Source of the DNA: Pseudocercospora fijiensis CIRAD86
Lineage: Eukaryota > Ascomycota > Dothideomycetes > Mycosphaerellales > Mycosphaerellaceae
Reading direction: 5' to 3'
Length of the DNA stretch: 64,000 bases
NCBI RefSeq assembly: GCF_000340215.1
Contig: NW_006921538.1
Span: 2,888,045 to 2,952,044 of the forward strand
Made by a program: the position numbers and the translations under genes
The notes under the pieces: model-generated
Told to the model about the DNA's origin: nothing
Seen by the model: only the letters and a program-made list of their open reading frames with translations
Database searches by the model: none
Shown here: positions 1 to 64,000 of the stretch, in pieces
Layout: the number at the start of each line of letters is the position of its first letter
How positions within the stretch are numbered: the first letter of the stretch is position 1

Positions 1-111
1 TAAGATATATTATATATAACCCCCTAATTACTAGTAGTTATCCTCTAGCTAGTAAGTCTAGTAGTATAATTCTTATAGATTAATAGCTTTAAGCTATACT
101 ATCTAGGTATT
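1..111. other. AT-rich flank, no gene seen
   Basis: Low-complexity TA-rich sequence outside the first LTR. No reading frame or motif can be supported. The last five bases (GTATT, 107-111) would be the outer target duplication of element A2, but its partner was lost when the other end of A2 was destroyed. Confidence 0.4.
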
Positions 112-300
112 TATAAGAAGGGTTATATTAGTAGGTAGATAGGGTAGTAGTAGGTATAGGTAGTATTCGATAGAGATCTAGAAGAAGAAGGAGGAAGGCA
201 GGCTAGTTAGCCTAACGCTAAGCGCTAAGCCCTGCCTAAGGCACTAAGACCCTAGCTTTACTCGAGCTAGTTATATACTAATTACATATAGCCTCTAATA
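112..300 (-). repeat. 3' LTR of A2 (189 bp)
   Basis: Matches the 197-bp family A LTR in reverse complement, except for an 8-bp deletion (a TTTAGCCC block) near its inner end. Its inner border is followed by the complement of the polypurine tract, as in A4. Confidence 0.85.
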
Positions 301-1347
301 TACGCTTCCCTTCTAAAGGCCGCGCTCTCGTAGCCTATCTACGTTCTAATCTTAACCTCTATTACCGCTAACTTAGCACATTAATAGGGCTATTTAGCCG
401 CGCTAAATTAAACGCTTAACTACCTAATTATATAACTATATTAAACCTTACCTCCTAATACAATACAATATTCAACTCTAACTACGCTATCCTTATATAT
501 AATAAAGTAATATATATCTATAAGAATTAAGGGCTATCGACTAATTATAATACGAGGGCGTCTTCCCTACTATAATAGGTAGGCGTACGAGGTACCTTAG
601 TACTACCTCCGTTCTAAGTAATATCGTTTCGAGTTCTTTGCGTCTACTCTAAAAGACCTAGAAATGTCCGCTTCTAAGGGTTTGTTCTTATTATTACAAG
701 GGCTATTATTTACTATCGTAGTTTCGCTAGCCCTAATTACTTAGGTTTAGTAGCCTTTAATTATTAATTAATCTTATCTTTTCAAAAACGTAGTTCGTCT
801 AGTTTCTATAGGTAAAGGCTATTATAAATACAATAGTTAAGTTTCGCTTCGCTTAAAGGGTCGGAAAGATCGAGGAGTAACCTATTATCCGAAAGATCGA
901 CCCTAGCTAGCTTAGCTCTATATTTTTGCCCTTAGTTAGTCTATTAATCGTTAAACCCTTTTAGTTTCTAAGCCCTTTAAACGGCTTAACCCTTTTTAAC
1001 CTAGGGTCTTAGCCTTAGGCTATAGTATAGGTAAGGTTGTTCTTATAGGTATAGCGATAATAGCAGGTAATATTAATAATAGCGGCGCTAGCCGTCTTAG
1101 CGCTAACTTTACCTTGCTTCCGATTTCCTTCTTCGACTAGCAATATACTTAGTAATACTATTACTAATATAGCCGCGCGCCGTCTTCTAATATACCGCTA
1201 CCTCGTACTATAGTGCTATTATTATTATTGCTAGTACTATTCGCCTATACGCGCGCTATCTCCGCCGACCGCCTAGGCCTTAGAGCCTCGATAGGATAAA
1301 GGAATAAGAGGGAGACCTAAATACTAAGAGAAGGGCCTTATTACGTT
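301..1347 (-). other. 3' noncoding region of A2
   Basis: Reverse complement of the roughly 1.2-kb stretch between pol and 3' LTR in A1, A3 and A4. It begins with the polypurine tract complement. It holds no usable reading frame. It runs up to the AGTAA target site where A1 inserted and resumes at 8501. Confidence 0.75.
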
Positions 1348-1352
1348 AGTAA

Positions 1353-1549
1353 TGTTAGGGCCAAAGAGGCTACACGTAATTAGTATGTAACTAGGCTAAC
1401 TGAAGCTAGGGTCTTAGTGCCTTAGGCAGGGCTTAGCGCTTAGTAATAGGCTAACTTGCCTACCTTCCTCCCTCTTCTTCTAGCTCCTTATCGAATACTA
1501 CTTATACCTACTACTACCCTATCTACCTGCTAATATAACCCTTCTTATA
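1353..1549 (+). repeat. 5' LTR of A1 (197 bp)
   Basis: Starts TGTTAGGG and ends CTTCTTATA. It carries ATCGAATACTA at 1487-1497, the complement of the bases just after the LTR. Confidence 0.92.
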
Positions 1550-3155
1550 TAGTATTCGATCTATCCTTTAAGGGTAGTAGCTAGATAGTCCTTATTTTAA
1601 GCTTTTAGCGGTATAGCCCCGGAAACTATCGATTTAACTATATTGCGCCCGAAGAACGGGACCTATACGTACTATTCTACTAAACAACCGTACCAATTAT
1701 TAAGCAAGGCCTTCTATACGGCCTATTACACTAAGTTAATCGCACTAAGCCGATATCTACTAATTCCGCTATATCCGCACTATAGGGGCCTATAATACAT
1801 TATTAGTGCTACCCCTTATTATAATAGCCGGCTTATTACGAAGCAACAACAACCGTGCTGCCGCTAGCAGCGCTAGCAACGACAACGCTAGTAGCATAGT
1901 ACCTACTAAAGTGCCTGCTAAAGTGCCTCCTACTAAAGAGCCTACTAGAGGGCCTGCTAAAGAAGAACCTATAATTCTAGGTAATAATCTAGAATTGCCT
2001 GTTAACGACATTCTTAACAACATTGTTAATCGACGATATAGCTAGCTAGCCTTCGGCCCCTAGCTAGTAGCGAGACTTTAAGAAGCTACCTAAAATAGGC
2101 TTACTACCTTGCGCTAAGAACAATAGCTAAAGGACAACCTCCTCGAAATTCGCCGCCTTTAGGAGGCCCTAACAACTAATACTAAGCCGATAGTAGGGCC
2201 TTCCTCACTATTAGTCCTAGTCTAAAAGAAGGATGCTAAACTTAAGGACTGCACTGTGTTTAATAGCTCTAGTCGAAAGCAATATAACGACTATATTCGT
2301 AACTATAAGCTTAACTAACGAAACGCACTAAGGGCTCTACTAAATAACTATTTACTAGTCGTCTATGCTATACAGTACATTAACGGCGACCTAAAACGCA
2401 CCTAGGATAACTATTTTAACTCCCTTAATAACTAGACTGCTGTTTAGTAGCAGACCTATAAAACTATTATACTAGACACCCTTAGAAACCCTATACTAAG
2501 GCAATAACACGCTTAGGACTAGTACCTTCGAGCTAAACAAAAGACTAATTAATCGGCTCGCTTATTTAAGGCCTATTTAAAGACCCTCGAAGACGACCTC
2601 TCGACTAAAACTAATTCTATCTAGATCTCCGAAATACGCCCTAAATTGAGATAGGAATTAGTCCTTAAATTAGACCGCCGCCGTATATTTAAACAGGCCA
2701 ATCTTATACGTATTCAATTTATAGTTAAAGTCAAAACTGCAGAGCGCGCAGTATAGCTACAGCAACGGTTAGAATCTAAGATACGACTATCTACTAACCG
2801 TAGTACCCGCGGAGGAAACCAAGGTTCCTACTAAAACAACAGTGCTAATAATAGGAACAGTAATAATAACCGTAGGAGAGGTCGTAGCTAACGGCTATAC
2901 CGAGGAGGCCGTAATAGGGGCCGTAGAAGGGGCTCGTATCCCTATAATGCTAACCGCTCTACTAACAATAACAACAGCTACGGCAGTCTACTAACCGGAT
3001 TGAAATGCTTTAACTGTAACAGCACTAGCTACCTACTAGGACAATGCGACAAACCTAAGGATTAGGCCCGAATCGACCGTACTACCGCCGAGCACTATAA
3101 GCACCTTTTAGCCGCTAACGCTACCCCTATAGGCCAACCTTCGAAAAAAGAATAA
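1549..3155 (+). pseudogene. gag of A1, RIP-degraded
   Basis: Capsid-nucleocapsid polyprotein, which packages the element RNA. The frame stays open (apart from TAG/TAA) from the LTR/primer-site junction. A 1-bp deletion relative to A3 near 1682 shifts the first part out of frame; the rest runs in one frame to the stop at 3153. N-terminal region: Asn/Ser-rich linker with VPTK-like repeats (about 1860-1990). Middle: helical capsid-like part. C-terminal: Arg/Gly-rich basic region, then one zinc knuckle (CFNC ... C, 3006-3050) whose His codon now reads Tyr, a CpA to TpA change. The stop overlaps the start of pol. The exact start codon is uncertain. Confidence 0.75.
1550..1560 (+). promoter_or_regulatory. 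Primer binding site of A1, self-priming type
   Basis: TAGTATTCGAT directly follows the LTR and is the exact reverse complement of 11 bases inside the same LTR. This is how Tf1/sushi-group elements prime with the 5' end of their own RNA. Seen: the complementarity, also in A3 and A4. Inferred: the mechanism. Confidence 0.65.
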
Positions 3156-6100
3156 GCGCCGCACTAACTGTTAGCCTTGTACGGCGTAGGACTATCGACA
3201 TTGTGCTAGCTATTATACGTACCTGTCTCGTAGGGGATATATATAGGAACAATTATAAAACTAAGGTTACGCTAGACCTAGGAAATTTAGTTAGTGCCCG
3301 TATTAGCTATCGCCTAGCTAAGCAATTAGACCTTCGACAATTGCCTAGAACTGACCTGCTAACCCTTGCTTAGTTTAATAACGCTCGGCACTTGACCTAT
3401 AGGGCATACTATGTTCCTATAGTCCTAAAGGACGACCTCGGAAATAAACGCCTACTAGACTTTACTGCCTATACGGTAGATATAGATAGCCTTCCCTCCG
3501 ATATCGTTATTAGCAACCCTATTCTTAAATCCTACGCTATAGTTATAGACTTAGGTATCTAGAAGTAGCGATTTAGAATCGCTAGGAAAGAGGATATTAA
3601 GTATATCGATATTAGCGAGTGCCCTAACGATATTAGGGTCCTATTTATTAGCAACCTAACTCTAGCTAATCCGACTGCCGACCTACTCGGTAGTAATAAC
3701 GATAAACCTGTGCCTTCTAATAGCATAGACCCTAACTAGCTCGCTCGCATACCCTAGACTATTAGGGAGACCTATATCGAGGTATTTAAACACTACCTAG
3801 TATCGACATTGCCTATATTCAAAGAGACGGATTATAAGATTAACATTATAGAGGGCAAAGAGGTCCCTTTTAGGCCCCTCTATAACCTTAGTAAACGAGA
3901 GCTTGCTATATTACGTAAATACTTAGAAGAAAACCTAGCTAATAGCCGGATACGATATAGTAACAGCCCTGCTAGTGCACCTATCCTGTTTGTTCTAAAG
4001 AAGGATAGTAGCCTACGCCTCTATATCGACTATCGTAGGCTTAATGCTATTACTATTAAAGATCGCTGTCTACTTCCGCTTATTAATAAGACCCTCGACC
4101 GCCTTTCTAGCGCACACTTCTATACTATATTAGACATTAAGGATATATACTATCGTATCCGCATTCGTAAGGGCGACGAATAGAAAACAGCCTTCTATAC
4201 CCGTTATAGCTATTTCGAGTATTTAGTTATGCTATTTAGACTAGCTAATGCCTCTATAACGTTCTAGTCCTATATCAATCGGGCCCTATTAGGCCTATTA
4301 GACTACCTCTACGTAGTCTATCTAGACGATATCCTAGTCTATATATACTTACCTAACATTGCGGAACATTAGGCCGCCGTACGTAAGGTACTCGACCGCC
4401 TATAGGCCTATAGCCTATATTGCAAGCCTTCTAAATGCATCTTTGCTACTAAGGAGGTGTCCTTCCTTAGCTTCCTCGTATTAACCGAGGGTATTAAGGC
4501 TAATCCTAATTAGATTAAAACGATTACTAAATAGCCTGTTCCTATGTCTATTAAAGAGCTTCAATTATTCCTCGGTTTTGCTAACTTCTACCGCCGGTTT
4601 ATTAAGGGCTATTCGAGGCATATAATGCTATTGACTAAGCTTACTAAGACTAAGGCTAATCTATCTAGAGAGTTTAAATAGACTAATAGAGCACAAGCCG
4701 CTTTTAACGGTTTAAAGAAGCGCTTTACTAAAGTCCCCTTGTTATACTACTTCGTACTAAGCAAACTAATCCGCATTAAGACTAACGCTTTACAGTTTGC
4801 TATATTAGCTATTATATCCTAACAATCGGACAAGGACTATTATTAGTACCCGATTGCCTTCTTTTTACGGAAGATAATCGATATAGAACGTCGCTACGAG
4901 ACCTACGAGCAAGAACTCTTAGCTATTATCGAGGCCTTTAAGTACTAGAGGCACTACCTCGATAGGGCTTAACATACAATATAGGTCTATATAGACTATA
5001 ACAACCTCCGTAGCATTACTAAGGTTACTAGGGTTATAGGTCGACAGGCTAGATAGGCCGTCTACCTCGCCGGGTTTGATTTTAATATATTATACTAGCT
5101 AGGCGTAAGTAACCCTACTAATAGCCTATCGAGGCGACCTAATTACGATAGCGAGACCTAATACATTAATTCTTTGTTTCTAACCCTATAGTATAAGATT
5201 GCTATAGCCCGTATTGTTAATAAGCACGCGTAGGATAAGCGGCTTACTAGACTCCGCGACGGCTTAAAGCATATTAATGCTCTTGCTATATTAATAGTAC
5301 GTATTAAGGCAAGGGCTAAGGACATAGATAGGAGAAGTTATAATAACTCCCTAGTCGATATCGCTATATACAGTAATAGCGATCAAAGCACTAATGTAGT
5401 TAATCCGGCTGCTAGTGCTATTAGATACATATAATACGTACCTCGTTTAATAGCGAGGGTACTATTAAATAACCTTATAAATAGGGATAGTTAATCGTTT
5501 ATAGATAAGCTATTACGGGCTTAGCAGAGGGACGCCTTTGCTGCTAAACGTATCGACAAGCTTGTAAGTAGGCGAACGACTCGATCTAGTAAGAGTAACT
5601 AGTCGATCGATAACAAAGGTTATTTAAAGTTTAAGGGCAGATACTATGTCCCCGCTAAACATTCGATCCGACAAGAACTTCTTAAGCGACACTACGATAG
5701 TAAGCTTGCTAGTTACTATAGTATAGAGAGGTCGCACGAGCTACTATCGCGTATATACTACTAGCTAAATAGTAAGCGGGATATAAAGGACTACGTAAAT
5801 ACGTATGCTGTATACTAACGTATTAAGGCACCGAAGTATTAGCCTTTTAGCGAGTTGTCCTTATTACTAATCCCCTATAAGCTATTTATAGAGCTTATAA
5901 TAGACTTTATTATAGGCCTTCCGCCTACTAAGCGTAGGGGCAGTAAGGACGTATATAACGCTATCCTTGTTATAGTAGATCGATTTACTAAAGGCGCTCG
6001 ATATATCCCGGCGCGCAAGGACTAGACTGCTATTAATATAGTAGAGGCGCTATAGAGTAACATCTTCTATACCTATTAGGGAACCCCTAAGGGGATAGTC

Positions 6101-7045
6101 TCCGATAGGGGCTCGACATTTATATCGCACTATTAGAGCGAAATATGCCTATAGCTAAGACTGAAGTATCGGCTATTAATAGCCTTCTATCTAGAGACTA
6201 ACGGTTAAATAGAGAGGCAGAATGCTACCCTGTAGCAGTACCTACGCAGTTATATTAATAAGAACCCCGAGGACTAGGTCAACCTCCTATAACTAGCTAA
6301 ATTCGTATATAATAACAGTGTCTACTTATCTACTAAGGTCTCCCCTTATTTTGCTATAATAGGCTAGAACGCTGCCTTACTATAAGATCTATTTACCTCG
6401 CTCGAGGCCGAGTGTAAGGAAAGGGAAGCGTGTTAAGTACTAATACCTAAGACACTAGCGGCTATTAAGAGGGTTTAAAAGATGCGAGAGATTCACGCTA
6501 AGATAGCTAACAAACTAGTAAAGGCCTAGGCCTATTAGAAGGCCTATTACGACAAACACTATATACCGATAACCTTTAAGCAAGGCGATATAGTTATACT
6601 AAGTACTAAGAACCTCCGTATCCGCAAACACCTATTACCTAACGGTAAAACAAGGCCTAAGCTCGCACTAAGATATATTAGTCTATTCCGTATTCGAGAA
6701 GTTAAGGGCTCCTCCGCATAGGCCTATTAGTTGTAGCTTCCTCCTTATTACACTATCTATAACACCTTCTATATATCCCTCCTTAAGCTATATTACCTAC
6801 GCGAGGGGGATGAAGCCCCTACTAAACACGAAGACATACTAGCGGATAGTAAAGAGCTGTAGTCTGTAGAACGTATCCTATAGTACCGGACTAGGAAAGG
6901 CAAGAAGGAGTACCTATTAAGATAGCAAGGCTATTTACCTAAATAGGACTCGTAGGAAGCTAAAGCCTCTTTTAAAGACATAACTAAGTTATTGGATAAG
7001 TATTGGACTAGTGTAAAGAACAAGAAGAAGGCTAAGGGCCTATAA
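3152..7045 (+). pseudogene. pol of A1: protease, RT, RNase H, integrase, chromodomain
   Basis: Polyprotein that copies and integrates the element. One frame of 1298 codons without indels, broken only by TAG/TAA. Protease about 3260-3560 (DLGN active-site segment). Reverse transcriptase about 3809-4500, with the catalytic box YLDD at 4318-4329 and a stop where the conserved Trp after GDE belongs. RNase H about 4780-5060 (YEQELLAI motif). Integrase about 5640-6430, with an H2C2-like region and D, D, E segments (IDFIIGLP, SDRG, ERQNA). C-terminal chromodomain about 6860-6965 (VERIL ... KEYLLR ... QGY), which marks it as a chromovirus. Starts at ATA (former ATG) overlapping the gag stop. Ends 22 bp before the palindrome. 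Confidence 0.88.
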
Positions 7046-7067
7046 TATTACTATTAAGGCCTAGGAT

Positions 7068-7092
7068 TAATAGCACCCCCGGGGTGTTATTA
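7068..7092. repeat. 25-bp palindrome, A1 pol end
   Basis: Arms TAATAGCACCCC and GGGGTGTTATTA around a single C, 22 bp after the pol stop. One of twelve copies in the window, and it could fold into a 12-bp hairpin in RNA. Confidence 0.85.
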
Positions 7093-8281
7093 GCTAACTA
7101 ATTAGAGGCCGGCAAACTAGGACAATAAGACTATACTACTATAGTAAACGCGTACCGAGTGTTAACAAGCGCGCCGTAACGCGTTAACTATTCGCTACTC
7201 TTTTAGGAAACTACCTCTCTACTAACGCGCCCTACGAGGCCCTTCTCCTAGTATTTAGGTCCCCCTCTTGTTCCTTTATTCTATCGAGGCCTCGAGGCCT
7301 AGGCAATCGGCGAGGCCGGCGCGGCTATATTAGTAACAGTATTGCGGAGTATATTGCTATTAAGAAAGGAAGGATACAGCTATATTAGTAACGGTGTTGC
7401 CGAGTTATTATTAGTTAAAAAAGGAAATTAGAAGAAGGTAAAGTTAGCGCTAAGACGACTAGCGCCGCTATTATTAACATTACCTGCTATTGTCGCTATA
7501 CTTGCGAAGACAACCTTACCTATACTACGGCCTAAGGCCGGAAGTGCGCTATACTAATCGAGTTAAAAGAATAGCCATATTAAAGGTTTAATTAAAACTT
7601 TGAGGCCGAGTCAAAACTTTAAGCCGTCTAAAAGATTAAGCGACTAATAGACTAACTAAGGGCAAAAACTATAGAGCTAAGTTAGCTAGGGTCGATCTTA
7701 CAGACAATAGGTTACTCCTTAATCTTTCCGACCCTTTAAGCGAGGCGAACCTTAACTATTGCACTTATAATAGCCTTCACCTATAGAAACTAGACAACTG
7801 TGTTTTTTGAAAAGATAAGATAAGATTAACAATTGAAGGCTACTAAACCTAACTAATTAGGGCTAGCGAAACTACGAACAATAATAGTTCTCGTAACAAC
7901 AAGAACAATCTTTTAGAAACGGACAAACCCTCGGAGCGGACATTTCTAGGTCTTTTAGAGTAGACGCAAAGAACTCGGAACGATATTACTTAGAGCGGAG
8001 GCAGTGCTACAATACCTCGTACGTCTACCTATTATAGTAGGGAAGACGCGCTCGTATTATAATTAGTCGATAGTCCTTAATTCTCGTAGTTATATATTAC
8101 TTTATTATATACAAGGATAGCGCAGTTAGAGTTAGACATTGTATTAGAAGGTGAGGTTTAATATAGTTACATAATTAGGTAGTTAAGTGTTTAATTTAGC
8201 GCGGGCTAAGTAGCTTATTAGACTTGCTAAGTTAGCGGCGATAGAGGTCGTAGAATATAGATAGGCTACGAGGGCGCGGCC
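7093..8281 (+). other. 3' noncoding region of A1 with a 55-bp imperfect direct repeat
   Basis: No open frame. Two diverged tandem units lie at about 7322-7376 and 7377-7431, each containing CTATATTAGTAAC followed by GAGT and an A/G-rich tail. The same pair occurs in A3 (about 18360-18475) and A4. This may be part of the 3' UTR; role unknown. Confidence 0.6.
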
Positions 8282-8297
8282 TTTAGAAGGGAAGCGT
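8282..8297 (+). promoter_or_regulatory. Polypurine tract of A1
   Basis: TTTAGAAGGGAAGCG immediately upstream of the 3' LTR, the usual place for plus-strand primer. It is conserved in A3 and A4. Confidence 0.7.
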
Positions 8298-8298
8298 G

Positions 8299-8495
8299 TA
8301 TTAGGGCCAAAGAGGCTACACGTAATTAGTATATAACTAGGCCAAGTAAAGCTAGGGTCTTAGTGCCTTAGGCAGGGCTTAGCGCTTAGTAATAGGCTAA
8401 CTTGCCTGCCTTCCTCCCTCTCCTCCTAGCTCCTTATCGAATACTACTTGTACCTACTACTACCCTATCTACCTACTAACATAACCCTTCTTATA
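8299..8495 (+). repeat. 3' LTR of A1 (197 bp)
   Basis: Same length as the 5' LTR. It starts TATTAGGG (former TG) and ends CTTCTTATA, then AGTAA, the target duplication. Confidence 0.92.
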
Positions 8496-8500
8496 AGTAA

Positions 8501-8632
8501 AGAGGTAGAATCCTTAAAAGAGCAGGCGATTAGTTAATATATTATAGTATACTTGTTAATACTCGGTACGCGTTTACTATAGTAGTATAGTCTTACCTTT
8601 GCTAATAATTGCTCGCCTCTAATTAGTTAGCT
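8501..8632 (-). other. A2 3' noncoding region resumes
   Basis: Collinear with the A4 sequence between palindrome and 3' LTR. It continues from 1347 across the A1 insertion. Confidence 0.75.
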
Positions 8633-8657
8633 TAATAGCACCCTAGGGGTAGCATTA
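8633..8657. repeat. 25-bp palindrome, A2 pol end
   Basis: Arms TAATAGCACCCT and GGGGTAGCATTA, 22 bp outside the pol stop (8680-8682). Confidence 0.82.
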
Positions 8658-8679
8658 GTCCTAGGTATTTCTAGCAACA

Positions 8680-11600
8680 TTATAGGCCCTTAGCCTTCTT
8701 CTTATTCTTTATACTAGTCTAATACTCGTCTAATAGCTTAGCTATATCCTTAAAGGAACCTTTAGCTTCCTATAAGTCCTATTTAGGTAAATAGCCTTAC
8801 TATCTTAATAGGTATTCCTTCTTGCCTTGCCTAGTCCGGTGCTTTAAGATGCGTTCTATAAACTATAGCTCTTCGCCGTCTGCTAGTACCTCTTTATATT
8901 TAGTAGGGGCTTCTTTATTAGAGTCTCCGCGGTAGTAATATAGTTTAAGGAGGGAGATATAGAAGGTATTATAGATAGTATAGTATAGTAGGAGCTATAA
9001 CTAATAGGCCTAGCTATTACCCTTCGGTTCTCGGATTCGGAAGGGGCTAATAAACCGTAGTACTAGTTTAGGGCGTGTTTTGCTATTAGGCGACGGGTGT
9101 TTACGGATACGGAGGTTCTTAGTACTTAGTATAACTATATCGCCTTGCTTAAAGGTTATTAGCGTATAGTGCTTGTTATAGTAGGCCTTCTAATAGACCT
9201 AGGCCTTTGCTAGTTTGTTAGCTATCTTAGCGTGAATTTCTCGCATCTTTTAAACCCTCTCGATAGCCGCTAGTATCTTAGGGGCTAGTACTTAACGCGC
9301 TTCCCTTTCCTTACGCTTAGCCTCGAGCGATAGGGGGTCTTATAGTATAGCAGCGTTCTAGCCTATTATAGCTATATATAGTAAGACCTTAGTTAATAAG
9401 TAGACACTGTTATTATATACGAATTTAGCTAGTTATAGGAGGTTAACCTAGTCGTTAGGGTTCTCGTTAATGTAGCTACGTAGGTATTGTTATAGGGTAG
9501 CATTTTGCCTCTCGGTTTAGCTATCTATTTATAGATAGAAGGCTATAGATAGCCGATGCTTAAGTCTTAGCTATAGGCATATTTCACTCTAATAATAGGA
9601 TATAAATGTCGAGCCCTAGTCGGAAACTATCCCTTTAGGGGTTCCCTAATAGCTATAGAAGATATTATTCTATAACGATTTAGCTAGGTTAATAGCCGTC
9701 TAATCCTTCCGGGTAGGGATATAACGAGCCCCCTTAGTAAATCGATCTACTATAATAAGGATAGCATCGAAGATGTCCTTACTACCCCTACGCTTAGTAG
9801 GCGGAAGGCCTATAATAAAGTCTATTATTAGCTCTACAAATAGCTTCTTTAGAATAGGAAGTAAAGACAACTCGCCGAATAGTAAGTGCTTTAGTACTTT
9901 AACTCGTTAATATATAGCACACGTGTTTACGTAGTCCTTTATATCCCGCTTACTATATAGCTAGTAGTATATACGCGATAGTAGCTTGTGCGACCTCTCT
10001 ATACTATAGTAACCGGCAAGCTTACTATTATAGTATCGCTTAAGAAGCTCTTGTCGGATCGAATACTCGGTAGGGATATATAATCTACCCTTATAGCGTA
10101 AATAGCTATTAGTATTAATCGACTAATTCTTGCTAGATCTAGTCTTACGGCTACTTCTAAGCTAATCTATATAAGTAGTAGCAAAAGCGCCCCTTTACTA
10201 AGTACGTAATAGCTTATCTATAAACGCTCGCCTATCTCCTTCTATAAGTTCGCTTAATAGTACCCTCGCTATCTTACGTAGTACGTACTATATACATCTA
10301 GTAGCACTAGTAGCTAGATTAACTATAGTAGTACTGTCGCTATTACTATATATAGCGATATCGACTAGGGAATTATTATAACTCTTCCTATTAGTATTAT
10401 AAGCCCTTGCCTTAATACGCACTATTAATATAGCAAGGGTATTAATATACTTTAAGCTATCGCGGAGTCCGGTAAGCCGCTTATCCTACGCTTACTTATT
10501 AACAATATAGGCTATAGCAATCCTATACTATAGGGTTAGAAACAATAAATTAATATACTAAGTCTCGCTATTATAATTAGGTCGCCTTAATAGGCTATTA
10601 GGAGGGTTACTTACGCCTAGCCGATATAATATATTAAAATCGAACCCGGCGAGGTAGACGGCCTATCTAGCCTATCGATCTACAACCCTTATAACCTTAG
10701 TAATCCTACGTAGGTTGTTATAGTCTATATAGACCTAAATAGGGTACTAAGCACTATCGAGGTAGTAGCGCTAATGCTTAAAGGCTTCTACGATTACTAA
10801 GAGCTCTTGCTCGTAGGTCTCGTATCGACGTTCTATATCGATTATCTTCCGTAAAAAGAAGGCAATTAGGTGCTAGTAATGTTATTAGCCTATTGTAACA
10901 TAATAGCTAATATAGCGAACTGTAAAGCGTTAGTCTTAATACGGATCTGCCTACTTAGTACGAAATAGTATAACAAAGGGACTTTAGTAAAGCGTTGCTT
11001 TAAACTGTTAAAAGCGGCTTATACTTTGTTAGTCTATTTAAACTCTCTATATAGGTTAGCCTTAGTTTTAGTAAGCTTAGTTAGAGGCATTATATGCCGT
11101 AAATAGCCTTTAATAAAGCGGCGATAGAAGTTAGCGAAGCTAAGGAACAACTATAGCTCCTTAATTAACGTAGGAATAGGCTATTTAGTAATAGTCTAGA
11201 TACGGTTAGGGTTAGCCTTAATACCCTTAGTTAATACGAGGAAGCTAAGGAAGGCTACCTCTTTAGTAGCAAAGGTGCATTTAGAAGGCTTGTAATATAG
11301 TCTATAGGCCCGTAGGCGGTCGAGTACCTTACGTACTATAGCCTAGTGCTCTATAATATTAGGTAAATAGGTATAAACTAGGATATTATCTAGGTAAACT
11401 ATATAGAGATAGTCTAGTAGGCCTAATAAGGCCCGATTAATGTAGGACTAGAATATTGCAGAGGCATTAGCTAGGCTAAATAGTATAACTAAATACTCGA
11501 AATAGCTATAGCGAGTATAGAAGGCTGTTTTCTATTTATCGCCCTTACGAATGCAAATACGATAGTACGTATCCTTAATGTCTAGTATAGTATAAAAGCG

Positions 11601-12317
11601 GGCGCTAGAAAGGCGATTAAGGGTCTCGTTAATAAGCGGAAGTAGATAGCGGTCCTTAACAGTAATAGTATTAAGCCTACGATAATCGATATATAGGCGT
11701 AGGCTACTATCCTTCTTTAGTACGAATAGGATAGGTATACTAGCAGGGCTGTTACTATACTAAATTCGACTATTAGCTAGGTTCTTATCTAGGTACTTAC
11801 GCAATATAGTAAGCTCTCGTTTACTAAGGTTATAGAGGGGCCTAAAAGGAACCTCCTTACCCTATATAATATCAATCTTATAGTCCGTCTCTTTAAACAT
11901 AGGCAATGTCGATACTAGGTAGTATTTAAATATATTAATATAGGTCTCTTAAATAGGCTACGGTATACGAGCAAGCTAATTAGGGTCTATACTATTAGGG
12001 GGTATAGGCTTATCGTTATTACCTAATAGGTCGACTGTTAGGTTAGCTACGGCAGGTATTAGGTTACTAATAAATAGGACCCTAATATCGTTAGGGCACT
12101 CGCTAACGTCGATATACTTAATGTCCTCCTTCCTAGCGATTCTAAATCGCTACTATTAGAGGCCTAAGTCTATAGCTATAGCGTAGTACTTAAGGACAGG
12201 GTTGCTAATAACAATATTAGATAGAAGGCTATCTATATCTACTATATAGGTAGTAAAGTCTAATATCCGCTTATTACCGAGGTCGCCTTTTAGACCTATA
12301 GGAATATAGTAGGCTCT
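8680..12317 (-). pseudogene. pol of A2, main part
   Basis: Chromodomain, integrase, RNase H, RT and the distal protease in reverse order along the plus strand, collinear with A1 and A4. Cut at 12313-12317 (GCTCT) by insertion of A3; the first codons lie at 19531-19779. It is full of TAG/TAA and is the most degraded of the four pol copies because it is the oldest. Confidence 0.8.
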
Positions 12318-12514
12318 TGTTAGGGCTAAAGAGGCTATACGTGATTGGTATGTAACTAGGCTAAGTAAAGCTAGGGTCTTAGTGCCTTAGGCAGGGCTTG
12401 GCGCTTAGCAATAGGCTAACTTGCCTACCTTCCTTCCTCTCCTCCTAGCTCCTTATCGAATACTACCTATACCTACTACTACTCTATCTACCTGCTAATA
12501 TAACCCTTCTTATA
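12318..12514 (+). repeat. 5' LTR of A3 (197 bp)
   Basis: Begins TGTTAGGGC. Contains ATCGAATACTA at 12455-12465, complementary to the primer site. Confidence 0.93.
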
Positions 12515-14172
12515 TAGTATTCGATCCACCCTTTAAGGGTAGCAGCTAGATAGTCCTTATTTCAAGCTTTTAGCGGTATAGCTACGAAAACTATCGATTT
12601 AACTATATTACGCCCGAAGAACGGGACCTATACGTACTATTCTATCGAAACAACCGTACCAATTATTAAGCAAGGCCTTCTATACGGCCTATTATACTAA
12701 GTTAAGCATACTAGACCGATACCTACTAATTCCGCTATATCCGTATCTTAGGGGCTAATAATATATTATTAGTGTCGCCCCTTATAATAGCCGGTTTATT
12801 ACGAAGCAACAACCGCGGCGCCGCTAGTAGCGCTAGCAATAATAACGCCGGCAGTGCTCCTAGCAGTGCTAGCAATAATAACACTAGTAGCACAGTGCCT
12901 ACTAAAGCACCTACTAAAGTGCCTCCTGCCGAAGAGCCTGCTACTAAGCCTTCCGAAGAACCTATAGTTCTAGGCGATAATCTAGAATTGCCTGTTAACG
13001 ACATTCTTAACAATATTGTTAATCGACGATATAGCTAACTAGCCTTTAGCCCCTAGCTAGTAGCGAGACTCTAAGAAGCTACCTAGAATAGGCTCGCTGC
13101 TCTACGCTAAGAACAATAGCTAAAGGAGAACCTCCTCGAAATTCGCCGCCTATAGGAATCCCTAGCAACTAATACTAAGCTAATAGTAGGGCCTTCCTTA
13201 CCCTCTGTTTTAGTCTAAAAGAAGGATGCTAAACTTAAGGATTGTACCGTATTTAATAGCTCTAGCCGGAAGCAATACAACGATTACATTCGTAACTGCG
13301 AGCTCAACTAACGCAATGTACTAAGAGCGTTACTAGACGACTACTCGTTAGTCGTCTATGCTATATAGTACATTAATAGCGACCTAAAACGCACCTAGGA
13401 TAACTATTTTGACTCCCTTAATAATTAGACCGCTGTTTAGTAGTAAGACTATAAGACTATTATACTAAACACCCTTAGTAACCCTATATTGCGCTAGTAG
13501 TACGCCTAAGACTAATACCTACGTACTAAACAAAAGGCCGACTAAACCTCTCGATCCTTCGAGGCCTATCTAAAGACCCTTAAGGACGATTTGCTACCTA
13601 AAACCGACTCTATCTAGATATCTAAGATACGACCCAAACTGAGATAGGAACTAGTCCTTGAATTAGACCGCCGTCGTGTGTTCGAATAGACTAATCTAAC
13701 GCGCATTTAATTTATAGTCGAAGTAGAAATAGCCGAACGGGCTGTTTAGCTCTAATAGCGACTAGAATCGAGGATCCGACTAGCTAGTACTAACCGCGGC
13801 AACCGTAGTGCCCGCGGAGGAAGCTAAGGTTCTACCTAAAACAACAGTACTAACAATAGGAACAGTAACGACCGTAGAAGAGGCCGTAGCCGACGGCTAT
13901 ATAGAGGAGGCCGTAATAGGGGCCGTAGAAGGGGCTCGTATCCCTATAATACTAATCGATTAACTAATAATAGCAGTAATAGTAGCTATAGCAATGTTCT
14001 AACCGGATTGAAGTGCTTTAATTGTAATAGCACTAGCTATCTACTAGGCTAATGCGACAAACCTAAGGACTAGGCCCGAATCGACCGTACTACCGCTAAG
14101 CACCGAAAACACCTTTTAGTAGCTAACGCTACCCCTATAGGCTAACCTTCTTATTAGTCGAAAAAAGAATGA
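12514..14172 (+). pseudogene. gag of A3
   Basis: 553-codon frame running without frameshift from the LTR/primer-site junction to a genuine TGA at 14170-14172. The first codon, ATA at 12514-12516, is the last LTR base plus the first two primer-site bases. It would have been ATG before RIP, giving an ATG G context. Asn/Ser-rich segment with Pro-Thr-Lys repeats (about 12800-12960), capsid-like helices, basic Arg/Gly segment (about 13790-13940), and a CX2C zinc knuckle (about 14015-14060) with its His changed to Tyr. No other in-frame ATG is visible upstream, but the start assignment is inference. Confidence 0.78.
12515..12525 (+). promoter_or_regulatory. Primer binding site of A3, self-priming type
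   Basis: TAGTATTCGAT abuts the LTR. It pairs over exactly 11 nt with 12455-12465 and mismatches at the twelfth. Confidence 0.68.
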
Positions 14173-17100
14173 GCGCCGCACTAACTATTAGCCTTATACG
14201 GCGTAAGACTATCGATATTATGCTAGCTATAATACGCTCCTACCTTATATAGGATACGAAGGGCACTAACTATTAAACTAAGGTTATGCTAGATCTAGGG
14301 AATTTAGTTAGTGCCCTTATTAGCTATCGCCTAGCTAAGTAATTAGACCTTCGACAACTACCTAGGACTAACCTGCCAACCCTTGCTTAGTTTAATAACG
14401 CTCGGCACTTAACCTATAGAGCCTACTATATTCCTATAGTTCTAAAGGACGACCTCGGCAATAAGCGTTTGTTAGACTTCACTGCCTATATAGTAGACAT
14501 AGACAGCCTTCTATCTAATATTGTTATCGGCAACCCTATCCTTAAGCACTATGCTATAGTTATAGACCTAGGCAGTTAATAGTAGCGATTTAGAATCGCT
14601 AGGAGAGAGGACATTAAACACATTAATATTAGCGAGTGTCCTAACGATATTAGGGTCCTGTTTCTTAGCAACCTAATACTAGCCTCTGCCTTAGCCGACC
14701 TAATAGTCGACCTATTAGGCGACGATAATAAGCCTGTGCCCCCTAATAGCATAGACCCTAATTAGCTTGCTCGCATACCGCAGCCTATTCGAGAGACCTA
14801 TATTAATGTATTCAAACACTACCTAGTATCGACATTGCCTATGCTTAAGGAAACGGATTATAAGATTAACATTATAGAGGGCAAAGAGGTCCCTTTTAGT
14901 CCCCTCTACAACCTTAGTAAACGAGAACTTACTGTATTGCGTAAGTACCTAGATAAGAACCTAGCTAATAGTCGAATTTAGTATAGCAACAGCCCTGCTA
15001 GTGCACCAATCCTATTTATTCTAAAGAAGGATAGTAGCCTACGCCTATGTGTTAATTACCGTAGGCTTAATGCTGTTACTATTAAAGACCGCTATCTACT
15101 CCCTCTTATTAATAAGACCCTCGATCGCCTTTCTAGGGCCCACTTCTATACTATACTAGACATTAAGGATGCGTACTATCGTATCTGCATTCGTAAGGGC
15201 GACGAATAGAAGATAGCCTTCCGCACTCGTTATAGCTATTTTAAGTATTTAGTTATACTATTTAGGCTAGCTAATGCCCCTACGACCTTCTAGTCCTATA
15301 TTAATCGGGCCCTTTTAGGCCTATTAGACTACCTCTATATAGTTTACCTAGATAAAATCCTAGTTTACATACACTCCCCTAACATTACGGAGTACTAGGC
15401 TATAGTCTACAAGGTGCTCGATCGCCTATAAGCCTATAGCTTGTATTGCAAGCCTTCTAAATGCACCTTTGCTACTAAAGAGGTATTATTCCTCGGCTTC
15501 CTTATATTAACTAAGGGTGTTAAGGCTAATCCTAATCGGATTAAAACCATTACTAAATGGCCTGTTCCTACGTTAATTAAGGAGCTATAGTCGTTCCTCG
15601 GCTTCGCTAATTTCTATCGTCGCTTTATTAAGGGCTATTCACGGCATGTAATGCCCCTAACTGAGCTTACTAAAACCAAGGCTAACCTAACTAGAGAGTT
15701 CAAATAGACTAACAGAGTATAAGCCGCTTTTAACGGTTCAAAGAAGCGATTTACTAAAGTCCCCTTATTATACTACTTTGTACTAAGCAAACCAATTCGC
15801 ATTAAGACTAACGCTTTACAGTTTGCTATATTAGCTATTATGTTATAACAATCGGATAAGGACCGTTACTAGTACCCGATTGCCTTCTTCTCGAGAAAGA
15901 TAATTAACGCTAAGCGTCGCTACGAGACTTACGAGCAAGAGCTCCTAGCTATTATCGAGGCCTTTAAGCACTAGAGGCACTACCTCGATAGGGCTTAATA
16001 TACAATATAGGTCTATACGGACTATAACAACCTCCGTAGCATTACTAAGGTTACTAGGGTTATAGGTCGATAGGCAAGATAGGCCGTCTACCTCGCCGGG
16101 TTTGATTTTAATATATTATACCGGCTAGGCGTAAGTAACCCTACCGATAGCCTATCGAGGCGACCTAATTACGATAGCGAAACCTAACATATCAATTCTT
16201 TGTTTCTAACCCTATAGTATAAGATTGCTATAGCCCGTATTATTAATAAGTACGCGTAGGATAAACGGCTTACCGGACTCCGCGACGGCTTGAAGTATAT
16301 TAATGCTCTTGCTATATTAATAGTGCGTATTAAGGCAAGGGCTAAGGACACAGATAGGAGAAGTTATAATAACTCCCTAGTCGATATCGCTATATATAGT
16401 AATAGCGATTAAAGCACTAATGCAGTTAATCCGGCTACTAGTGCTATTAGATATATATAATACGTACCTCGTTTAATAGCGAGGGTGCTATTAAATGACC
16501 TTGCAAATAGGGATAGTTAATCGTTTATAGATAAGCTATTACATGCTTAGTAGAGGGACGCCTTTGCTACTAAACGTATCGACAAGCTTATAAGTAGGCG
16601 AAAGACTCGATCTAGTAAGAGTAACAACTAGTCGATCGACGATAAGGGTTACTTAAAGTTTAAGGGCAGATACTATATCCCCGCTAAACAATCGATTAGG
16701 CAAGAACTTTTAAAGAGGCACTATAATAGTAAGCTCGCTAGTTACTATAGTATAGAGAGGTCGCACGAGCTCCTATCGCGTATATACTACTAGCTAAATA
16801 GTAAGCGGCATATAAAGGAATATATGCAGACCTATATAGTTTGCTAGCGAGTTAAAGCACCTAAGCACTTACTATTCGGCAAGTTGTCTTTACTTCCTGT
16901 TCTAAAGAAACCATTTGCAGAGCTTATAATAGACTTTATTATAGGCCTTCCGCCTACTAAGCGTAGGGGCAGCAAGGACATCTTTAATACTATCCTTGTT
17001 GTAGTAGATCGATTTACTAAGGGGGCTCGTTATATCCCTGCTCGGAAGGATTAGACTACTATTAATATAGCTAAAGCCCTATAGAACAACATCTTCTATA

Positions 17101-18068
17101 GCTATTAGGGAACCCCTAAAGGGATAGTCTCCGATAGAGGCTCGACATTTATATCTTACTATTAGAGTGAGATATGCCTATAGCTAAGACTCAAGTATCG
17201 CCTATCTATAGCGTTCTATCTATAAACAGATAGCTAGACCGAGAGGCAGAATGCTACGCTGTAGTAGTACTTACGAAGCTATATTAATAAGGACCCCGAC
17301 AGATAGGTCGACCTCCTATAACTAGCTAAATTCGTATATAACAACAGTGTCTACTTATTAACTAAGGTTTTACTATACATAGCTATAATAGGCTAGAACG
17401 CTGCCTTACTATAAGATCTATTCTCCTCGCTCGAGGCCGAGCGTAAGGAAAGGGAAGCGCGTTAAGCCCCTAAAACACTAGCGGCTATCGAGAGGGTTTA
17501 AAAGATGCGAGAGATTCACGCTAAGATAGCTAACAAACTAGCAAAGGCCTAGGCCTATTAGAAGGCCTACTATAATAAACACTATACGCTAATAACCTTC
17601 AAGCAAGGCGATATAGTTATGCTAAGCACTAAGAACCTCCGTATCCGCAAACACCTGTTACCTAATAGTAAAACAAGGCCCAAGCTTACACTAAGATATA
17701 TTAGCCTATTCCGAATCCGAGAACCGAAGGGCAATAGCTAGGCCTATTAGTTATAGCTCCTACTATACTACACTATCTATAACACCTTCTATATCTCCCT
17801 CCTTAAACTATACTACTACCGCGGAGGCCCTAAAGAAGCCCCTACTAAACATAAAGAGATACTAGCCGACGGTAAAGAGCTGTAGTCTATAGAACGTATC
17901 CTAAAGCATCGGACTAGACAAGGCAAGAAGGAGTACCTCCTAAGATAGCAAGGCTATTTACCTAAATAGGACTCGTAGGAGGCTAAAGATTCCTTTAAGG
18001 ATATAGCTAAGTTGTTAGATAAGTATTAGACTAGCGTAAAAAACAAGAAGAAGGCTAAGGGCCTATAA
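14169..18068 (+). pseudogene. pol of A3
   Basis: 1300 codons in one frame. Starts with an intact ATG at 14169 that overlaps the gag TGA as ATGA, so it was probably translated by termination-reinitiation, though a -1 frameshift on the adjacent A run is possible. Domains as in A1: protease, RT from about 14841, RNase H, integrase, chromodomain (about 17880-17985). Oddity: the RT box reads YLDK (15348-15359 region) instead of YLDD. GAT to AAA is not a RIP change, so this copy may have been defective before RIP. Confidence 0.88.
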
Positions 18069-18081
18069 TGTCGCCTAGGAA

Positions 18082-18106
18082 TAATGCTACCCCCGGGGTA
18101 CTATTA
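18082..18106. repeat. 25-bp palindrome, A3 pol end
   Basis: Arms TAATGCTACCCC and GGGGTACTATTA around C, 13 bp after the pol stop. Confidence 0.85.
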
Positions 18107-19312
18107 GCTAACTAATCGGAAGCCGATAGACTAGGACAATAAGACTATACTACTACGGTAGACGCGCACCGAGTGCTAACAAACGCGCTATAACGCGTTA
18201 ACTACTCGCTGCTCTTTTAGGAAACTACCTCTTTATTAGTATACCCTATAAGACCCTTCTCTTAGCGCCCCCTTATTCTATCGAAAATCTCGAGGCCTAG
18301 GCGGTTAGCGGGGATAGCGCGCGCGGATAGTAATAATAATAATAACGACGGCGCGGCCGGCGCGGCTATATTAGTAACGGTGTTTGCAGAGTAAGTTGCT
18401 GTTTAAGAAAGGAAGGATATAGCTATGTTAGTAACGGTATTGCCGATTTGTTATTAGTTAAAGAAGGAAATTAGAAGAAGGTAAAGTCGGCGCTAAGACA
18501 ACTAGCGCCGCTATTGCTAACCTTACCTACTATTGTTACTGCATCTACTAAGATAACCTTACCTGCACTACGAGCCTAAAGCACCGCACTAACTAAGTCA
18601 AAAGATTAAGCCTATTAAAGGTTTGATTAAAACTTTAACTAAGTTAAAAGATTAAGCGACTAATAGACTAACTAAGGGCAAAAACTATAGAGCTAAGCTA
18701 GCCGGGGTCGATCTTGCGGACAATAGGTTACTCCTCGATCTTTCCGACCCTTTAAGCGAGGCGAACCTTAACTATTACACTTATAATAGCCTTTACCTAT
18801 AGAAACTAGAAGAACTAAGTTTTTTAAAAAGATATAATTAGTTAATACTTAAAGGCTACTAAACCTAACTAATTAGGGCTAGTGAAACTACGATAGTAAA
18901 TAATAGTCCTCGTAATAATAAGAACAATAACCCTCGGAAGCGGACAAACCCTCGGAAGCGGACATTGCTAGGTCTTTTAAGAGTAGACGCAAAGAACTCG
19001 GTACGACATTACTTAGAACGGAGGCAGGGCTGTAATACCTCGTACGTCTACCTATTGCAGTAGGGAAGACGCGCTCGTATTGTAATTAGTCGAAGGCCCT
19101 CAATTCTTATAGATATATATTACTTTATAGGTTGTTATATATAGGAATAGCGCAGTTAGAGTTGGACATTGTATCGGAAGGTAAGGTTTAATATAGTTAC
19201 ATAATTAGGTAGTTAAGTGTTCAATTTAGCGCGGGCTAAGCAGCTTATTAGACTTGCTAAGTTAGCGGCAATAGAGGTCGTAGAACATAGACAGGCTACG
19301 AGGGCGCGGCCT
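18107..19312 (+). other. 3' noncoding region of A3
   Basis: No frame. Contains the two-unit direct repeat (about 18360-18475) and a short ATA/ATAA triplet run near 18330. Confidence 0.6.
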
Positions 19313-19327
19313 TTAGAAGGGAAGCGT
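19313..19327 (+). promoter_or_regulatory. Polypurine tract of A3
   Basis: TTTAGAAGGGAAGCG directly before the 3' LTR. Confidence 0.7.
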
Positions 19328-19328
19328 A

Positions 19329-19525
19329 TATTAGGGCTAAAGAGGCTACATGTAATTGGCATGTGACTAGGCTAAGTGAAGCTAGGGTCTTAGTGCCTTA
19401 GGCAGGGCTTAGCGCTTAGTAATAGGCCAACTTGCCTGCCTTCCTCCCTCTCCTCCTAGCTCCTTATCGAATACTACCTGTACCTACTACTACCCTATCT
19501 ACCTACGAACATAACCCTTCTTACA
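19329..19525 (+). repeat. 3' LTR of A3 (197 bp)
   Basis: Ends in an unmutated TTACA, which fixes the family's 3' terminus. Followed by GCTCT. Confidence 0.93.
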
Positions 19526-19530
19526 GCTCT

Positions 19531-19779
19531 ATAGGTTAAGTACCGAGCGTTATTAAACTAAGTAAGGGTTAGTAGGTTAGCCCTATTTAATTGTCGAAGG
19601 TTTAATTGCTTAGCTAGGCGATAGCTAATAAGGGCGCTAACTGAATTTCCTAGATCTAGCGTAACCTTAGTTTTATAAGTAGTGCTATAGATGTCCTATA
19701 CGAGATAGGTGCGTATAATAGCTAGCACAATATCGATAGTCTTACGCCGCATAAGGCTAATAGTTAGTACGGCGCTTAT
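19531..19779 (-). pseudogene. Start of A2 pol
   Basis: Continuation of the A2 pol frame across A3: the protease N-terminal part up to an ATA (former ATG) at 19777-19779 overlapping the gag stop at 19776-19778. Confidence 0.75.
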
Positions 19780-20850
19780 TCTTTTTTCGAAGGTTAGCCT
19801 ATAGGGGTAGCGTTAGCTACTAAGAGGTGCTTTCGGTGCTTAGCGGTAGTACGGTCGATTTAGGCCTAATCCCTAGGTTTGTCGCATTAGCCTAGTAGAT
19901 AGCTAGTACTATTATAATTAAAGCACTTTAGCCCGGTTAGGAGATTGCTATAGCTATTATAACTATTATTGTTAGTCGAGCGGTTAGTATTATAGAGATA
20001 CGAGCCCCTTCTACGGCCTCTATTACGGCCTCCTCTATATAGCCGCCGGCTACGGCCTCTTCTACGGTCGTTATTACTATTCCTATTGTTAGTATTATTA
20101 TTCTAGTAGGAACCTTAGTTTCCTCTACGGCTACGGTTAGTAGTTAGGCGTATCTTAGATTCTAACCGTTGCTAAAGCTATACTATACGCTCTATAGTTT
20201 CGACTTTAACTATAAATTGAATACGTATAAGGTTAGCTTGTTTAAATATACAGCGGCGGTCTAATTTAAGGATAAGCTCCTATCTAAGCTTTAGGCGTAT
20301 TTCCGAGATCTATATAGAATTAGTCTTAGCTAGAAGGTCGTCTTCGAGGGTCTTTAAATAGGCCTTAAATAAGCGAGCCGATTAATCAGTCTTTTATTTA
20401 GCTCGAAGGTACTAGTCCTAAGCGTGTTATTGCCTTAGTATAGGGTTTCTAAGGGTGTCTAGTATAATAGTTTTGTAGGTTTGCTACTAAATAGCGGTCT
20501 AGTTATTAAGGGAGTTAAAATAGTTATCCTAGGTACGTTTTAGGTCCCTATTAATATACTATATAGCATAGACGACTAATAAATAGTCGTCTAGAACAGC
20601 CCTTAGTACGTTTTACTAATTAAGCTTATAGTTACGAATGTAGTCGTTATATTGCTTTCGACTAGAGCTATTAAACACAGTGCAGTCCTTAAGTTTAGCA
20701 TCCTTCTTTTAGACTAGGACTAATAGTGAGGAAGGCCCTACTATCGGCTTAGTATTAGTTGTTAGGGCCTCCTATAGGCGGCGAATCTCGTGGAGATTAT
20801 CCTTTAGCTATTGTTCTTAGCGTAGAGTAGTAACTTAAAGCCTATTCTAG
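19776..20850 (-). pseudogene. gag of A2, 5' truncated
   Basis: C-terminal two thirds of gag, including the zinc knuckle and basic region, on the minus strand. It stops abruptly at a CTAG (20847-20850) where B1 begins. A3 shows the original sequence continuing through that point, so the loss is due to the B1 insertion and a later deletion. Confidence 0.75.
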
Positions 20851-21130
20851 TAAAGGACGGAAACTAATACTACTACTACTACTAGCAGTAATAGTATAGG
20901 CAACCGAGGGTAATATAACCTATAACAATATAGGCAGCTATATTTAGCATAATAGGATAACAAGACCGTTACTTAGGCTAATAACTAGAGCCCTATAGTA
21001 TAGGCATTGTAGAAGTGTAATATAAACAATATGCTATACGAGGTTAGTACTCTATCTACTATATAGAAGGAGGCCTCTTATATAGGCTTAAAACTTAGCC
21101 TATATATATAGGGCCGGTTACTAGCTAATA
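20851..21130 (-). repeat. 3' LTR of B1 (280 bp)
   Basis: Reverse complement of the two B2 LTRs, same length, with TA at both ends (presumably TG...CA before RIP). Confidence 0.9.
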
Positions 21131-21145
21131 TCCCTCCCTTTCTTC
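21131..21145 (-). promoter_or_regulatory. Polypurine tract of B1
   Basis: Complement of GAAGAAAGGGAGGGA directly inside the LTR, identical to B2. Confidence 0.72.
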
Positions 21146-21244
21146 GTATCTAACTAGATACGCTTTATATTGCGCGCTAAAAACAAATAAAATGTTATAC
21201 AGTTGCCTTAGGTATCTTAGCTAAGGCTATCTTTAGAAACTCCG

Positions 21245-21269
21245 CAATAATACCCCCGGGGTAGTATTG
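21245..21269. repeat. 25-bp palindrome after B1 ORF3
   Basis: Arms CAATAATACCCC and GGGGTAGTATTG around C. The outer C and G are unmutated here. It lies 53 bp beyond the ORF3 stop. Confidence 0.87.
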
Positions 21270-21322
21270 TTCCTAGATTCTATTAATATGCAAAAACAAC
21301 TTCCTAAGCAAACAATCTACAC

Positions 21323-24058
21323 TTACTATTGCTTTAATACGCCGTAATCCTTACTAGTAATAACCTTATTAGCTAGGCGGTTCTCCTAAACTCTTCCGCA
21401 GGTGTGGAAGCTGTTAGTACCGAAGTACTCGGCCTCGTAGTAAGCTTAATTAACGAGGAGGTTAGTAGCCGTATCCTATATAGCCTTCTCCTACTCGCGT
21501 AGATATTCCTTAAGCTCCTCCTTACTAAACTAGAGGATTTGTTTAACTTCGTTCTAAACAACGTAACTCGACTAAGGAATTCTACCGACTAGGGCATCGG
21601 AAATACAACTAAGGTCTTCGACTAAGATAGCGGTAGGGAAGGCGAATAGTACGAAGGTATTCGAATCTAGAAGGGCGGTTAGATTACGGTATGCCTTAGT
21701 AACCTTAGCGACGGTTAAGTTATCGTAGCCCTTAATCTTAGTGCCGTTAATAACGCGAGAGTAGCCTAAGTCGATTATTATATAGTCGCTCTTAGCCTTT
21801 AGATTACTATATAGAAGGTATAGTATCTAAATAGAGACTTCGTATTCCTTTAGAGGGTTAAGGATCTACTAAGCTACCTCGCCTTCGTTAGGCTAACTAT
21901 CGAATATATAGCCGAGGTCGTCGTTAGTAAGGTGCTTATTAGTAAGCTTACTAATCTTGTTTAGTAGAACTAGGCTACGGCTATTAAGCTTCTTAATCTA
22001 GTTCTCGAAGACCTCTAGTTCGTATATACCCTCGATAATAGTTAAATAGGCGGTCTTATCTTTAGATATAAGAGAAACCTTAATACGCAGATAGCTAGCA
22101 CCCTTACTAGCTACGAGCTTAACTATATCTTATCCGAGACGAGATGTCTCCTTAGTAGGGCAGTTCTTATAACTGCCTTTACCTACCTTAAAGTACTTAG
22201 TAGGCTTAGGGACAGAGATAAGCTCGTATACGTAATTAGGTCGAAGGGCAACGGCTAAGAGCTATAAGGTAGGATGCTAACGGACGATTTAGTTGCTTAC
22301 TCTATAGGTTTAAAGGGCATTACGGCCTTCCTACTTAGACTTAGGCAGCTTGCGTATATACTAAAAGTATATACAAAATTCCTCCTATATTAGGTCGACG
22401 ATAAGAGAAAGGTACGCTCTACGAGGCAATTATATCTAACCGAAGACTCGAGGGAAGATAGTATTACTAGTCTAACGAAAGCGGTCGAAGGAGGTACCTT
22501 AGCCGAGAATACTAGCGACTAACTTGCTCTAACGATTAGTTAGCGTAAGATCGCGAGTAATAGTACTAGTAGGGTTGAATACGTAGAGTCCTAAGGAGGT
22601 CGGGGCGGTAGTAGGACGTCTAGGAAACTAGTTAGTATAACTAGTCTTAAGGGTAGTAAAGGTATCCTAATTAGCAACCTCGCGACTAATCTTTAATAGG
22701 CGGCCGACGAGGATACTCGCCTTAGTACTAGTATAGAGACTATAGACCTTAGCGGCCTTCTTAATATAGTTAGTATATATAGTAAACTGCTCTTTACCTA
22801 GCTTACTAAGGTCGTCGAGCTATTAATAGATAAATAGGGCAGTAGGAGCTTTACCTATAGCGGCCTTAGGAACTATATCGATTTCGGTAATAAGGTACGT
22901 AATAGAGTCGACCCCGTAAGAACTGTAGATGTTCTTAGTTAATAAGATCGGCGAGAGGCCTCTATCTCTACGCTCGCTAAAGGAGCCTTCGGAGGAGATA
23001 TCTTCTAGTAGTATATCTAGCATATTAATATCCGAGTTACTACAGTTAGTGCTAGTACTAGAGGGAGTGCTGTGCTTCTTAGTAGCCTTGCGGAGGGCCT
23101 AGCGAGCGTATAGTACCTTCTTACGCGCTACTTCGGCCTTAGCGCGCTCGTCTTCAACTTCTTAAGGGACCTTACGGTTGCGGGTCGAGCGACGATTTTT
23201 AGCCTATATTTCTCTAGCGAGCGCAAGACTAGTGGCCGTATCGGCCTCTATTTCTAGGCGAAGAGCCTTACGTTTAAGAACATTAACGATAGGAGCCTCT
23301 TAACCTTTAATAATAAAACCTATACTATTAATACGATAGCCCTTCTCTTTTAGTAGATCCTTAGTTATCTATATATCAAGATCGACCTAGATAATTGCAT
23401 CGTAGTACCGCTTCTAGTGGGCTATCGTAAAGTCGTTAAGTATAAAGGACAAGTTAAGTAACTACTTGCCTACCTTCTTACTAGCGGTAGATATACGATA
23501 GATTATAGTACGAGAAAGATACTCGGCGCCTTAGCGACGGACTTTGTACTTATTAACGAACGAAGAGACCTGCTTAGTACGCTCTTATCTACCGTAGGCG
23601 AAGTTAATAAGGCTCTTAGAAAGACTGCTTAGTCCTCCTTAATGTTCGAAGGCCTAATCGAGGGTCTTAAAGCGTAAACGAATCTAGGTACCGGCTATCT
23701 TAAGGCTATAGACGATAGGAAAGGCTTATTAAATATCTATATCGTTAAGAACGTCGCGCTTAAAGATACGCTTACCGATAGACTAACGCAAGTTGTTTAT
23801 ACCGTATGTAACTAAGATAGTAGCCTTCTTAATATTCCTATTAATAACGCATAGTAGGGTACGAGCGTTCTAGATCTTCTCTTAAGGGTCTTTAAGGGCG
23901 GTAACGATCTAGAAGTAGTACTCGAGACTAGTTACAGCAGCTAAGGCGCTATCGGATAAGGCTTCGATCGGGACTAGGGCGGCTAGGCTTAGGTTAATAG
24001 GGGCAGGTAGGTCGCCGCTACTACTAGTGCCTAGCGGATTCGGGGCGCTAGAAGACAT
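21323..24058 (-). pseudogene. ORF3 of B1, unknown protein (912 codons)
   Basis: Long downstream ORF of family B, starting with an intact ATG (24056-24058, MSS...) that RIP destroyed in B2. The frame is shared over its whole length with B2 ORF3, which is what shows it to be coding. It ends at a TAA after a short Gln stretch. Features: Ala/Leu-rich N-terminus, a Lys/Arg- and Glu-rich possible coiled coil about one third in, then the best preserved block (22823-23041, EDISSEGSFSERRD). No Cys-His knuckle, protease, RT, RNase H or integrase motif, and no obvious signal peptide or membrane helix, so a classical Env is unlikely. Function unknown. Confidence 0.75.
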
Positions 24059-24145
24059 CTAGTCGACCGAAGCGGAAGTAGGTTAGAACGAGTTTGCAAA
24101 ACGTGTTCGTTACTTAATAATAATAATTAAAGGGTTTAGATAGAA

Positions 24146-24159
24146 GGGGGGGGGGGGGG
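24146..24159. repeat. G14 homopolymer upstream of B1 ORF3
   Basis: Run of 14 G on the plus strand (C on the coding strand), 88 bp upstream of the ORF3 ATG. The same tract in B2 has 20 bases. Confidence 0.85.
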
Positions 24160-24478
24160 TAGTTAGGCGGTAGCGAGTTAGTTAGTAATCGAGTAGAAGA
24201 AAGAGCTTAGGAAGCTCGCTTTAAATATAGTACGAAGGTAGCGTAGTCCGTATATTCCGGTAAAGCAAACGGATAACGGCTATATATAAAAGTAAAGCTA
24301 TATACGAGACTTCTTTATTATTAGGGTAGGCTAAAGTTTAACAATCGATCTAGCTAATTGCTAGTAGCGCCTACGCGCCTTTATTAACCTTTAGCTATCG
24401 TAGATTCTTGCGCGCTCGAAATGTAACTAGTTAGTTCGAGTCCCTAGTAGAAATCTATAGTAGTAAGGCTAGCGGGAC

Positions 24479-24503
24479 TAATAATACCCCTAGGGTAGTA
24501 TTA
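24479..24503. repeat. 25-bp palindrome upstream of B1 ORF3
   Basis: Arms TAATAATACCCC and AGGGTAGTATTA, about 420 bp upstream of the ORF3 start. Confidence 0.84.
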
Positions 24504-24932
24504 GCTTTTCTCTAGAGATACTCGGTAACGAGGAGCAAGTCGCCTAGGCCTAGCGTAGCTAATTCGTCGGTATATTAGCCTATAGTACTACAGTTATAGA
24601 TATAGCATTACCTTTTATATTAGTAAGTACGTAAAGGTAGTTTGTACGTTTACCTTCTTCCTTCTTCTAAATACTAAGCTTAATAGCCTAAGGTCCCTAT
24701 TCTTAGAGGCTATAGGCCTAGGTTGCTATATCTATCTAAGCGGTAGGAAGGGAGAGAAATAGGGAACCTCCCTTTCTTAGTGTCCTACGTAACTAGTGCT
24801 AATTAGGGCAGGAATAGTCTCCTCTAGTAAAGTATCTTATTATAGTTAATACCTAAGGGTAGTTGCTAGAGTCTAGGAATCTAGAGGGAAGTAGTCCTAG
24901 AAGGGTAGAGGGGTTAGGTTCGGCTATCTTCC

Positions 24933-24957
24933 TAATACTACCCCCGGGGTAGTATTA
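24933..24957. repeat. 25-bp palindrome after B1 pol
   Basis: Perfect arms TAATACTACCCC and GGGGTAGTATTA around a C, 270 bp beyond the pol stop. This is the cleanest copy in the window. Confidence 0.9.
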
Positions 24958-25226
24958 GGAAAACACGCCTCGTATAGTTCTATCTAAGGAAACAAGAGCA
25001 AAGGAATAAAGTTATAGCAATATCTATCGAAGGTAAAGGCAAAAGCAAAAGGCAATAATAAGATAAGCTAAAAGCAACAAATAACAAATAAGAGTATAAA
25101 TATTAGTAGGAATAGATAGTAGGTTAGGACTAAAGGTATAGGGCGGCACTATATTAACAGCGCGGAGAACGATTAATAAGAGTAAGGAAGTAACGTAGTA
25201 GAGTAGAGGCAAGGAAAAGCAAGCAA

Positions 25227-26672
25227 TTATTTAGTCTCGGGGTCGTTTAATACCTATAATTCTAGGCGGTCTTCGTCGCTAGACTAGTCGAGTTCCTTCT
25301 TAGAGTTAGAGTTAGATAGCTAGAAGTCTAGTTTACTATCGGAATTAGTATCGGAAATGCTCTATGCGTAATTAATATGTATATAACCCTCCCTTTGTTT
25401 ATAAGTTATTCCTAATAGCTTACTAAGACGTATCTAGGGATACGTATAGTTGTTAGGCAGAATAGGATCTATAATCGCGGTAGGATCCTCCTCTCGGTAG
25501 GTATCTAAGGTCGGTAGAGGGTCTATAGAGGCACTAACTTCCTCTTTAGTCGGGGGAGGGCGGGCAGGTTCTCTTAATTCGACGATCTTCTTTAGGTTAG
25601 CCCGAGGGTACGAGTGCTTCAAGGTAGTACTATTAAGTTCCTAAAGACGGTACGTAGAACCGTCGTAAAGGACCTCCTATACTCTATAAGGCTCTTTCTA
25701 TTTAAAGACTAGCTTATAAGAGTAACTATATTCTAGCTCTAACCGGTATAGGAGAACTATATCGCTAACCTTTAGAGGCTCCTAATTAATAGTATTATAG
25801 TTATCGAAATACTACTTAGCCTCTTTACGAAGGCGACGTTATCGAGTAAGTCCCTCTTAAGAAGTAGTAGTTATCTCCTTAAGAGCCTTAGCGCGTAGGG
25901 TAAGGAGATCTACTTTAGTGCGAACAGACCCCTAGTCGTAAACGCTATACGTACGGTAGGACAACTTAACCGGAAGAATAGCGTCTCTTCTAATTATAAG
26001 CACCGCTAGTATAAGTCTAGTAGTATCGATAATAGTCGTTCGGTCCGCCTAGAGAAGGGCTAGGACGTAGGTAGAGATTGCGACTAACCTATTACTACTA
26101 TTAGTTAGCTTAGATAAGGTATCGATTAAAGACCGATAGCCGCGCTTAACGATAGTATTAGATTAGGGATAGTACGGGGAGATACGAACGTTCTTCGCCT
26201 TATACGAAATAAGTAGCGCTTAAACTTCTTTAGCTATATTAGTCGTAGCGTTGTCTAAGATGATTTTATAGGGCGTACCCTATCGGTAGAATAGGTCCTA
26301 AAATAGGAAGGTAGCTATATTATAGGCGTTAATAGCACTATAGCCCTTGCGGAAATAATAGGCTTTAGGCTACCGAGAAAGACCTTCCTAAATAATATAT
26401 AGGCTATTATTCCGGCTTAGATAAACCCTATTACCGTACTATCGTTTACTAACTAATTAGGTAGCGGGGATACGTAGCTCGCCTAGCCGACGGTAGCTAT
26501 TCCTAAAATTGCACTTAGGACAGCTCTTATAGTAGCGAGAGATGTTAGCCTATACGCCGTTCTACTAGTATCGTTAACGAAGGACATCGAAGGTACCCTC
26601 TGCTACCTAGTAGCTAAGCTCGTCGTAAACTATACGAAGGATTTCTTATCTCGCTATAGGATTATTAATTAG
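25227..26672 (-). pseudogene. Integrase part of B1 pol
   Basis: Minus-strand frame ending at a TAA (25227-25229), collinear with B2 36930-38406. Zinc-binding H-H-C-C region near 26500-26660, catalytic core about 25900-26450, then a C-terminal tail rich in Pro, Glu and Asp (25434-25622, KHSYPRANLKK onward). TAG/TAA only. Everything N-terminal to the zinc region is missing. Confidence 0.8.
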
Positions 26673-26690
26673 ACCCCGCAGTAGTTCGGG

Positions 26691-26750
26691 TTAGTTTAGT
26701 TTGGTTTGCTAAGCCAAAGATCTAGTTTAGTTTAGGTTGGTTTGCTAAGC
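26691..26750. repeat. Two-unit direct repeat at the B1 truncation border
   Basis: TTAGTTT followed by GGTTTGCTAAGC occurs at 26691-26714 and again, slightly longer, at about 26723-26750. It starts within 20 bp of the point where B1 similarity ends and, unusually for this window, keeps several TG and CA dinucleotides. Confidence 0.55.
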
Positions 26751-27578
26751 AACTACAGGATTAGCTAGTTCGAACTATAGAATTTATCGGTTTCTAAGAA
26801 GTATAAGAATGTCTACGTAACTCGAAGTAAGCCCTTTATAAGATACGAGAGTGTAGCCGGCAGCGTAGCCGGCATTTTTTAGTTATAGGAAGGTACTTAT
26901 ATAACCCTAAATCTATAGACAATTAGCTAAGGGCACTAACTAATTAAAAGCATATACACATACAAGCTATTATAGTTTAGTTCAGAAACTGCACTTATTA
27001 GGTATAAATTTCATCCTTTCGCTCGCTGTTTAATTCCCTAACTACTCGGTAGAATATTATTATCTAGATCTAGGTAGAACGTATCGATTTCCCTAGAAGC
27101 CCTCCTTAAGAAGTTCTAGCACTTTCTAACTAAACTATTCTCGAACATTAAGTACTAGGATAGCTCCTCTCTCGGTATCGGCATAGTATATAAAAGAGCT
27201 ATAAGGCAGCTCTATAGAACGTTCTACTAGTTACTCGCTATACTAAGGCCGAATGCTAGTTCGTTCCTTAGAACTCTTAGTTATTTAGGAGATATTAAGG
27301 ATAGGGCAGGTAGTAACTTCGTATTATATAAGGAGGTAGAGGCTGCTATAGAGGAGTCCTTTAACCTATAGAAGATAGTAAAAGATATAGAGGTAGCTAC
27401 AGGTCTAGGTACCTAGTTGAATTTCTAGTAGGTAGAGTATAAGGATATTTAGAGGGAGTATTAGGTAGAGTTGCGAAGGCAGGTATATAATATAGTCTAG
27501 AAAACAGGGATAATGCCTATAACTATAAGCATTAGGTTCTTTAACCTTCCTTATTTTTCCCTGTTTTCTTTTTATTAA
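26721..27578 (+). pseudogene. Unknown host-like gene with one intron
   Basis: Plus-strand frame with few stops (all TAG/TAA). First exon visible from about 26721 to 26826. Intron 26827-26882 (GTAAGC ... TTTTTTAG, containing two GCCGGC units). Second exon 26883-27578, ending TAA. The encoded protein, about 260 residues visible, has a helical region (KRAIRQLYRTF, EVEAAIEESF) but no motif I recognise. CpA is less depleted here than in the neighbouring transposons, so RIP was milder. Start codon not identified, and the N-terminus could reach into the repeat at 26691. Confidence 0.45.
26854..26873. repeat. GCCGGC minisatellite, two units
   Basis: TAGCCGGC, CAGCG, TAGCCGGC, inside the predicted intron at 26827-26882. 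Confidence 0.7.
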
Positions 27579-27652
27579 AATCCAAACTAATACAAATCAA
27601 CCGGAATATCTATCTTCTTTTAGTTCTTTAAAAACCCTAGTAGCCTAGCTAG

Positions 27653-27666
27653 TAGCGTAGCCGGCC
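27653..27666. repeat. Single GCCGGC unit
   Basis: TAGCGTAGCCGGCC in the space between the unknown gene and the H3-like gene (27579-27890), which otherwise shows no gene. Confidence 0.5.
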
Positions 27667-27890
27667 TTTTGACTCCTTAGTACTAACGGGATTTTCGAAG
27701 ACTTCTATTCCGTACAGCTAATAAAGCATACTATACTATGTATATATGCTTAGAGAGTATTTAGAGCGCGGTATATAGCGCCGTATAATAGCGGCTTATT
27801 TCGTATATAGAAAAGCTTGTAGACGACACTACGAATATCCTTCCTACTAGAATATCTATCCTACCTAGCACTATCTCGAATATAGACATT

Positions 27891-28566
27891 CTAGCCTTTT
27901 AGAATCTAATCGAGTGCTTTGAAATCCTTATCTATAATCGTTATACGCTTCGCGTAGATAGCTATAAGGTTAACCGCTAAAATAGTATTAGTATAGTCCG
28001 AAAAGAGGTAGAAGAGAAACATACATTCGAAGATACGAACTAGGTAGGCTTCTATAGCCTCTTAAAGGGCGCCTATCGCGGAGGCTTAGAAGCGAAGGTC
28101 CGTTCTATAATTCTAGGCAATTTCGCGAATAAGTCGTTAAAAAGGAGCTTTGCGGATTAGGAGATTAGAACTCTTCTAATACTTTCGAATCTTACGGAGG
28201 GCTACGGCTAAAGAAGGATTAGTAAAAAGACAGTAAGAATGCCGGCTACGCTACCGGCTACGCTACCGGCTACGCTACCGGCTACAAATAGGACTTACTT
28301 CCTAGGCGCTATCGACGCTTCGTACGATTATTGCTACTAGTAGTAGAAGCGCTAGTCGTCGTCTTACGTAGAGCCTTGCCCGCCGTTATCTTACGTAGAG
28401 CCTTACTCGCGACGCCCTTTCTAGCACCGGATCTAGCGGTAGTAGCAGCAGCCTTCTTACGTTAATATACTATACTTGTTCTACTATTTCCGGTCTTATT
28501 ACGACCCGTAGAAGTAGTAGGTCCCTTCTTACGAGGCGTCGTAACTTAGTTAAGTAGACTCGGCAT
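27891..28566 (-). pseudogene. Histone H3-like gene with two introns, RIP-degraded
   Basis: Nucleosome core histone. Exon 1 (28299-28566) encodes a long Lys/Arg/Ser/Thr-rich tail of about 89 residues with two H3-tail-like blocks (SKALRK, GKALRK). Exon 2 (28025-28207) encodes the histone fold from VALRKIRKY through LLIRKAPF, REIA, TDLRF, SAIGAL to EAYLVRIFE. Exon 3 (27891-27976) gives VNLIAIYAKRITI and DKDF. Intron 1 is 28208-28298 (GTAAGT ... TACTAAT ... TTTAG), intron 2 is 27977-28024 (GTATGT ... TTTTAG); reading phase is kept across both. TAG/TAA replace Gln at canonical H3 Gln positions and the usual His of AIHAKR reads Tyr, both RIP changes. Loop 1 is not lengthened, so it looks like an H3 variant rather than typical CENP-A. 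The stop taken at 27891 could itself be a mutated Gln, because the frame stays usable beyond it. Confidence 0.8.
28241..28285. repeat. 12-bp minisatellite in H3 intron 1
   Basis: Nearly four copies of the unit GGCTACGCTACC, inside intron 1 of the H3-like gene. Confidence 0.85.
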
Positions 28567-29258
28567 TATAAAAGTCGTCGAATTAAGGAAAAAAGTACGT
28601 TACGAAGGTATACGAAAGCGCGCGCGGAGCGAGGGTATTACGGAGATAGTAGATATAGAGCGTAGAGATATAGGTATCGATACAAAGGTTGAATATAGCG
28701 AGAGAGGTAGTATCGCGGTGTCGCTAGGTAATAGAGTAAGCGTTGCGCAAGCCTATATTATAGTAACGTTAGAGTAAGGAAAGAAGGCAGGTACGGCTAA
28801 AAAAGGCAGGTACGGTAAACTTTGAAATATAGCCGGCATATATAGCCGGTATAGTAATAGGCGAAAGCCTCCTTTTAATAAATAGCCGGCGTAATAATAG
28901 TATCCTACTATAGTATAGATATTCTTTAGTAATGCCCTTACTAGCTATAGTAATCTTATAAGTAACCTAGGCTTATTGCTAGGAAATATAAGAAATATTA
29001 GGTAGGCTATACTAAACAAGCTAGTTATTTAGTAGGAAAAGGCCTACTACCGTCTCTATATACTGGCTACGAGTACCGGCTATCGCTCTAAATTTAACTC
29101 CGCCCTATCTCGGAGGCTAAGGTACCGAGCGGAAACCCTATAGCTTATATTTACTCGGTTGTCGCGGAGCGCTTACAGGTAAGATATTAGAAAAGAGTAT
29201 AAAAAGTACGAGAATAGTATCCTAGGATATAGGTCGTAAGTAAATAAGAGTAGCACGC
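28567..29258. other. Intergenic, upstream of the H3-like gene
   Basis: No gene seen. Contains scattered TAGCCGGC/TAGCCGGT units at 28829-28850 and 28881-28890, plus ACTGGCTACGAGTACCGGC near 29061-29083. Confidence 0.5.
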
Positions 29259-30421
29259 CTAATTATTTATATAGTACGTTACTCTATACGACTAAGAGCC
29301 TATATTATCTCGTGCTTCGCTTATAAGACCTCGACTCTGCGAGTATATTCGATTAAAGCGGCTCTAGTAACGAGCGATACTAAAAGACCTCTTATAGCCT
29401 ATACCTACGCTCGGGATAGCGAGGACGTCCCGAGCTACCGACGCTATCGTTAGAAACTTAGGCTCTAACCGCTACTATATAGCGAGAATATCGTCTCCGA
29501 ATTCGTCTAGAAGACCGGTAAGATCTAGAGATTATTAGCCCTCTTTCCGAGCCTACGGGTTTATACTTACTCGCGCGCCGATAGAGATCGAACTCTTCTT
29601 TATTTACTTTAATAGTTGCTTCCTCTTCTACCTCTACTTCCTACCTACGAAATAGGTATAATATCGGAGCCTTCTAAACCTTCTTTTTCTTTATAGGAGC
29701 TGCATTTAGACTAGTTTCTTTCCGACGCTCGTAGAACATCTTTTCTAGAATAGTCTAGTAATGCTTCGGCTATACCTCGTCCGCCTTCTATTCCGGCCTC
29801 TACTAGTATATATTCTTTTCTACCGAGTTAAGTAAGTACGCAACGCTATAGATATCCCCGAACGACTTAAAGGTAGCACTATAATATTTATATAACTTAG
29901 TATAGGAGGTGTCTGTAGCTTTCGTTATAGCTACTTTCTAGGGAACGCTCTTCTTAGCTAGCTTAGCTACGGTTTCCTCGAGCTCGTTAAAGAGCTAGTT
30001 ATAGTACGTAAAGATAAGGTAGATCGTCGGTCCTCGGGTTCTTCTAATCGTAGCAGTAACCTTCGCGTAATACTTACTAATATCGACGAGATACTCTACG
30101 TAGCGCTATTCGGCGGCGGTAAGGCCGAGCTACTTAATACCCTCGGAACTCTAATAGATCTCGAGAGCGGTACGTAAAGTATATCCCCTCGTAACTATAT
30201 AGAAAGTCGAATCGAACCGGGTCTTAACGTCTTAAGTAAAACGGAGTAGGCGCTAAGGAGGCTGCTTTTACTATCGCTTATTCTGTACGATATTCTAGGC
30301 ATCGGTTTTAGGGCGCTCGATTAGGTTCTTTTAAATAGCCTCGAATCGGTTATATCTCTATAAGCTCGAGTTCGTATATATTGCTAGACGACGAAGCTAG
30401 AGAAAAAGAGTTAGAACTATA
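29259..30421 (-). pseudogene. hAT transposase, C-terminal part
   Basis: Cut-and-paste transposase. Minus strand, from the intron acceptor at 30397 down to about 29259. Seen: VKTRFDSTF followed by LRTALEIY (catalytic-domain region), then GDIYSVAYLL, then after a 1-bp frameshift near 29570 the hAT dimerisation region (SVARDVLAIPS, then RSFSIARY, about 29290-29450). Stops are TAG/TAA. It continues in 42796-43340 and 50556-51035; B2 and A4 split it. Confidence 0.82.
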
Positions 30422-30425
30422 CTAG

Positions 30426-30705
30426 TATTAGCTAGTAACCGGCCCTATATACCTAGGCTAAGTTTTAAGCCTATATAAGAGGCCTCCTTCTATATTACAG
30501 ACAGGACACTAACCTCGTATAGCATATTGTTTATATTACACTTCTATAATGCCTATATTGCAGGGCTCTAGTTATTAGCCTAAGCAACTGTCTTATTATC
30601 CTATTATACTAAACGTAGCTACCTATATTGCTATAGGTTATATTACCCTCGGTAGCCTATACTGTTACTACAGGTAGTAGTAGTAGTATTAGTTTCCGTC
30701 CTTTA
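30426..30705 (+). repeat. 5' LTR of B2 (280 bp)
   Basis: Starts TATTAGCTAG, ends CCGTCCTTTA, preceded by CTAG. Ends with a TAG triplet repeat near 30677-30690. Confidence 0.92.
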
Positions 30706-31528
30706 TTAGAGCCGAAGGTAGGGCTATCTCTTTATATCTAATAGGTTCGGGTATATCGAAGGTAGTCCTAGGGCACGAATAGCTATAACTAGAGCGAGGG
30801 TACGATAAGAGCCTACGATATAGACGATATAGAAGTATCTTAAGGGGCTATTACGACAAGCGAAGGAACCTCTTAACGAGGGCATCTCTTTAACCCCGAA
30901 AAGCTACAAACCCTTAGGACTATTATAGCTTAGGGCCTAGTCTATAGCTATAGCTAGCTTCTAAGGACTCGGCTCCGGGTCGAAGACCTATTTAGCACCG
31001 CTTGCTCGAGATAAGCCCCGCCTAAGGAGGAGATAGACTAATTACCTATCGGCCTTGCTTAGTTTGCTAAGACTATTAATTAATAGCAAATACGGCTTGT
31101 AGGTCGGATAGCCGGGGAGTCCCCTATTAATCGGGTAGGGCGTTCCTAGATTCGTAGCCTCGCTTAGACAGTGCTTAGCCTTCTACTAGAAAAAGAAGGC
31201 TACCGCCCCCCCTATCTAGCTAAAGGAGATACGAGCTAGTTTCTAGGATCTAGGTATAAATAGAGATTGTAGTCTCTCCCTCCGAGCGGCTTTCGTCTAA
31301 TACTAAACTAAGCTCCTAGAGGTAGTTAGGCGACCCCTAGGAGGCTAAATCCTAATGCTACCCCTAGGGTAATACTAGGAGAAACAGCCTAATACACTAT
31401 TCTCTCGCATAGCAATATTATAATAAACCAAGCAAACTAAATATACTAAAAACACATTTATATAGCATTTCATTTCAACTTTATATAGCATTCTATTTCA
31501 ACTATTTCACCTATTTTACAATAATCGA
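30706..31528 (+). other. Leader of B2
   Basis: The bases right after the LTR (TTAGAGCC) could be a mutated primer site of TGG type for an unidentified tRNA. No frame is supported. The only other signal is the palindrome at 31353. Confidence 0.5.
31353..31377. repeat. 25-bp palindrome upstream of B2 gag
   Basis: Arms TAATGCTACCCC and AGGGTAATACTA, 151 bp before the gag start. Confidence 0.82.
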
Positions 31529-34500
31529 ATAAGCTCTAGCTCTAGCGAAAACGAGTATTAAGAATTAGCGGAATCCTCTAAATCCGAAAACGCCCCTAAT
31601 CCTATTAACGAAGAAATTAGGCGGCGACTAGTTAATATAAGTAAGCCTCCTACGCCCTCTACGCTAGAGGCGCTCTATACTGTCCTTATAAAGATAATAG
31701 AGAAGCAAACTAAGCTTCTCCGTTAAAACAAACGTCGCCCGCTAGAACTAGGGAGTAGTACAAATCCCTTATTCGAAGGGTAGAGCGCTATAGTATATAT
31801 AGAGCGTTTTAAGGAAGGCTTAATTAAGTACGAGCTCGATAGAGAGTCCGACTAGTATAAGATCCGGTCCCTTACGAGGACTACTAGTACTAAGCTTTAC
31901 CGAACCCTTAGAACCCTAGTTAGCTACCTAGAAAAGGACGACAAGTCTAATACTAACTAGGAGACCTTTAAGTTAGCCTTTCTAAGGGAGTATCGGGAGC
32001 GCGATAGCCGTCGTATTAAAGGCAGTCGCGCGTAGCTCGAGACCTTCTACTTAGTAAGGCGTACTAAGGATAACGATCTAAAGGGGTATATTCGCGAATT
32101 TGTCGAGTTAGCGGACGGCATCGAGTAGAGTAACCTCGAGAACTCTTAGAGAACGAGGCTACTCCTCTAGGGATTGCCGTAGCCTATAGCTTAGCGTGTC
32201 TTCCGTCGCTATAAGCTTAGCGAGGCCGATCCTAAGAGCTTTAGGAAATACAAAGAGGTCCTAGTGTGTATTAAGGCCGACATTAATAGTACCGCCGATG
32301 CGAGGAAGTTTATCTACGGCGAAGATAGGAATAACCTAATATAGGTTAGGAAAGAAGCCTTAGGAAGCAAGGGACCTAAGTTCCTCCCTAAATCGCAAAG
32401 TAGTCCTAAGACCGTAACTCCTACTATTACTAAGTACTCTTAAGACGTTGCGGACTTAGCTAAATCCCTAGCCCGACTTTACCTAAATACGAAGGCATTA
32501 CAACGAGTTAGGGAAGTTATCGATACTACTATACTAGGCGATGTGCTACTAGTCTACTAGGTTTTAGACCCTAACTACCCTAAAGCCCCTTTAGTAGATG
32601 TCTACGCTATACGGAAGATCTATTCTAACTTGGATAGCAAGTGCTAGATATATAGCGGGTTTAAATATATCTAATCGTCCTACCCTATCTAGAAAGAGCT
32701 TCTTAAAAGGAAGCTTATTATACAAGTAAATAGCCGATTCTACTATATAGACACCGGCGACAAGATTAATTTCGAATAGGATCGGAGAGCCCCGAAGCTA
32801 CCTTAGCTAAAGACCCTTCTAGAAAAGAAGTATAGCGGCAAGATCGAGTTTAAGGATACTAGGAATAGTACCCTCGCCGCTATTGCTAAACGAGAAACTT
32901 AGAAGGTTAGGGCTAAACAGGTTAAGGAGCGAAGTAGTAACGGTACTACCGAGCCCGTTAAAGTTAACTTTGTTTCTTAGGACCTAGACGCAGTTACTAA
33001 TGTTTACGCGGTTACTAAGAACAGTATAGATGTCTACGCTACTACAAGGTCCTAAACCTAGTCCTAAAACAAGGGCAAGAGCCCGTAGAACCCTACTCGC
33101 CCTAGTGCGGCAGCCCCTACTAGGGTACTAAAGAATAAGGCGGCCGATAAGGCTAAACAATAACGAGAGTTAACCGCTAAAACTAAGACTCTCTAGACAG
33201 CTACAGACCGCGCTGCCCGATCTAGTACCGCACCTAGTACCCTATCTATAGAGAGCCTAGTCGTCCTAGAGACTCTAGAGGTTGATATAGAAGATGTTGC
33301 TACCGATATTAGTAGTACCCTAGGGCTAGCTAATCTACCGGCCTATAAGCGGAAGTTATCCGATCTAAAGAGCTTTCGCTTTAATAGGTATATAAACAAG
33401 TATAGTGCTAGCCTAGCTAACTCCGTAGATACAAAGGCAAACGCTCTCTTCTAGGCTTTATAGTTCCTAGACCTTAAGTCTAATATATCTATAGGAGAGC
33501 TGCTAGCGTACGGTTTACCTACTAACCTATTCTAGAGCCGAATCCTTAACGATGCTACCTTTATAAAAGATCTCGCTACCCTCCGACGAAAACAGGGACG
33601 AGAAGACTATATCGACGTCTCTTCCCTATAGTTCCTTCCTAAATTTTTAGGTACCTAAGAGTTAGTAGAAGGCGAATCGTTAACCTACAAGAACTAAGAG
33701 ACTATCGATAATGCTAACGAAGAGGGAGTTAAAGAGATAGGCCGAGGGGATAGTAATAATCCCGACCCTACTCTAGTTTTAGTTTCTATTAAGGCTATCC
33801 GATTTACTAGCTAACAAATCGGTCGAGTAGGACCTCCTCGACCTAAGGAACTTTACTCTATCCCTAATAATATAGACCTTTCCGCAGTTACCCGTTCCTT
33901 CGCCGTCGTTCCTACTATCTATATTCAAGTTACTATCGGGAGCTATAGTTAACAGATGCCGGTAATGCTTAATAATAGTTCGGAGTTACTTATTATAAGT
34001 AAGCGTTAGGCTAAACAACTTAGGCTGCTAATAAATAGAGACATTTCCCTCGGTATATAGGGAGTAAATAGGGAGGTTACGCTAGTAGGTGCTTGCTATA
34101 ATATTATAGTAGACGCCTTCGGTATATGCTTTTCCTTTACCTTCTAGATTGCCGCCGACCTAAATACGCTAATTATTCTAGGTCGACTATAGTCTCGTAT
34201 AACCCGTAGTATCTAGCGCAACTACGACGATAGCTCCTAGAAGGGAACTATCGCTAACTAGAAGGGCAACCGAGTCGTATTTACTAGTTATATCGGTAAC
34301 ACTAGCTACAAGTCCTACGAGGATATCCTTGCTGCTTCTAGACGGTCTTCGGGAAACGCTATAGCGCGGTTGTAAGACCGGCAATCTGCGCTATAAGTTA
34401 GTATAGCTTAAATAGGTCATTTCTAGAAGTACGCCGCTTCGTACGTTAAGGCAAGTTTCTAGGTTCTATACTAAGAAGACGAATGCTCGAAGCGATAGCG

Positions 34501-34588
34501 AGCATAATATAACGACTACCTACTATACGAGTTAAGGTAATAATACTATCGTAAGTATTACTACCGGACGCGGGCCTATCCGAACTAA
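31529..34588 (+). pseudogene. gag-protease ORF of B2 (1020 codons)
   Basis: Starts at ATA (former ATG) followed by a Ser run, MSSSS-like, the same style as ORF3. N-terminal acidic Ser-rich part, capsid-like helical region about 31750-32560, linker with many Ala, Lys and Thr residues about 33060-33260, then a retropepsin-like domain about 33890-34200 (LLIISKRWAKQL-type core with the Trp now a stop, and LIILGRL). Fusing protease to gag rather than pol is typical of this FLDD-RT fungal gypsy lineage. Ends at TAA about 18 bp before a palindrome; some stops near the end could be mutated Gln. Confidence 0.78.
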
Positions 34589-34606
34589 CTAATTAGAGCG
34601 CGAGTC

Positions 34607-34631
34607 TAATACTACCCCGGGGGTGTTATTA
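34607..34631. repeat. 25-bp palindrome between B2 gag-protease and pol
   Basis: Arms TAATACTACCCC and GGGGTGTTATTA around G. Pol opens about 35 bp further on. Confidence 0.87.
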
Positions 34632-34665
34632 CGAATCTAACGTTTTCGCCGGCGTTATAAATTGA

Positions 34666-37600
34666 GACTACTAGCTGTATACCTATCGACTTAAGGAAAC
34701 TTCTAAAGAAGTTTACGCGCTGTTTTATTGCGCTAATCTCTAGGCCTAGCGACAAAGAGAGAGAGCTCGGGTTCGATAATCGATTAGTATATATACTCTA
34801 TATAAGAGGGTAGCTAACAAGATTAAGCCCGTAAAGGGTAGCGTATACATTACCGATAGATCTAATCCTAGCGGGAATCCTAACTAGCGACAAAAGTGTC
34901 TTAATTAGGAAGCAATATTGCTACCTAGGGATAGTCCGTACGATTAGAGATATATTACTAAAAAGTTCTCTACTATTCCTAGGGGTTTAAGGCTAATACC
35001 GGAAAGGCTTGCGAAGATCAAACCTAGTATAGAGCTTTCGGAACGTAAACTAGACCTACTATACGAGCTTCTATACAATCGCGAAGCCGTATTAGTATAT
35101 AACTTCACTTACCTAGGCAGAATTAACCCGGAGGTTGCCCCTCCGTAGAAGATCCGAACAATCGAATATAAGCCTTAGGCCTACCTAGGTTTCAAGTTAA
35201 ACCTAAGCCTACGGGGTATAGTTAAGGATATAATACGGCAACGCGTAAAGGCCGGCATACTTAAGCCTTCCTATGCCTCGTATCGCAATCCGTACTTCCT
35301 AGTTTAAAAGAAGACGGCTCCTAGGGAACTAAAGAAGTACCGTCTAATTAACGCTATATAAAAGTTTAACGCGGTTACGATTAGAGATACTAACCTTCCT
35401 CCGGAGACTAATAGGTTCTTAGAAGCCTTTACTAACTGTATTGTAGCCTTACTAGTTAACGTTTTCTCGGGCTACGACTAGATTCCTCTTTACCCTAATA
35501 GCCGCGACCTTACTAGTTTCGAGACACCTCTTAGGCTATATAAACAAACTACCCTTCCCTAAGGGGCAACTAACTTAGTAGCCTAGTTCGTTCGCATTAT
35601 AAACTAAGTCCTCGCGGCCTATATCTCCTATATAGCGATGCCTTTCCTCGACGATATCGGTATTAAAGGGCCTAAAACTAGGTACGATAATAAAGAAGTA
35701 GAGCCTAGCATCCGTAGGTTCTTTCTCGAACATATCTAGAACCTCGATAGCGTCCTCTACGACCTAGAGCGAGCTAATCTAACGGTATATAGGGAGAAGC
35801 TTTAGCTCCTATACAAACGAATAAACATTATCGGGTTTGTAACCGATAAAAACGGCCGCTATCCTAATAATGCACGGGTCCTAAAGATAGTATCCTAGCT
35901 AGATCCTACCTATTAGAAGGATGTCCGAACCTAGCTTAGAGTAGTCTCCTACTTCCGTATCTAGGTCGAGAACTTTGTATTAGCTTATAAGCCCTTATAC
36001 GCCTTGCTTAAGAAGGATACTAAGTTCGAATAGACCCCCGTTTACTAAGCGGCTAAGGACAAGGTAACTAAGGCACTCGTTAGCGCACCTATACTTACGT
36101 CTATTAACTACTTAGAGGGTGCGGGTTTAATAGTTGTTACTATTAACTCGAGCGGGGAAGGCTATAGCGAGATACTAATATAGTGTAACCGTAAAGAACT
36201 ATCTTTGCGTTACCCTATCCGGTACGACTTAGGGCTATAGAAACCGATCGAGGCCCGGTACGATACTAGCAAGCGGGAATGCCTTAGAGTCTATAAGGCT
36301 CTAAAGAAGTTCCGACTATAGCTCTTTAGTATATTCTTTCGCCTAGAAATCGATGCTTAGACGCTAGTCTATTAGCTTAACCGTATAGCCTCCGACCTGC
36401 CTAACTCTGCGATAGCTCGGTAGGTTGCCTAGATCTATTTGTTTAACTTCGACGTCTTCTACGTTCCTAGGAAGAAGTATACTAGACCGGATAGCCTTTC
36501 TAGGAGGCCTACTACAGAAGAGGACATTACCGAAATAATAGAAAAGGAAGATATCGACGCGGTTGTTAACCGCACCTTCTTTACTGCCTTCTGTATTAGC
36601 GCTATACTAGCGATTACTAGGTCTGCTGCCGACGACTAGCCCGATAACTAGCCCGATAACTAGCCCGATAACTAGCCTAGTAACTAACCTAATAAAACTA
36701 ACGAGTAGCCTAAAAACCCTACTACTAATAGCGACTAGGCTAAAGCTAAGGCGGATGAATTAGATAGAGATAATATCCTTAATAGGGTCTACTTCGACGA
36801 CTTCTATTATATCGCCTACTTCCTAATCTATACAAAGAAAGCACCTAGTCTATTAAAGAGTTAGTACCGTCGGGTTATTCGCTATTCTCGACGATTCCTA
36901 GTTAAGGATCGCATCCTTTAGCGATAGGCGATAGTTAATACACCCCTCTAGCGTATTATTAATAACCCTATAGCAAGACAAGAAATCCTTTACGTAGTTT
37001 ACGACGAGCTTAGCTACCGGGTAGCGGAGGGCACCTTCGATATCCTTCGTCGACGATACTAGTAGGATAGCGTATAGGCTAATGTCTCTCGCTACTATAA
37101 GAGCTGTCCTAAGTGCAATTTTAGGAATAGCTACCGTCGGCTAGGCGAGCTGCGTATCCCCGCTACCTAATTAGTTAGCGAGCGATAGTACGGTAATAGG
37201 GTTTATCTAAGCCGGAATAATAGCCTCTATATTATTTAGGAAGGTCTTTCTCGATAGCCTAAAGCCTATTATTTCCGCAAGGGCTATAGTGCTATTAACG
37301 CCTATAACATAGCTACCTTCCTATTTAAGGACCTATTCTACCGATAGGGTACGCCTTATAAAATTATCTTAGACAACGCGACGACTAATATAGCTAAAGA
37401 AGTTTAAGCGCTACTTACTTTATACAGGGCGAAGACCGTTCGCATCTCCCCGTACTATCCCTAATCTAATACTATTGTTAAGCGCGGCTATCGGTCTTTA
37501 ATCGATGCCTTATCTAAGCTAACTAATAGAGGTAATAGATTAGTCGCGATCTCTACCTACGTCCTAGCCCTTCTCTAGGTAGACCGAACGACCGTTATCG

Positions 37601-38406
37601 ATACTACTAGCCTAACACTAGTAGAGCTTATAATTGGAAGAGACGCTGTTCTTCCGATTAAGTTGTCCTACCGTACGTATAGCGTTTACGACTAGGGGTC
37701 TGTTCGTACTAGAGCAGATCTCCTTACCCTACGCGCTAAGGCTCTAGAGGATATAACTACTACTTCTTAGGAGGGACTTGCTCGATAACGTCGCCTTCGT
37801 AAAGAGGCTAAGTAGTATTTCGACGACTATAATACTATTAATTAGGAACCTCTAAAGGTTAGCGATATAGTTCTCCTATACCGGTCGGAGCTAGAATATA
37901 GTTACTCCTATAAGCTAGCCTTTAAATAGAAAGGACCTTATAGAGTGTAGGAGGTCCTTTACGATAGTTCTACGTACCGTCTTTAGGAACTTAATAGTGC
38001 TACCTTGAAGCACTCGTACCCTCGGGCTAACCTAAAGAAGATCGTCGAGTTACGAGAACCTACCCGCTCTCCCCCGACCGAAGAAGAAGTTAGTACCTCT
38101 ACGGACCCTCTACCGACCTTAGATGCCTATCGGGAGGAGGATCCTACCGCGATTATAGATCCTATTCTGCCTAACAACTATACGTATCCCTAGATACGTC
38201 TTAGTAAGCCACTAGGAATAACTTATAAACAGAGGGAGGGTTATATGCGTATTAATTGCGCGTAGAGCATTTCCGATATTAATTCCGATAGTAAACTAGA
38301 CTTCTAGCTATCTAACTCTAACTCCGAGGAGGAACTCGACTAGTCTAGCGACGAAGACCGCCTAGAATTATAGGTATTAAACGACCCCGACCCCGAGACT
38401 AAATAA
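34666..38406 (+). pseudogene. pol of B2: RT, RNase H, integrase (1247 codons)
   Basis: Single frame, opened by a TGA just upstream (34663-34665) and closed by TAA at 38404. RT about 35100-35900, with PYFLV, KYRLINA and the catalytic box FLDD in place of YxDD (35644-35658). RNase H about 36060-36500, ending in FDVFYVPRKK and LSRRP. A four-residue Pro-Asp-Asn repeat follows. Integrase: zinc region about 36940-37130, core D, D, E about 37230-37520, C-terminal Pro/Glu/Asp tail 38005-38400. No chromodomain, unlike family A. Start codon not identifiable. Confidence 0.85.
36635..36692 (+). repeat. 12-bp codon-aligned tandem repeat in B2 pol
   Basis: About five copies of CTAGCCCGATAA between RNase H and integrase, encoding a repeated (Gln)-Pro-Asp-Asn unit with Gln codons now TAG; the last copies are diverged. 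Confidence 0.75.
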
Positions 38407-38675
38407 TTGCTTACTCTTCCTTGCCTCTATCTGCCTCTACTACGTTGCTTCCTTACTCTTGTTAATCGTTCTCCGCGCTGTTAATGTAGTGCCGCCCTAT
38501 ACCTTTAGTCCTTACCTATTATCCGTTCCTACTAATGTTTATACTCTCGTTTATTGCTTTTAGTTTATCTTATTATTGTCCTTTGCTTTTACCTTTGCCT
38601 TCGATTAATGTTGCTATAACTTTATTCCTTTGCTCTTGTTTTTCCTTAGATAGAACTGTACGAGGCGTGTTTTCC

Positions 38676-38700
38676 TAATAATATCCCGGGGGTAGTATTA
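38676..38700. repeat. 25-bp palindrome after B2 pol
   Basis: Arms TAATAATATCCC and GGGGTAGTATTA, 270 bp after the pol stop, at the same spacing as in B1. Confidence 0.85.
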
Positions 38701-39120
38701 GAAAGATAGCCGAACCTAACCCTCTACCCTCCTAGGACTACTTCCCTCTAGCTTCCTAGACTCTAGCGACTACCCTTAGATATTAACTACAATAAGATAC
38801 TCTACTAGAGACTGTTCCTGCCCTAATTAGTACTAGTTACGTAGGACAACTAAGAAAGGGAGGTTCCCTATCCCTCTCTATCGCTTAGATAGATATAGTA
38901 ACCTAGGCCTATAGCCTCTAAGAATAGGGACCTTAGGCTATTAAGCTTAGTGTTTAGAAGAAGGAAGAAGGTAAACGTACGGACTACCTTTACGTACTTG
39001 CTAATATAAAAGGTAATGCTGCATCTATAACGGTAGTACTATAGACTAATATACCGACGAATTAGCTACGCTAGGCCTAGGCGACTTGCTCCTCGTCGCC
39101 GAGCATCTCTAGAGAAAAGC

Positions 39121-39145
39121 TAATACTATCCCGGGGGTGTTATTA
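39121..39145. repeat. 25-bp palindrome upstream of B2 ORF3
   Basis: Arms TAATACTATCCC and GGGGTGTTATTA, about 430 bp before ORF3. Confidence 0.84.
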
Positions 39146-39469
39146 GTCCCGCTAGCCTTACTACTATAGATTTCTGCTAGGGACTCGAACTAACTAGTTA
39201 CATTTCGAGTACGCGAGAGTCTACGATAGCTAAAGTTTAACAAAGGCGCGTAGTTGCTACCGGCAATTAGCTAGATCGATTGTTAAACTTTAGCCTATCC
39301 TAATAATAAAGAAGTCTCGTATATAGCTTTACTTTTATATATAGCCGTTATCCGTTTGCTTTACTAGCGCGGTATATACGGACTACGTTACCTTCGTACC
39401 CTATTTAAAGCGAGCTTCCTAAGCTCTTTCTTCTACTCGATTACTAACTAACTCGCTACCGCCTAGCTA

Positions 39470-39489
39470 CCCCCCCCCCCCCCCCCCCC
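39470..39489. repeat. C20 homopolymer upstream of B2 ORF3
   Basis: Twenty C in a row on the coding strand, 86 bp before the ORF3 start. The equivalent B1 tract is 14. Confidence 0.85.
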
Positions 39490-39574
39490 TTCTATCTAAA
39501 CCCTTTAATTATTACTACTAAGTAGCGAACATACTTGCAAGCCTGTTTCTAACCTACTTCCGCTTCGGTCGACT

Positions 39575-42322
39575 ATATCTTCCGGCGCCCTAAATCCGCT
39601 AGGCGCTAGTAGCAGTAACGACCTACCTACCCTTATTAACCTAAGCCTAGCCGCCCTAGTCCCGATCGAAGCCCTATCCGATAGCGCCTTAGCTACTATA
39701 ACTAGTCTCGAGCACTACTTCTAGATCGTTACCGCCCTTAAAGATCCTTAAGAGAAGATCTAGAATGCTCGCACCCTACTATACGTTATCGATAGGAATA
39801 TTAAGAAGGCTGCTATCTTAGTTACGTACGGCATAAACAACTTGCGTTAGTCTATCGGTAAACGCATCTTTAAGCGCGAGGTTCTTAACGATATAGATAT
39901 TAAGCAAGCCTTTCCTATCGTCTATAGCCTCGAGATAGCCGGTACCTAGATTCGTTTACGCTTTAAGACCCTCGACTAGGCCTTCGAACACTAAGGAGGA
40001 CTAAGTAGTCTTCCTAAGAGCCTTGTTAACTTCGCCTACGGTAGACAAGAGCGTACTAAGCAGGTCTCTTCGTTCGTTAACAAGTATAAGGTCTATCGTT
40101 AAGGCGCCGAGCACCTTTCCCGCACTATAATCTATCGTATATCTACCGCTAGTAAGAAGGTAGGCAAGTAGTTACTTAACTTGTCCTTTGCGCTTAACGA
40201 CTTTACGATATCCTACTAGAAGCGGTACTACGATACAATTATAGAGATCGATCTTGATATACAGATAACTAAGGATCTGCTAAAAGAGAAGGGCTATCGT
40301 ATTAATAGTATAAGCTTTATTGTTGAAGGTTAAGAGGCCCCTATCGTTAATGTTCTTAAACGCAAGGCTCTTCGCCTAGAAATAGAGGCCGATACGGCTA
40401 CTAGTCTCGCGCTCGCTATAGAAATGTAGGCTAAAGATCGTCGCTCGACCCGTAACCGTAAGGTCCCTTAAGAAGTTAAAGACGAGCGCGCTAAGGCCGA
40501 AGTAGCGCGTAAGAAGGCATTGTATACTCGCTAGGCCCTCCGTAAGGCTACTAAGAAGTATAGCGCCCCTTCTAGTACTAACTATAGTACTAACCGTAGT
40601 AACTCGGATATTAATATACTAGATATGCTACTAGAAGATATCTCCTCCGAAGGCTCCTTTAGCGAGCGTAGAGATAGAGGCCTCTCGCCGATCCTATTAA
40701 CTAAGAACATCTATAGTCCCTACAAGGGCGACTCTATTACGTACCTTATTACTAAGATCGATATAGTTCCTAAAGCCGATATAGGTAAAGCTCCTACCGC
40801 CCTATCTATCTATTAACAGCTCGACGACCTTAGTAAGCTAGGTAAAGAGCGGTTTACTATATATACTAACTATATTAAGAAAGCCGCTAAGGTATATAGT
40901 CTTTATACTAGTACTAAGACGAGTATCCTCGTCGGTCGCCTATTAAAGATTAGTCGCGAGGTTGCTAATTAGGATGCCTTTACTACCCTTAAGACTAGTT
41001 ATACTAACTAGTTTCCTAGACGTCCTACTGCCGCCCCGACCTCCCTAGGACTCTACGTATTCAACCCTACTAGCACTATTACTCGCGATCTTACGCTAAC
41101 TAAGCGTTAGTACAAGTTAGTCGCTAGCATTCTCGGCTAAGGCACCTCCTTCGACCGCTTTCGTTAGACTAGCAATGCTATCTTCCCTCGAGTCTTCGGT
41201 TAGATACAGTCGCCTCGCGGAGCGTACCTTCCTCTTATTATCGACCTAATATAGGAGGAGTTTCGTATATTCTTTTAGTATATGCGTAAACTGCCTAAGT
41301 CTAAGTAGGAAGGCCGTAATGCCCTTTAAACCTATAGAGTAAGCAACTAAATCGTCCGTTAGCATCCCGCCTTATAGCTCTTAGCCGTTACCCTTCGACC
41401 TAATTACGTATACGAGCTTATCTCCGTCCCTAAGCCTACTAAGTACTTTAAAGTAGGTAATAGCGGTTATAAGAACTGCCCTACTAAGGAGACTTCTCGT
41501 CTCGGATAAGATATAGTTAAGCTCGTAGCTAGTAAGGGTGCTAGCTATCTGCGTATTAAGGTTTCTCTTATGTCTAAAGATAAGACCGCCTATTTAACTA
41601 TTATCGAGGGTATATACGAACTAGAGGTCTTCGAGAACTAGGTTAAGAAGCTTAATGCCCGTAGCCTAGTTCTACTAAACAAGATTAGCAAGCTTACTAA
41701 CAAGCACCTTACTAACAACGACCTCGGCTATATGTTCGATAGTTAGACTAACGAAGGCGAGGCAGCTTAGTAGATCCTTAACCCTCTAAAGGAATGCGAA
41801 GTCTCTATTTAGATACTATACCTTCCGTATAGTAATCTAAAGCCCGAGAGCGACCGTATATTAATCGACCTAGGCCACTCTTATATTATCGATAGCACTA
41901 AGATTAAGGGCTACGATAACTTAACCGTCGCTAAGGTTGCTAAGGCGGCCGCGTACCGCAATCTAACCGCCCTTCTAGGTTCGAACACCTTCGTGCCGTT
42001 CGCCTTCCCTACCGCTATCTTAGTCGAAGGCCTTAGTTGCATTTCCGATACCCTAGTCGGTAGAATTCCTTAGTCAAGTTACGTTGTTTAGAACGAAGTT
42101 AAACAAATCCTCTAGTTTAGCGAGGAGGAGCTTAAGGAATATCTACGCGAGTAGGAGAACGCTATATAGGAGAAGGCTGCTAACCTCCTCGTTACTTAAG
42201 CTTACTACGAGGCCGAGTACTTTAGTACTAACAGCTTTAATACCTACGGAGGAGTTTTAGAGAACCGCCTAGCTAATAAGGTTATTGCTAGTAAGGATTA
42301 CGGTGTATTAAAGCAGCAGTAA
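39575..42322 (+). pseudogene. ORF3 of B2, unknown protein (916 codons)
   Basis: Counterpart of the B1 ORF. Start is ATA (ATG in B1), stop TAA after two Gln codons, no frameshift in 2748 bp. Regions: N-terminal helical part (about residues 30-230), basic Lys/Arg/Glu segment suggestive of a coiled coil (about 255-300), Ser/Asn linker, a conserved middle block (EDISSEGSFSERRD, 40625-40816), then a long C-terminal half with alternating beta-like and helical stretches (RILIDLGHSYIID near 41850). I recognise no known domain. Position after pol recalls env-like or accessory ORFs of plant and animal LTR elements, but membrane features are lacking. It could be a second structural protein or a captured host gene. 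Confidence 0.78.
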
Positions 42323-42515
42323 GTCGGTATAGTAGACTAATTACTTAGGATTGTTTTGCATGTTAATAGATTCTAGGAACAATGCTACCCCGGGGGTATT
42401 ATTAGGAGTTTCTGCAAAATGGCCCTAGCTAAAGATGCCTAAGGCAACTATATACCTGTTTGTTTTTAGCGCGCAATGTAAAGCGTGTCTAGTTAGACAC
42501 GAAGAAAGGGAGGGA
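42323..42515 (+). other. B2 3' noncoding segment and polypurine tract
   Basis: Contains the palindrome at 42380 and, at 42501-42515, the polypurine tract GAAGAAAGGGAGGGA abutting the LTR. No gene. Confidence 0.75.
42380..42404. repeat. 25-bp palindrome after B2 ORF3
   Basis: Arms CAATGCTACCCC and GGGGTATTATTA around G, 57 bp after the ORF3 stop. The left arm appears to be in its unmutated form. Confidence 0.88.
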
Positions 42516-42795
42516 TATTAGCTAGTAACCGGCCCTATATACCTAGGCTAAGTTTTAAGCCTACATAAGAGGCCTCCTTCTATATTATAGATAGGGCACT
42601 AACCTCGTATAGTATATTGTTTATATTACACTTCTATAATGCCTATGTTGTAGGGCTCTAGTTATTAGCCTAAGCAACTGTCTTGTTATCCTATTATGCT
42701 AAACATAGCTGCCTATATTACTATAGGTTACATTACCCTCGGTAGCCTATACTATTACTACAGGTAGTAGTAGTAGTATTGGTTTCCGTCCTTTA
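42516..42795 (+). repeat. 3' LTR of B2 (280 bp)
   Basis: Same borders as the 5' LTR; differences are mostly C/T and G/A. Followed by CTAG. Confidence 0.92.
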
Positions 42796-43340
42796 CTAGG
42801 TTGCCGGCTATAGATACTAGCTACGGACAAAAGTTATACCTTATATAAAACGAGAGCGAGGCTCTCTACCTTATCCCGTCTTATTGCTACAATAAGTTTC
42901 TCGACTTTCGACTTTACTTTATCCTTATCTAGGATCTTCTATTAGTCGTCGTTTAATAGTGCAATTTTAAGCGTCTTAAAGAGGGCTCGGATCGCGATTT
43001 AAACTATATAAGCGAGGTAGGGAAACTTCTATAGGGATGCAACTAGTAACGACGTCGGCTCCGATTTAATAGGGCTAGGGCTATTAATAGGCTCCTCTTT
43101 ATCGTTATTATCGTGCGTATTATCGTGCGTATTATCGTGCGTATCCGGAATCGTAGCGAGCTTAATATTCGGAAGATTAAGCTAGATTGTAGACCTTATA
43201 ATCTCCTCTACGTACTCGACCCTATCGATATAATTAGTGATTTTAAAGACATATACGAGTGAATTGTATATACAACGCCTTATATAATATTCGATTATTA
43301 CTAGCGTTGTCCGTAGTAATCGAGATCAGTTTCGTTATTA
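42796..43340 (-). pseudogene. hAT transposase, central part
   Basis: Minus-strand frame between the A4 and B2 insertions: the end of ITTDNASNN, an acidic linker with a Thr-His-Asp-Asn repeat, then the LAYIVQIAIRAL segment typical of the hAT central region, and VEKLIVAIRR. A predicted intron starts at 42839 (GTATAA) and continues across B2 to an acceptor at 30397. Without B2 it is about 69 bp long, and it carries a GCCGGC unit (42802-42813). Confidence 0.8.
43107..43144 (-). repeat. 12-bp codon-aligned tandem repeat in the hAT gene
   Basis: Three copies of TTATCGTGCGTA, encoding a four-residue His-Asp-Asn-Thr unit in the acidic linker. Confidence 0.75.
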
Positions 43341-43345
43341 CGCTA

Positions 43346-43542
43346 TGTGAGAAGGGTTATATTAGTAGGTAGATAGGGTAGTAGTAGGTACGAGTAGTAT
43401 TCGATAAGGAGCTAGGAGGAGAGGGAGGAAGGCAGGCAAGTTGGCCTATTACTAAGCGCTAAGCCCTGCCTGAGGCACTAAGACCCTAGCTTTACTTGGC
43501 CTAGTTACATGCTAATTACGTGTAGCCTCTTTAGCCCTAATA
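43346..43542 (-). repeat. 3' LTR of A4 (197 bp)
   Basis: Outer end keeps the complement of ...CA (TGTG on the plus strand). The inner end is next to the polypurine complement. Confidence 0.92.
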
Positions 43543-44782
43543 TACGCTTCCCTTCTAAAGGCCGCGCCCTCGTAGCCTGTCTATATTCTACGACCTCTAT
43601 TGCCGCTAACTTAGCAAGTCTAAGAAGCTGCTTAGCCCGCGCTAAATTGAACACTTAACTACCTAATTATGTAACTATATCAAACCTTACCTCTAAACAA
43701 TACAATATATAACTCCAACTGCGCTATCTCTATATACAATAAACTATAAAGTAATATATATCTATAAGAATTAAAGGCCTTCGACTAATTACAATACGAG
43801 CGCGTCTTCCCTACTATAATAGGTAGACGTACGAGGTATTGTAGCACTGCCTCCGTTCTAAGTAATATCGTATCGAGTTCTTTGCGTCTACTCTTAAAAG
43901 ACCTAGCAATATCCGTTTCTAAGGGTTTGTCCGTTCCGAGGGTTGTTCTTGTTATTACGAGGGCTATTATTACTATCGTAGTTTCGCTAGCCCAAATTAG
44001 TCAGGTTTAGTAGCCTTTAAGTGTCAACCAATTATATCTTTTCAAAAAACTCAGTTCTTCTAGTTTCTATAGGTAAAGGCTATTATAAGTACAATAGTTA
44101 AGGTTCGCCTCGCTTAAAGGGTTAGATAGATCGAGGAGTAACCTATTATCTGCAAGATCGACCCCGGCTAGCTTAGCTCTATAGTTTTTGCCCTTAGTTA
44201 GTCTATTAGTCGCTTAATCTTTTAACTTAGTCAAAGTTTTGACTTAGCCTTAAAGTTTTGATTAAACCTTTAACAGGCTTACAGCTTTTAATTAAAGTTT
44301 TAATTAAAGGTGCCTTAGGCTCGTAGTGTAGGTAAGGTTGTGTCTATAGGCGTAGCGACAATAGTAAGTAACGTTGACAATAGTAGCGCTAGTCGTCTTA
44401 GCGCTAACTTCACCTTCTTCTAATTTCCTTCTTTAACTAATAATAACTCGGCAATACCGTTACTAATATAGCTATATTCTTCCTTTCTTAAATAGCAATA
44501 CACTCCGCAACACCGTTACTAATATAGCTACGCCGGCCGCCGGCATACTGCTAGCTCGTAGCGCGACACTATCATCCTCGATAGGATAAAGGAATAAGAG
44601 GGGGGCCTAATACTAGGAGAAGGCCCTATAGGGCGCATTAGTAAAGAGGTAGAGCCCTTAAAAGAGTATACGATTAGTTAACGCGTTATAGCGCGCTTGT
44701 TGATACTCGGTGCGCGTTTACTATAGTAGTGTAGTCTTATTGTCCTTCGTTGCTAACAATTACTTGCTTCTAATTGGTTAGC
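43543..44782 (-). other. 3' noncoding region of A4
   Basis: Counterpart of 7093-8298 in A1, including the two-unit direct repeat near 44420-44530. No frame. Confidence 0.6.
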
Positions 44783-44807
44783 TAATAGCACCCCGGGGGT
44801 AGCATTG
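44783..44807. repeat. 25-bp palindrome, A4 pol end
   Basis: Arms TAATAGCACCCC and GGGGTAGCATTG, 22 bp outside the pol stop. Confidence 0.86.
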
Positions 44808-44829
44808 ATCCTAGGCCTTAATAGTAACA

Positions 44830-47800
44830 TTATAAGCTTTTGGCCTTCTTCTTGTCCTTTACGCTAGTCTAATACTTATCTAACAACTTAGTTATGTCTT
44901 TAAAAGAGGCTTTAGCTTCCTACGAGTCCTATTTAGGTAAATAGCCTTACTATCTTAATAGGTACTCCTTCTTGCCTTTCCTAGTCCGGTGCTATAGGAT
45001 ACGTTCTATAGACTGTAGCTCTTCCCTATCCGCTAGTATGTTTTCGTGTTTAGTAGGGGCTTCATCCCCCTCGCGTAGGTAATATAGCTTAAGGAGGGAT
45101 ATATAGAAGGTGTTATAGATAGTATAATAAGGAGGAAGCTACAACTAATAGGCCTATACGGAGGAGCCCTTAACCTCTCGAATGCGGAATAGACTAATGT
45201 ATCTTAGTACGAGCTTAGGCCTTGTTTTACTATTAAGCGATAGGTGTTTGCGGATGCGGAGGTTCTTAGTACTAAGCATAACTATATCGCCTTGTTTAAA
45301 GGTTATTAGTATATAACGCTTATCGTAGTAGGCCTTTTAGTATTCTTAAGCCTTTATTAACTTCTTAGCTATCTTAGCATAGATTTCTCGCATCTTCTAG
45401 ATACGTTCTATTACCGCTAGTGTCTCTAGTACTTAACGCGCTTCCCTTTCCTTGCGCTCGGCCTCGAGCGATAGTAGGTCTTGTAGTATAGTAGCGTTCT
45501 AGCCTATTATAGCTATATAGGGCGAGATCTTAGTTGCTAAATATACACTATTGTTGTATACGAATTCTGTAGGCTATAGGAGGTTAACCCAATCCTCGGG
45601 GTTCTTATTAATGTAGCTGCGTAGGTACTGTTGTAGGGTAGTATTCTGCCTCTCTGTTTAACCGTTAGTCTATAGATAGAAGGCTATTAATAGCCGATGC
45701 TTTAGTCTTAGCTGTAGGCATATTTCGCTCTAGTAGTGCGATATAAATGTCGAGCCCCTATCGGAGACTATCCCCTTAGGGGTTCCCTAATAGGTATAGA
45801 AGATGTTAGTCTATAGCGCCTCTACTATATTAATAGCAGTCTAATCCTTGCGCGCCGGGATGTATCGAGCGCCTTTAGTAAATCGATCTACTACAATAAG
45901 GATAGCATTATATACGTCCTTGCTGCCCCTACGCTTAGTAGGAGGAAGGCCTATAATAAAGTCTATTGTTAGCTTAGTAAATAGCTTCTTTAGAATAGGG
46001 AGCGAAGACAACTCGCCGAACGGCAAGTGCTTCGGTGCTTTAACTCGCTAGCATACTACACAGGTCTATATATACTCCTTTATATGCCGCTTACTATTTA
46101 GCTAGTAGTATATACGCGATAGTAACTCGTGCGACCTCTCTATGCTATAGTAACTAGCGAGCTTACTATTATAGTGCCTCTTTAAAAGCTCTTATCTAAT
46201 CGATTGTTTAGTAGGGACATAGTATCTACCCTTGAACCTTAAGTAACCTTTGTCGTCGATCGACTAATTCTTGTTACTCTTACTAGATCGAGTCGCCCGC
46301 CTACTTATAAGCCTATTAATACGCTCGATAGTAAAGGCGTCCCTCTGCTAAGTACGTAACAGCTTATCTATAAACGATTAACTATCCCTATTTATAAGGT
46401 TATTTAATAGCACCCTCGCTATTAAACGAGGTACGCATTGTATGCATCTAATAGCACTAGCAGCCGGAACTACTACAACCTTTTCTGCAGTACTGTCGCT
46501 ATATAGGCTATTACTATAGATAGTAATGTCTTTAATCGAGTTATTATAGCTCGAGCGATCTACGTCCTTTCTAACGTATACTAGAAGAACGACAACTCCG
46601 CTATAGTATTTGTTGCCGCCGCGGGGTCCGGAAGTCCGCTTATCCTGCGCTTGCTTATTAATAATACGGGCTATAGCAATCTTATGCTATAGGGTTAGAA
46701 ACAAAGAATTAATATATTAGGTCTCGCTATCGTAATTAGGTCGCCTCGATAGGCTATTAGCAGGATTGCTTACGCCTAGCCGATATAATATATTAAAATC
46801 AAACCCGGCGAGGTAGACGGCCTATCTAGCCTGTCGACCTATAACCCTTGTAACCTTAGTAATACTACGCAGGTTGTTATAGTCTATATAGACCTGAATT
46901 GTGTACTAAGCACTATCGAGATAGTAGCGCCAATGCTTAAAGGCTTCTACGATTGCTAAGAGCTCTTGCTCGTAGGTCTTATATCGACGTTCTATATCGA
47001 TTATCTTTTGTAAAAAGAAGGCAATCGGGTGCTAGTAATAGTTATTATCTAATTGCTATAACATAATAGCCGATACAGCGAACTGTAAAGCGTTAGTCTT
47101 AATTCGGATCTGCTTGCTTAGCACGAAATAGTGCAACAAGGGGACATTAGTAAAGCGTTGCTTTAGGCCGTTAAAAGCGGCTTATGCTCTATTAGTCTAT
47201 TTGAACTCTCTAGTTAGGTTAGCCTTGGTTTTAGCAAGCTTAGTTAGGGGCATTACATGCTGTAAATAGCCCTTAATAAACCGACGGTAGAAGTTAGCGA
47301 AGCCGAGGAACGACTATAGCTCCTTAATTAACGTAGGAATAGGCTATTTAGTAATAGTTTTAATCCGATTAGGATCAGCCTTAATACCCTTAGTTAATAC
47401 GAAGAAGCTAAGGAAGGATACCTCCTTAGCAGCAAAGGTGCATTTAGAAGGCTTGCAATACAGGCTATAGGCCCGCAGGCGGTCGAGGACCTTTCGTACT
47501 ATAGCCTAGTATTCTGCAATATTAGGTAAGTGTGTGTAAACTAGGATGTCATCTAGGTAAACTATATAGAGGTAATCTAATAGGCCTAATAGGGCCCGAT
47601 TAATATAGGACTAGAATATAGCAGGGGCATTAGCTAGCCTAAATAGTATAACTAAGTACTCGAAATAGCTATAGCGAGTGCGAAAGGCTATCTTCTATTC
47701 ATCGCCCTTGCGAATACGAATGCGGTAATAGGCGTCCTTAATGTCTAATATAGTATAGTAGTAGGCACTAGAAAGGCGATCGAGGGTCTTATTAATAAAC

Positions 47801-48735
47801 GGAAGTAGACAGCGGTCCTTAATAGTAACAGCATTAAGTCTACGGTAATTAACGCATAACCGCAGGCTACTATCCTTCTTTAGAACAAATAGGATTGGTG
47901 CACTAGCAGGGCTGTTACTATACCGAATGCGGCTATTAGCTAGGTTTTCCTCTAGGTACTTACGTAATATAGCAAGCTCTCGCTTACTAAGGTTATAGAG
48001 GGGGCTAAAAGGGACCTCCTTGCCCTCTATAATGTTAATCTTATAGTCCGTCTCTTTGAATATAGGCAACGTCGATGCTAGGTAGTGTTTAAATACATTA
48101 ATGTAGGTCTCTTAAATAGGCTCTAGTATACGCTTAAGCTATTTAGGGTCTATACTATTAGGGGGCATAGGTTTATCGTTATTACTACCGAGCAGGTCGG
48201 CAGTTAGATTAGCTAAGGCGGAGGCTAGTGTTAGGTTGCTAATAAACAGGACCCTAATATCGTTAGGGCACTCGCTAACATTAATGTATTTAATGTCCTC
48301 TTTCCTAGCGATTCTAAATCGCCACTTCTAAATGCCTAAGTCTATAGCTACAGCGTAGTACTTAAGAACAGGGTTGCTAATAACAATATCGGATAGGAGG
48401 CTGTCTATGTCTACTACGTAGGCAGTAAAGTTTAGCAGGCGCTTATTGCCGAGGTCGTCTCTTAGGGCTATATAGATATAGTAGGCTCCGTAGGTTAAGT
48501 GCCGAGCGTTATTAAACCAAGCAAGGGTTAGTAGGTTAGTCCTAGGCAGTTGTCGAAGGTCTAATTGCTTAGCTAGGCGATAGCTAATAAGGGCACTAAC
48601 TGAATTTCCGGGGTCTAGTATAACCTTTGCCTTATAGTTAGTATCGGGCTTAGATATAAGACAGGTACGTATAATAGCTAGTACAATGTCGATAGTCTTA
48701 CGCCGCACAAGGCTAATAGTTAGTGCGGCGCTTAC
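44830..48735 (-). pseudogene. pol of A4
   Basis: 1302 codons in one frame. Protease with DPGNSVSALISYRLA (48328-48708 block), RT best preserved at 47695-48069 (PIFKETDYKINIIEG to IRIRKGDE), RNase H, integrase core at about 45480-46030 (TIDFIIGLP, VVDRFTKGARYIP), C-terminal chromodomain at about 44910-45010. Start codon GTA (former ATG) overlaps the gag stop. This is the least damaged pol in the window, with the longest stop-free stretches. Confidence 0.9.
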
Positions 48736-50354
48736 TCTTTTTTCGACTAATTAAAAGAGCCGACTAGGGTAGCATTAGCTACTAAGAGGTGCTTTCGGTG
48801 CTTAGTAGCAGTACGGTCGATTCGGGCCTAGTCCTTAGGTTTATCGCATTGGCCTAGTAGATAGCTAGTACTATTATAGTTGAAGCACTTTAATCCGGTC
48901 GGGAGATTGTTGCCGTAGCTGTTATTGCTGCTATTGTTAGTCGAGCGGTTAGTATTGTAGGGATACGAGCCCCTTCTACGGCCCCTATCGCGGCCTCCTC
49001 TATATAGCCGCCGGCTACGGCCTCTTCTACGGTCGTTACTATTCCTATTGTTAGCATTATTATCTTAGTAAGAACCTTAGTTTCCTCCGCGGCTACTACG
49101 GTTGCTACGGTTAGTACTAGCTAGTCGGATCCTCGATTCTAGTCGTTATTAGAGCTAGACAGCTCGTTCGGCTATTTCCACTTCGACTATGAATTAAATG
49201 CGTATTAGGTTGGCTTGTTCGAATATACGGCGGCGGTCTAATTCGAGAATAAGCTCCTACCTAAGCTTAGGGCGTATTTTAGAGATCTATATAGAATTAG
49301 TCTTAGCCGGGAGGTTATCCTCGAGGGTCTTTAGATAGGCCTCGAATAAGCGAGCCGATTGATTAGTCTTCTGTTTAGCTCTAAGATATAGATCCTAAGC
49401 ATATTGTTGCCTTAGTATAGGGTTTCTAAGGGTATCTAGTATAATGGTTTTATAGGTCTGCTACTAAACAGCGGTCTAGTCGTCGAGGGAGTCGAAATAG
49501 TTATCCTATATACGCTTTAGGTCGCTATTAATGTACTGTATAGCGTATACGACTAAGGAATAGTCGTCTAGTAGCGCTCTTAGTGCATTACGCTAGTTAA
49601 GTTTATAGTTACGAATGTAGTCGTTGTACTGCTTTCGACTAGAGCTATTAAATATAGTGCAGTCCTTAAGTTTAGCGTCCTTCTTTTAGATAGGTAGTAA
49701 AGAAGGTCCCGCTATTAGTTTAGTCGTCGGGGCTTCCTAAAGGCGACGGAGCTCGAGGAGATCGTCCTTTAGCTATTGTTCTTAACGTAGGGCAGTAAGC
49801 CTGTTTTAAGTAGCTTCTTAAAGTCTCCCTAATAGTTGAGGGCTAAAGGCTAGTTAGCTATATCGTCGATTAACAATGTTGTTAAGAATATCGTTAACAG
49901 GCAACTCTAGGTCGTTACCTAGAATTATAGGTTCTTCGGTAGGCCTAGTAGTAGGCTCTTTAGTAGGAGGCACTTTAGTAGGTACTTTAGTAGGCACTTT
50001 AGTAGGTACTGTGCTACTAGCATTGTCGTTACTAGCGCTACTAGCGGCAGCACGGTTGTTGTTTCGTAACGAGCCGGCTATTGTAATAAGGGGTAGCACT
50101 AATAATGTATTATAGGCCCCTAAGATGCGGATGTAGCGGAATTAGTAGATATCGGTCTAGTATACTTAACTTAGTGTAATAGGCCGTATAGAAGGCCTTA
50201 CTTAATGATTAGTACGGTTGTTTCGATAGAATAGTACGTATAGGTCCCGTTCTTCGGGCGCAATATAGTTAAATCGGTTTTCGTAGCTATACCGCTAAAA
50301 GCTTAAAATAAGAACTATCTAGCTGCTGCCCTTAAAGGGTAGATCGAATACTAT
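48732..50354 (-). pseudogene. gag of A4
   Basis: 541 codons, one frame from the LTR/primer-site junction (ATA, former ATG, at 50352-50354) to TAA at 48732. Same regions as A3: N-terminal part, Ser/Asn linker with a fourfold Val-Pro-Thr-Lys repeat (49920-50010), basic region, and zinc knuckle near 48840-48900. Confidence 0.78.
50343..50353 (-). promoter_or_regulatory. Primer binding site of A4, self-priming type
   Basis: On the minus strand the 11 bases after the LTR are TAGTATTCGAT, complementary to the LTR-internal ATCGAATACTA. Confidence 0.65.
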
Positions 50355-50550
50355 ATAAGAAGGGTTATATTAGCAGGTAGATAGGGTAGTAGTAGGTACG
50401 AGTAGTATTCGATAAGGAGCTAGGAGGAGAGGGAGGAAGGTAGGCAAGTTAGCCTATTACTAAGCGCTAAGCCCTGCCTAAGGCACTAAGACCCTAGCTT
50501 CACTTAGCCTAGTTACATGCCAATTACGTATAGCCTCTTTAGCCCTAATA
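50354..50550 (-). repeat. 5' LTR of A4 (197 bp)
   Basis: Ends (plus strand) AGCCCTAATA, then the CGCTA duplication. Confidence 0.92.
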
Positions 50551-50555
50551 CGCTA

Positions 50556-51035
50556 ACCCTATCTATTGCCGTATAGACAAGCTTCGCTATATCCTTACTA
50601 GTATAGGAACCTAGAATTTTAGGGAATCCGATTATAAGTTTCTAGAGTTTCTAATCCGAATTAATAAAGTATAGCATAATCGAGAGGAAGGAGGCTCTTA
50701 TAGTCCGGCTTAACTAGCTATCGATAGTAATAGCTACTCGGCGAGTATTACGGAGGATCTCCCGAATATCGTCTAAGGTAGCCTCTTTGTTCTTTTCGAA
50801 TATAATACGCTAGGTTATCGCGCCGAGAAATAGGGGAGGGTAGTTTGTAAGATATAGGTATATCTTCTATATAGACTCCCTTTCGTAGAAGTCTTCCGGA
50901 AGACCGTTTATAGCTAGTATTTCGTTTGCTAGTTGCTTAAAGTCTTCGGGGGAGAAATCGGTAGCCTTTAATCCTAGAGCTTCCTTAAGCGTAGCCTATA
51001 ATAATTAGCTAGACCTCTACGGTTAATTAAAGTAG
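50556..51035 (-). pseudogene. hAT transposase, N-terminal part
   Basis: Minus-strand frame with the classic hAT start of the RNase H-like fold: VAITIDSWLSR with its Trp as TAG, then SFLSIMLYF, KLIIGFPKILGSYTS and KDIAKLVYTAIDRV. Upstream (about 50800-51010) helices rich in Leu and Glu. It continues in 42796-43340. A predicted intron (51036-51095) borders it. I see no BED zinc finger; TIRs and the 8-bp target duplication were not located. Confidence 0.82.
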
Positions 51036-51095
51036 CTAGAATCTATAGCCGGAATCTATAGCCGGCAGCTATAGCCGGCATTTTAGAAGACGTAC
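51036..51095 (-). other. Predicted intron with GCCGGC minisatellite
   Basis: GTACGT ... TTCTAG on the minus strand, 60 bp, largely filled with TATAGCCGG(C/A) units (51041-51079). It lies between the hAT N-terminal segment and an upstream minus-strand frame. The reading phase does not join simply, so the gene model is uncertain. Confidence 0.5.
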
Positions 51096-51560
51096 CTCTT
51101 TCTAGAACGCTATATCTATATTAACTCTCCTCTCTCCTTAAGATTCCCGATACCGTTTAGAATAGAGATAGTTCGTAGGCGATAAGTTCCTATCCCCTAG
51201 TTTCGGGTATTTTAAGATTAAACCGTAGAAGTTATAGACAATTACTAGTTAACCTTTAAGTCGAGAAGTCGTATAACGGTATAATGCCCCCTCTATAAAG
51301 AACTTCTAGAATGTATCCGTTCGCTCCTTACTCCCCTATCGTATCGAGTACTTCCGGAGTTTATACTCCTTTAAACGTAAGTATAAAGGGAACTATATCT
51401 TATAGACCTATTAATTAAACTGCTCTATATACTCGGGTTTCTAAAGATACTAGTACGCCTAGCTAGCCTTTTCGAAGATTTCCGGGTTAATACTTAATGT
51501 TCTTATATCTCCGAACAACCTTCTACTTAGACTCCGTAAAGGTAAGGACTAGGTAGTAGT
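51096..51560 (-). pseudogene. Unknown minus-strand ORF upstream of hAT
   Basis: Frame with TAG at likely Trp positions (NPEIFEKAS ... KRYRE). Aromatic-rich, about 150 residues, no motif recognised. It may be a 5' exon of the hAT gene or a separate gene. More minus-strand coding-like sequence extends to about 51830 in another frame. Confidence 0.4.
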
Positions 51561-51910
51561 ACCCTATAATGAATTCCTACTACTAGGATTCGGAGAGGAT
51601 AAATCTAGCCCTAATCGTCGTCTAGGACTCGATAGGCTCGAAGGTAAGTATACGACCTCCTCTCGACGTTGTCGTAATCTCGCTCGTATACTAGACTGTT
51701 TCGACTATCGTCTCGTTATTACCCTTCCTAGTATAGCGCCTAGTATATATACAATGTCGGTCGGTATGTTTTAAGGTTTCGTACGGTAAGGTAAGGACTT
51801 AGAAGTAGTAGATATGTACTAGTAGCTATAGGGAAACACCCTTTCTTTTATAGTATCGTATCGTTAGGAATAGCTAGGTAGTAAATAGCTAGCTACCTTT
51901 TTTTTTGTTT

Positions 51911-52005
51911 CCTAGCTACCTAACTACTAGATTTTTTTTCCTAGCTACCCTAGCTAGCCTAACTACTAGAATTTCTTTCCTAGCTACCCTAACTACCTAA
52001 ATTTT
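51911..52005. repeat. Minisatellite of CCTAGCTACC units
   Basis: Three imperfect units of about 28-39 bp, each CCTAGCTACC followed by CTAACTAC and a T-rich tract. Confidence 0.7.
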
Positions 52006-52028
52006 GCCTTCTATACGGCGGCTCTCTC

Positions 52029-52996
52029 CTACTAACGGAACCGAGCTACTATACCTAACGAATCTAAGCTCGTTTTTAGTCTTAATCTATCCTCTTTCGG
52101 TATAAGACACTCGATAAGCAAATGCTTAGGCCGAGTCTAACTACGAAACCTAAGACTAACTAATAGCTCTATTAACTAATCCTAATCCTCGAACTCCTTC
52201 CGCTTCTTAGTAAAGATCTTAAAGAGCGCTCGAGCTTCTTCGGGTACCTACGGAGTAGTCGAGATAAAGCCGTATCGCTGAAATAGGTAATCCTTCGGAG
52301 GCTTATATAGAGATTTAGAGAATTCTAACGCTAACCTATCCTACTAGTAGCTTAGATTCCGGATATAAGCCCTCTCTACCTTAGTAAAGATTTTGTGTAG
52401 TAGTAGCACTCTGCCTTCGAGAAACGCTTTCTATTTAACTATTAGTATCTGCCGGCTACGAACGCCGGCTATATATACCGAGTATAGAATAATTACCTAT
52501 ACCCCTTCCTCCTATAGTAACACTTCTACTGTCCCTAGATATCTAGCTCCGATCGCATTAATCGTAAGCTACTTTGCCTTTATAGACGTAAAGGCTTCGC
52601 TCTAATACTAATAAAGAAACTTCTACTCTATATCGAGGAATCGAGGATATAAAGACGACTAGTCTCGATTCCAATCCTTACTAGCTTTTCGTAGTAGCTT
52701 TAACTATAATTTTCTAGATTGATAGGACTTATACCTTAGCCCTTGACTAGTATCTCGTCTCTTTAACTGTACTCGACTTACTCCTAGCGCTTATCGTCTA
52801 TAGCGTTAGGCCCTAAGACTACACCTATTACTAGATCGACGTATAGTATCTCCTCGCTTTTTTTAGTTCCTTTATTCGTAGTATTAAGCTCTATCGTAGT
52901 ATCCTAAACTCTAGTATTATTGTTCTCGGCTATCTAAACATCTCCGTTACTATCGCTCGTATCGATAGAGGTAGCGGCTATAGGTCTAAATACTAT
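52029..52996 (-). pseudogene. Unknown gene with one predicted intron
   Basis: Minus strand. Likely start ATA (former ATG) at 52994-52996. First exon: Asp/Asn-rich N-terminus, then KKSEEILYVDLVIG and a Trp-rich stretch. Intron 52431-52496 (GTAATT ... TACTAAT ... AATAG) contains two GCCGGC units (52451-52473). Second exon: KIFTKVERAYIRNLSY to LKTSLDSLGIV, ending at paired TAG codons 52029-52034. No family recognised. Stops are all TAG/TAA. Confidence 0.5.
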
Positions 52997-53043
52997 TAGT
53001 TAACGTATTAAAGAAAAATATACGTTACGGAAACTTTTTTACC

Positions 53044-53136
53044 GATCGCGACGATCCTGTCGATAGGATCGCTTAGGATCCTTAGGATCCTTAGGATCGC
53101 ACGTTAAAGATCTTGTCTAACAGGATCGTCGCGATC
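53044..53136. repeat. 17-bp perfect inverted repeat with a 9-bp tandem in the loop
   Basis: GATCGCGACGATCCTGT at 53044-53060 and its exact reverse complement at 53120-53136. The 59-bp loop holds three copies of CTTAGGATC (53072-53098). It could form a hairpin or be the relic of a small inverted-repeat element. Confidence 0.75.
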
Positions 53137-53439
53137 TAGAAATTCTAGCAAATCTGTTCGTAGTAAGAATTTTATTCTTTACCGTCCGACTCGTATATCG
53201 AGTCGGGCTCGAGTCGTCGCATGTGCTAGTACTAGCATTTGAATTATATTTTCTATCGGATCTATACATTATACGATTGTTGCTTCTACTAACATCCAAC
53301 GTTTATACGCATACTCGGGTAACTACTAGCATTTGTATACGTCTACTACGTACACTAAGTTAGTACCGACTTAGCGACCGACTCGTATAGTGTTAATAGA
53401 TTTCGTTATATTGTATAGGGCATCCATTTATTACGGTTA
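53137..53439. other. No gene seen
   Basis: Contains a short CGACTCG ... CGAGTCG inverted repeat near 53189-53205. The short open frame on the minus strand here has a biased Ser/Arg composition and no support. Confidence 0.35.
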
Positions 53440-55450
53440 ACAAGAATGTATTCTATTCGTCCTCTACGGCTATATTAAAGCGATATACCTCTACCTTCTT
53501 TCGTTTGTTTCCTTTCGACTTCTTCTTCTCTTTTACTATATATCTCCTAATTCTTCGATCCTACGTCTCCTCGTTAAATGCTATCTCCTTAACTTTGCCG
53601 CCGTCCGCCTCTATATCCGCCTACTATATCTACTCCCCCTCTTCTAGCCCTAATATATCCCTAACGCGATTACTTACCGCCGCGAATAAAGTCTTGTCTA
53701 TTATATAAGACTAGTCGGAATACCTGCTATTCTTGTAGTAATTAGCGCGTAATCCTTCCCTATTGCTATTACCGCGGTATATCTATACCTTTAGTATTAA
53801 TTGTCTTTAGTTCTATTGTATTCTATTGTCTCGGTTGCACTTGTGCCGTTGCCTCCCCGTACCGAAGTAAACGGATTAGCAGCCCCCGTCGGCTCCTAAT
53901 CTGTCGCTTAGAAACTGCTCTATAGTATAGGCAGTCTAACATCGTTTTTCTTAGGCAGGGCCTCCGCCTCCGCTAACCTATCTATCGTATTGTCGCCGGC
54001 TTTGAGTTGTTTACTTAATTGTTGCCCGGTAGACGCTTTAGGACCTGTCGATTATATTAGCAGGTAAGAGAAACACGGCGCTCGTAGACTACTCTTACTA
54101 TAGCGCTCGATCGATCCGCCTTTATCGTCGGAATCTAAAACGACGTCGATTGCTATAAGTATATCGATGTCGTTACGTACGCTCTCGAAGTTATTTATTA
54201 ATAATTTAGGGGTATCCTATACTCTACCTATATACCGTGCGTATATCTTCTACGTTTTCGATAACCGAAGGTTACGAGCAGCTTAATCCGTCGCATTCTA
54301 CGCAGTTATCCGATCTAGGAACGGCTAGTGTATTAACTTGTAATCTAGGGCTAGCTAGATCGCTTTACCTCTAACTTTAGTTAAATGCGACTCTATCGAC
54401 TATCCGGTTAGTATTCTACCGAGTACCGTAGCGGTAGACAATATTATAAAAGGGGTAACTTTGTAGTAGTACTGTTTAATATGTATCTTCTAGCCTCGCC
54501 GATCCTGCCGGAGTAGTACACCCGCTAGACATTTATATATAAGCTTACTAAGGTAGCGCGTAGTATATATCGACCGTTAGCTGTTATCTAGTAACTATGC
54601 TATTTTAGAGAGGGTCTTACTAGTTTCTCGTCGTAGCACTCGAAGATTTGGTTGTCGAGCATCCTCTTAGCGTATGCTATCCTTTTTAGAGTATCGGTTA
54701 TTACGATCGGTACTTGGTTTGTTAAGGTTAATCGGATATAGGTGTTAATATAGCCTCGCTCCTTTCGTATAGCTTCTCGCAACTATTCTAATATTAGTCT
54801 CGATGCTATTATATCGGGATCTCTACCGACTGCTTAGACTACGTCTCTCGACGGTATATAGCTACCCGGCTATAGTACTATTATACGTAAAGCTAGTAAT
54901 CGATCGTAGTTTTTACTATATACCTCCTTAATTGTTTCGTCTACCTATACTAGGGTTTAGATAGTAGGAAATATCGTCTTACATCCTCGGGCCCTAGTTA
55001 ACGTAATAGCGAATAGTTTACGACGCGTCTCGTTATATAAGATTTGCTCCCTTGCTTCGAGTGAGCCCTTCTTTCGATTTAAACGTTCTTTACTAGAAGT
55101 CGTTAAGCCTTTGTCTCGCTTCTTACGTCGTTTTAATAGCTTTATATCGTCGCTCTAATCCGCCCTATCGTCGCCGTACTTCCGTTTTAGCCTTGCCGGA
55201 TCTTTGCTATTCTTGCCCTTATACTAGTTACGTTAGTCCTCTGTTACCGTGCTCTAGTATACGTTACCTTTATGAATTTCGATCTAATGCTAGTCGCTAT
55301 ATATAAACGAGTATCCTCCCCGTTTTCTTCTTCGAATCTAGTATCCCTATCCGACTCTATCGAGTTAGATAACGACTTAGTTCTATATTTATCTTCTTCG
55401 TAGTTGCGACCTATCCTAAGTGTACTATAACGAGTAGTAGTATTGTTACG
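53440..55450 (-). pseudogene. Large unknown minus-strand gene, frameshifted
   Basis: Acidic N-terminus (about 55300-55450), then after a frameshift near 55270 a Trp- and Lys-rich region, a helical middle (54600-55100; best stretch 54600-54782, INTYIRLTLTNQVPIVITD), and after another shift near 54455 a C-terminal part (about 53440-54450) rich in Arg and Trp. Stops are TAG/TAA, mostly at plausible Trp. No known domain recognised. It diverges from the plus-strand frame starting near 55517. Confidence 0.5.
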
Positions 55451-55516
55451 AATCTAACGTAGTATATATTAGACTATACGCGTCTTCGTACTTGTTTACC
55501 CTACGAAAAGGGGGGC

Positions 55517-56209
55517 ATTAAATTGCGGTTTTATCTTCTGCTCCTATATAGACTGCCCGAGTCGCCGTCTATAATCGCTTATTAGTCCTATCGGATATGC
55601 CCCGCTAACGCTAAAGCATAATCGTAGCCTATAGACTGTTCGCTATTTTCGTACCTTGTCGACGCTAGCCCGATTTAGTCGCGAGTCGGATTCGGGAACT
55701 ATCAATCTAGCGCTATTATTAGTCTAGCGGTAATTATTATAGTCTATACCGACGGCATATAGCAACACTATCGACATTGCACTAAAGCAATCGGCGTATT
55801 TAGACTATTTATTCCTCGCTCGGTCGCTACTATAGTACATATAGATGTATGTTCTTTATCGGTAAATCAATCGGCGTTAGCTAATCCGCTAGGTCGAATA
55901 TATACCTTCGAAGCCGCCTCGCAGTATTACGGGTTAGTTAGAACTATCTCTATCGGCGTGTTTAGCTAATTCGAGGTTAATAATACCGTAGAGGCCCTAT
56001 ACTCGATAGATGCAATTCTAACTAGATTAGCTAGAGGCATACAATCTACCCTAGTACGACGACTGCTAGTCGTAGCCGATTTAGCCTTTCCTCAACTATC
56101 GCGCTACCCCGAGTCCGCTATCGCTATAGCGCGATTAGGGTGCTCAAATATAGGCCGAGATTAAATAGATAAAGGAAGAGATCGCGGCGCTTAAGACTGC
56201 TATACGTAA
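55517..56209 (+). pseudogene. Small unknown gene, weak RNase H-like start
   Basis: Plus-strand frame of about 230 codons with only a few TAG/TAA. The stretch VIIIVYTDG followed by AIGVF resembles the first strands of an RNase H fold, but I cannot place the other acidic residues, so this is only a suggestion. It overlaps the 3' end of the minus-strand gene at 56144 tail to tail. Confidence 0.4.
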
Positions 56210-58100
56210 TATACTTACTATATATTAGCATATGTTTAAGATTAAAGCGTAGTACTTATCGTAGTCGGGGCATCTTGCCTTCTGTTTAATAAATAGATTA
56301 GTGCCTATTACTATTAGAGTAGGACTTCTATATCGGACTTAGTAAAATTAATTATTTATCTTACTTTTCTACGTTTATATTTACGCTCGTTCTGCCTCCT
56401 TGATTTGCCTATAGATTATAAATCGCAGCTGTAGGCCTCTGCCTAATATGTCGGATAGACTAGCCCTCTACTATCGCTCGTTGTTAATTCGAACGTGTCT
56501 ATATTAGTCGCTTATCTAATGCAAGGCGTCGATACCGGCTTCGAAACTACAATCTACCCGCAGTATCTTAACTAATCGTTCGAGGTCTATATTATCGACT
56601 CCTACTAACGCGCGGCCTCTAACTATAGGCTAGCGATAATCGAGTTTATACAGTCGATATATAGGTTTTACCTTCCCGTTCTGCTCTTGTACTATAACTA
56701 TGCTCTGCTATACATTATTTAGTACGCGGTACGGCGGTACCGCTCTAGATCCTTCTAGTGTCGCTAGTCTAGTATCCGTAGATATAGCAATTTCCGCGCA
56801 ATCGCTAGTATCGCCGACTCTACGCGTTATTACGCGTACCGTTTTTCGTCTCGTCCGTCGGCGATAATTAGAACAAATCTTGTATACTAGGTACCTAAAC
56901 GCAGTCTATCCCTCTACCGTACGGATCTGCTTTACTGCCTTAGGGAACTCTTCTTCGTATTTCTCGTCTATTAATACTAGATCGCATAGGTAACCTTACG
57001 TCCTTCGGCGTTCCGGCAATAATAGTAATCGGAACGTGCTGCTAATCTAACTAGACTCCTGAATTGACCTCTCGACGCTAGCGTAAAATGCGTAGTATAT
57101 CGACGGCGATAGACTAAGGCCGCGGGTAATACCGCCTATTAAATATTAATCGCGAGGTAGTTAAGTACGTAGCATTCTCGAAGGCGGTAGTTGTATGTAT
57201 AGCGTAGTAGAAAGTCGACGTTGGTTAGTAGTAGAAACTAGAACTACTCTAGTCGCGGGGTTTGCTAATGCCGACTCGGGCCCTAATTCGGTGTCGAATC
57301 GGGTACCAAGCCTATTAGGCAACTTCTACATCCTCTATTACTAACTTCGGTAGCGGGTTCGGCAAATCACGTTATCTATTATCTCGCTTCTTAACCTTAC
57401 GCCTAGTATATTGTGTTACTGCGGATTCATATACGGTCGTTTATTCGGCCTCCTACTTAGACTACTACTCTAGTATACGATCTATAGAATATTTCGATCG
57501 TTTTATGCCTTTGTTTGCTACTCGTTATAGCTAAACATATGCCTTTTCGCCGCCGATAGAGTTAGTAGTATCTATAGAAAATATGCTATCTTGATTGTTA
57601 GCTCGAACTATCTATATACCCTGCTCTCGGGTCCTAAGACTAACCGCCTTACTAGCCTGTACCCTCGTACTATAGCGGGTCTAGTCTACTCGCTATCGTA
57701 TAATAATTGTTAGTTACTATAAGGATATAGATCGGTTAATTTGGCTGCATTGCGTAGCTTATAAGCACTCGCGTCTCGCGCCGGCGATCGCAGTCGCAAC
57801 TCTACTATAGATAGGCTTATATTTACATTACTAACTTTCGATTACTTGTTACGTAGTACTATATTTACTGCGACTTATTAGTCCTACATCTAGAACCGTC
57901 TATCGTATAGGGGTTTATACTATAACGATTATCTGCAGCCTTATTACTTCGGTTACTAGTTGCGTAACTGAACTATTATATACTTAAGCGCTAGATGCCT
58001 TACTTCGTCGATTTATTAGCTAGTTAGGCCCGACTCGCTAACCGACCCGGTTACGAGGCAGGCATTTAAGGTCGTTACCTTTCCTTATTACTACCTTCTT
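56144..58100 (-). pseudogene. Large unknown minus-strand gene ending in a genuine TGA
   Basis: About 650 codons in one frame, ending TGA at 56144-56146, a stop RIP cannot create. Trp/Gln-rich N-terminal part (57900-58090), a segment RPAIVRGYRLVRRLV (about 57600-57690), SPSIYYAFYASVER, then LVLIDEKYEEEFPKAVKQI (56920-56975), and IVIVQEQNGKVKPIYRLYK (about 56630-56690). No family recognised. Start not found; the frame is closed by a TGA near 58110. Confidence 0.55.
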
Positions 58101-58545
58101 CAACATTTACTATTAACTCGCACTAATATACCTGTTCTATGTATATACACCCCCTTACCCTCCCTATTGCACGTATAGTATATTATTTCCTTCGCTAATG
58201 CCCTATTCTAACTCGTATATAGGCCGTACTATGTAACTTAGCCGTCGTACTCGACTAGCGTTAAGCTAGTATATATAGACACTCGTTGTATAACGCAACT
58301 CTAACGGCTCGCGTTAGGGTCGGTAGGCATAAGTAGCTCTCTGCTCCTATTCTTACCTCCGCCGACTCTAACGTATAGCGAATTTTACTAACTCTGTCAG
58401 TTTATCTACTACTCTCGGATAGTGTACGTCGTTGTCGATCTATAGTCCCCAACCTCTATTATATAAGTATTACTAATTAGTATAACCTGTTATATGCTAA
58501 TACTATATACTAGTTATAAACTCGTCGCCTACTGCCTTTGCCGAG
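58101..58545. other. Intergenic, no gene seen
   Basis: Space between the divergently placed minus-strand gene and the helicase-like gene, so probably the upstream regions of both. No clear TATA box or other site can be defended. Confidence 0.4.
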
Positions 58546-61500
58546 ATAGTAGTCTCTACGAATGTCGAGGACTAGCTAAAGGACAACGAGCTACTAATCA
58601 AAGCCTTAAATAGCGGCAAAGACGTCCCTAAATATGTTATACTAAACCTATATAGCATCGACAAGCCTCTTCTTACGTTAGCAATAAAAAGGCTCCTTCC
58701 GTATCTAGAGAAACATTTTTTATTTAACTAGTTAAAGGGGAAGTAGAGTCGCTAGCCCGTTAAGGGGCATTATAAGGAGGAGAAAGCTATAGTGTACGCT
58801 ATTGCTAGCAACCTTAACTATCCTACTAAACCTAGACGTACGCTATTAATGCCCGAATAGTACTTTAAAGATCCTAAACAGGCTCCGAAGTAGTACGTTA
58901 GGGGAATGCTTCCGTAGGACAATGCAAATAGTCCGAATAATGAAATTCAGAGGTCTATAGTCTACTTAGTATGCCGCCTTGTATAGAAGGTTATAAGGGA
59001 CAAGTTTACCCCGCCGGCCGGTAATAATGCTAAAGAGGAAGACGTATCCGAGAGCGAGACTAATAGATCCCGATAAACTACGCCCTCTATACCTAAGCGT
59101 AGAGCAAGTTCTGCCTCTGCTAGTAAGACTAGTAGAGCCGGTCGGGTATTTAAGAGAATAACGCTAGGAGATTCGCACGGTAGCAAGGATACTAATCTAG
59201 TAATGTCCGACGCGCTACGCCCTATTAAGCCGGACCGGGCTAAGATTACGTTATAGTTTAGTATTGTCGACTAGCGGTTACCTTTAACGGTAGACTACGA
59301 CGTGTTTAGCCTAAATTAGTCTATCCTGCAATCGAAGACTTCTAATAATATTAGTGTAAAGGATTTGTTGCGGCTCTAGCTCGTACGAGAGTTATTACTA
59401 TCGCCCGAATAGTAGAAGTACGAATTCTTCGTAGTAATCGATCTAGCTCGCGGCCCTAAAGGTCTTTCTAAATGCAAGACTAATCCGATATTCTACTCCC
59501 TAGCTATAGAGATATACAATAGCTTAGATACTAGGATTTCTACTAGACTCGATTTCCTCGTCGGCAAAAATATAACGGACTATACTAGGATACCTTCTAT
59601 ATATCGTCGACCGTCCCTACTTAAGGCTTCTAGAACTATCGACCTAGCTTAGTACGGTGCTTCTATAGCCGGTAATCCTACCGAAATCAATGTCGGTTAG
59701 GGTCCGTAGTCGCCTACGAAATCGGCTATTAAGTAAGCTAAGGACAACCGACTCGCTCGTAAGGATCGCGCCGATCGCGAGCGCTATAAATAGCTTATCG
59801 CGGATAGATTCCGGAGGATATATAAAGAGCAGGAGGCAGCTCGGTAGGTAGCCGCGCGAAAAGCTATAGCCGACGTCGCCGCGGATATAATAGCGATTTA
59901 GTAGGCTGTCGACAAGGCAGTTAAGGAGGTGCTCCGCGATAACGGTTATAATAGGAACACTGCTTTACTTCTAGTCGCCCTCGACGATTCGGTTCGAACG
60001 GCCGTCCGTTCCGTATAGCCCGATACGATAGAGTATACGGTAAAGGCCTATATTGCTTCTACTCTACCTAAGATATAGCACGCTTCAAATAGACTAGTAC
60101 TATCCCTAGCACAACCTCCGGCGTAGACAAATGCTAGTAACAATGCTAAGGATAATAGAAAAATTAAATCGAGCAAAGCCGATAATACTAATAGTAAGAA
60201 GGCCGGAGATATAATCGACTCGAAGCGAGATCGAATTCGCTAGAAATGGATCGAGTTATTACTAAGTTAGATCGTATCGCTGCTAGATCCGAATAAGCCT
60301 AAACTCGCCGTACGACTACCGGGTACGCAAGTAGAAGTCTAAGCCGACCCTCTGCCGATTTAGACGTTAGTAGATTTTATCGATTAGATCTCGTCGGCGA
60401 TACCTAGCTAGTCGATAGATTTAGATATAGAAACCGACGTCGAGAAGCAGTTATATAGTAACGTATACTCCTATCTCGACGCTAAGAACTTCAAGTTAAT
60501 ATACGATTTTAGACTACTCGATCCCTCTTAGACTTCGCCGCGTATAGGCGTTGTTCCGCCTAATTAGAGATCGACTCGTCCGTTAAAGTCTTACTAATTC
60601 TATACAATTACCTAGACGCTTCTAGCTTCCGTTGCTAGCGCGGACTTCTATATCGGCGGTATAGACGTAGGTATAGGTAAGACGGCATATACGTTAGGGT
60701 ACGTCGCTATAACCTCGATATAGCAGAGGGTATAGAGTAATAACGGGCTATTAACTGCTAACGCCTATCCCTTTCGGCTATCTAATTCGTCGGTTAACCT
60801 AGGACTTCGGCTAAATAAGAAAATTGCGTTCGATCCGTAGGTATTAGCTAGCGGTACAAAGCCGGTTATCCGCCCTAGCGTTTACGTTATCTGTGTTCCG
60901 AAGCAGCTAGCCGAAAACTAGATATATAAGATCGACAACTTTATGCTACCCGGAGCTATATTCGTGTGTCTTATAAAAGACTCTAGTAAGCTAACGAAAG
61001 ATAAGAGACGCAACAGAGCTAGTCCGTAGAACTATAACTAGGTTGTATATATCGAGGACGTTCTTTATCTCGATTATATAGCGCTCCCGACTCGGCTAGA
61101 ACTAGAACAGGTGTTCGGTACAAAGGTTATAGATAAGTAGTAGTTTAAAAAAGGCGTCCCGGTGCGCTTATTGCTTAAACACGAGGATATAGAAGTACCC
61201 CCTTGTTTATAGTACTATAAATAGATCGTCCTCACTACCTCGACTATAATATCTAACGTACTAGATTTTATAACGTACGAACGAGCTAAGAAATAGAAGT
61301 CCTAGATACGGTCGGAGAAATCTAATTCGAAACCGCCGCTACTTCGTATACTAGCTGCGACTGTTATCGTCGACGAGTTTTATATTACTAAGACATATAG
61401 CGCTAAAGAGTGGACTGCCGTCGCTAGTCTTATAGGCTATCCTTTCGTTCTCGGCCTAAGTAGCACCCCCTTTAGCAAACTATCTAATTTAGCTATTATC

Positions 61501-62951
61501 GCAACTGCCTCGGTATAGAGACACGTTAATGCCTACGATATAAAGGGGTACCTCTGCCCTGTTTAGTCGCCTTCTATAGTATAGTTTAATTTCGTCGACC
61601 AATCGCTATCTACTAAAGAGACGCGTAATATAGAACGTAACTTCTAGTTTAGCGATAATAGTAATATCTCCGACTCGGCTAGGCATATTAGCAATTAGGT
61701 TTCTAAGTACTTACAATCCGAATACTCTAACGCAATAGTAGGTCGAATAGAACTAAGTATTACGGATAAAGATACTCGGGCGCTAGACAAGTTTCGCCCT
61801 TAGTTGCTAACGAAAATGGTTCGCCTTAAGAAGACGCTAATATAGCAACCTATACCTAATGCTCCGCGCGTACCGGCTATCGATTGTCTACTATATTCCT
61901 ATTTTGACATCGGCTTACAATTTAAATCTATAGAAGATTAAGTACTAAGCGAGTAGGTCGAAGAATAGAAGGCAGCGGAAAATGCTAAATTCATATACGT
62001 ATCTAAGATAATGCGGGTCTTTACTGTGTTTCTATCGCTGCTTCTTGTACTACGAGGGGGCGATACGGACTTAATTAAGGAACTTAGTACTTTTACACTA
62101 TAGGACATTAAAAACATGCTTCCTAGGATACGCGACTACGGTTTATCGGATCCCTACCTCTAGGACTATATACTAACACTATATAACGAGCCGGTTATAG
62201 TGTCGCTACGGTATATAATCCGAATTAAGCGCAGCAAGCAGCGCTAGTACGGGCATAGAAGTAAGATTATACTAGCTAGCTTCAAGCCGTAGAATGTCTT
62301 CGTTTTAGACTTAGTACGTATCTATCTGCCCCCCTATCTACTAAGCATACAAGACTAACATTTTTGTAGTATCTTTAGTAGCTAGCTATATAGAAAAAAG
62401 ACTCCGAGTATTACGATAACATCCTAAGCACTAGCAATATAGTATATAGAATCCTTATCGATACTTAGAGTAGCTAGACCGATACTACTAGGGCCGACCT
62501 TGTTAAAGAGTTCGTGTCTACGAGGAATAAGGTAAATAGATATAGCGACGAGAAGTAGCTTATAGTAGTATATGCAAGCTAGATTACAACTAGTATAAAC
62601 CTCCCCCCTACGGATACCGTTATTATTATCGACAATTACTAGACTCCGGAGGCTAACATTCAAATAGGTAGAAGAGTATCTCGCGCGGCCGGCGTTTAGA
62701 GGGCAGATTTTACGGAGTCGTACCGATTTGTAATAGTATCGGTTGTAATTATATAGGCAGTATAGGTTACAAGTAGACAGGTACGAGCTTAGGATATATA
62801 ACAATCGCTCGGCTTCGAGAAGGAAAAAAAGAGGAAAAAGGGTAAAGCATAATAGGATATAGCTATAGCGTACGTCGGCGCTAGTATTGCGAGCGGGGGA
62901 AGTAGTATATAGAGTCGACGTCGATATAGCAGATACGCTATAAAATGTTGA
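58546..62951 (+). pseudogene. SNF2/SF2-type helicase-like protein, about 1470 codons
   Basis: ATP-dependent DNA translocase or helicase family by motifs. N-terminal half (58546-60500): charged, low-complexity, with Ser/Arg segments. Walker A GIGKT at 60673-60690 (GGIDVGIGKTAYTL). Motif II DEFY at 61372-61383, DEFH before RIP. Motif III-like LSSTP near 61453-61470. C-terminal helicase motifs: INLPPTDTVIIID, then QIGRRVSRAAG (motif VI, about 62661-62690), then a Lys-rich tail. Start ATA (former ATG) is a guess; the end is a real TGA. A single-base indel in an A6 run at 62394-62399 shifts the frame between the two helicase lobes. Family within SF2 uncertain. Confidence 0.7.
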
Positions 62952-63025
62952 TACAAGTAAAGCAAGCCTAACGTTATATTTATCCGCGCCTAATGTTAAT
63001 AACTACTACTATAGGTATAAATTAG

Positions 63026-63220
63026 CGATGCGACTCGACAACCGACTTAGGGTACGAGTCGGCAAGCCTACATATTAGGAAGCGACCTAGACTACCGCTC
63101 TGCCCTTTAAATTGGCGATACGACTCGATAACCGACTAGCTGTCCGACTTAGTCTAGCTTAGGTTACTAATCGGCAAACCGACGTATTAGGAAGCTACCT
63201 AACCTACCGCCCTACCCTTT
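63026..63220. repeat. Two-unit imperfect direct repeat
   Basis: Units of about 86 and 110 bp, each starting GCGAT(G/A)CGACTCGA and containing CGGCAA, TATTAGGAAGC and ACCTA. The second has an insertion in the middle. The preceding 62952-63025 shows nothing. Confidence 0.6.
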
Positions 63221-63649
63221 CTATCCCCTCTTACTATACATCCGTATAGCATGTTTCCCTATGTTCCGTTACTACCTTCTTTGCGTATCGAGCATAATGT
63301 TATTATATGCCTGTTATTTTCGTAATAGAAACGCAACCTTTTTACGTAATTGCTCTAACTCTAGTACTAACCGCTCTACCTCGTCTTGCAGTTCTTTATT
63401 CGTCTTCTATCGTATAAATAGCGGCGGTCTATTCTTGCGGATATATAGCGCTGCCCTGCCCGAGATTCGAATGCTTCGTTTAATCTATCTAACCGGGTCC
63501 TCTACGTTAGGAAAGGCTAACTAGCTACTACGTTTATCGACTCGATTAAGTACTAACGACTTAATCGCGTACTGCGATTCTTAACTGTCCTTTACCTTAT
63601 CTATATTATCGAAGTTCCCTATCGTTCTAGTATTAAGTAGAATATACAT
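63221..63649 (-). pseudogene. Small coiled-coil protein gene
   Basis: Minus strand, ATG at 63647-63649, about 143 codons to 63221 with TAG/TAA in place of likely Trp/Gln. Basic middle (KRSIRISGRAALYIRK), then a heptad-like coiled coil LQDEVERLVLELEQLRKK (about 63330-63400). The plus-strand open frame over the same bases is a shadow. Function unknown. Confidence 0.5.
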
Positions 63650-64000
63650 AGTATAGACCCTAGGCTAGGAAATCGAACACAGTCGACTAGGTTACGTAGT
63701 ATAGGCGATCGGTTAAACAACCCCGCAACCGTAGCTAGAGCGATTAGCAACTAGCGCGCTAGCTAGAACTATACTCGGCGCTACGACACTATTTACTACA
63801 CAGCGCTACTATTATACGTACGGAGCTAGTCTATAGTTAGGGCAAAGGCGTAGACAAGGTTAAGCTCGGGATAAGAACTACGCCGGCGATAAGGAGCATC
63901 GCGAGGAGGACGCTACGGCTACGGCTATCGCGGGCCTTAAGCAGAACAAGAAGCCAAACCCTATATACTACGCGGCGCCGCTATATACTACGGAGTAAGG
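63650..64000 (+). other. Possible partial gene at the window edge
   Basis: CpA and TpG are a little more frequent here. A plus-strand frame in about 63870-63998 (KNYAGDKEHREEDATATAIAGL, then stop) looks codon-like, but it is too short to call. Otherwise nothing is seen. Confidence 0.25.

Follow-up and report, generated by a model that had tools for sequence, protein, structure and literature searches.

A 25-bp quasi-palindrome shared by unrelated LTR retrotransposons of Pseudocercospora fijiensis, a candidate site for a dimeric host protein

Introduction

Short cis sequences common to unrelated retrotransposons are not expected. The DNA analysed here (the window, a 64,000-nt stretch of the P. 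fijiensis genome) raises the question of why one 25-bp palindrome recurs at the gene borders of LTR elements from different families, and of what might read it.

Results

Definition and genomic distribution of the motif

The initial annotation listed 12 palindromes of 25 bp. A quasi-palindrome is indeed present at all 12 coordinates, and these are the only matches in the window to YAATNNNACCCCNGGGGTNNNATTR when up to three mismatches are allowed. Seven sites match exactly, those at 8633, 24479, 38676 and 39121 have one mismatch, and the site at 31353 has two. Complementarity at all 12 arm positions is seen at a single window site, 24933..24957.

A scan of the 74-Mb genome, as the annotation had proposed, found the exact pattern at 1606 places, compared to 0 for the control and a chance expectation of ∼0.003 for the whole genome at 40% GC. 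The annotation had named a single local recombination between two families as an origin that would undermine its reading; 1606 genome copies rule this out. The refined consensus is (Y/G)AAT-RNY-ACCCC-S-GGGGT-RNY-ATT(R/C), the "NNN" blocks of the arms being R-N-Y. It comprises two half-sites, GGGGT-RNY-ATT, inverted to each other at a fixed spacing of 1 bp. R-N-Y is broken in one arm block, with the core intact, at four genome sites, and the centre is A/T at eight. The pattern scan gave no match with an A..T outer pair, and IMG/VR gave no match to the pattern. A looser scan of the fetched DNA (up to four core mismatches) revealed no additional site class, its four-mismatch matches being chance-like or located elsewhere in family B. 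One caveat here is that the site classes were discovered via the pattern itself, so that any class whose core departs strongly from it would escape.

Elements that carry the site

The elements and sites of the window are as follows.

1355..8499, + strand: family A gypsy element (LTRs 1355-1554 and 8301-8499); gag at ∼1955-2915, pol at ∼3055-7055, then ∼1.2 kb without coding signal
7068..7092, + strand: palindrome of the A copy at 1355-8499, 22 nt past the pol stop, with AGC and GTT blocks
8633..8657, − strand: palindrome after pol, in an A copy split by the nested element at 1355-8499
18082..18106, + strand: palindrome of the A copy at 12320-19523, 13 nt past the pol stop
21245..21269, − strand: B5 site after ORF3, B copy at 20847-26669
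24479..24503, − strand: B4 site, same B copy (20847-26669)
24933..24957, − strand: B3 site, same B copy (20847-26669)
30426..42799, + strand: full-length family B element with five sites (LTRs 30426-30709 and 42516-42799)
31353..31377, + strand: B1 site, in the leader
31985..34330 (approximate), + strand: B gag-like coding region (codon periodicity, third position phase 1)
34607..34631, + strand: B2 site between gag and pol, immediately upstream of the pol coding signal
34626..38326 (approximate), + strand: B pol coding region (codon periodicity, third position phase 0)
38676..38700, + strand: B3 site in the gap that follows pol, with its blocks in the opposite orientation to those of B2, B4 and B5
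39121..39145, + strand: B4 site in the gap before ORF3
39665..42305 (approximate), + strand: B ORF3 coding region (codon periodicity, third position phase 1)
42380..42404, + strand: B5 site immediately downstream of ORF3, the first base of a TAG being 6 nt away
44783..44807, − strand: palindrome after pol, A copy at 43343-50551

Pfam searches matched three families among 34 stop-delimited pieces of A and none among 55 pieces of B at E 0.01. With 79 pieces from B copies and a cut-off of E 0.1, one piece matched RT_RNaseH_2 (E 0.0081), in pol; we took four other matches (E 0.025–0.093) for noise. Stop-delimited pieces of the gag-like region and of ORF3 gave no convincing match.

Each of the 96 sites in the examined DNA, which covers 65 of 84 listed places of the pattern, lies in LTR family A, B, C or C2, and none has a non-LTR location. 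At least four LTR families carry the site, at positions fixed per family: gypsy A has one site, gypsy B has five, and C and C2 are copia. The annotation was right that unrelated families share the palindrome but too narrow in confining it to two gypsy families. Among alignment rows spanning each position, the site is present in 16/16 for A, 8/8 for B1, 15/15 for B2, 20/20 for B3, 19/19 for B4, 17/17 for B5 and 5/6 for C, counts that are biased because the presence of an exact site was the ground for fetching the stretches. The sixth C row is a C2 copy, which has no site at the C position.

At the sites, similarity between families is restricted to 25–28 bp, with almost no homology in the flanks. 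The exception is (C/T)CTAGGA, directly beside the site in A, B5 and C2, which hints at copying between families; movement of the site between elements is possible. The site occurs in both orientations, B3 and C2 having it inverted. Over 5 kb, C and C2 are 79% alike, yet the position of the site differs between them and its orientation is reversed.

Position relative to genes

Judged by the codon periodicity of non-RIP changes, the A and B sites lie in gaps next to genes, and the C site inside the gag-pol frame, in the linker. The single A site had been annotated 13–22 bp after pol. This distance separates it from a TAA in 16/16 copies, and translation of the four window copies identifies the TAA as the pol-frame stop. 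The five sites of B bracket every gene; the annotated locations 'before gag' and 'before ORF3' proved loose, as B1 is ∼0.6 kb upstream of the gag coding signal and B4 ∼0.5 kb upstream of ORF3. B3 lies ∼0.3 kb after pol, and the C2 site immediately follows the end of pol. The TAG near B5 is kept in 15 copies. We also considered a natural stop before the C site and rejected it, C2 having CAA at the homologous codon (by eye).

Variation and constraint

Each site class retains AAT and ACCCC in its two arms, as seen in a scan tolerating three mismatches, and the half-sites are invariant up to the 1-bp centre. Across all rows of A and B, none of the 16 core positions is a transversion-variable column, against 9.2 expected. 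As this test is biased by the fetching of stretches for an exact site, it was repeated with those rows excluded, again giving 0 columns (8.0 expected, P ∼3e-4), or 0 versus 4.4 by a stricter count (P ∼0.012). The 76 A and B rows that were not needed for copy choice contain no core transversion. For C, all rows, including the C2 copy without the site, gave 3 columns versus 1.7 expected (stricter count, 0 versus 0.5), and a single row is left after exclusion. These data indicate that, in A and B, both half-sites are under sequence constraint and that the motif was conserved before RIP. The annotation's proposal of a shared module at the gene borders of unrelated elements is borne out, the motif being genome-wide and conserved, with cross-family similarity confined to 25–28 bp.

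Outside the core, the site classes differ. The outer base is T in all fetched copies of B1, B2, B4 and C; among fetched copies, C occurs only in A and B5, and G..C in one B3 subfamily. Most classes combine a GCT block in one arm with AAC, AGC or GTT in the opposite arm, and RIP alone does not produce such differences. With outer base and arm blocks both differing by site class, the arms were not originally all CAATGCTACCCC, as had been supposed. The middle block pair is non-complementary in 84/96 sites. Arm blocks also vary among copies of one position, toward the perfect palindrome (24933, L046 and three A copies). Compensatory changes between arms, which the annotation advised looking for, are found at the outermost pair, which covaries as T-A, C-G and G-C in few lineages, and at none of the eight core pairs in the classes seen. 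S..S outer pairs are complementary in 50/50 cases among the matches listed, of 82 places. The ends of A are C..A in 8/16 copies (scored in the alignment as seven plus one gap).

Discussion

The same 25-mer in several unrelated families, mostly in gaps adjacent to genes, suggests one cellular reader. We tentatively propose, on the evidence of sequence, that it is a DNA dyad bound by a dimeric host nuclear protein, with a role in transcription across the integrated element; this is a serious possibility, though short of an even chance. A dimeric nuclear protein of the host would most likely bind the two half-sites, and elements of two LTR superfamilies would retain the dyad in non-coding gaps next to their genes (the gag-pol linker in the case of one copia family). 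Once bound, it would most likely affect transcription across the integrated element, perhaps by pausing or termination, or as an internal promoter or insulator, setting cistrons apart. Protein binding, recognition by a dimer and a transcriptional role are what we infer from several features. R-N-Y and the variation at the centre amount to a purine/pyrimidine symmetry as in DNA dyads. The inverted orientation in B3 and C2 is tolerable for an operator, and symmetry right up to a 1-bp centre is superfluous for a hairpin. Constraint on the core, cross-family similarity confined to 25–28 bp and the 1606 copies (versus 0 for the control) point the same way. Among the mechanisms offered by the annotation, a site for a putative binding protein fits best. 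Several observations argue against this reading. All sampled sites are in LTR elements and none in host DNA, which is odd for a general host factor; covariation of the outer pair would sit better with base pairing or arm-to-arm copying; and the C..A ends of A, the C site within translated gag-pol and the flank common to A, B5 and C2 also fit poorly. Pattern-based discovery, moreover, would miss very different cores.

A rival explanation is a hairpin in the sense transcript, YAAU-x-ACCC/GGGU-x-AUUR, serving processing, stability (e.g. a stop shielded from nonsense-mediated decay) or translation of a downstream cistron. We regard this as rather unlikely. Its appeal lies in the sites 13–22 nt after the A pol stop (16/16) and at the C2 pol end, in the B sites directly after ORF3 and directly before pol, in the G-U wobbles among the sense-RNA block mismatches of most A copies and of B2, B4, B5 and C, and in the covarying outer pair. 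Lone 25-mers fold at −3.7 to −8.4 kcal/mol, and the perfect copy at −14.3 (z −4.5). In a 105-nt context, however, none of six sites is stabler than shuffles (z −0.57 to +0.78, the sequences being RIPped). Read as sense RNA, B3 and C2 have no block wobbles and give the weakest fold (−3.7 kcal/mol alone), and hundreds of bases separate B1, B3 and B4 from coding ends. The bases flanking the centre are complementary over a 1-nt gap, so full pairing is impossible in a hairpin, and the eight core pairs are without compensation in the classes seen. The annotation's RNA hairpin is thus weakened by the context folds and the 1-nt centre, while the outer pair still speaks for it, and the DNA dyad with its candidate dimeric protein is favoured.

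A less probable alternative is a very small palindromic unit, mobile or copied again and again, that is carried along by LTR elements wherever they tolerate an insertion and has no function for them. Sharp borders, positions where insertion does little harm, the 7-bp flank of A, B5 and C2, the shift of arm blocks toward perfect palindromes within one position, and the differing site in the otherwise similar C and C2 would all be explained. Against it, none of the 96 sites is outside LTR families, and no target-site duplication is visible by eye in the flanks; the core is also more conserved than its flanks, even in rows not chosen by it, unlike a neutral passenger. Very improbable, in our view, is a protein motif, N-A/x-T-P-G-V-L-L, such as a cleavage site in a Gag/protease polyprotein. 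The C gag frame does pass through the site into protease with equal codon phase on both sides, and neither the C/G centre nor the TTA/CTA differences change the peptide in that frame; the in-frame reading NATPGVLL looked strong until codon periodicity showed the A sites and most B sites to be non-coding, and it was then dropped. These non-coding sites (A, B1, B3 and B4 have no codon periodicity) largely refute the idea; not all sites have the peptide in frame, B3 and C2 carry the site inverted, and the homologous continuous gag-pol of C2 has no site there. We give just as little credence to a recombination site for swapping gag, pol and ORF3 modules. The families are modular and five sites bracket every B gene, but the alpha/beta mosaic breakpoints within B (near 7950 and 8460-8560) are away from the sites (8250 and 8695), those in B copy L011 are likewise off the sites, and no cassette is common to the families. 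Exchange through the sites was rejected on these breakpoints.

Returning to the proposed dyad, its sharp 25-bp form in Copia and Gypsy elements, kept through subfamily divergence, suggests a host factor that is needed or evaded. A further and more doubtful extension is that Copia and Gypsy elements of one fungus converged on, or passed around, one operator for a dimeric protein, and that the five copies of B partition a 12-kb polycistronic element into cistrons under separate control; one host factor would in that case control unrelated retrotransposons. Finding the factor would give one point of access to many retrotransposon families of a large genome rich in repeats, and would reveal how LTR elements with several cistrons are able to keep their genes separate.

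Comparison with known systems

Inverted repeats of the operator type, bound by dimeric DNA-binding proteins, form a general class. The 25-mer resembles them in its inverted half-sites, fixed spacing and tolerance of both orientations; it differs in having been seen so far inside retrotransposons only, with a protein that is presumed. Termination–reinitiation at UAAUG is used by some non-LTR retrotransposons and fungal viruses. Several 25-mers start with TAATG, and B2 lies between gag and pol. However, a TAG is in frame with that ATG in 8/15 B2 copies (those continuing GGAATC), a long distance separates B4 from ORF3, and sites in inverted orientation start with TAATAAC. Restart at UAAUG was rejected when the B2 copies, on reading, did not provide the stop/start overlap.

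Template switching achieves arm-to-arm correction of imperfect inverted repeats. In Escherichia coli, such quasipalindromes are described as mutating by a template switch (PMC7202029). Arm-to-arm correction would explain the perfect copies (L046, 24933 and the A variant) and is possibly behind the covariation of the outer pair. It is a mechanism of mutation, whereas the question posed by the 25-mer is one of function.

Literature searches found no earlier description of the 25-mer; the accessible text of PMC3562529 and PMC13041039 mentions neither 'palindrom' nor 'hairpin', and that of PMC4981457 does not mention 'palindrom'. The Copia Conserved Hairpin Site of GalEa elements (Donnart et al. 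2017, PMC5445492) immediately follows the 5′ LTR in elements that lack a primer binding site, reads CTGATCAGT/CTAATTAGT with its partner 12–41 bp away, and is described for Copia GalEa only. Within five species, conservation of an extended form reaches even distant families, and the function of the site is given there as unproven (PMC5445492). The 25-mer has a different core, AAT-RNY-ACCCC-S-GGGGT-RNY-ATT, and does not match the GalEa sequence; it occurs at gene borders, where the GalEa site is not described, and the site nearest to the 5′ LTR lies ∼640 nt inside in B, the A and C sites being >1 kb inside. What the two have in common is that each is a short palindromic sequence in cis, found in Copia retrotransposons of fungi.

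Occurrence of the site

The initial annotation placed a 25-bp quasi-palindrome at 12 coordinates in the window, and one is present at all 12. The pattern it gave, a 25-mer with two 12-nt arms around one base, fits seven of these sites exactly; four others carry one mismatch and one carries two. The genome (G000) spans 73.9 Mb in 30 contigs, with the window at C7:2888045–2952044. It contains 1606 exact matches to the pattern, compared to a chance expectation of about 0.003 at 40% GC and to zero for the reversed control. A pattern scan of IMG/VR gave no matches. Among the matches listed of the 1606 there are 84 distinct places, all on contig C1. We examined 40 C1 stretches holding or adjoining listed places (covering 65 of the 84), and these, together with the window's 12, yield 96 sites with three or fewer mismatches.

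All 96 sites lie within four LTR families: 74 at five positions (B1–B5) of family B, 16 in A, five in C and one in C2. Sites in four additional stretches correspond to B3 or B5. Genomic sites beyond the stretches examined may belong to other families or host DNA. Stop-delimited pieces of A match RVT_1, RT_RNaseH_2 and Integrase_H2C2, identifying it as gypsy, and RVT_2 matches inside stretches L013 and L043 identify C and C2 as copia. A single weak RT_RNaseH_2 match hints that B is gypsy-like. Similarity between families (E 0.01) consists only of 25–28 bp matches, all at sites; by eye, (C/T)CTAGGA beside the site is common to A, B5 and C2.

Several other features were observed. Within window 1–12319, one A copy (1355–8499) is nested in another A copy, minus-strand. 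At L020:1–840 (minus strand), a 280-aa open reading frame encodes an IBR domain (E 5.5e-7); it adjoins a C copy and is likely a host gene. Beyond the window, C20:264311–265054 holds a copia reverse transcriptase within an unbroken 1288-aa frame; this is probably Sagui, a potentially active copia reported on scaffold 20 (PMC3562529).

Gene maps and site positions

RIP-type stops are abundant in the copies, and no stop-free stretch of 200 codons occurs in the window. Coding regions were therefore mapped by the codon periodicity of non-RIP changes.

Map of family B from codon periodicity (offset 0 = window 30426)
To offset about 1500: leader, no coding signal
Offset about 1560 to 3900: gag-like frame
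Between about 3900 and 4200: gag-pol gap
Offset about 4200 to 7900: pol
Window 38326–39665 (about 1.3 kb): pol-ORF3 gap, no coding signal, two sites 445 bp apart
Offset about 9240 to 11880: ORF3, signal absent beyond

B1–B5 start at offsets 927, 4181, 8250, 8695 and 11954, all five outside clear coding signal, with B2 at the very start of pol. ORF3 (window 39665–42305) is codon-constrained over about 880 codons, and its stop-delimited pieces gave no convincing Pfam match. Reinitiation at TAATG was considered and rejected, as an in-frame TAG follows that ATG in 8 of 15 B2 copies (GGAATC-followed).

In A, pol phase extends to about 5640–5700 and the site is at 5713, 13–22 nt downstream of a TAA in 16/16 copies; in the four window copies this TAA terminates the pol frame. 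In C, a single codon phase is seen on either side of the site, with weak signal right at it, and the zinc-knuckle frame continues through the site into protease. The TAG upstream of the C site corresponds (by eye) to CAA in C2, and hence is probably a RIP stop. C2 lacks a site at the gag-protease junction; its site follows pol and is oppositely oriented. At that junction (L045, about 1025–1163, minus strand) C2 carries GAATACACTACTCTTATTC, whose ends GAAT/ATTC are complementary and which may be a degraded vestige of the site.

Mosaics of the alpha and beta subfamilies of B have breakpoints near 7950 and 8460–8560, with others in L011, and none at sites. Five stretches (L011, L017, L023, L024 and L031) hold otherwise beta-type copies with a short alpha-like tract at offset about 7948–8457. 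This tract reflects recombination between B subfamilies, spanning B3 and ending away from sites.

Sequence rule and conservation

The sites follow a refined rule, (Y/G)AAT-RNY-ACCCC-S-GGGGT-RNY-ATT(R/C). The triplet blocks, initially written as free positions (NNN), are constrained: pyrimidine-first arms number two forward and one reverse, and purine-last arms zero and one. An A/T centre gives eight matches genome-wide, and outer A..T ends give none. Outer G or C ends occur at 82 sites and are complementary in 50/50 among the matches listed (28 C..G, 22 G..C); these count as few events, because the classable ones are mostly B5 plus one B3 subfamily. One site outside the window (C1:5628484) combines B1-like blocks with C..G ends.

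We compared transversions in the core (AAT and ACCCC in each arm) with expectation from 200-bp flanks. Across all rows, transversions are found in 0 of 80 B columns (five sites of 16 positions each) versus 7.27 expected, and A shows 0 versus 1.90. Since stretches had been chosen for an exact site, the test was repeated on 76 rows that lie in the window or whose locus has another exact site. For A and B together, 0 columns were observed versus 8.0 expected (P about 3e-4), or 0 versus 4.4 (P about 0.012) when the minor class must appear twice; these P values assume independent columns. C, with all rows including the C2 copy, which lacks the site there, gave 3 versus 1.7 (loose rule) and 0 versus 0.5 (strict); its restricted set is one row.

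DNA dyad or RNA hairpin

The two half-sites have the same sequence in every class seen, the centre is 1 bp, the blocks show purine/pyrimidine symmetry and both orientations occur. These features lead us to read the site, tentatively, as a DNA dyad. An RNA hairpin would accord with the location of the A, C2 and B5 sites near stop codons, with the G-U wobbles that many of the sense-strand versions contain and with covariation of the outer pair; however, folding in six 105-nt contexts did not exceed shuffles (z −0.57 to +0.78), a test weakened by RIPped flanks, and the B3/C2 version folds at only −3.7 kcal/mol. On balance we consider a hairpin rather unlikely.

The middle block pair is non-complementary (even with a transition allowed) in 84/96 sites, where reading along a single strand gives GYT (or ARC) in both blocks. 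It is complementary in the other 12 (8 B1, 3 A, 1 B3), and the L046 site is a perfect palindrome. Such shifts to perfect arms fit arm-to-arm copying in replication or reverse transcription, for which quasipalindrome template switching is a described mechanism (PMC7202029). This copying can explain outer-pair covariation without selection for pairing. Any role of the DNA dyad in transcription is conjecture, based on where the sites lie.

Comparison with known systems

Our literature search, with most subscription journals outside its coverage, found no report of the 25-bp motif. Of the published elements it turned up, the GalEa Conserved Hairpin Site (PMC5445492) comes closest; in the accessible part of that source this element is described for Copia only, and it differs from the 25-bp site in both place and sequence.
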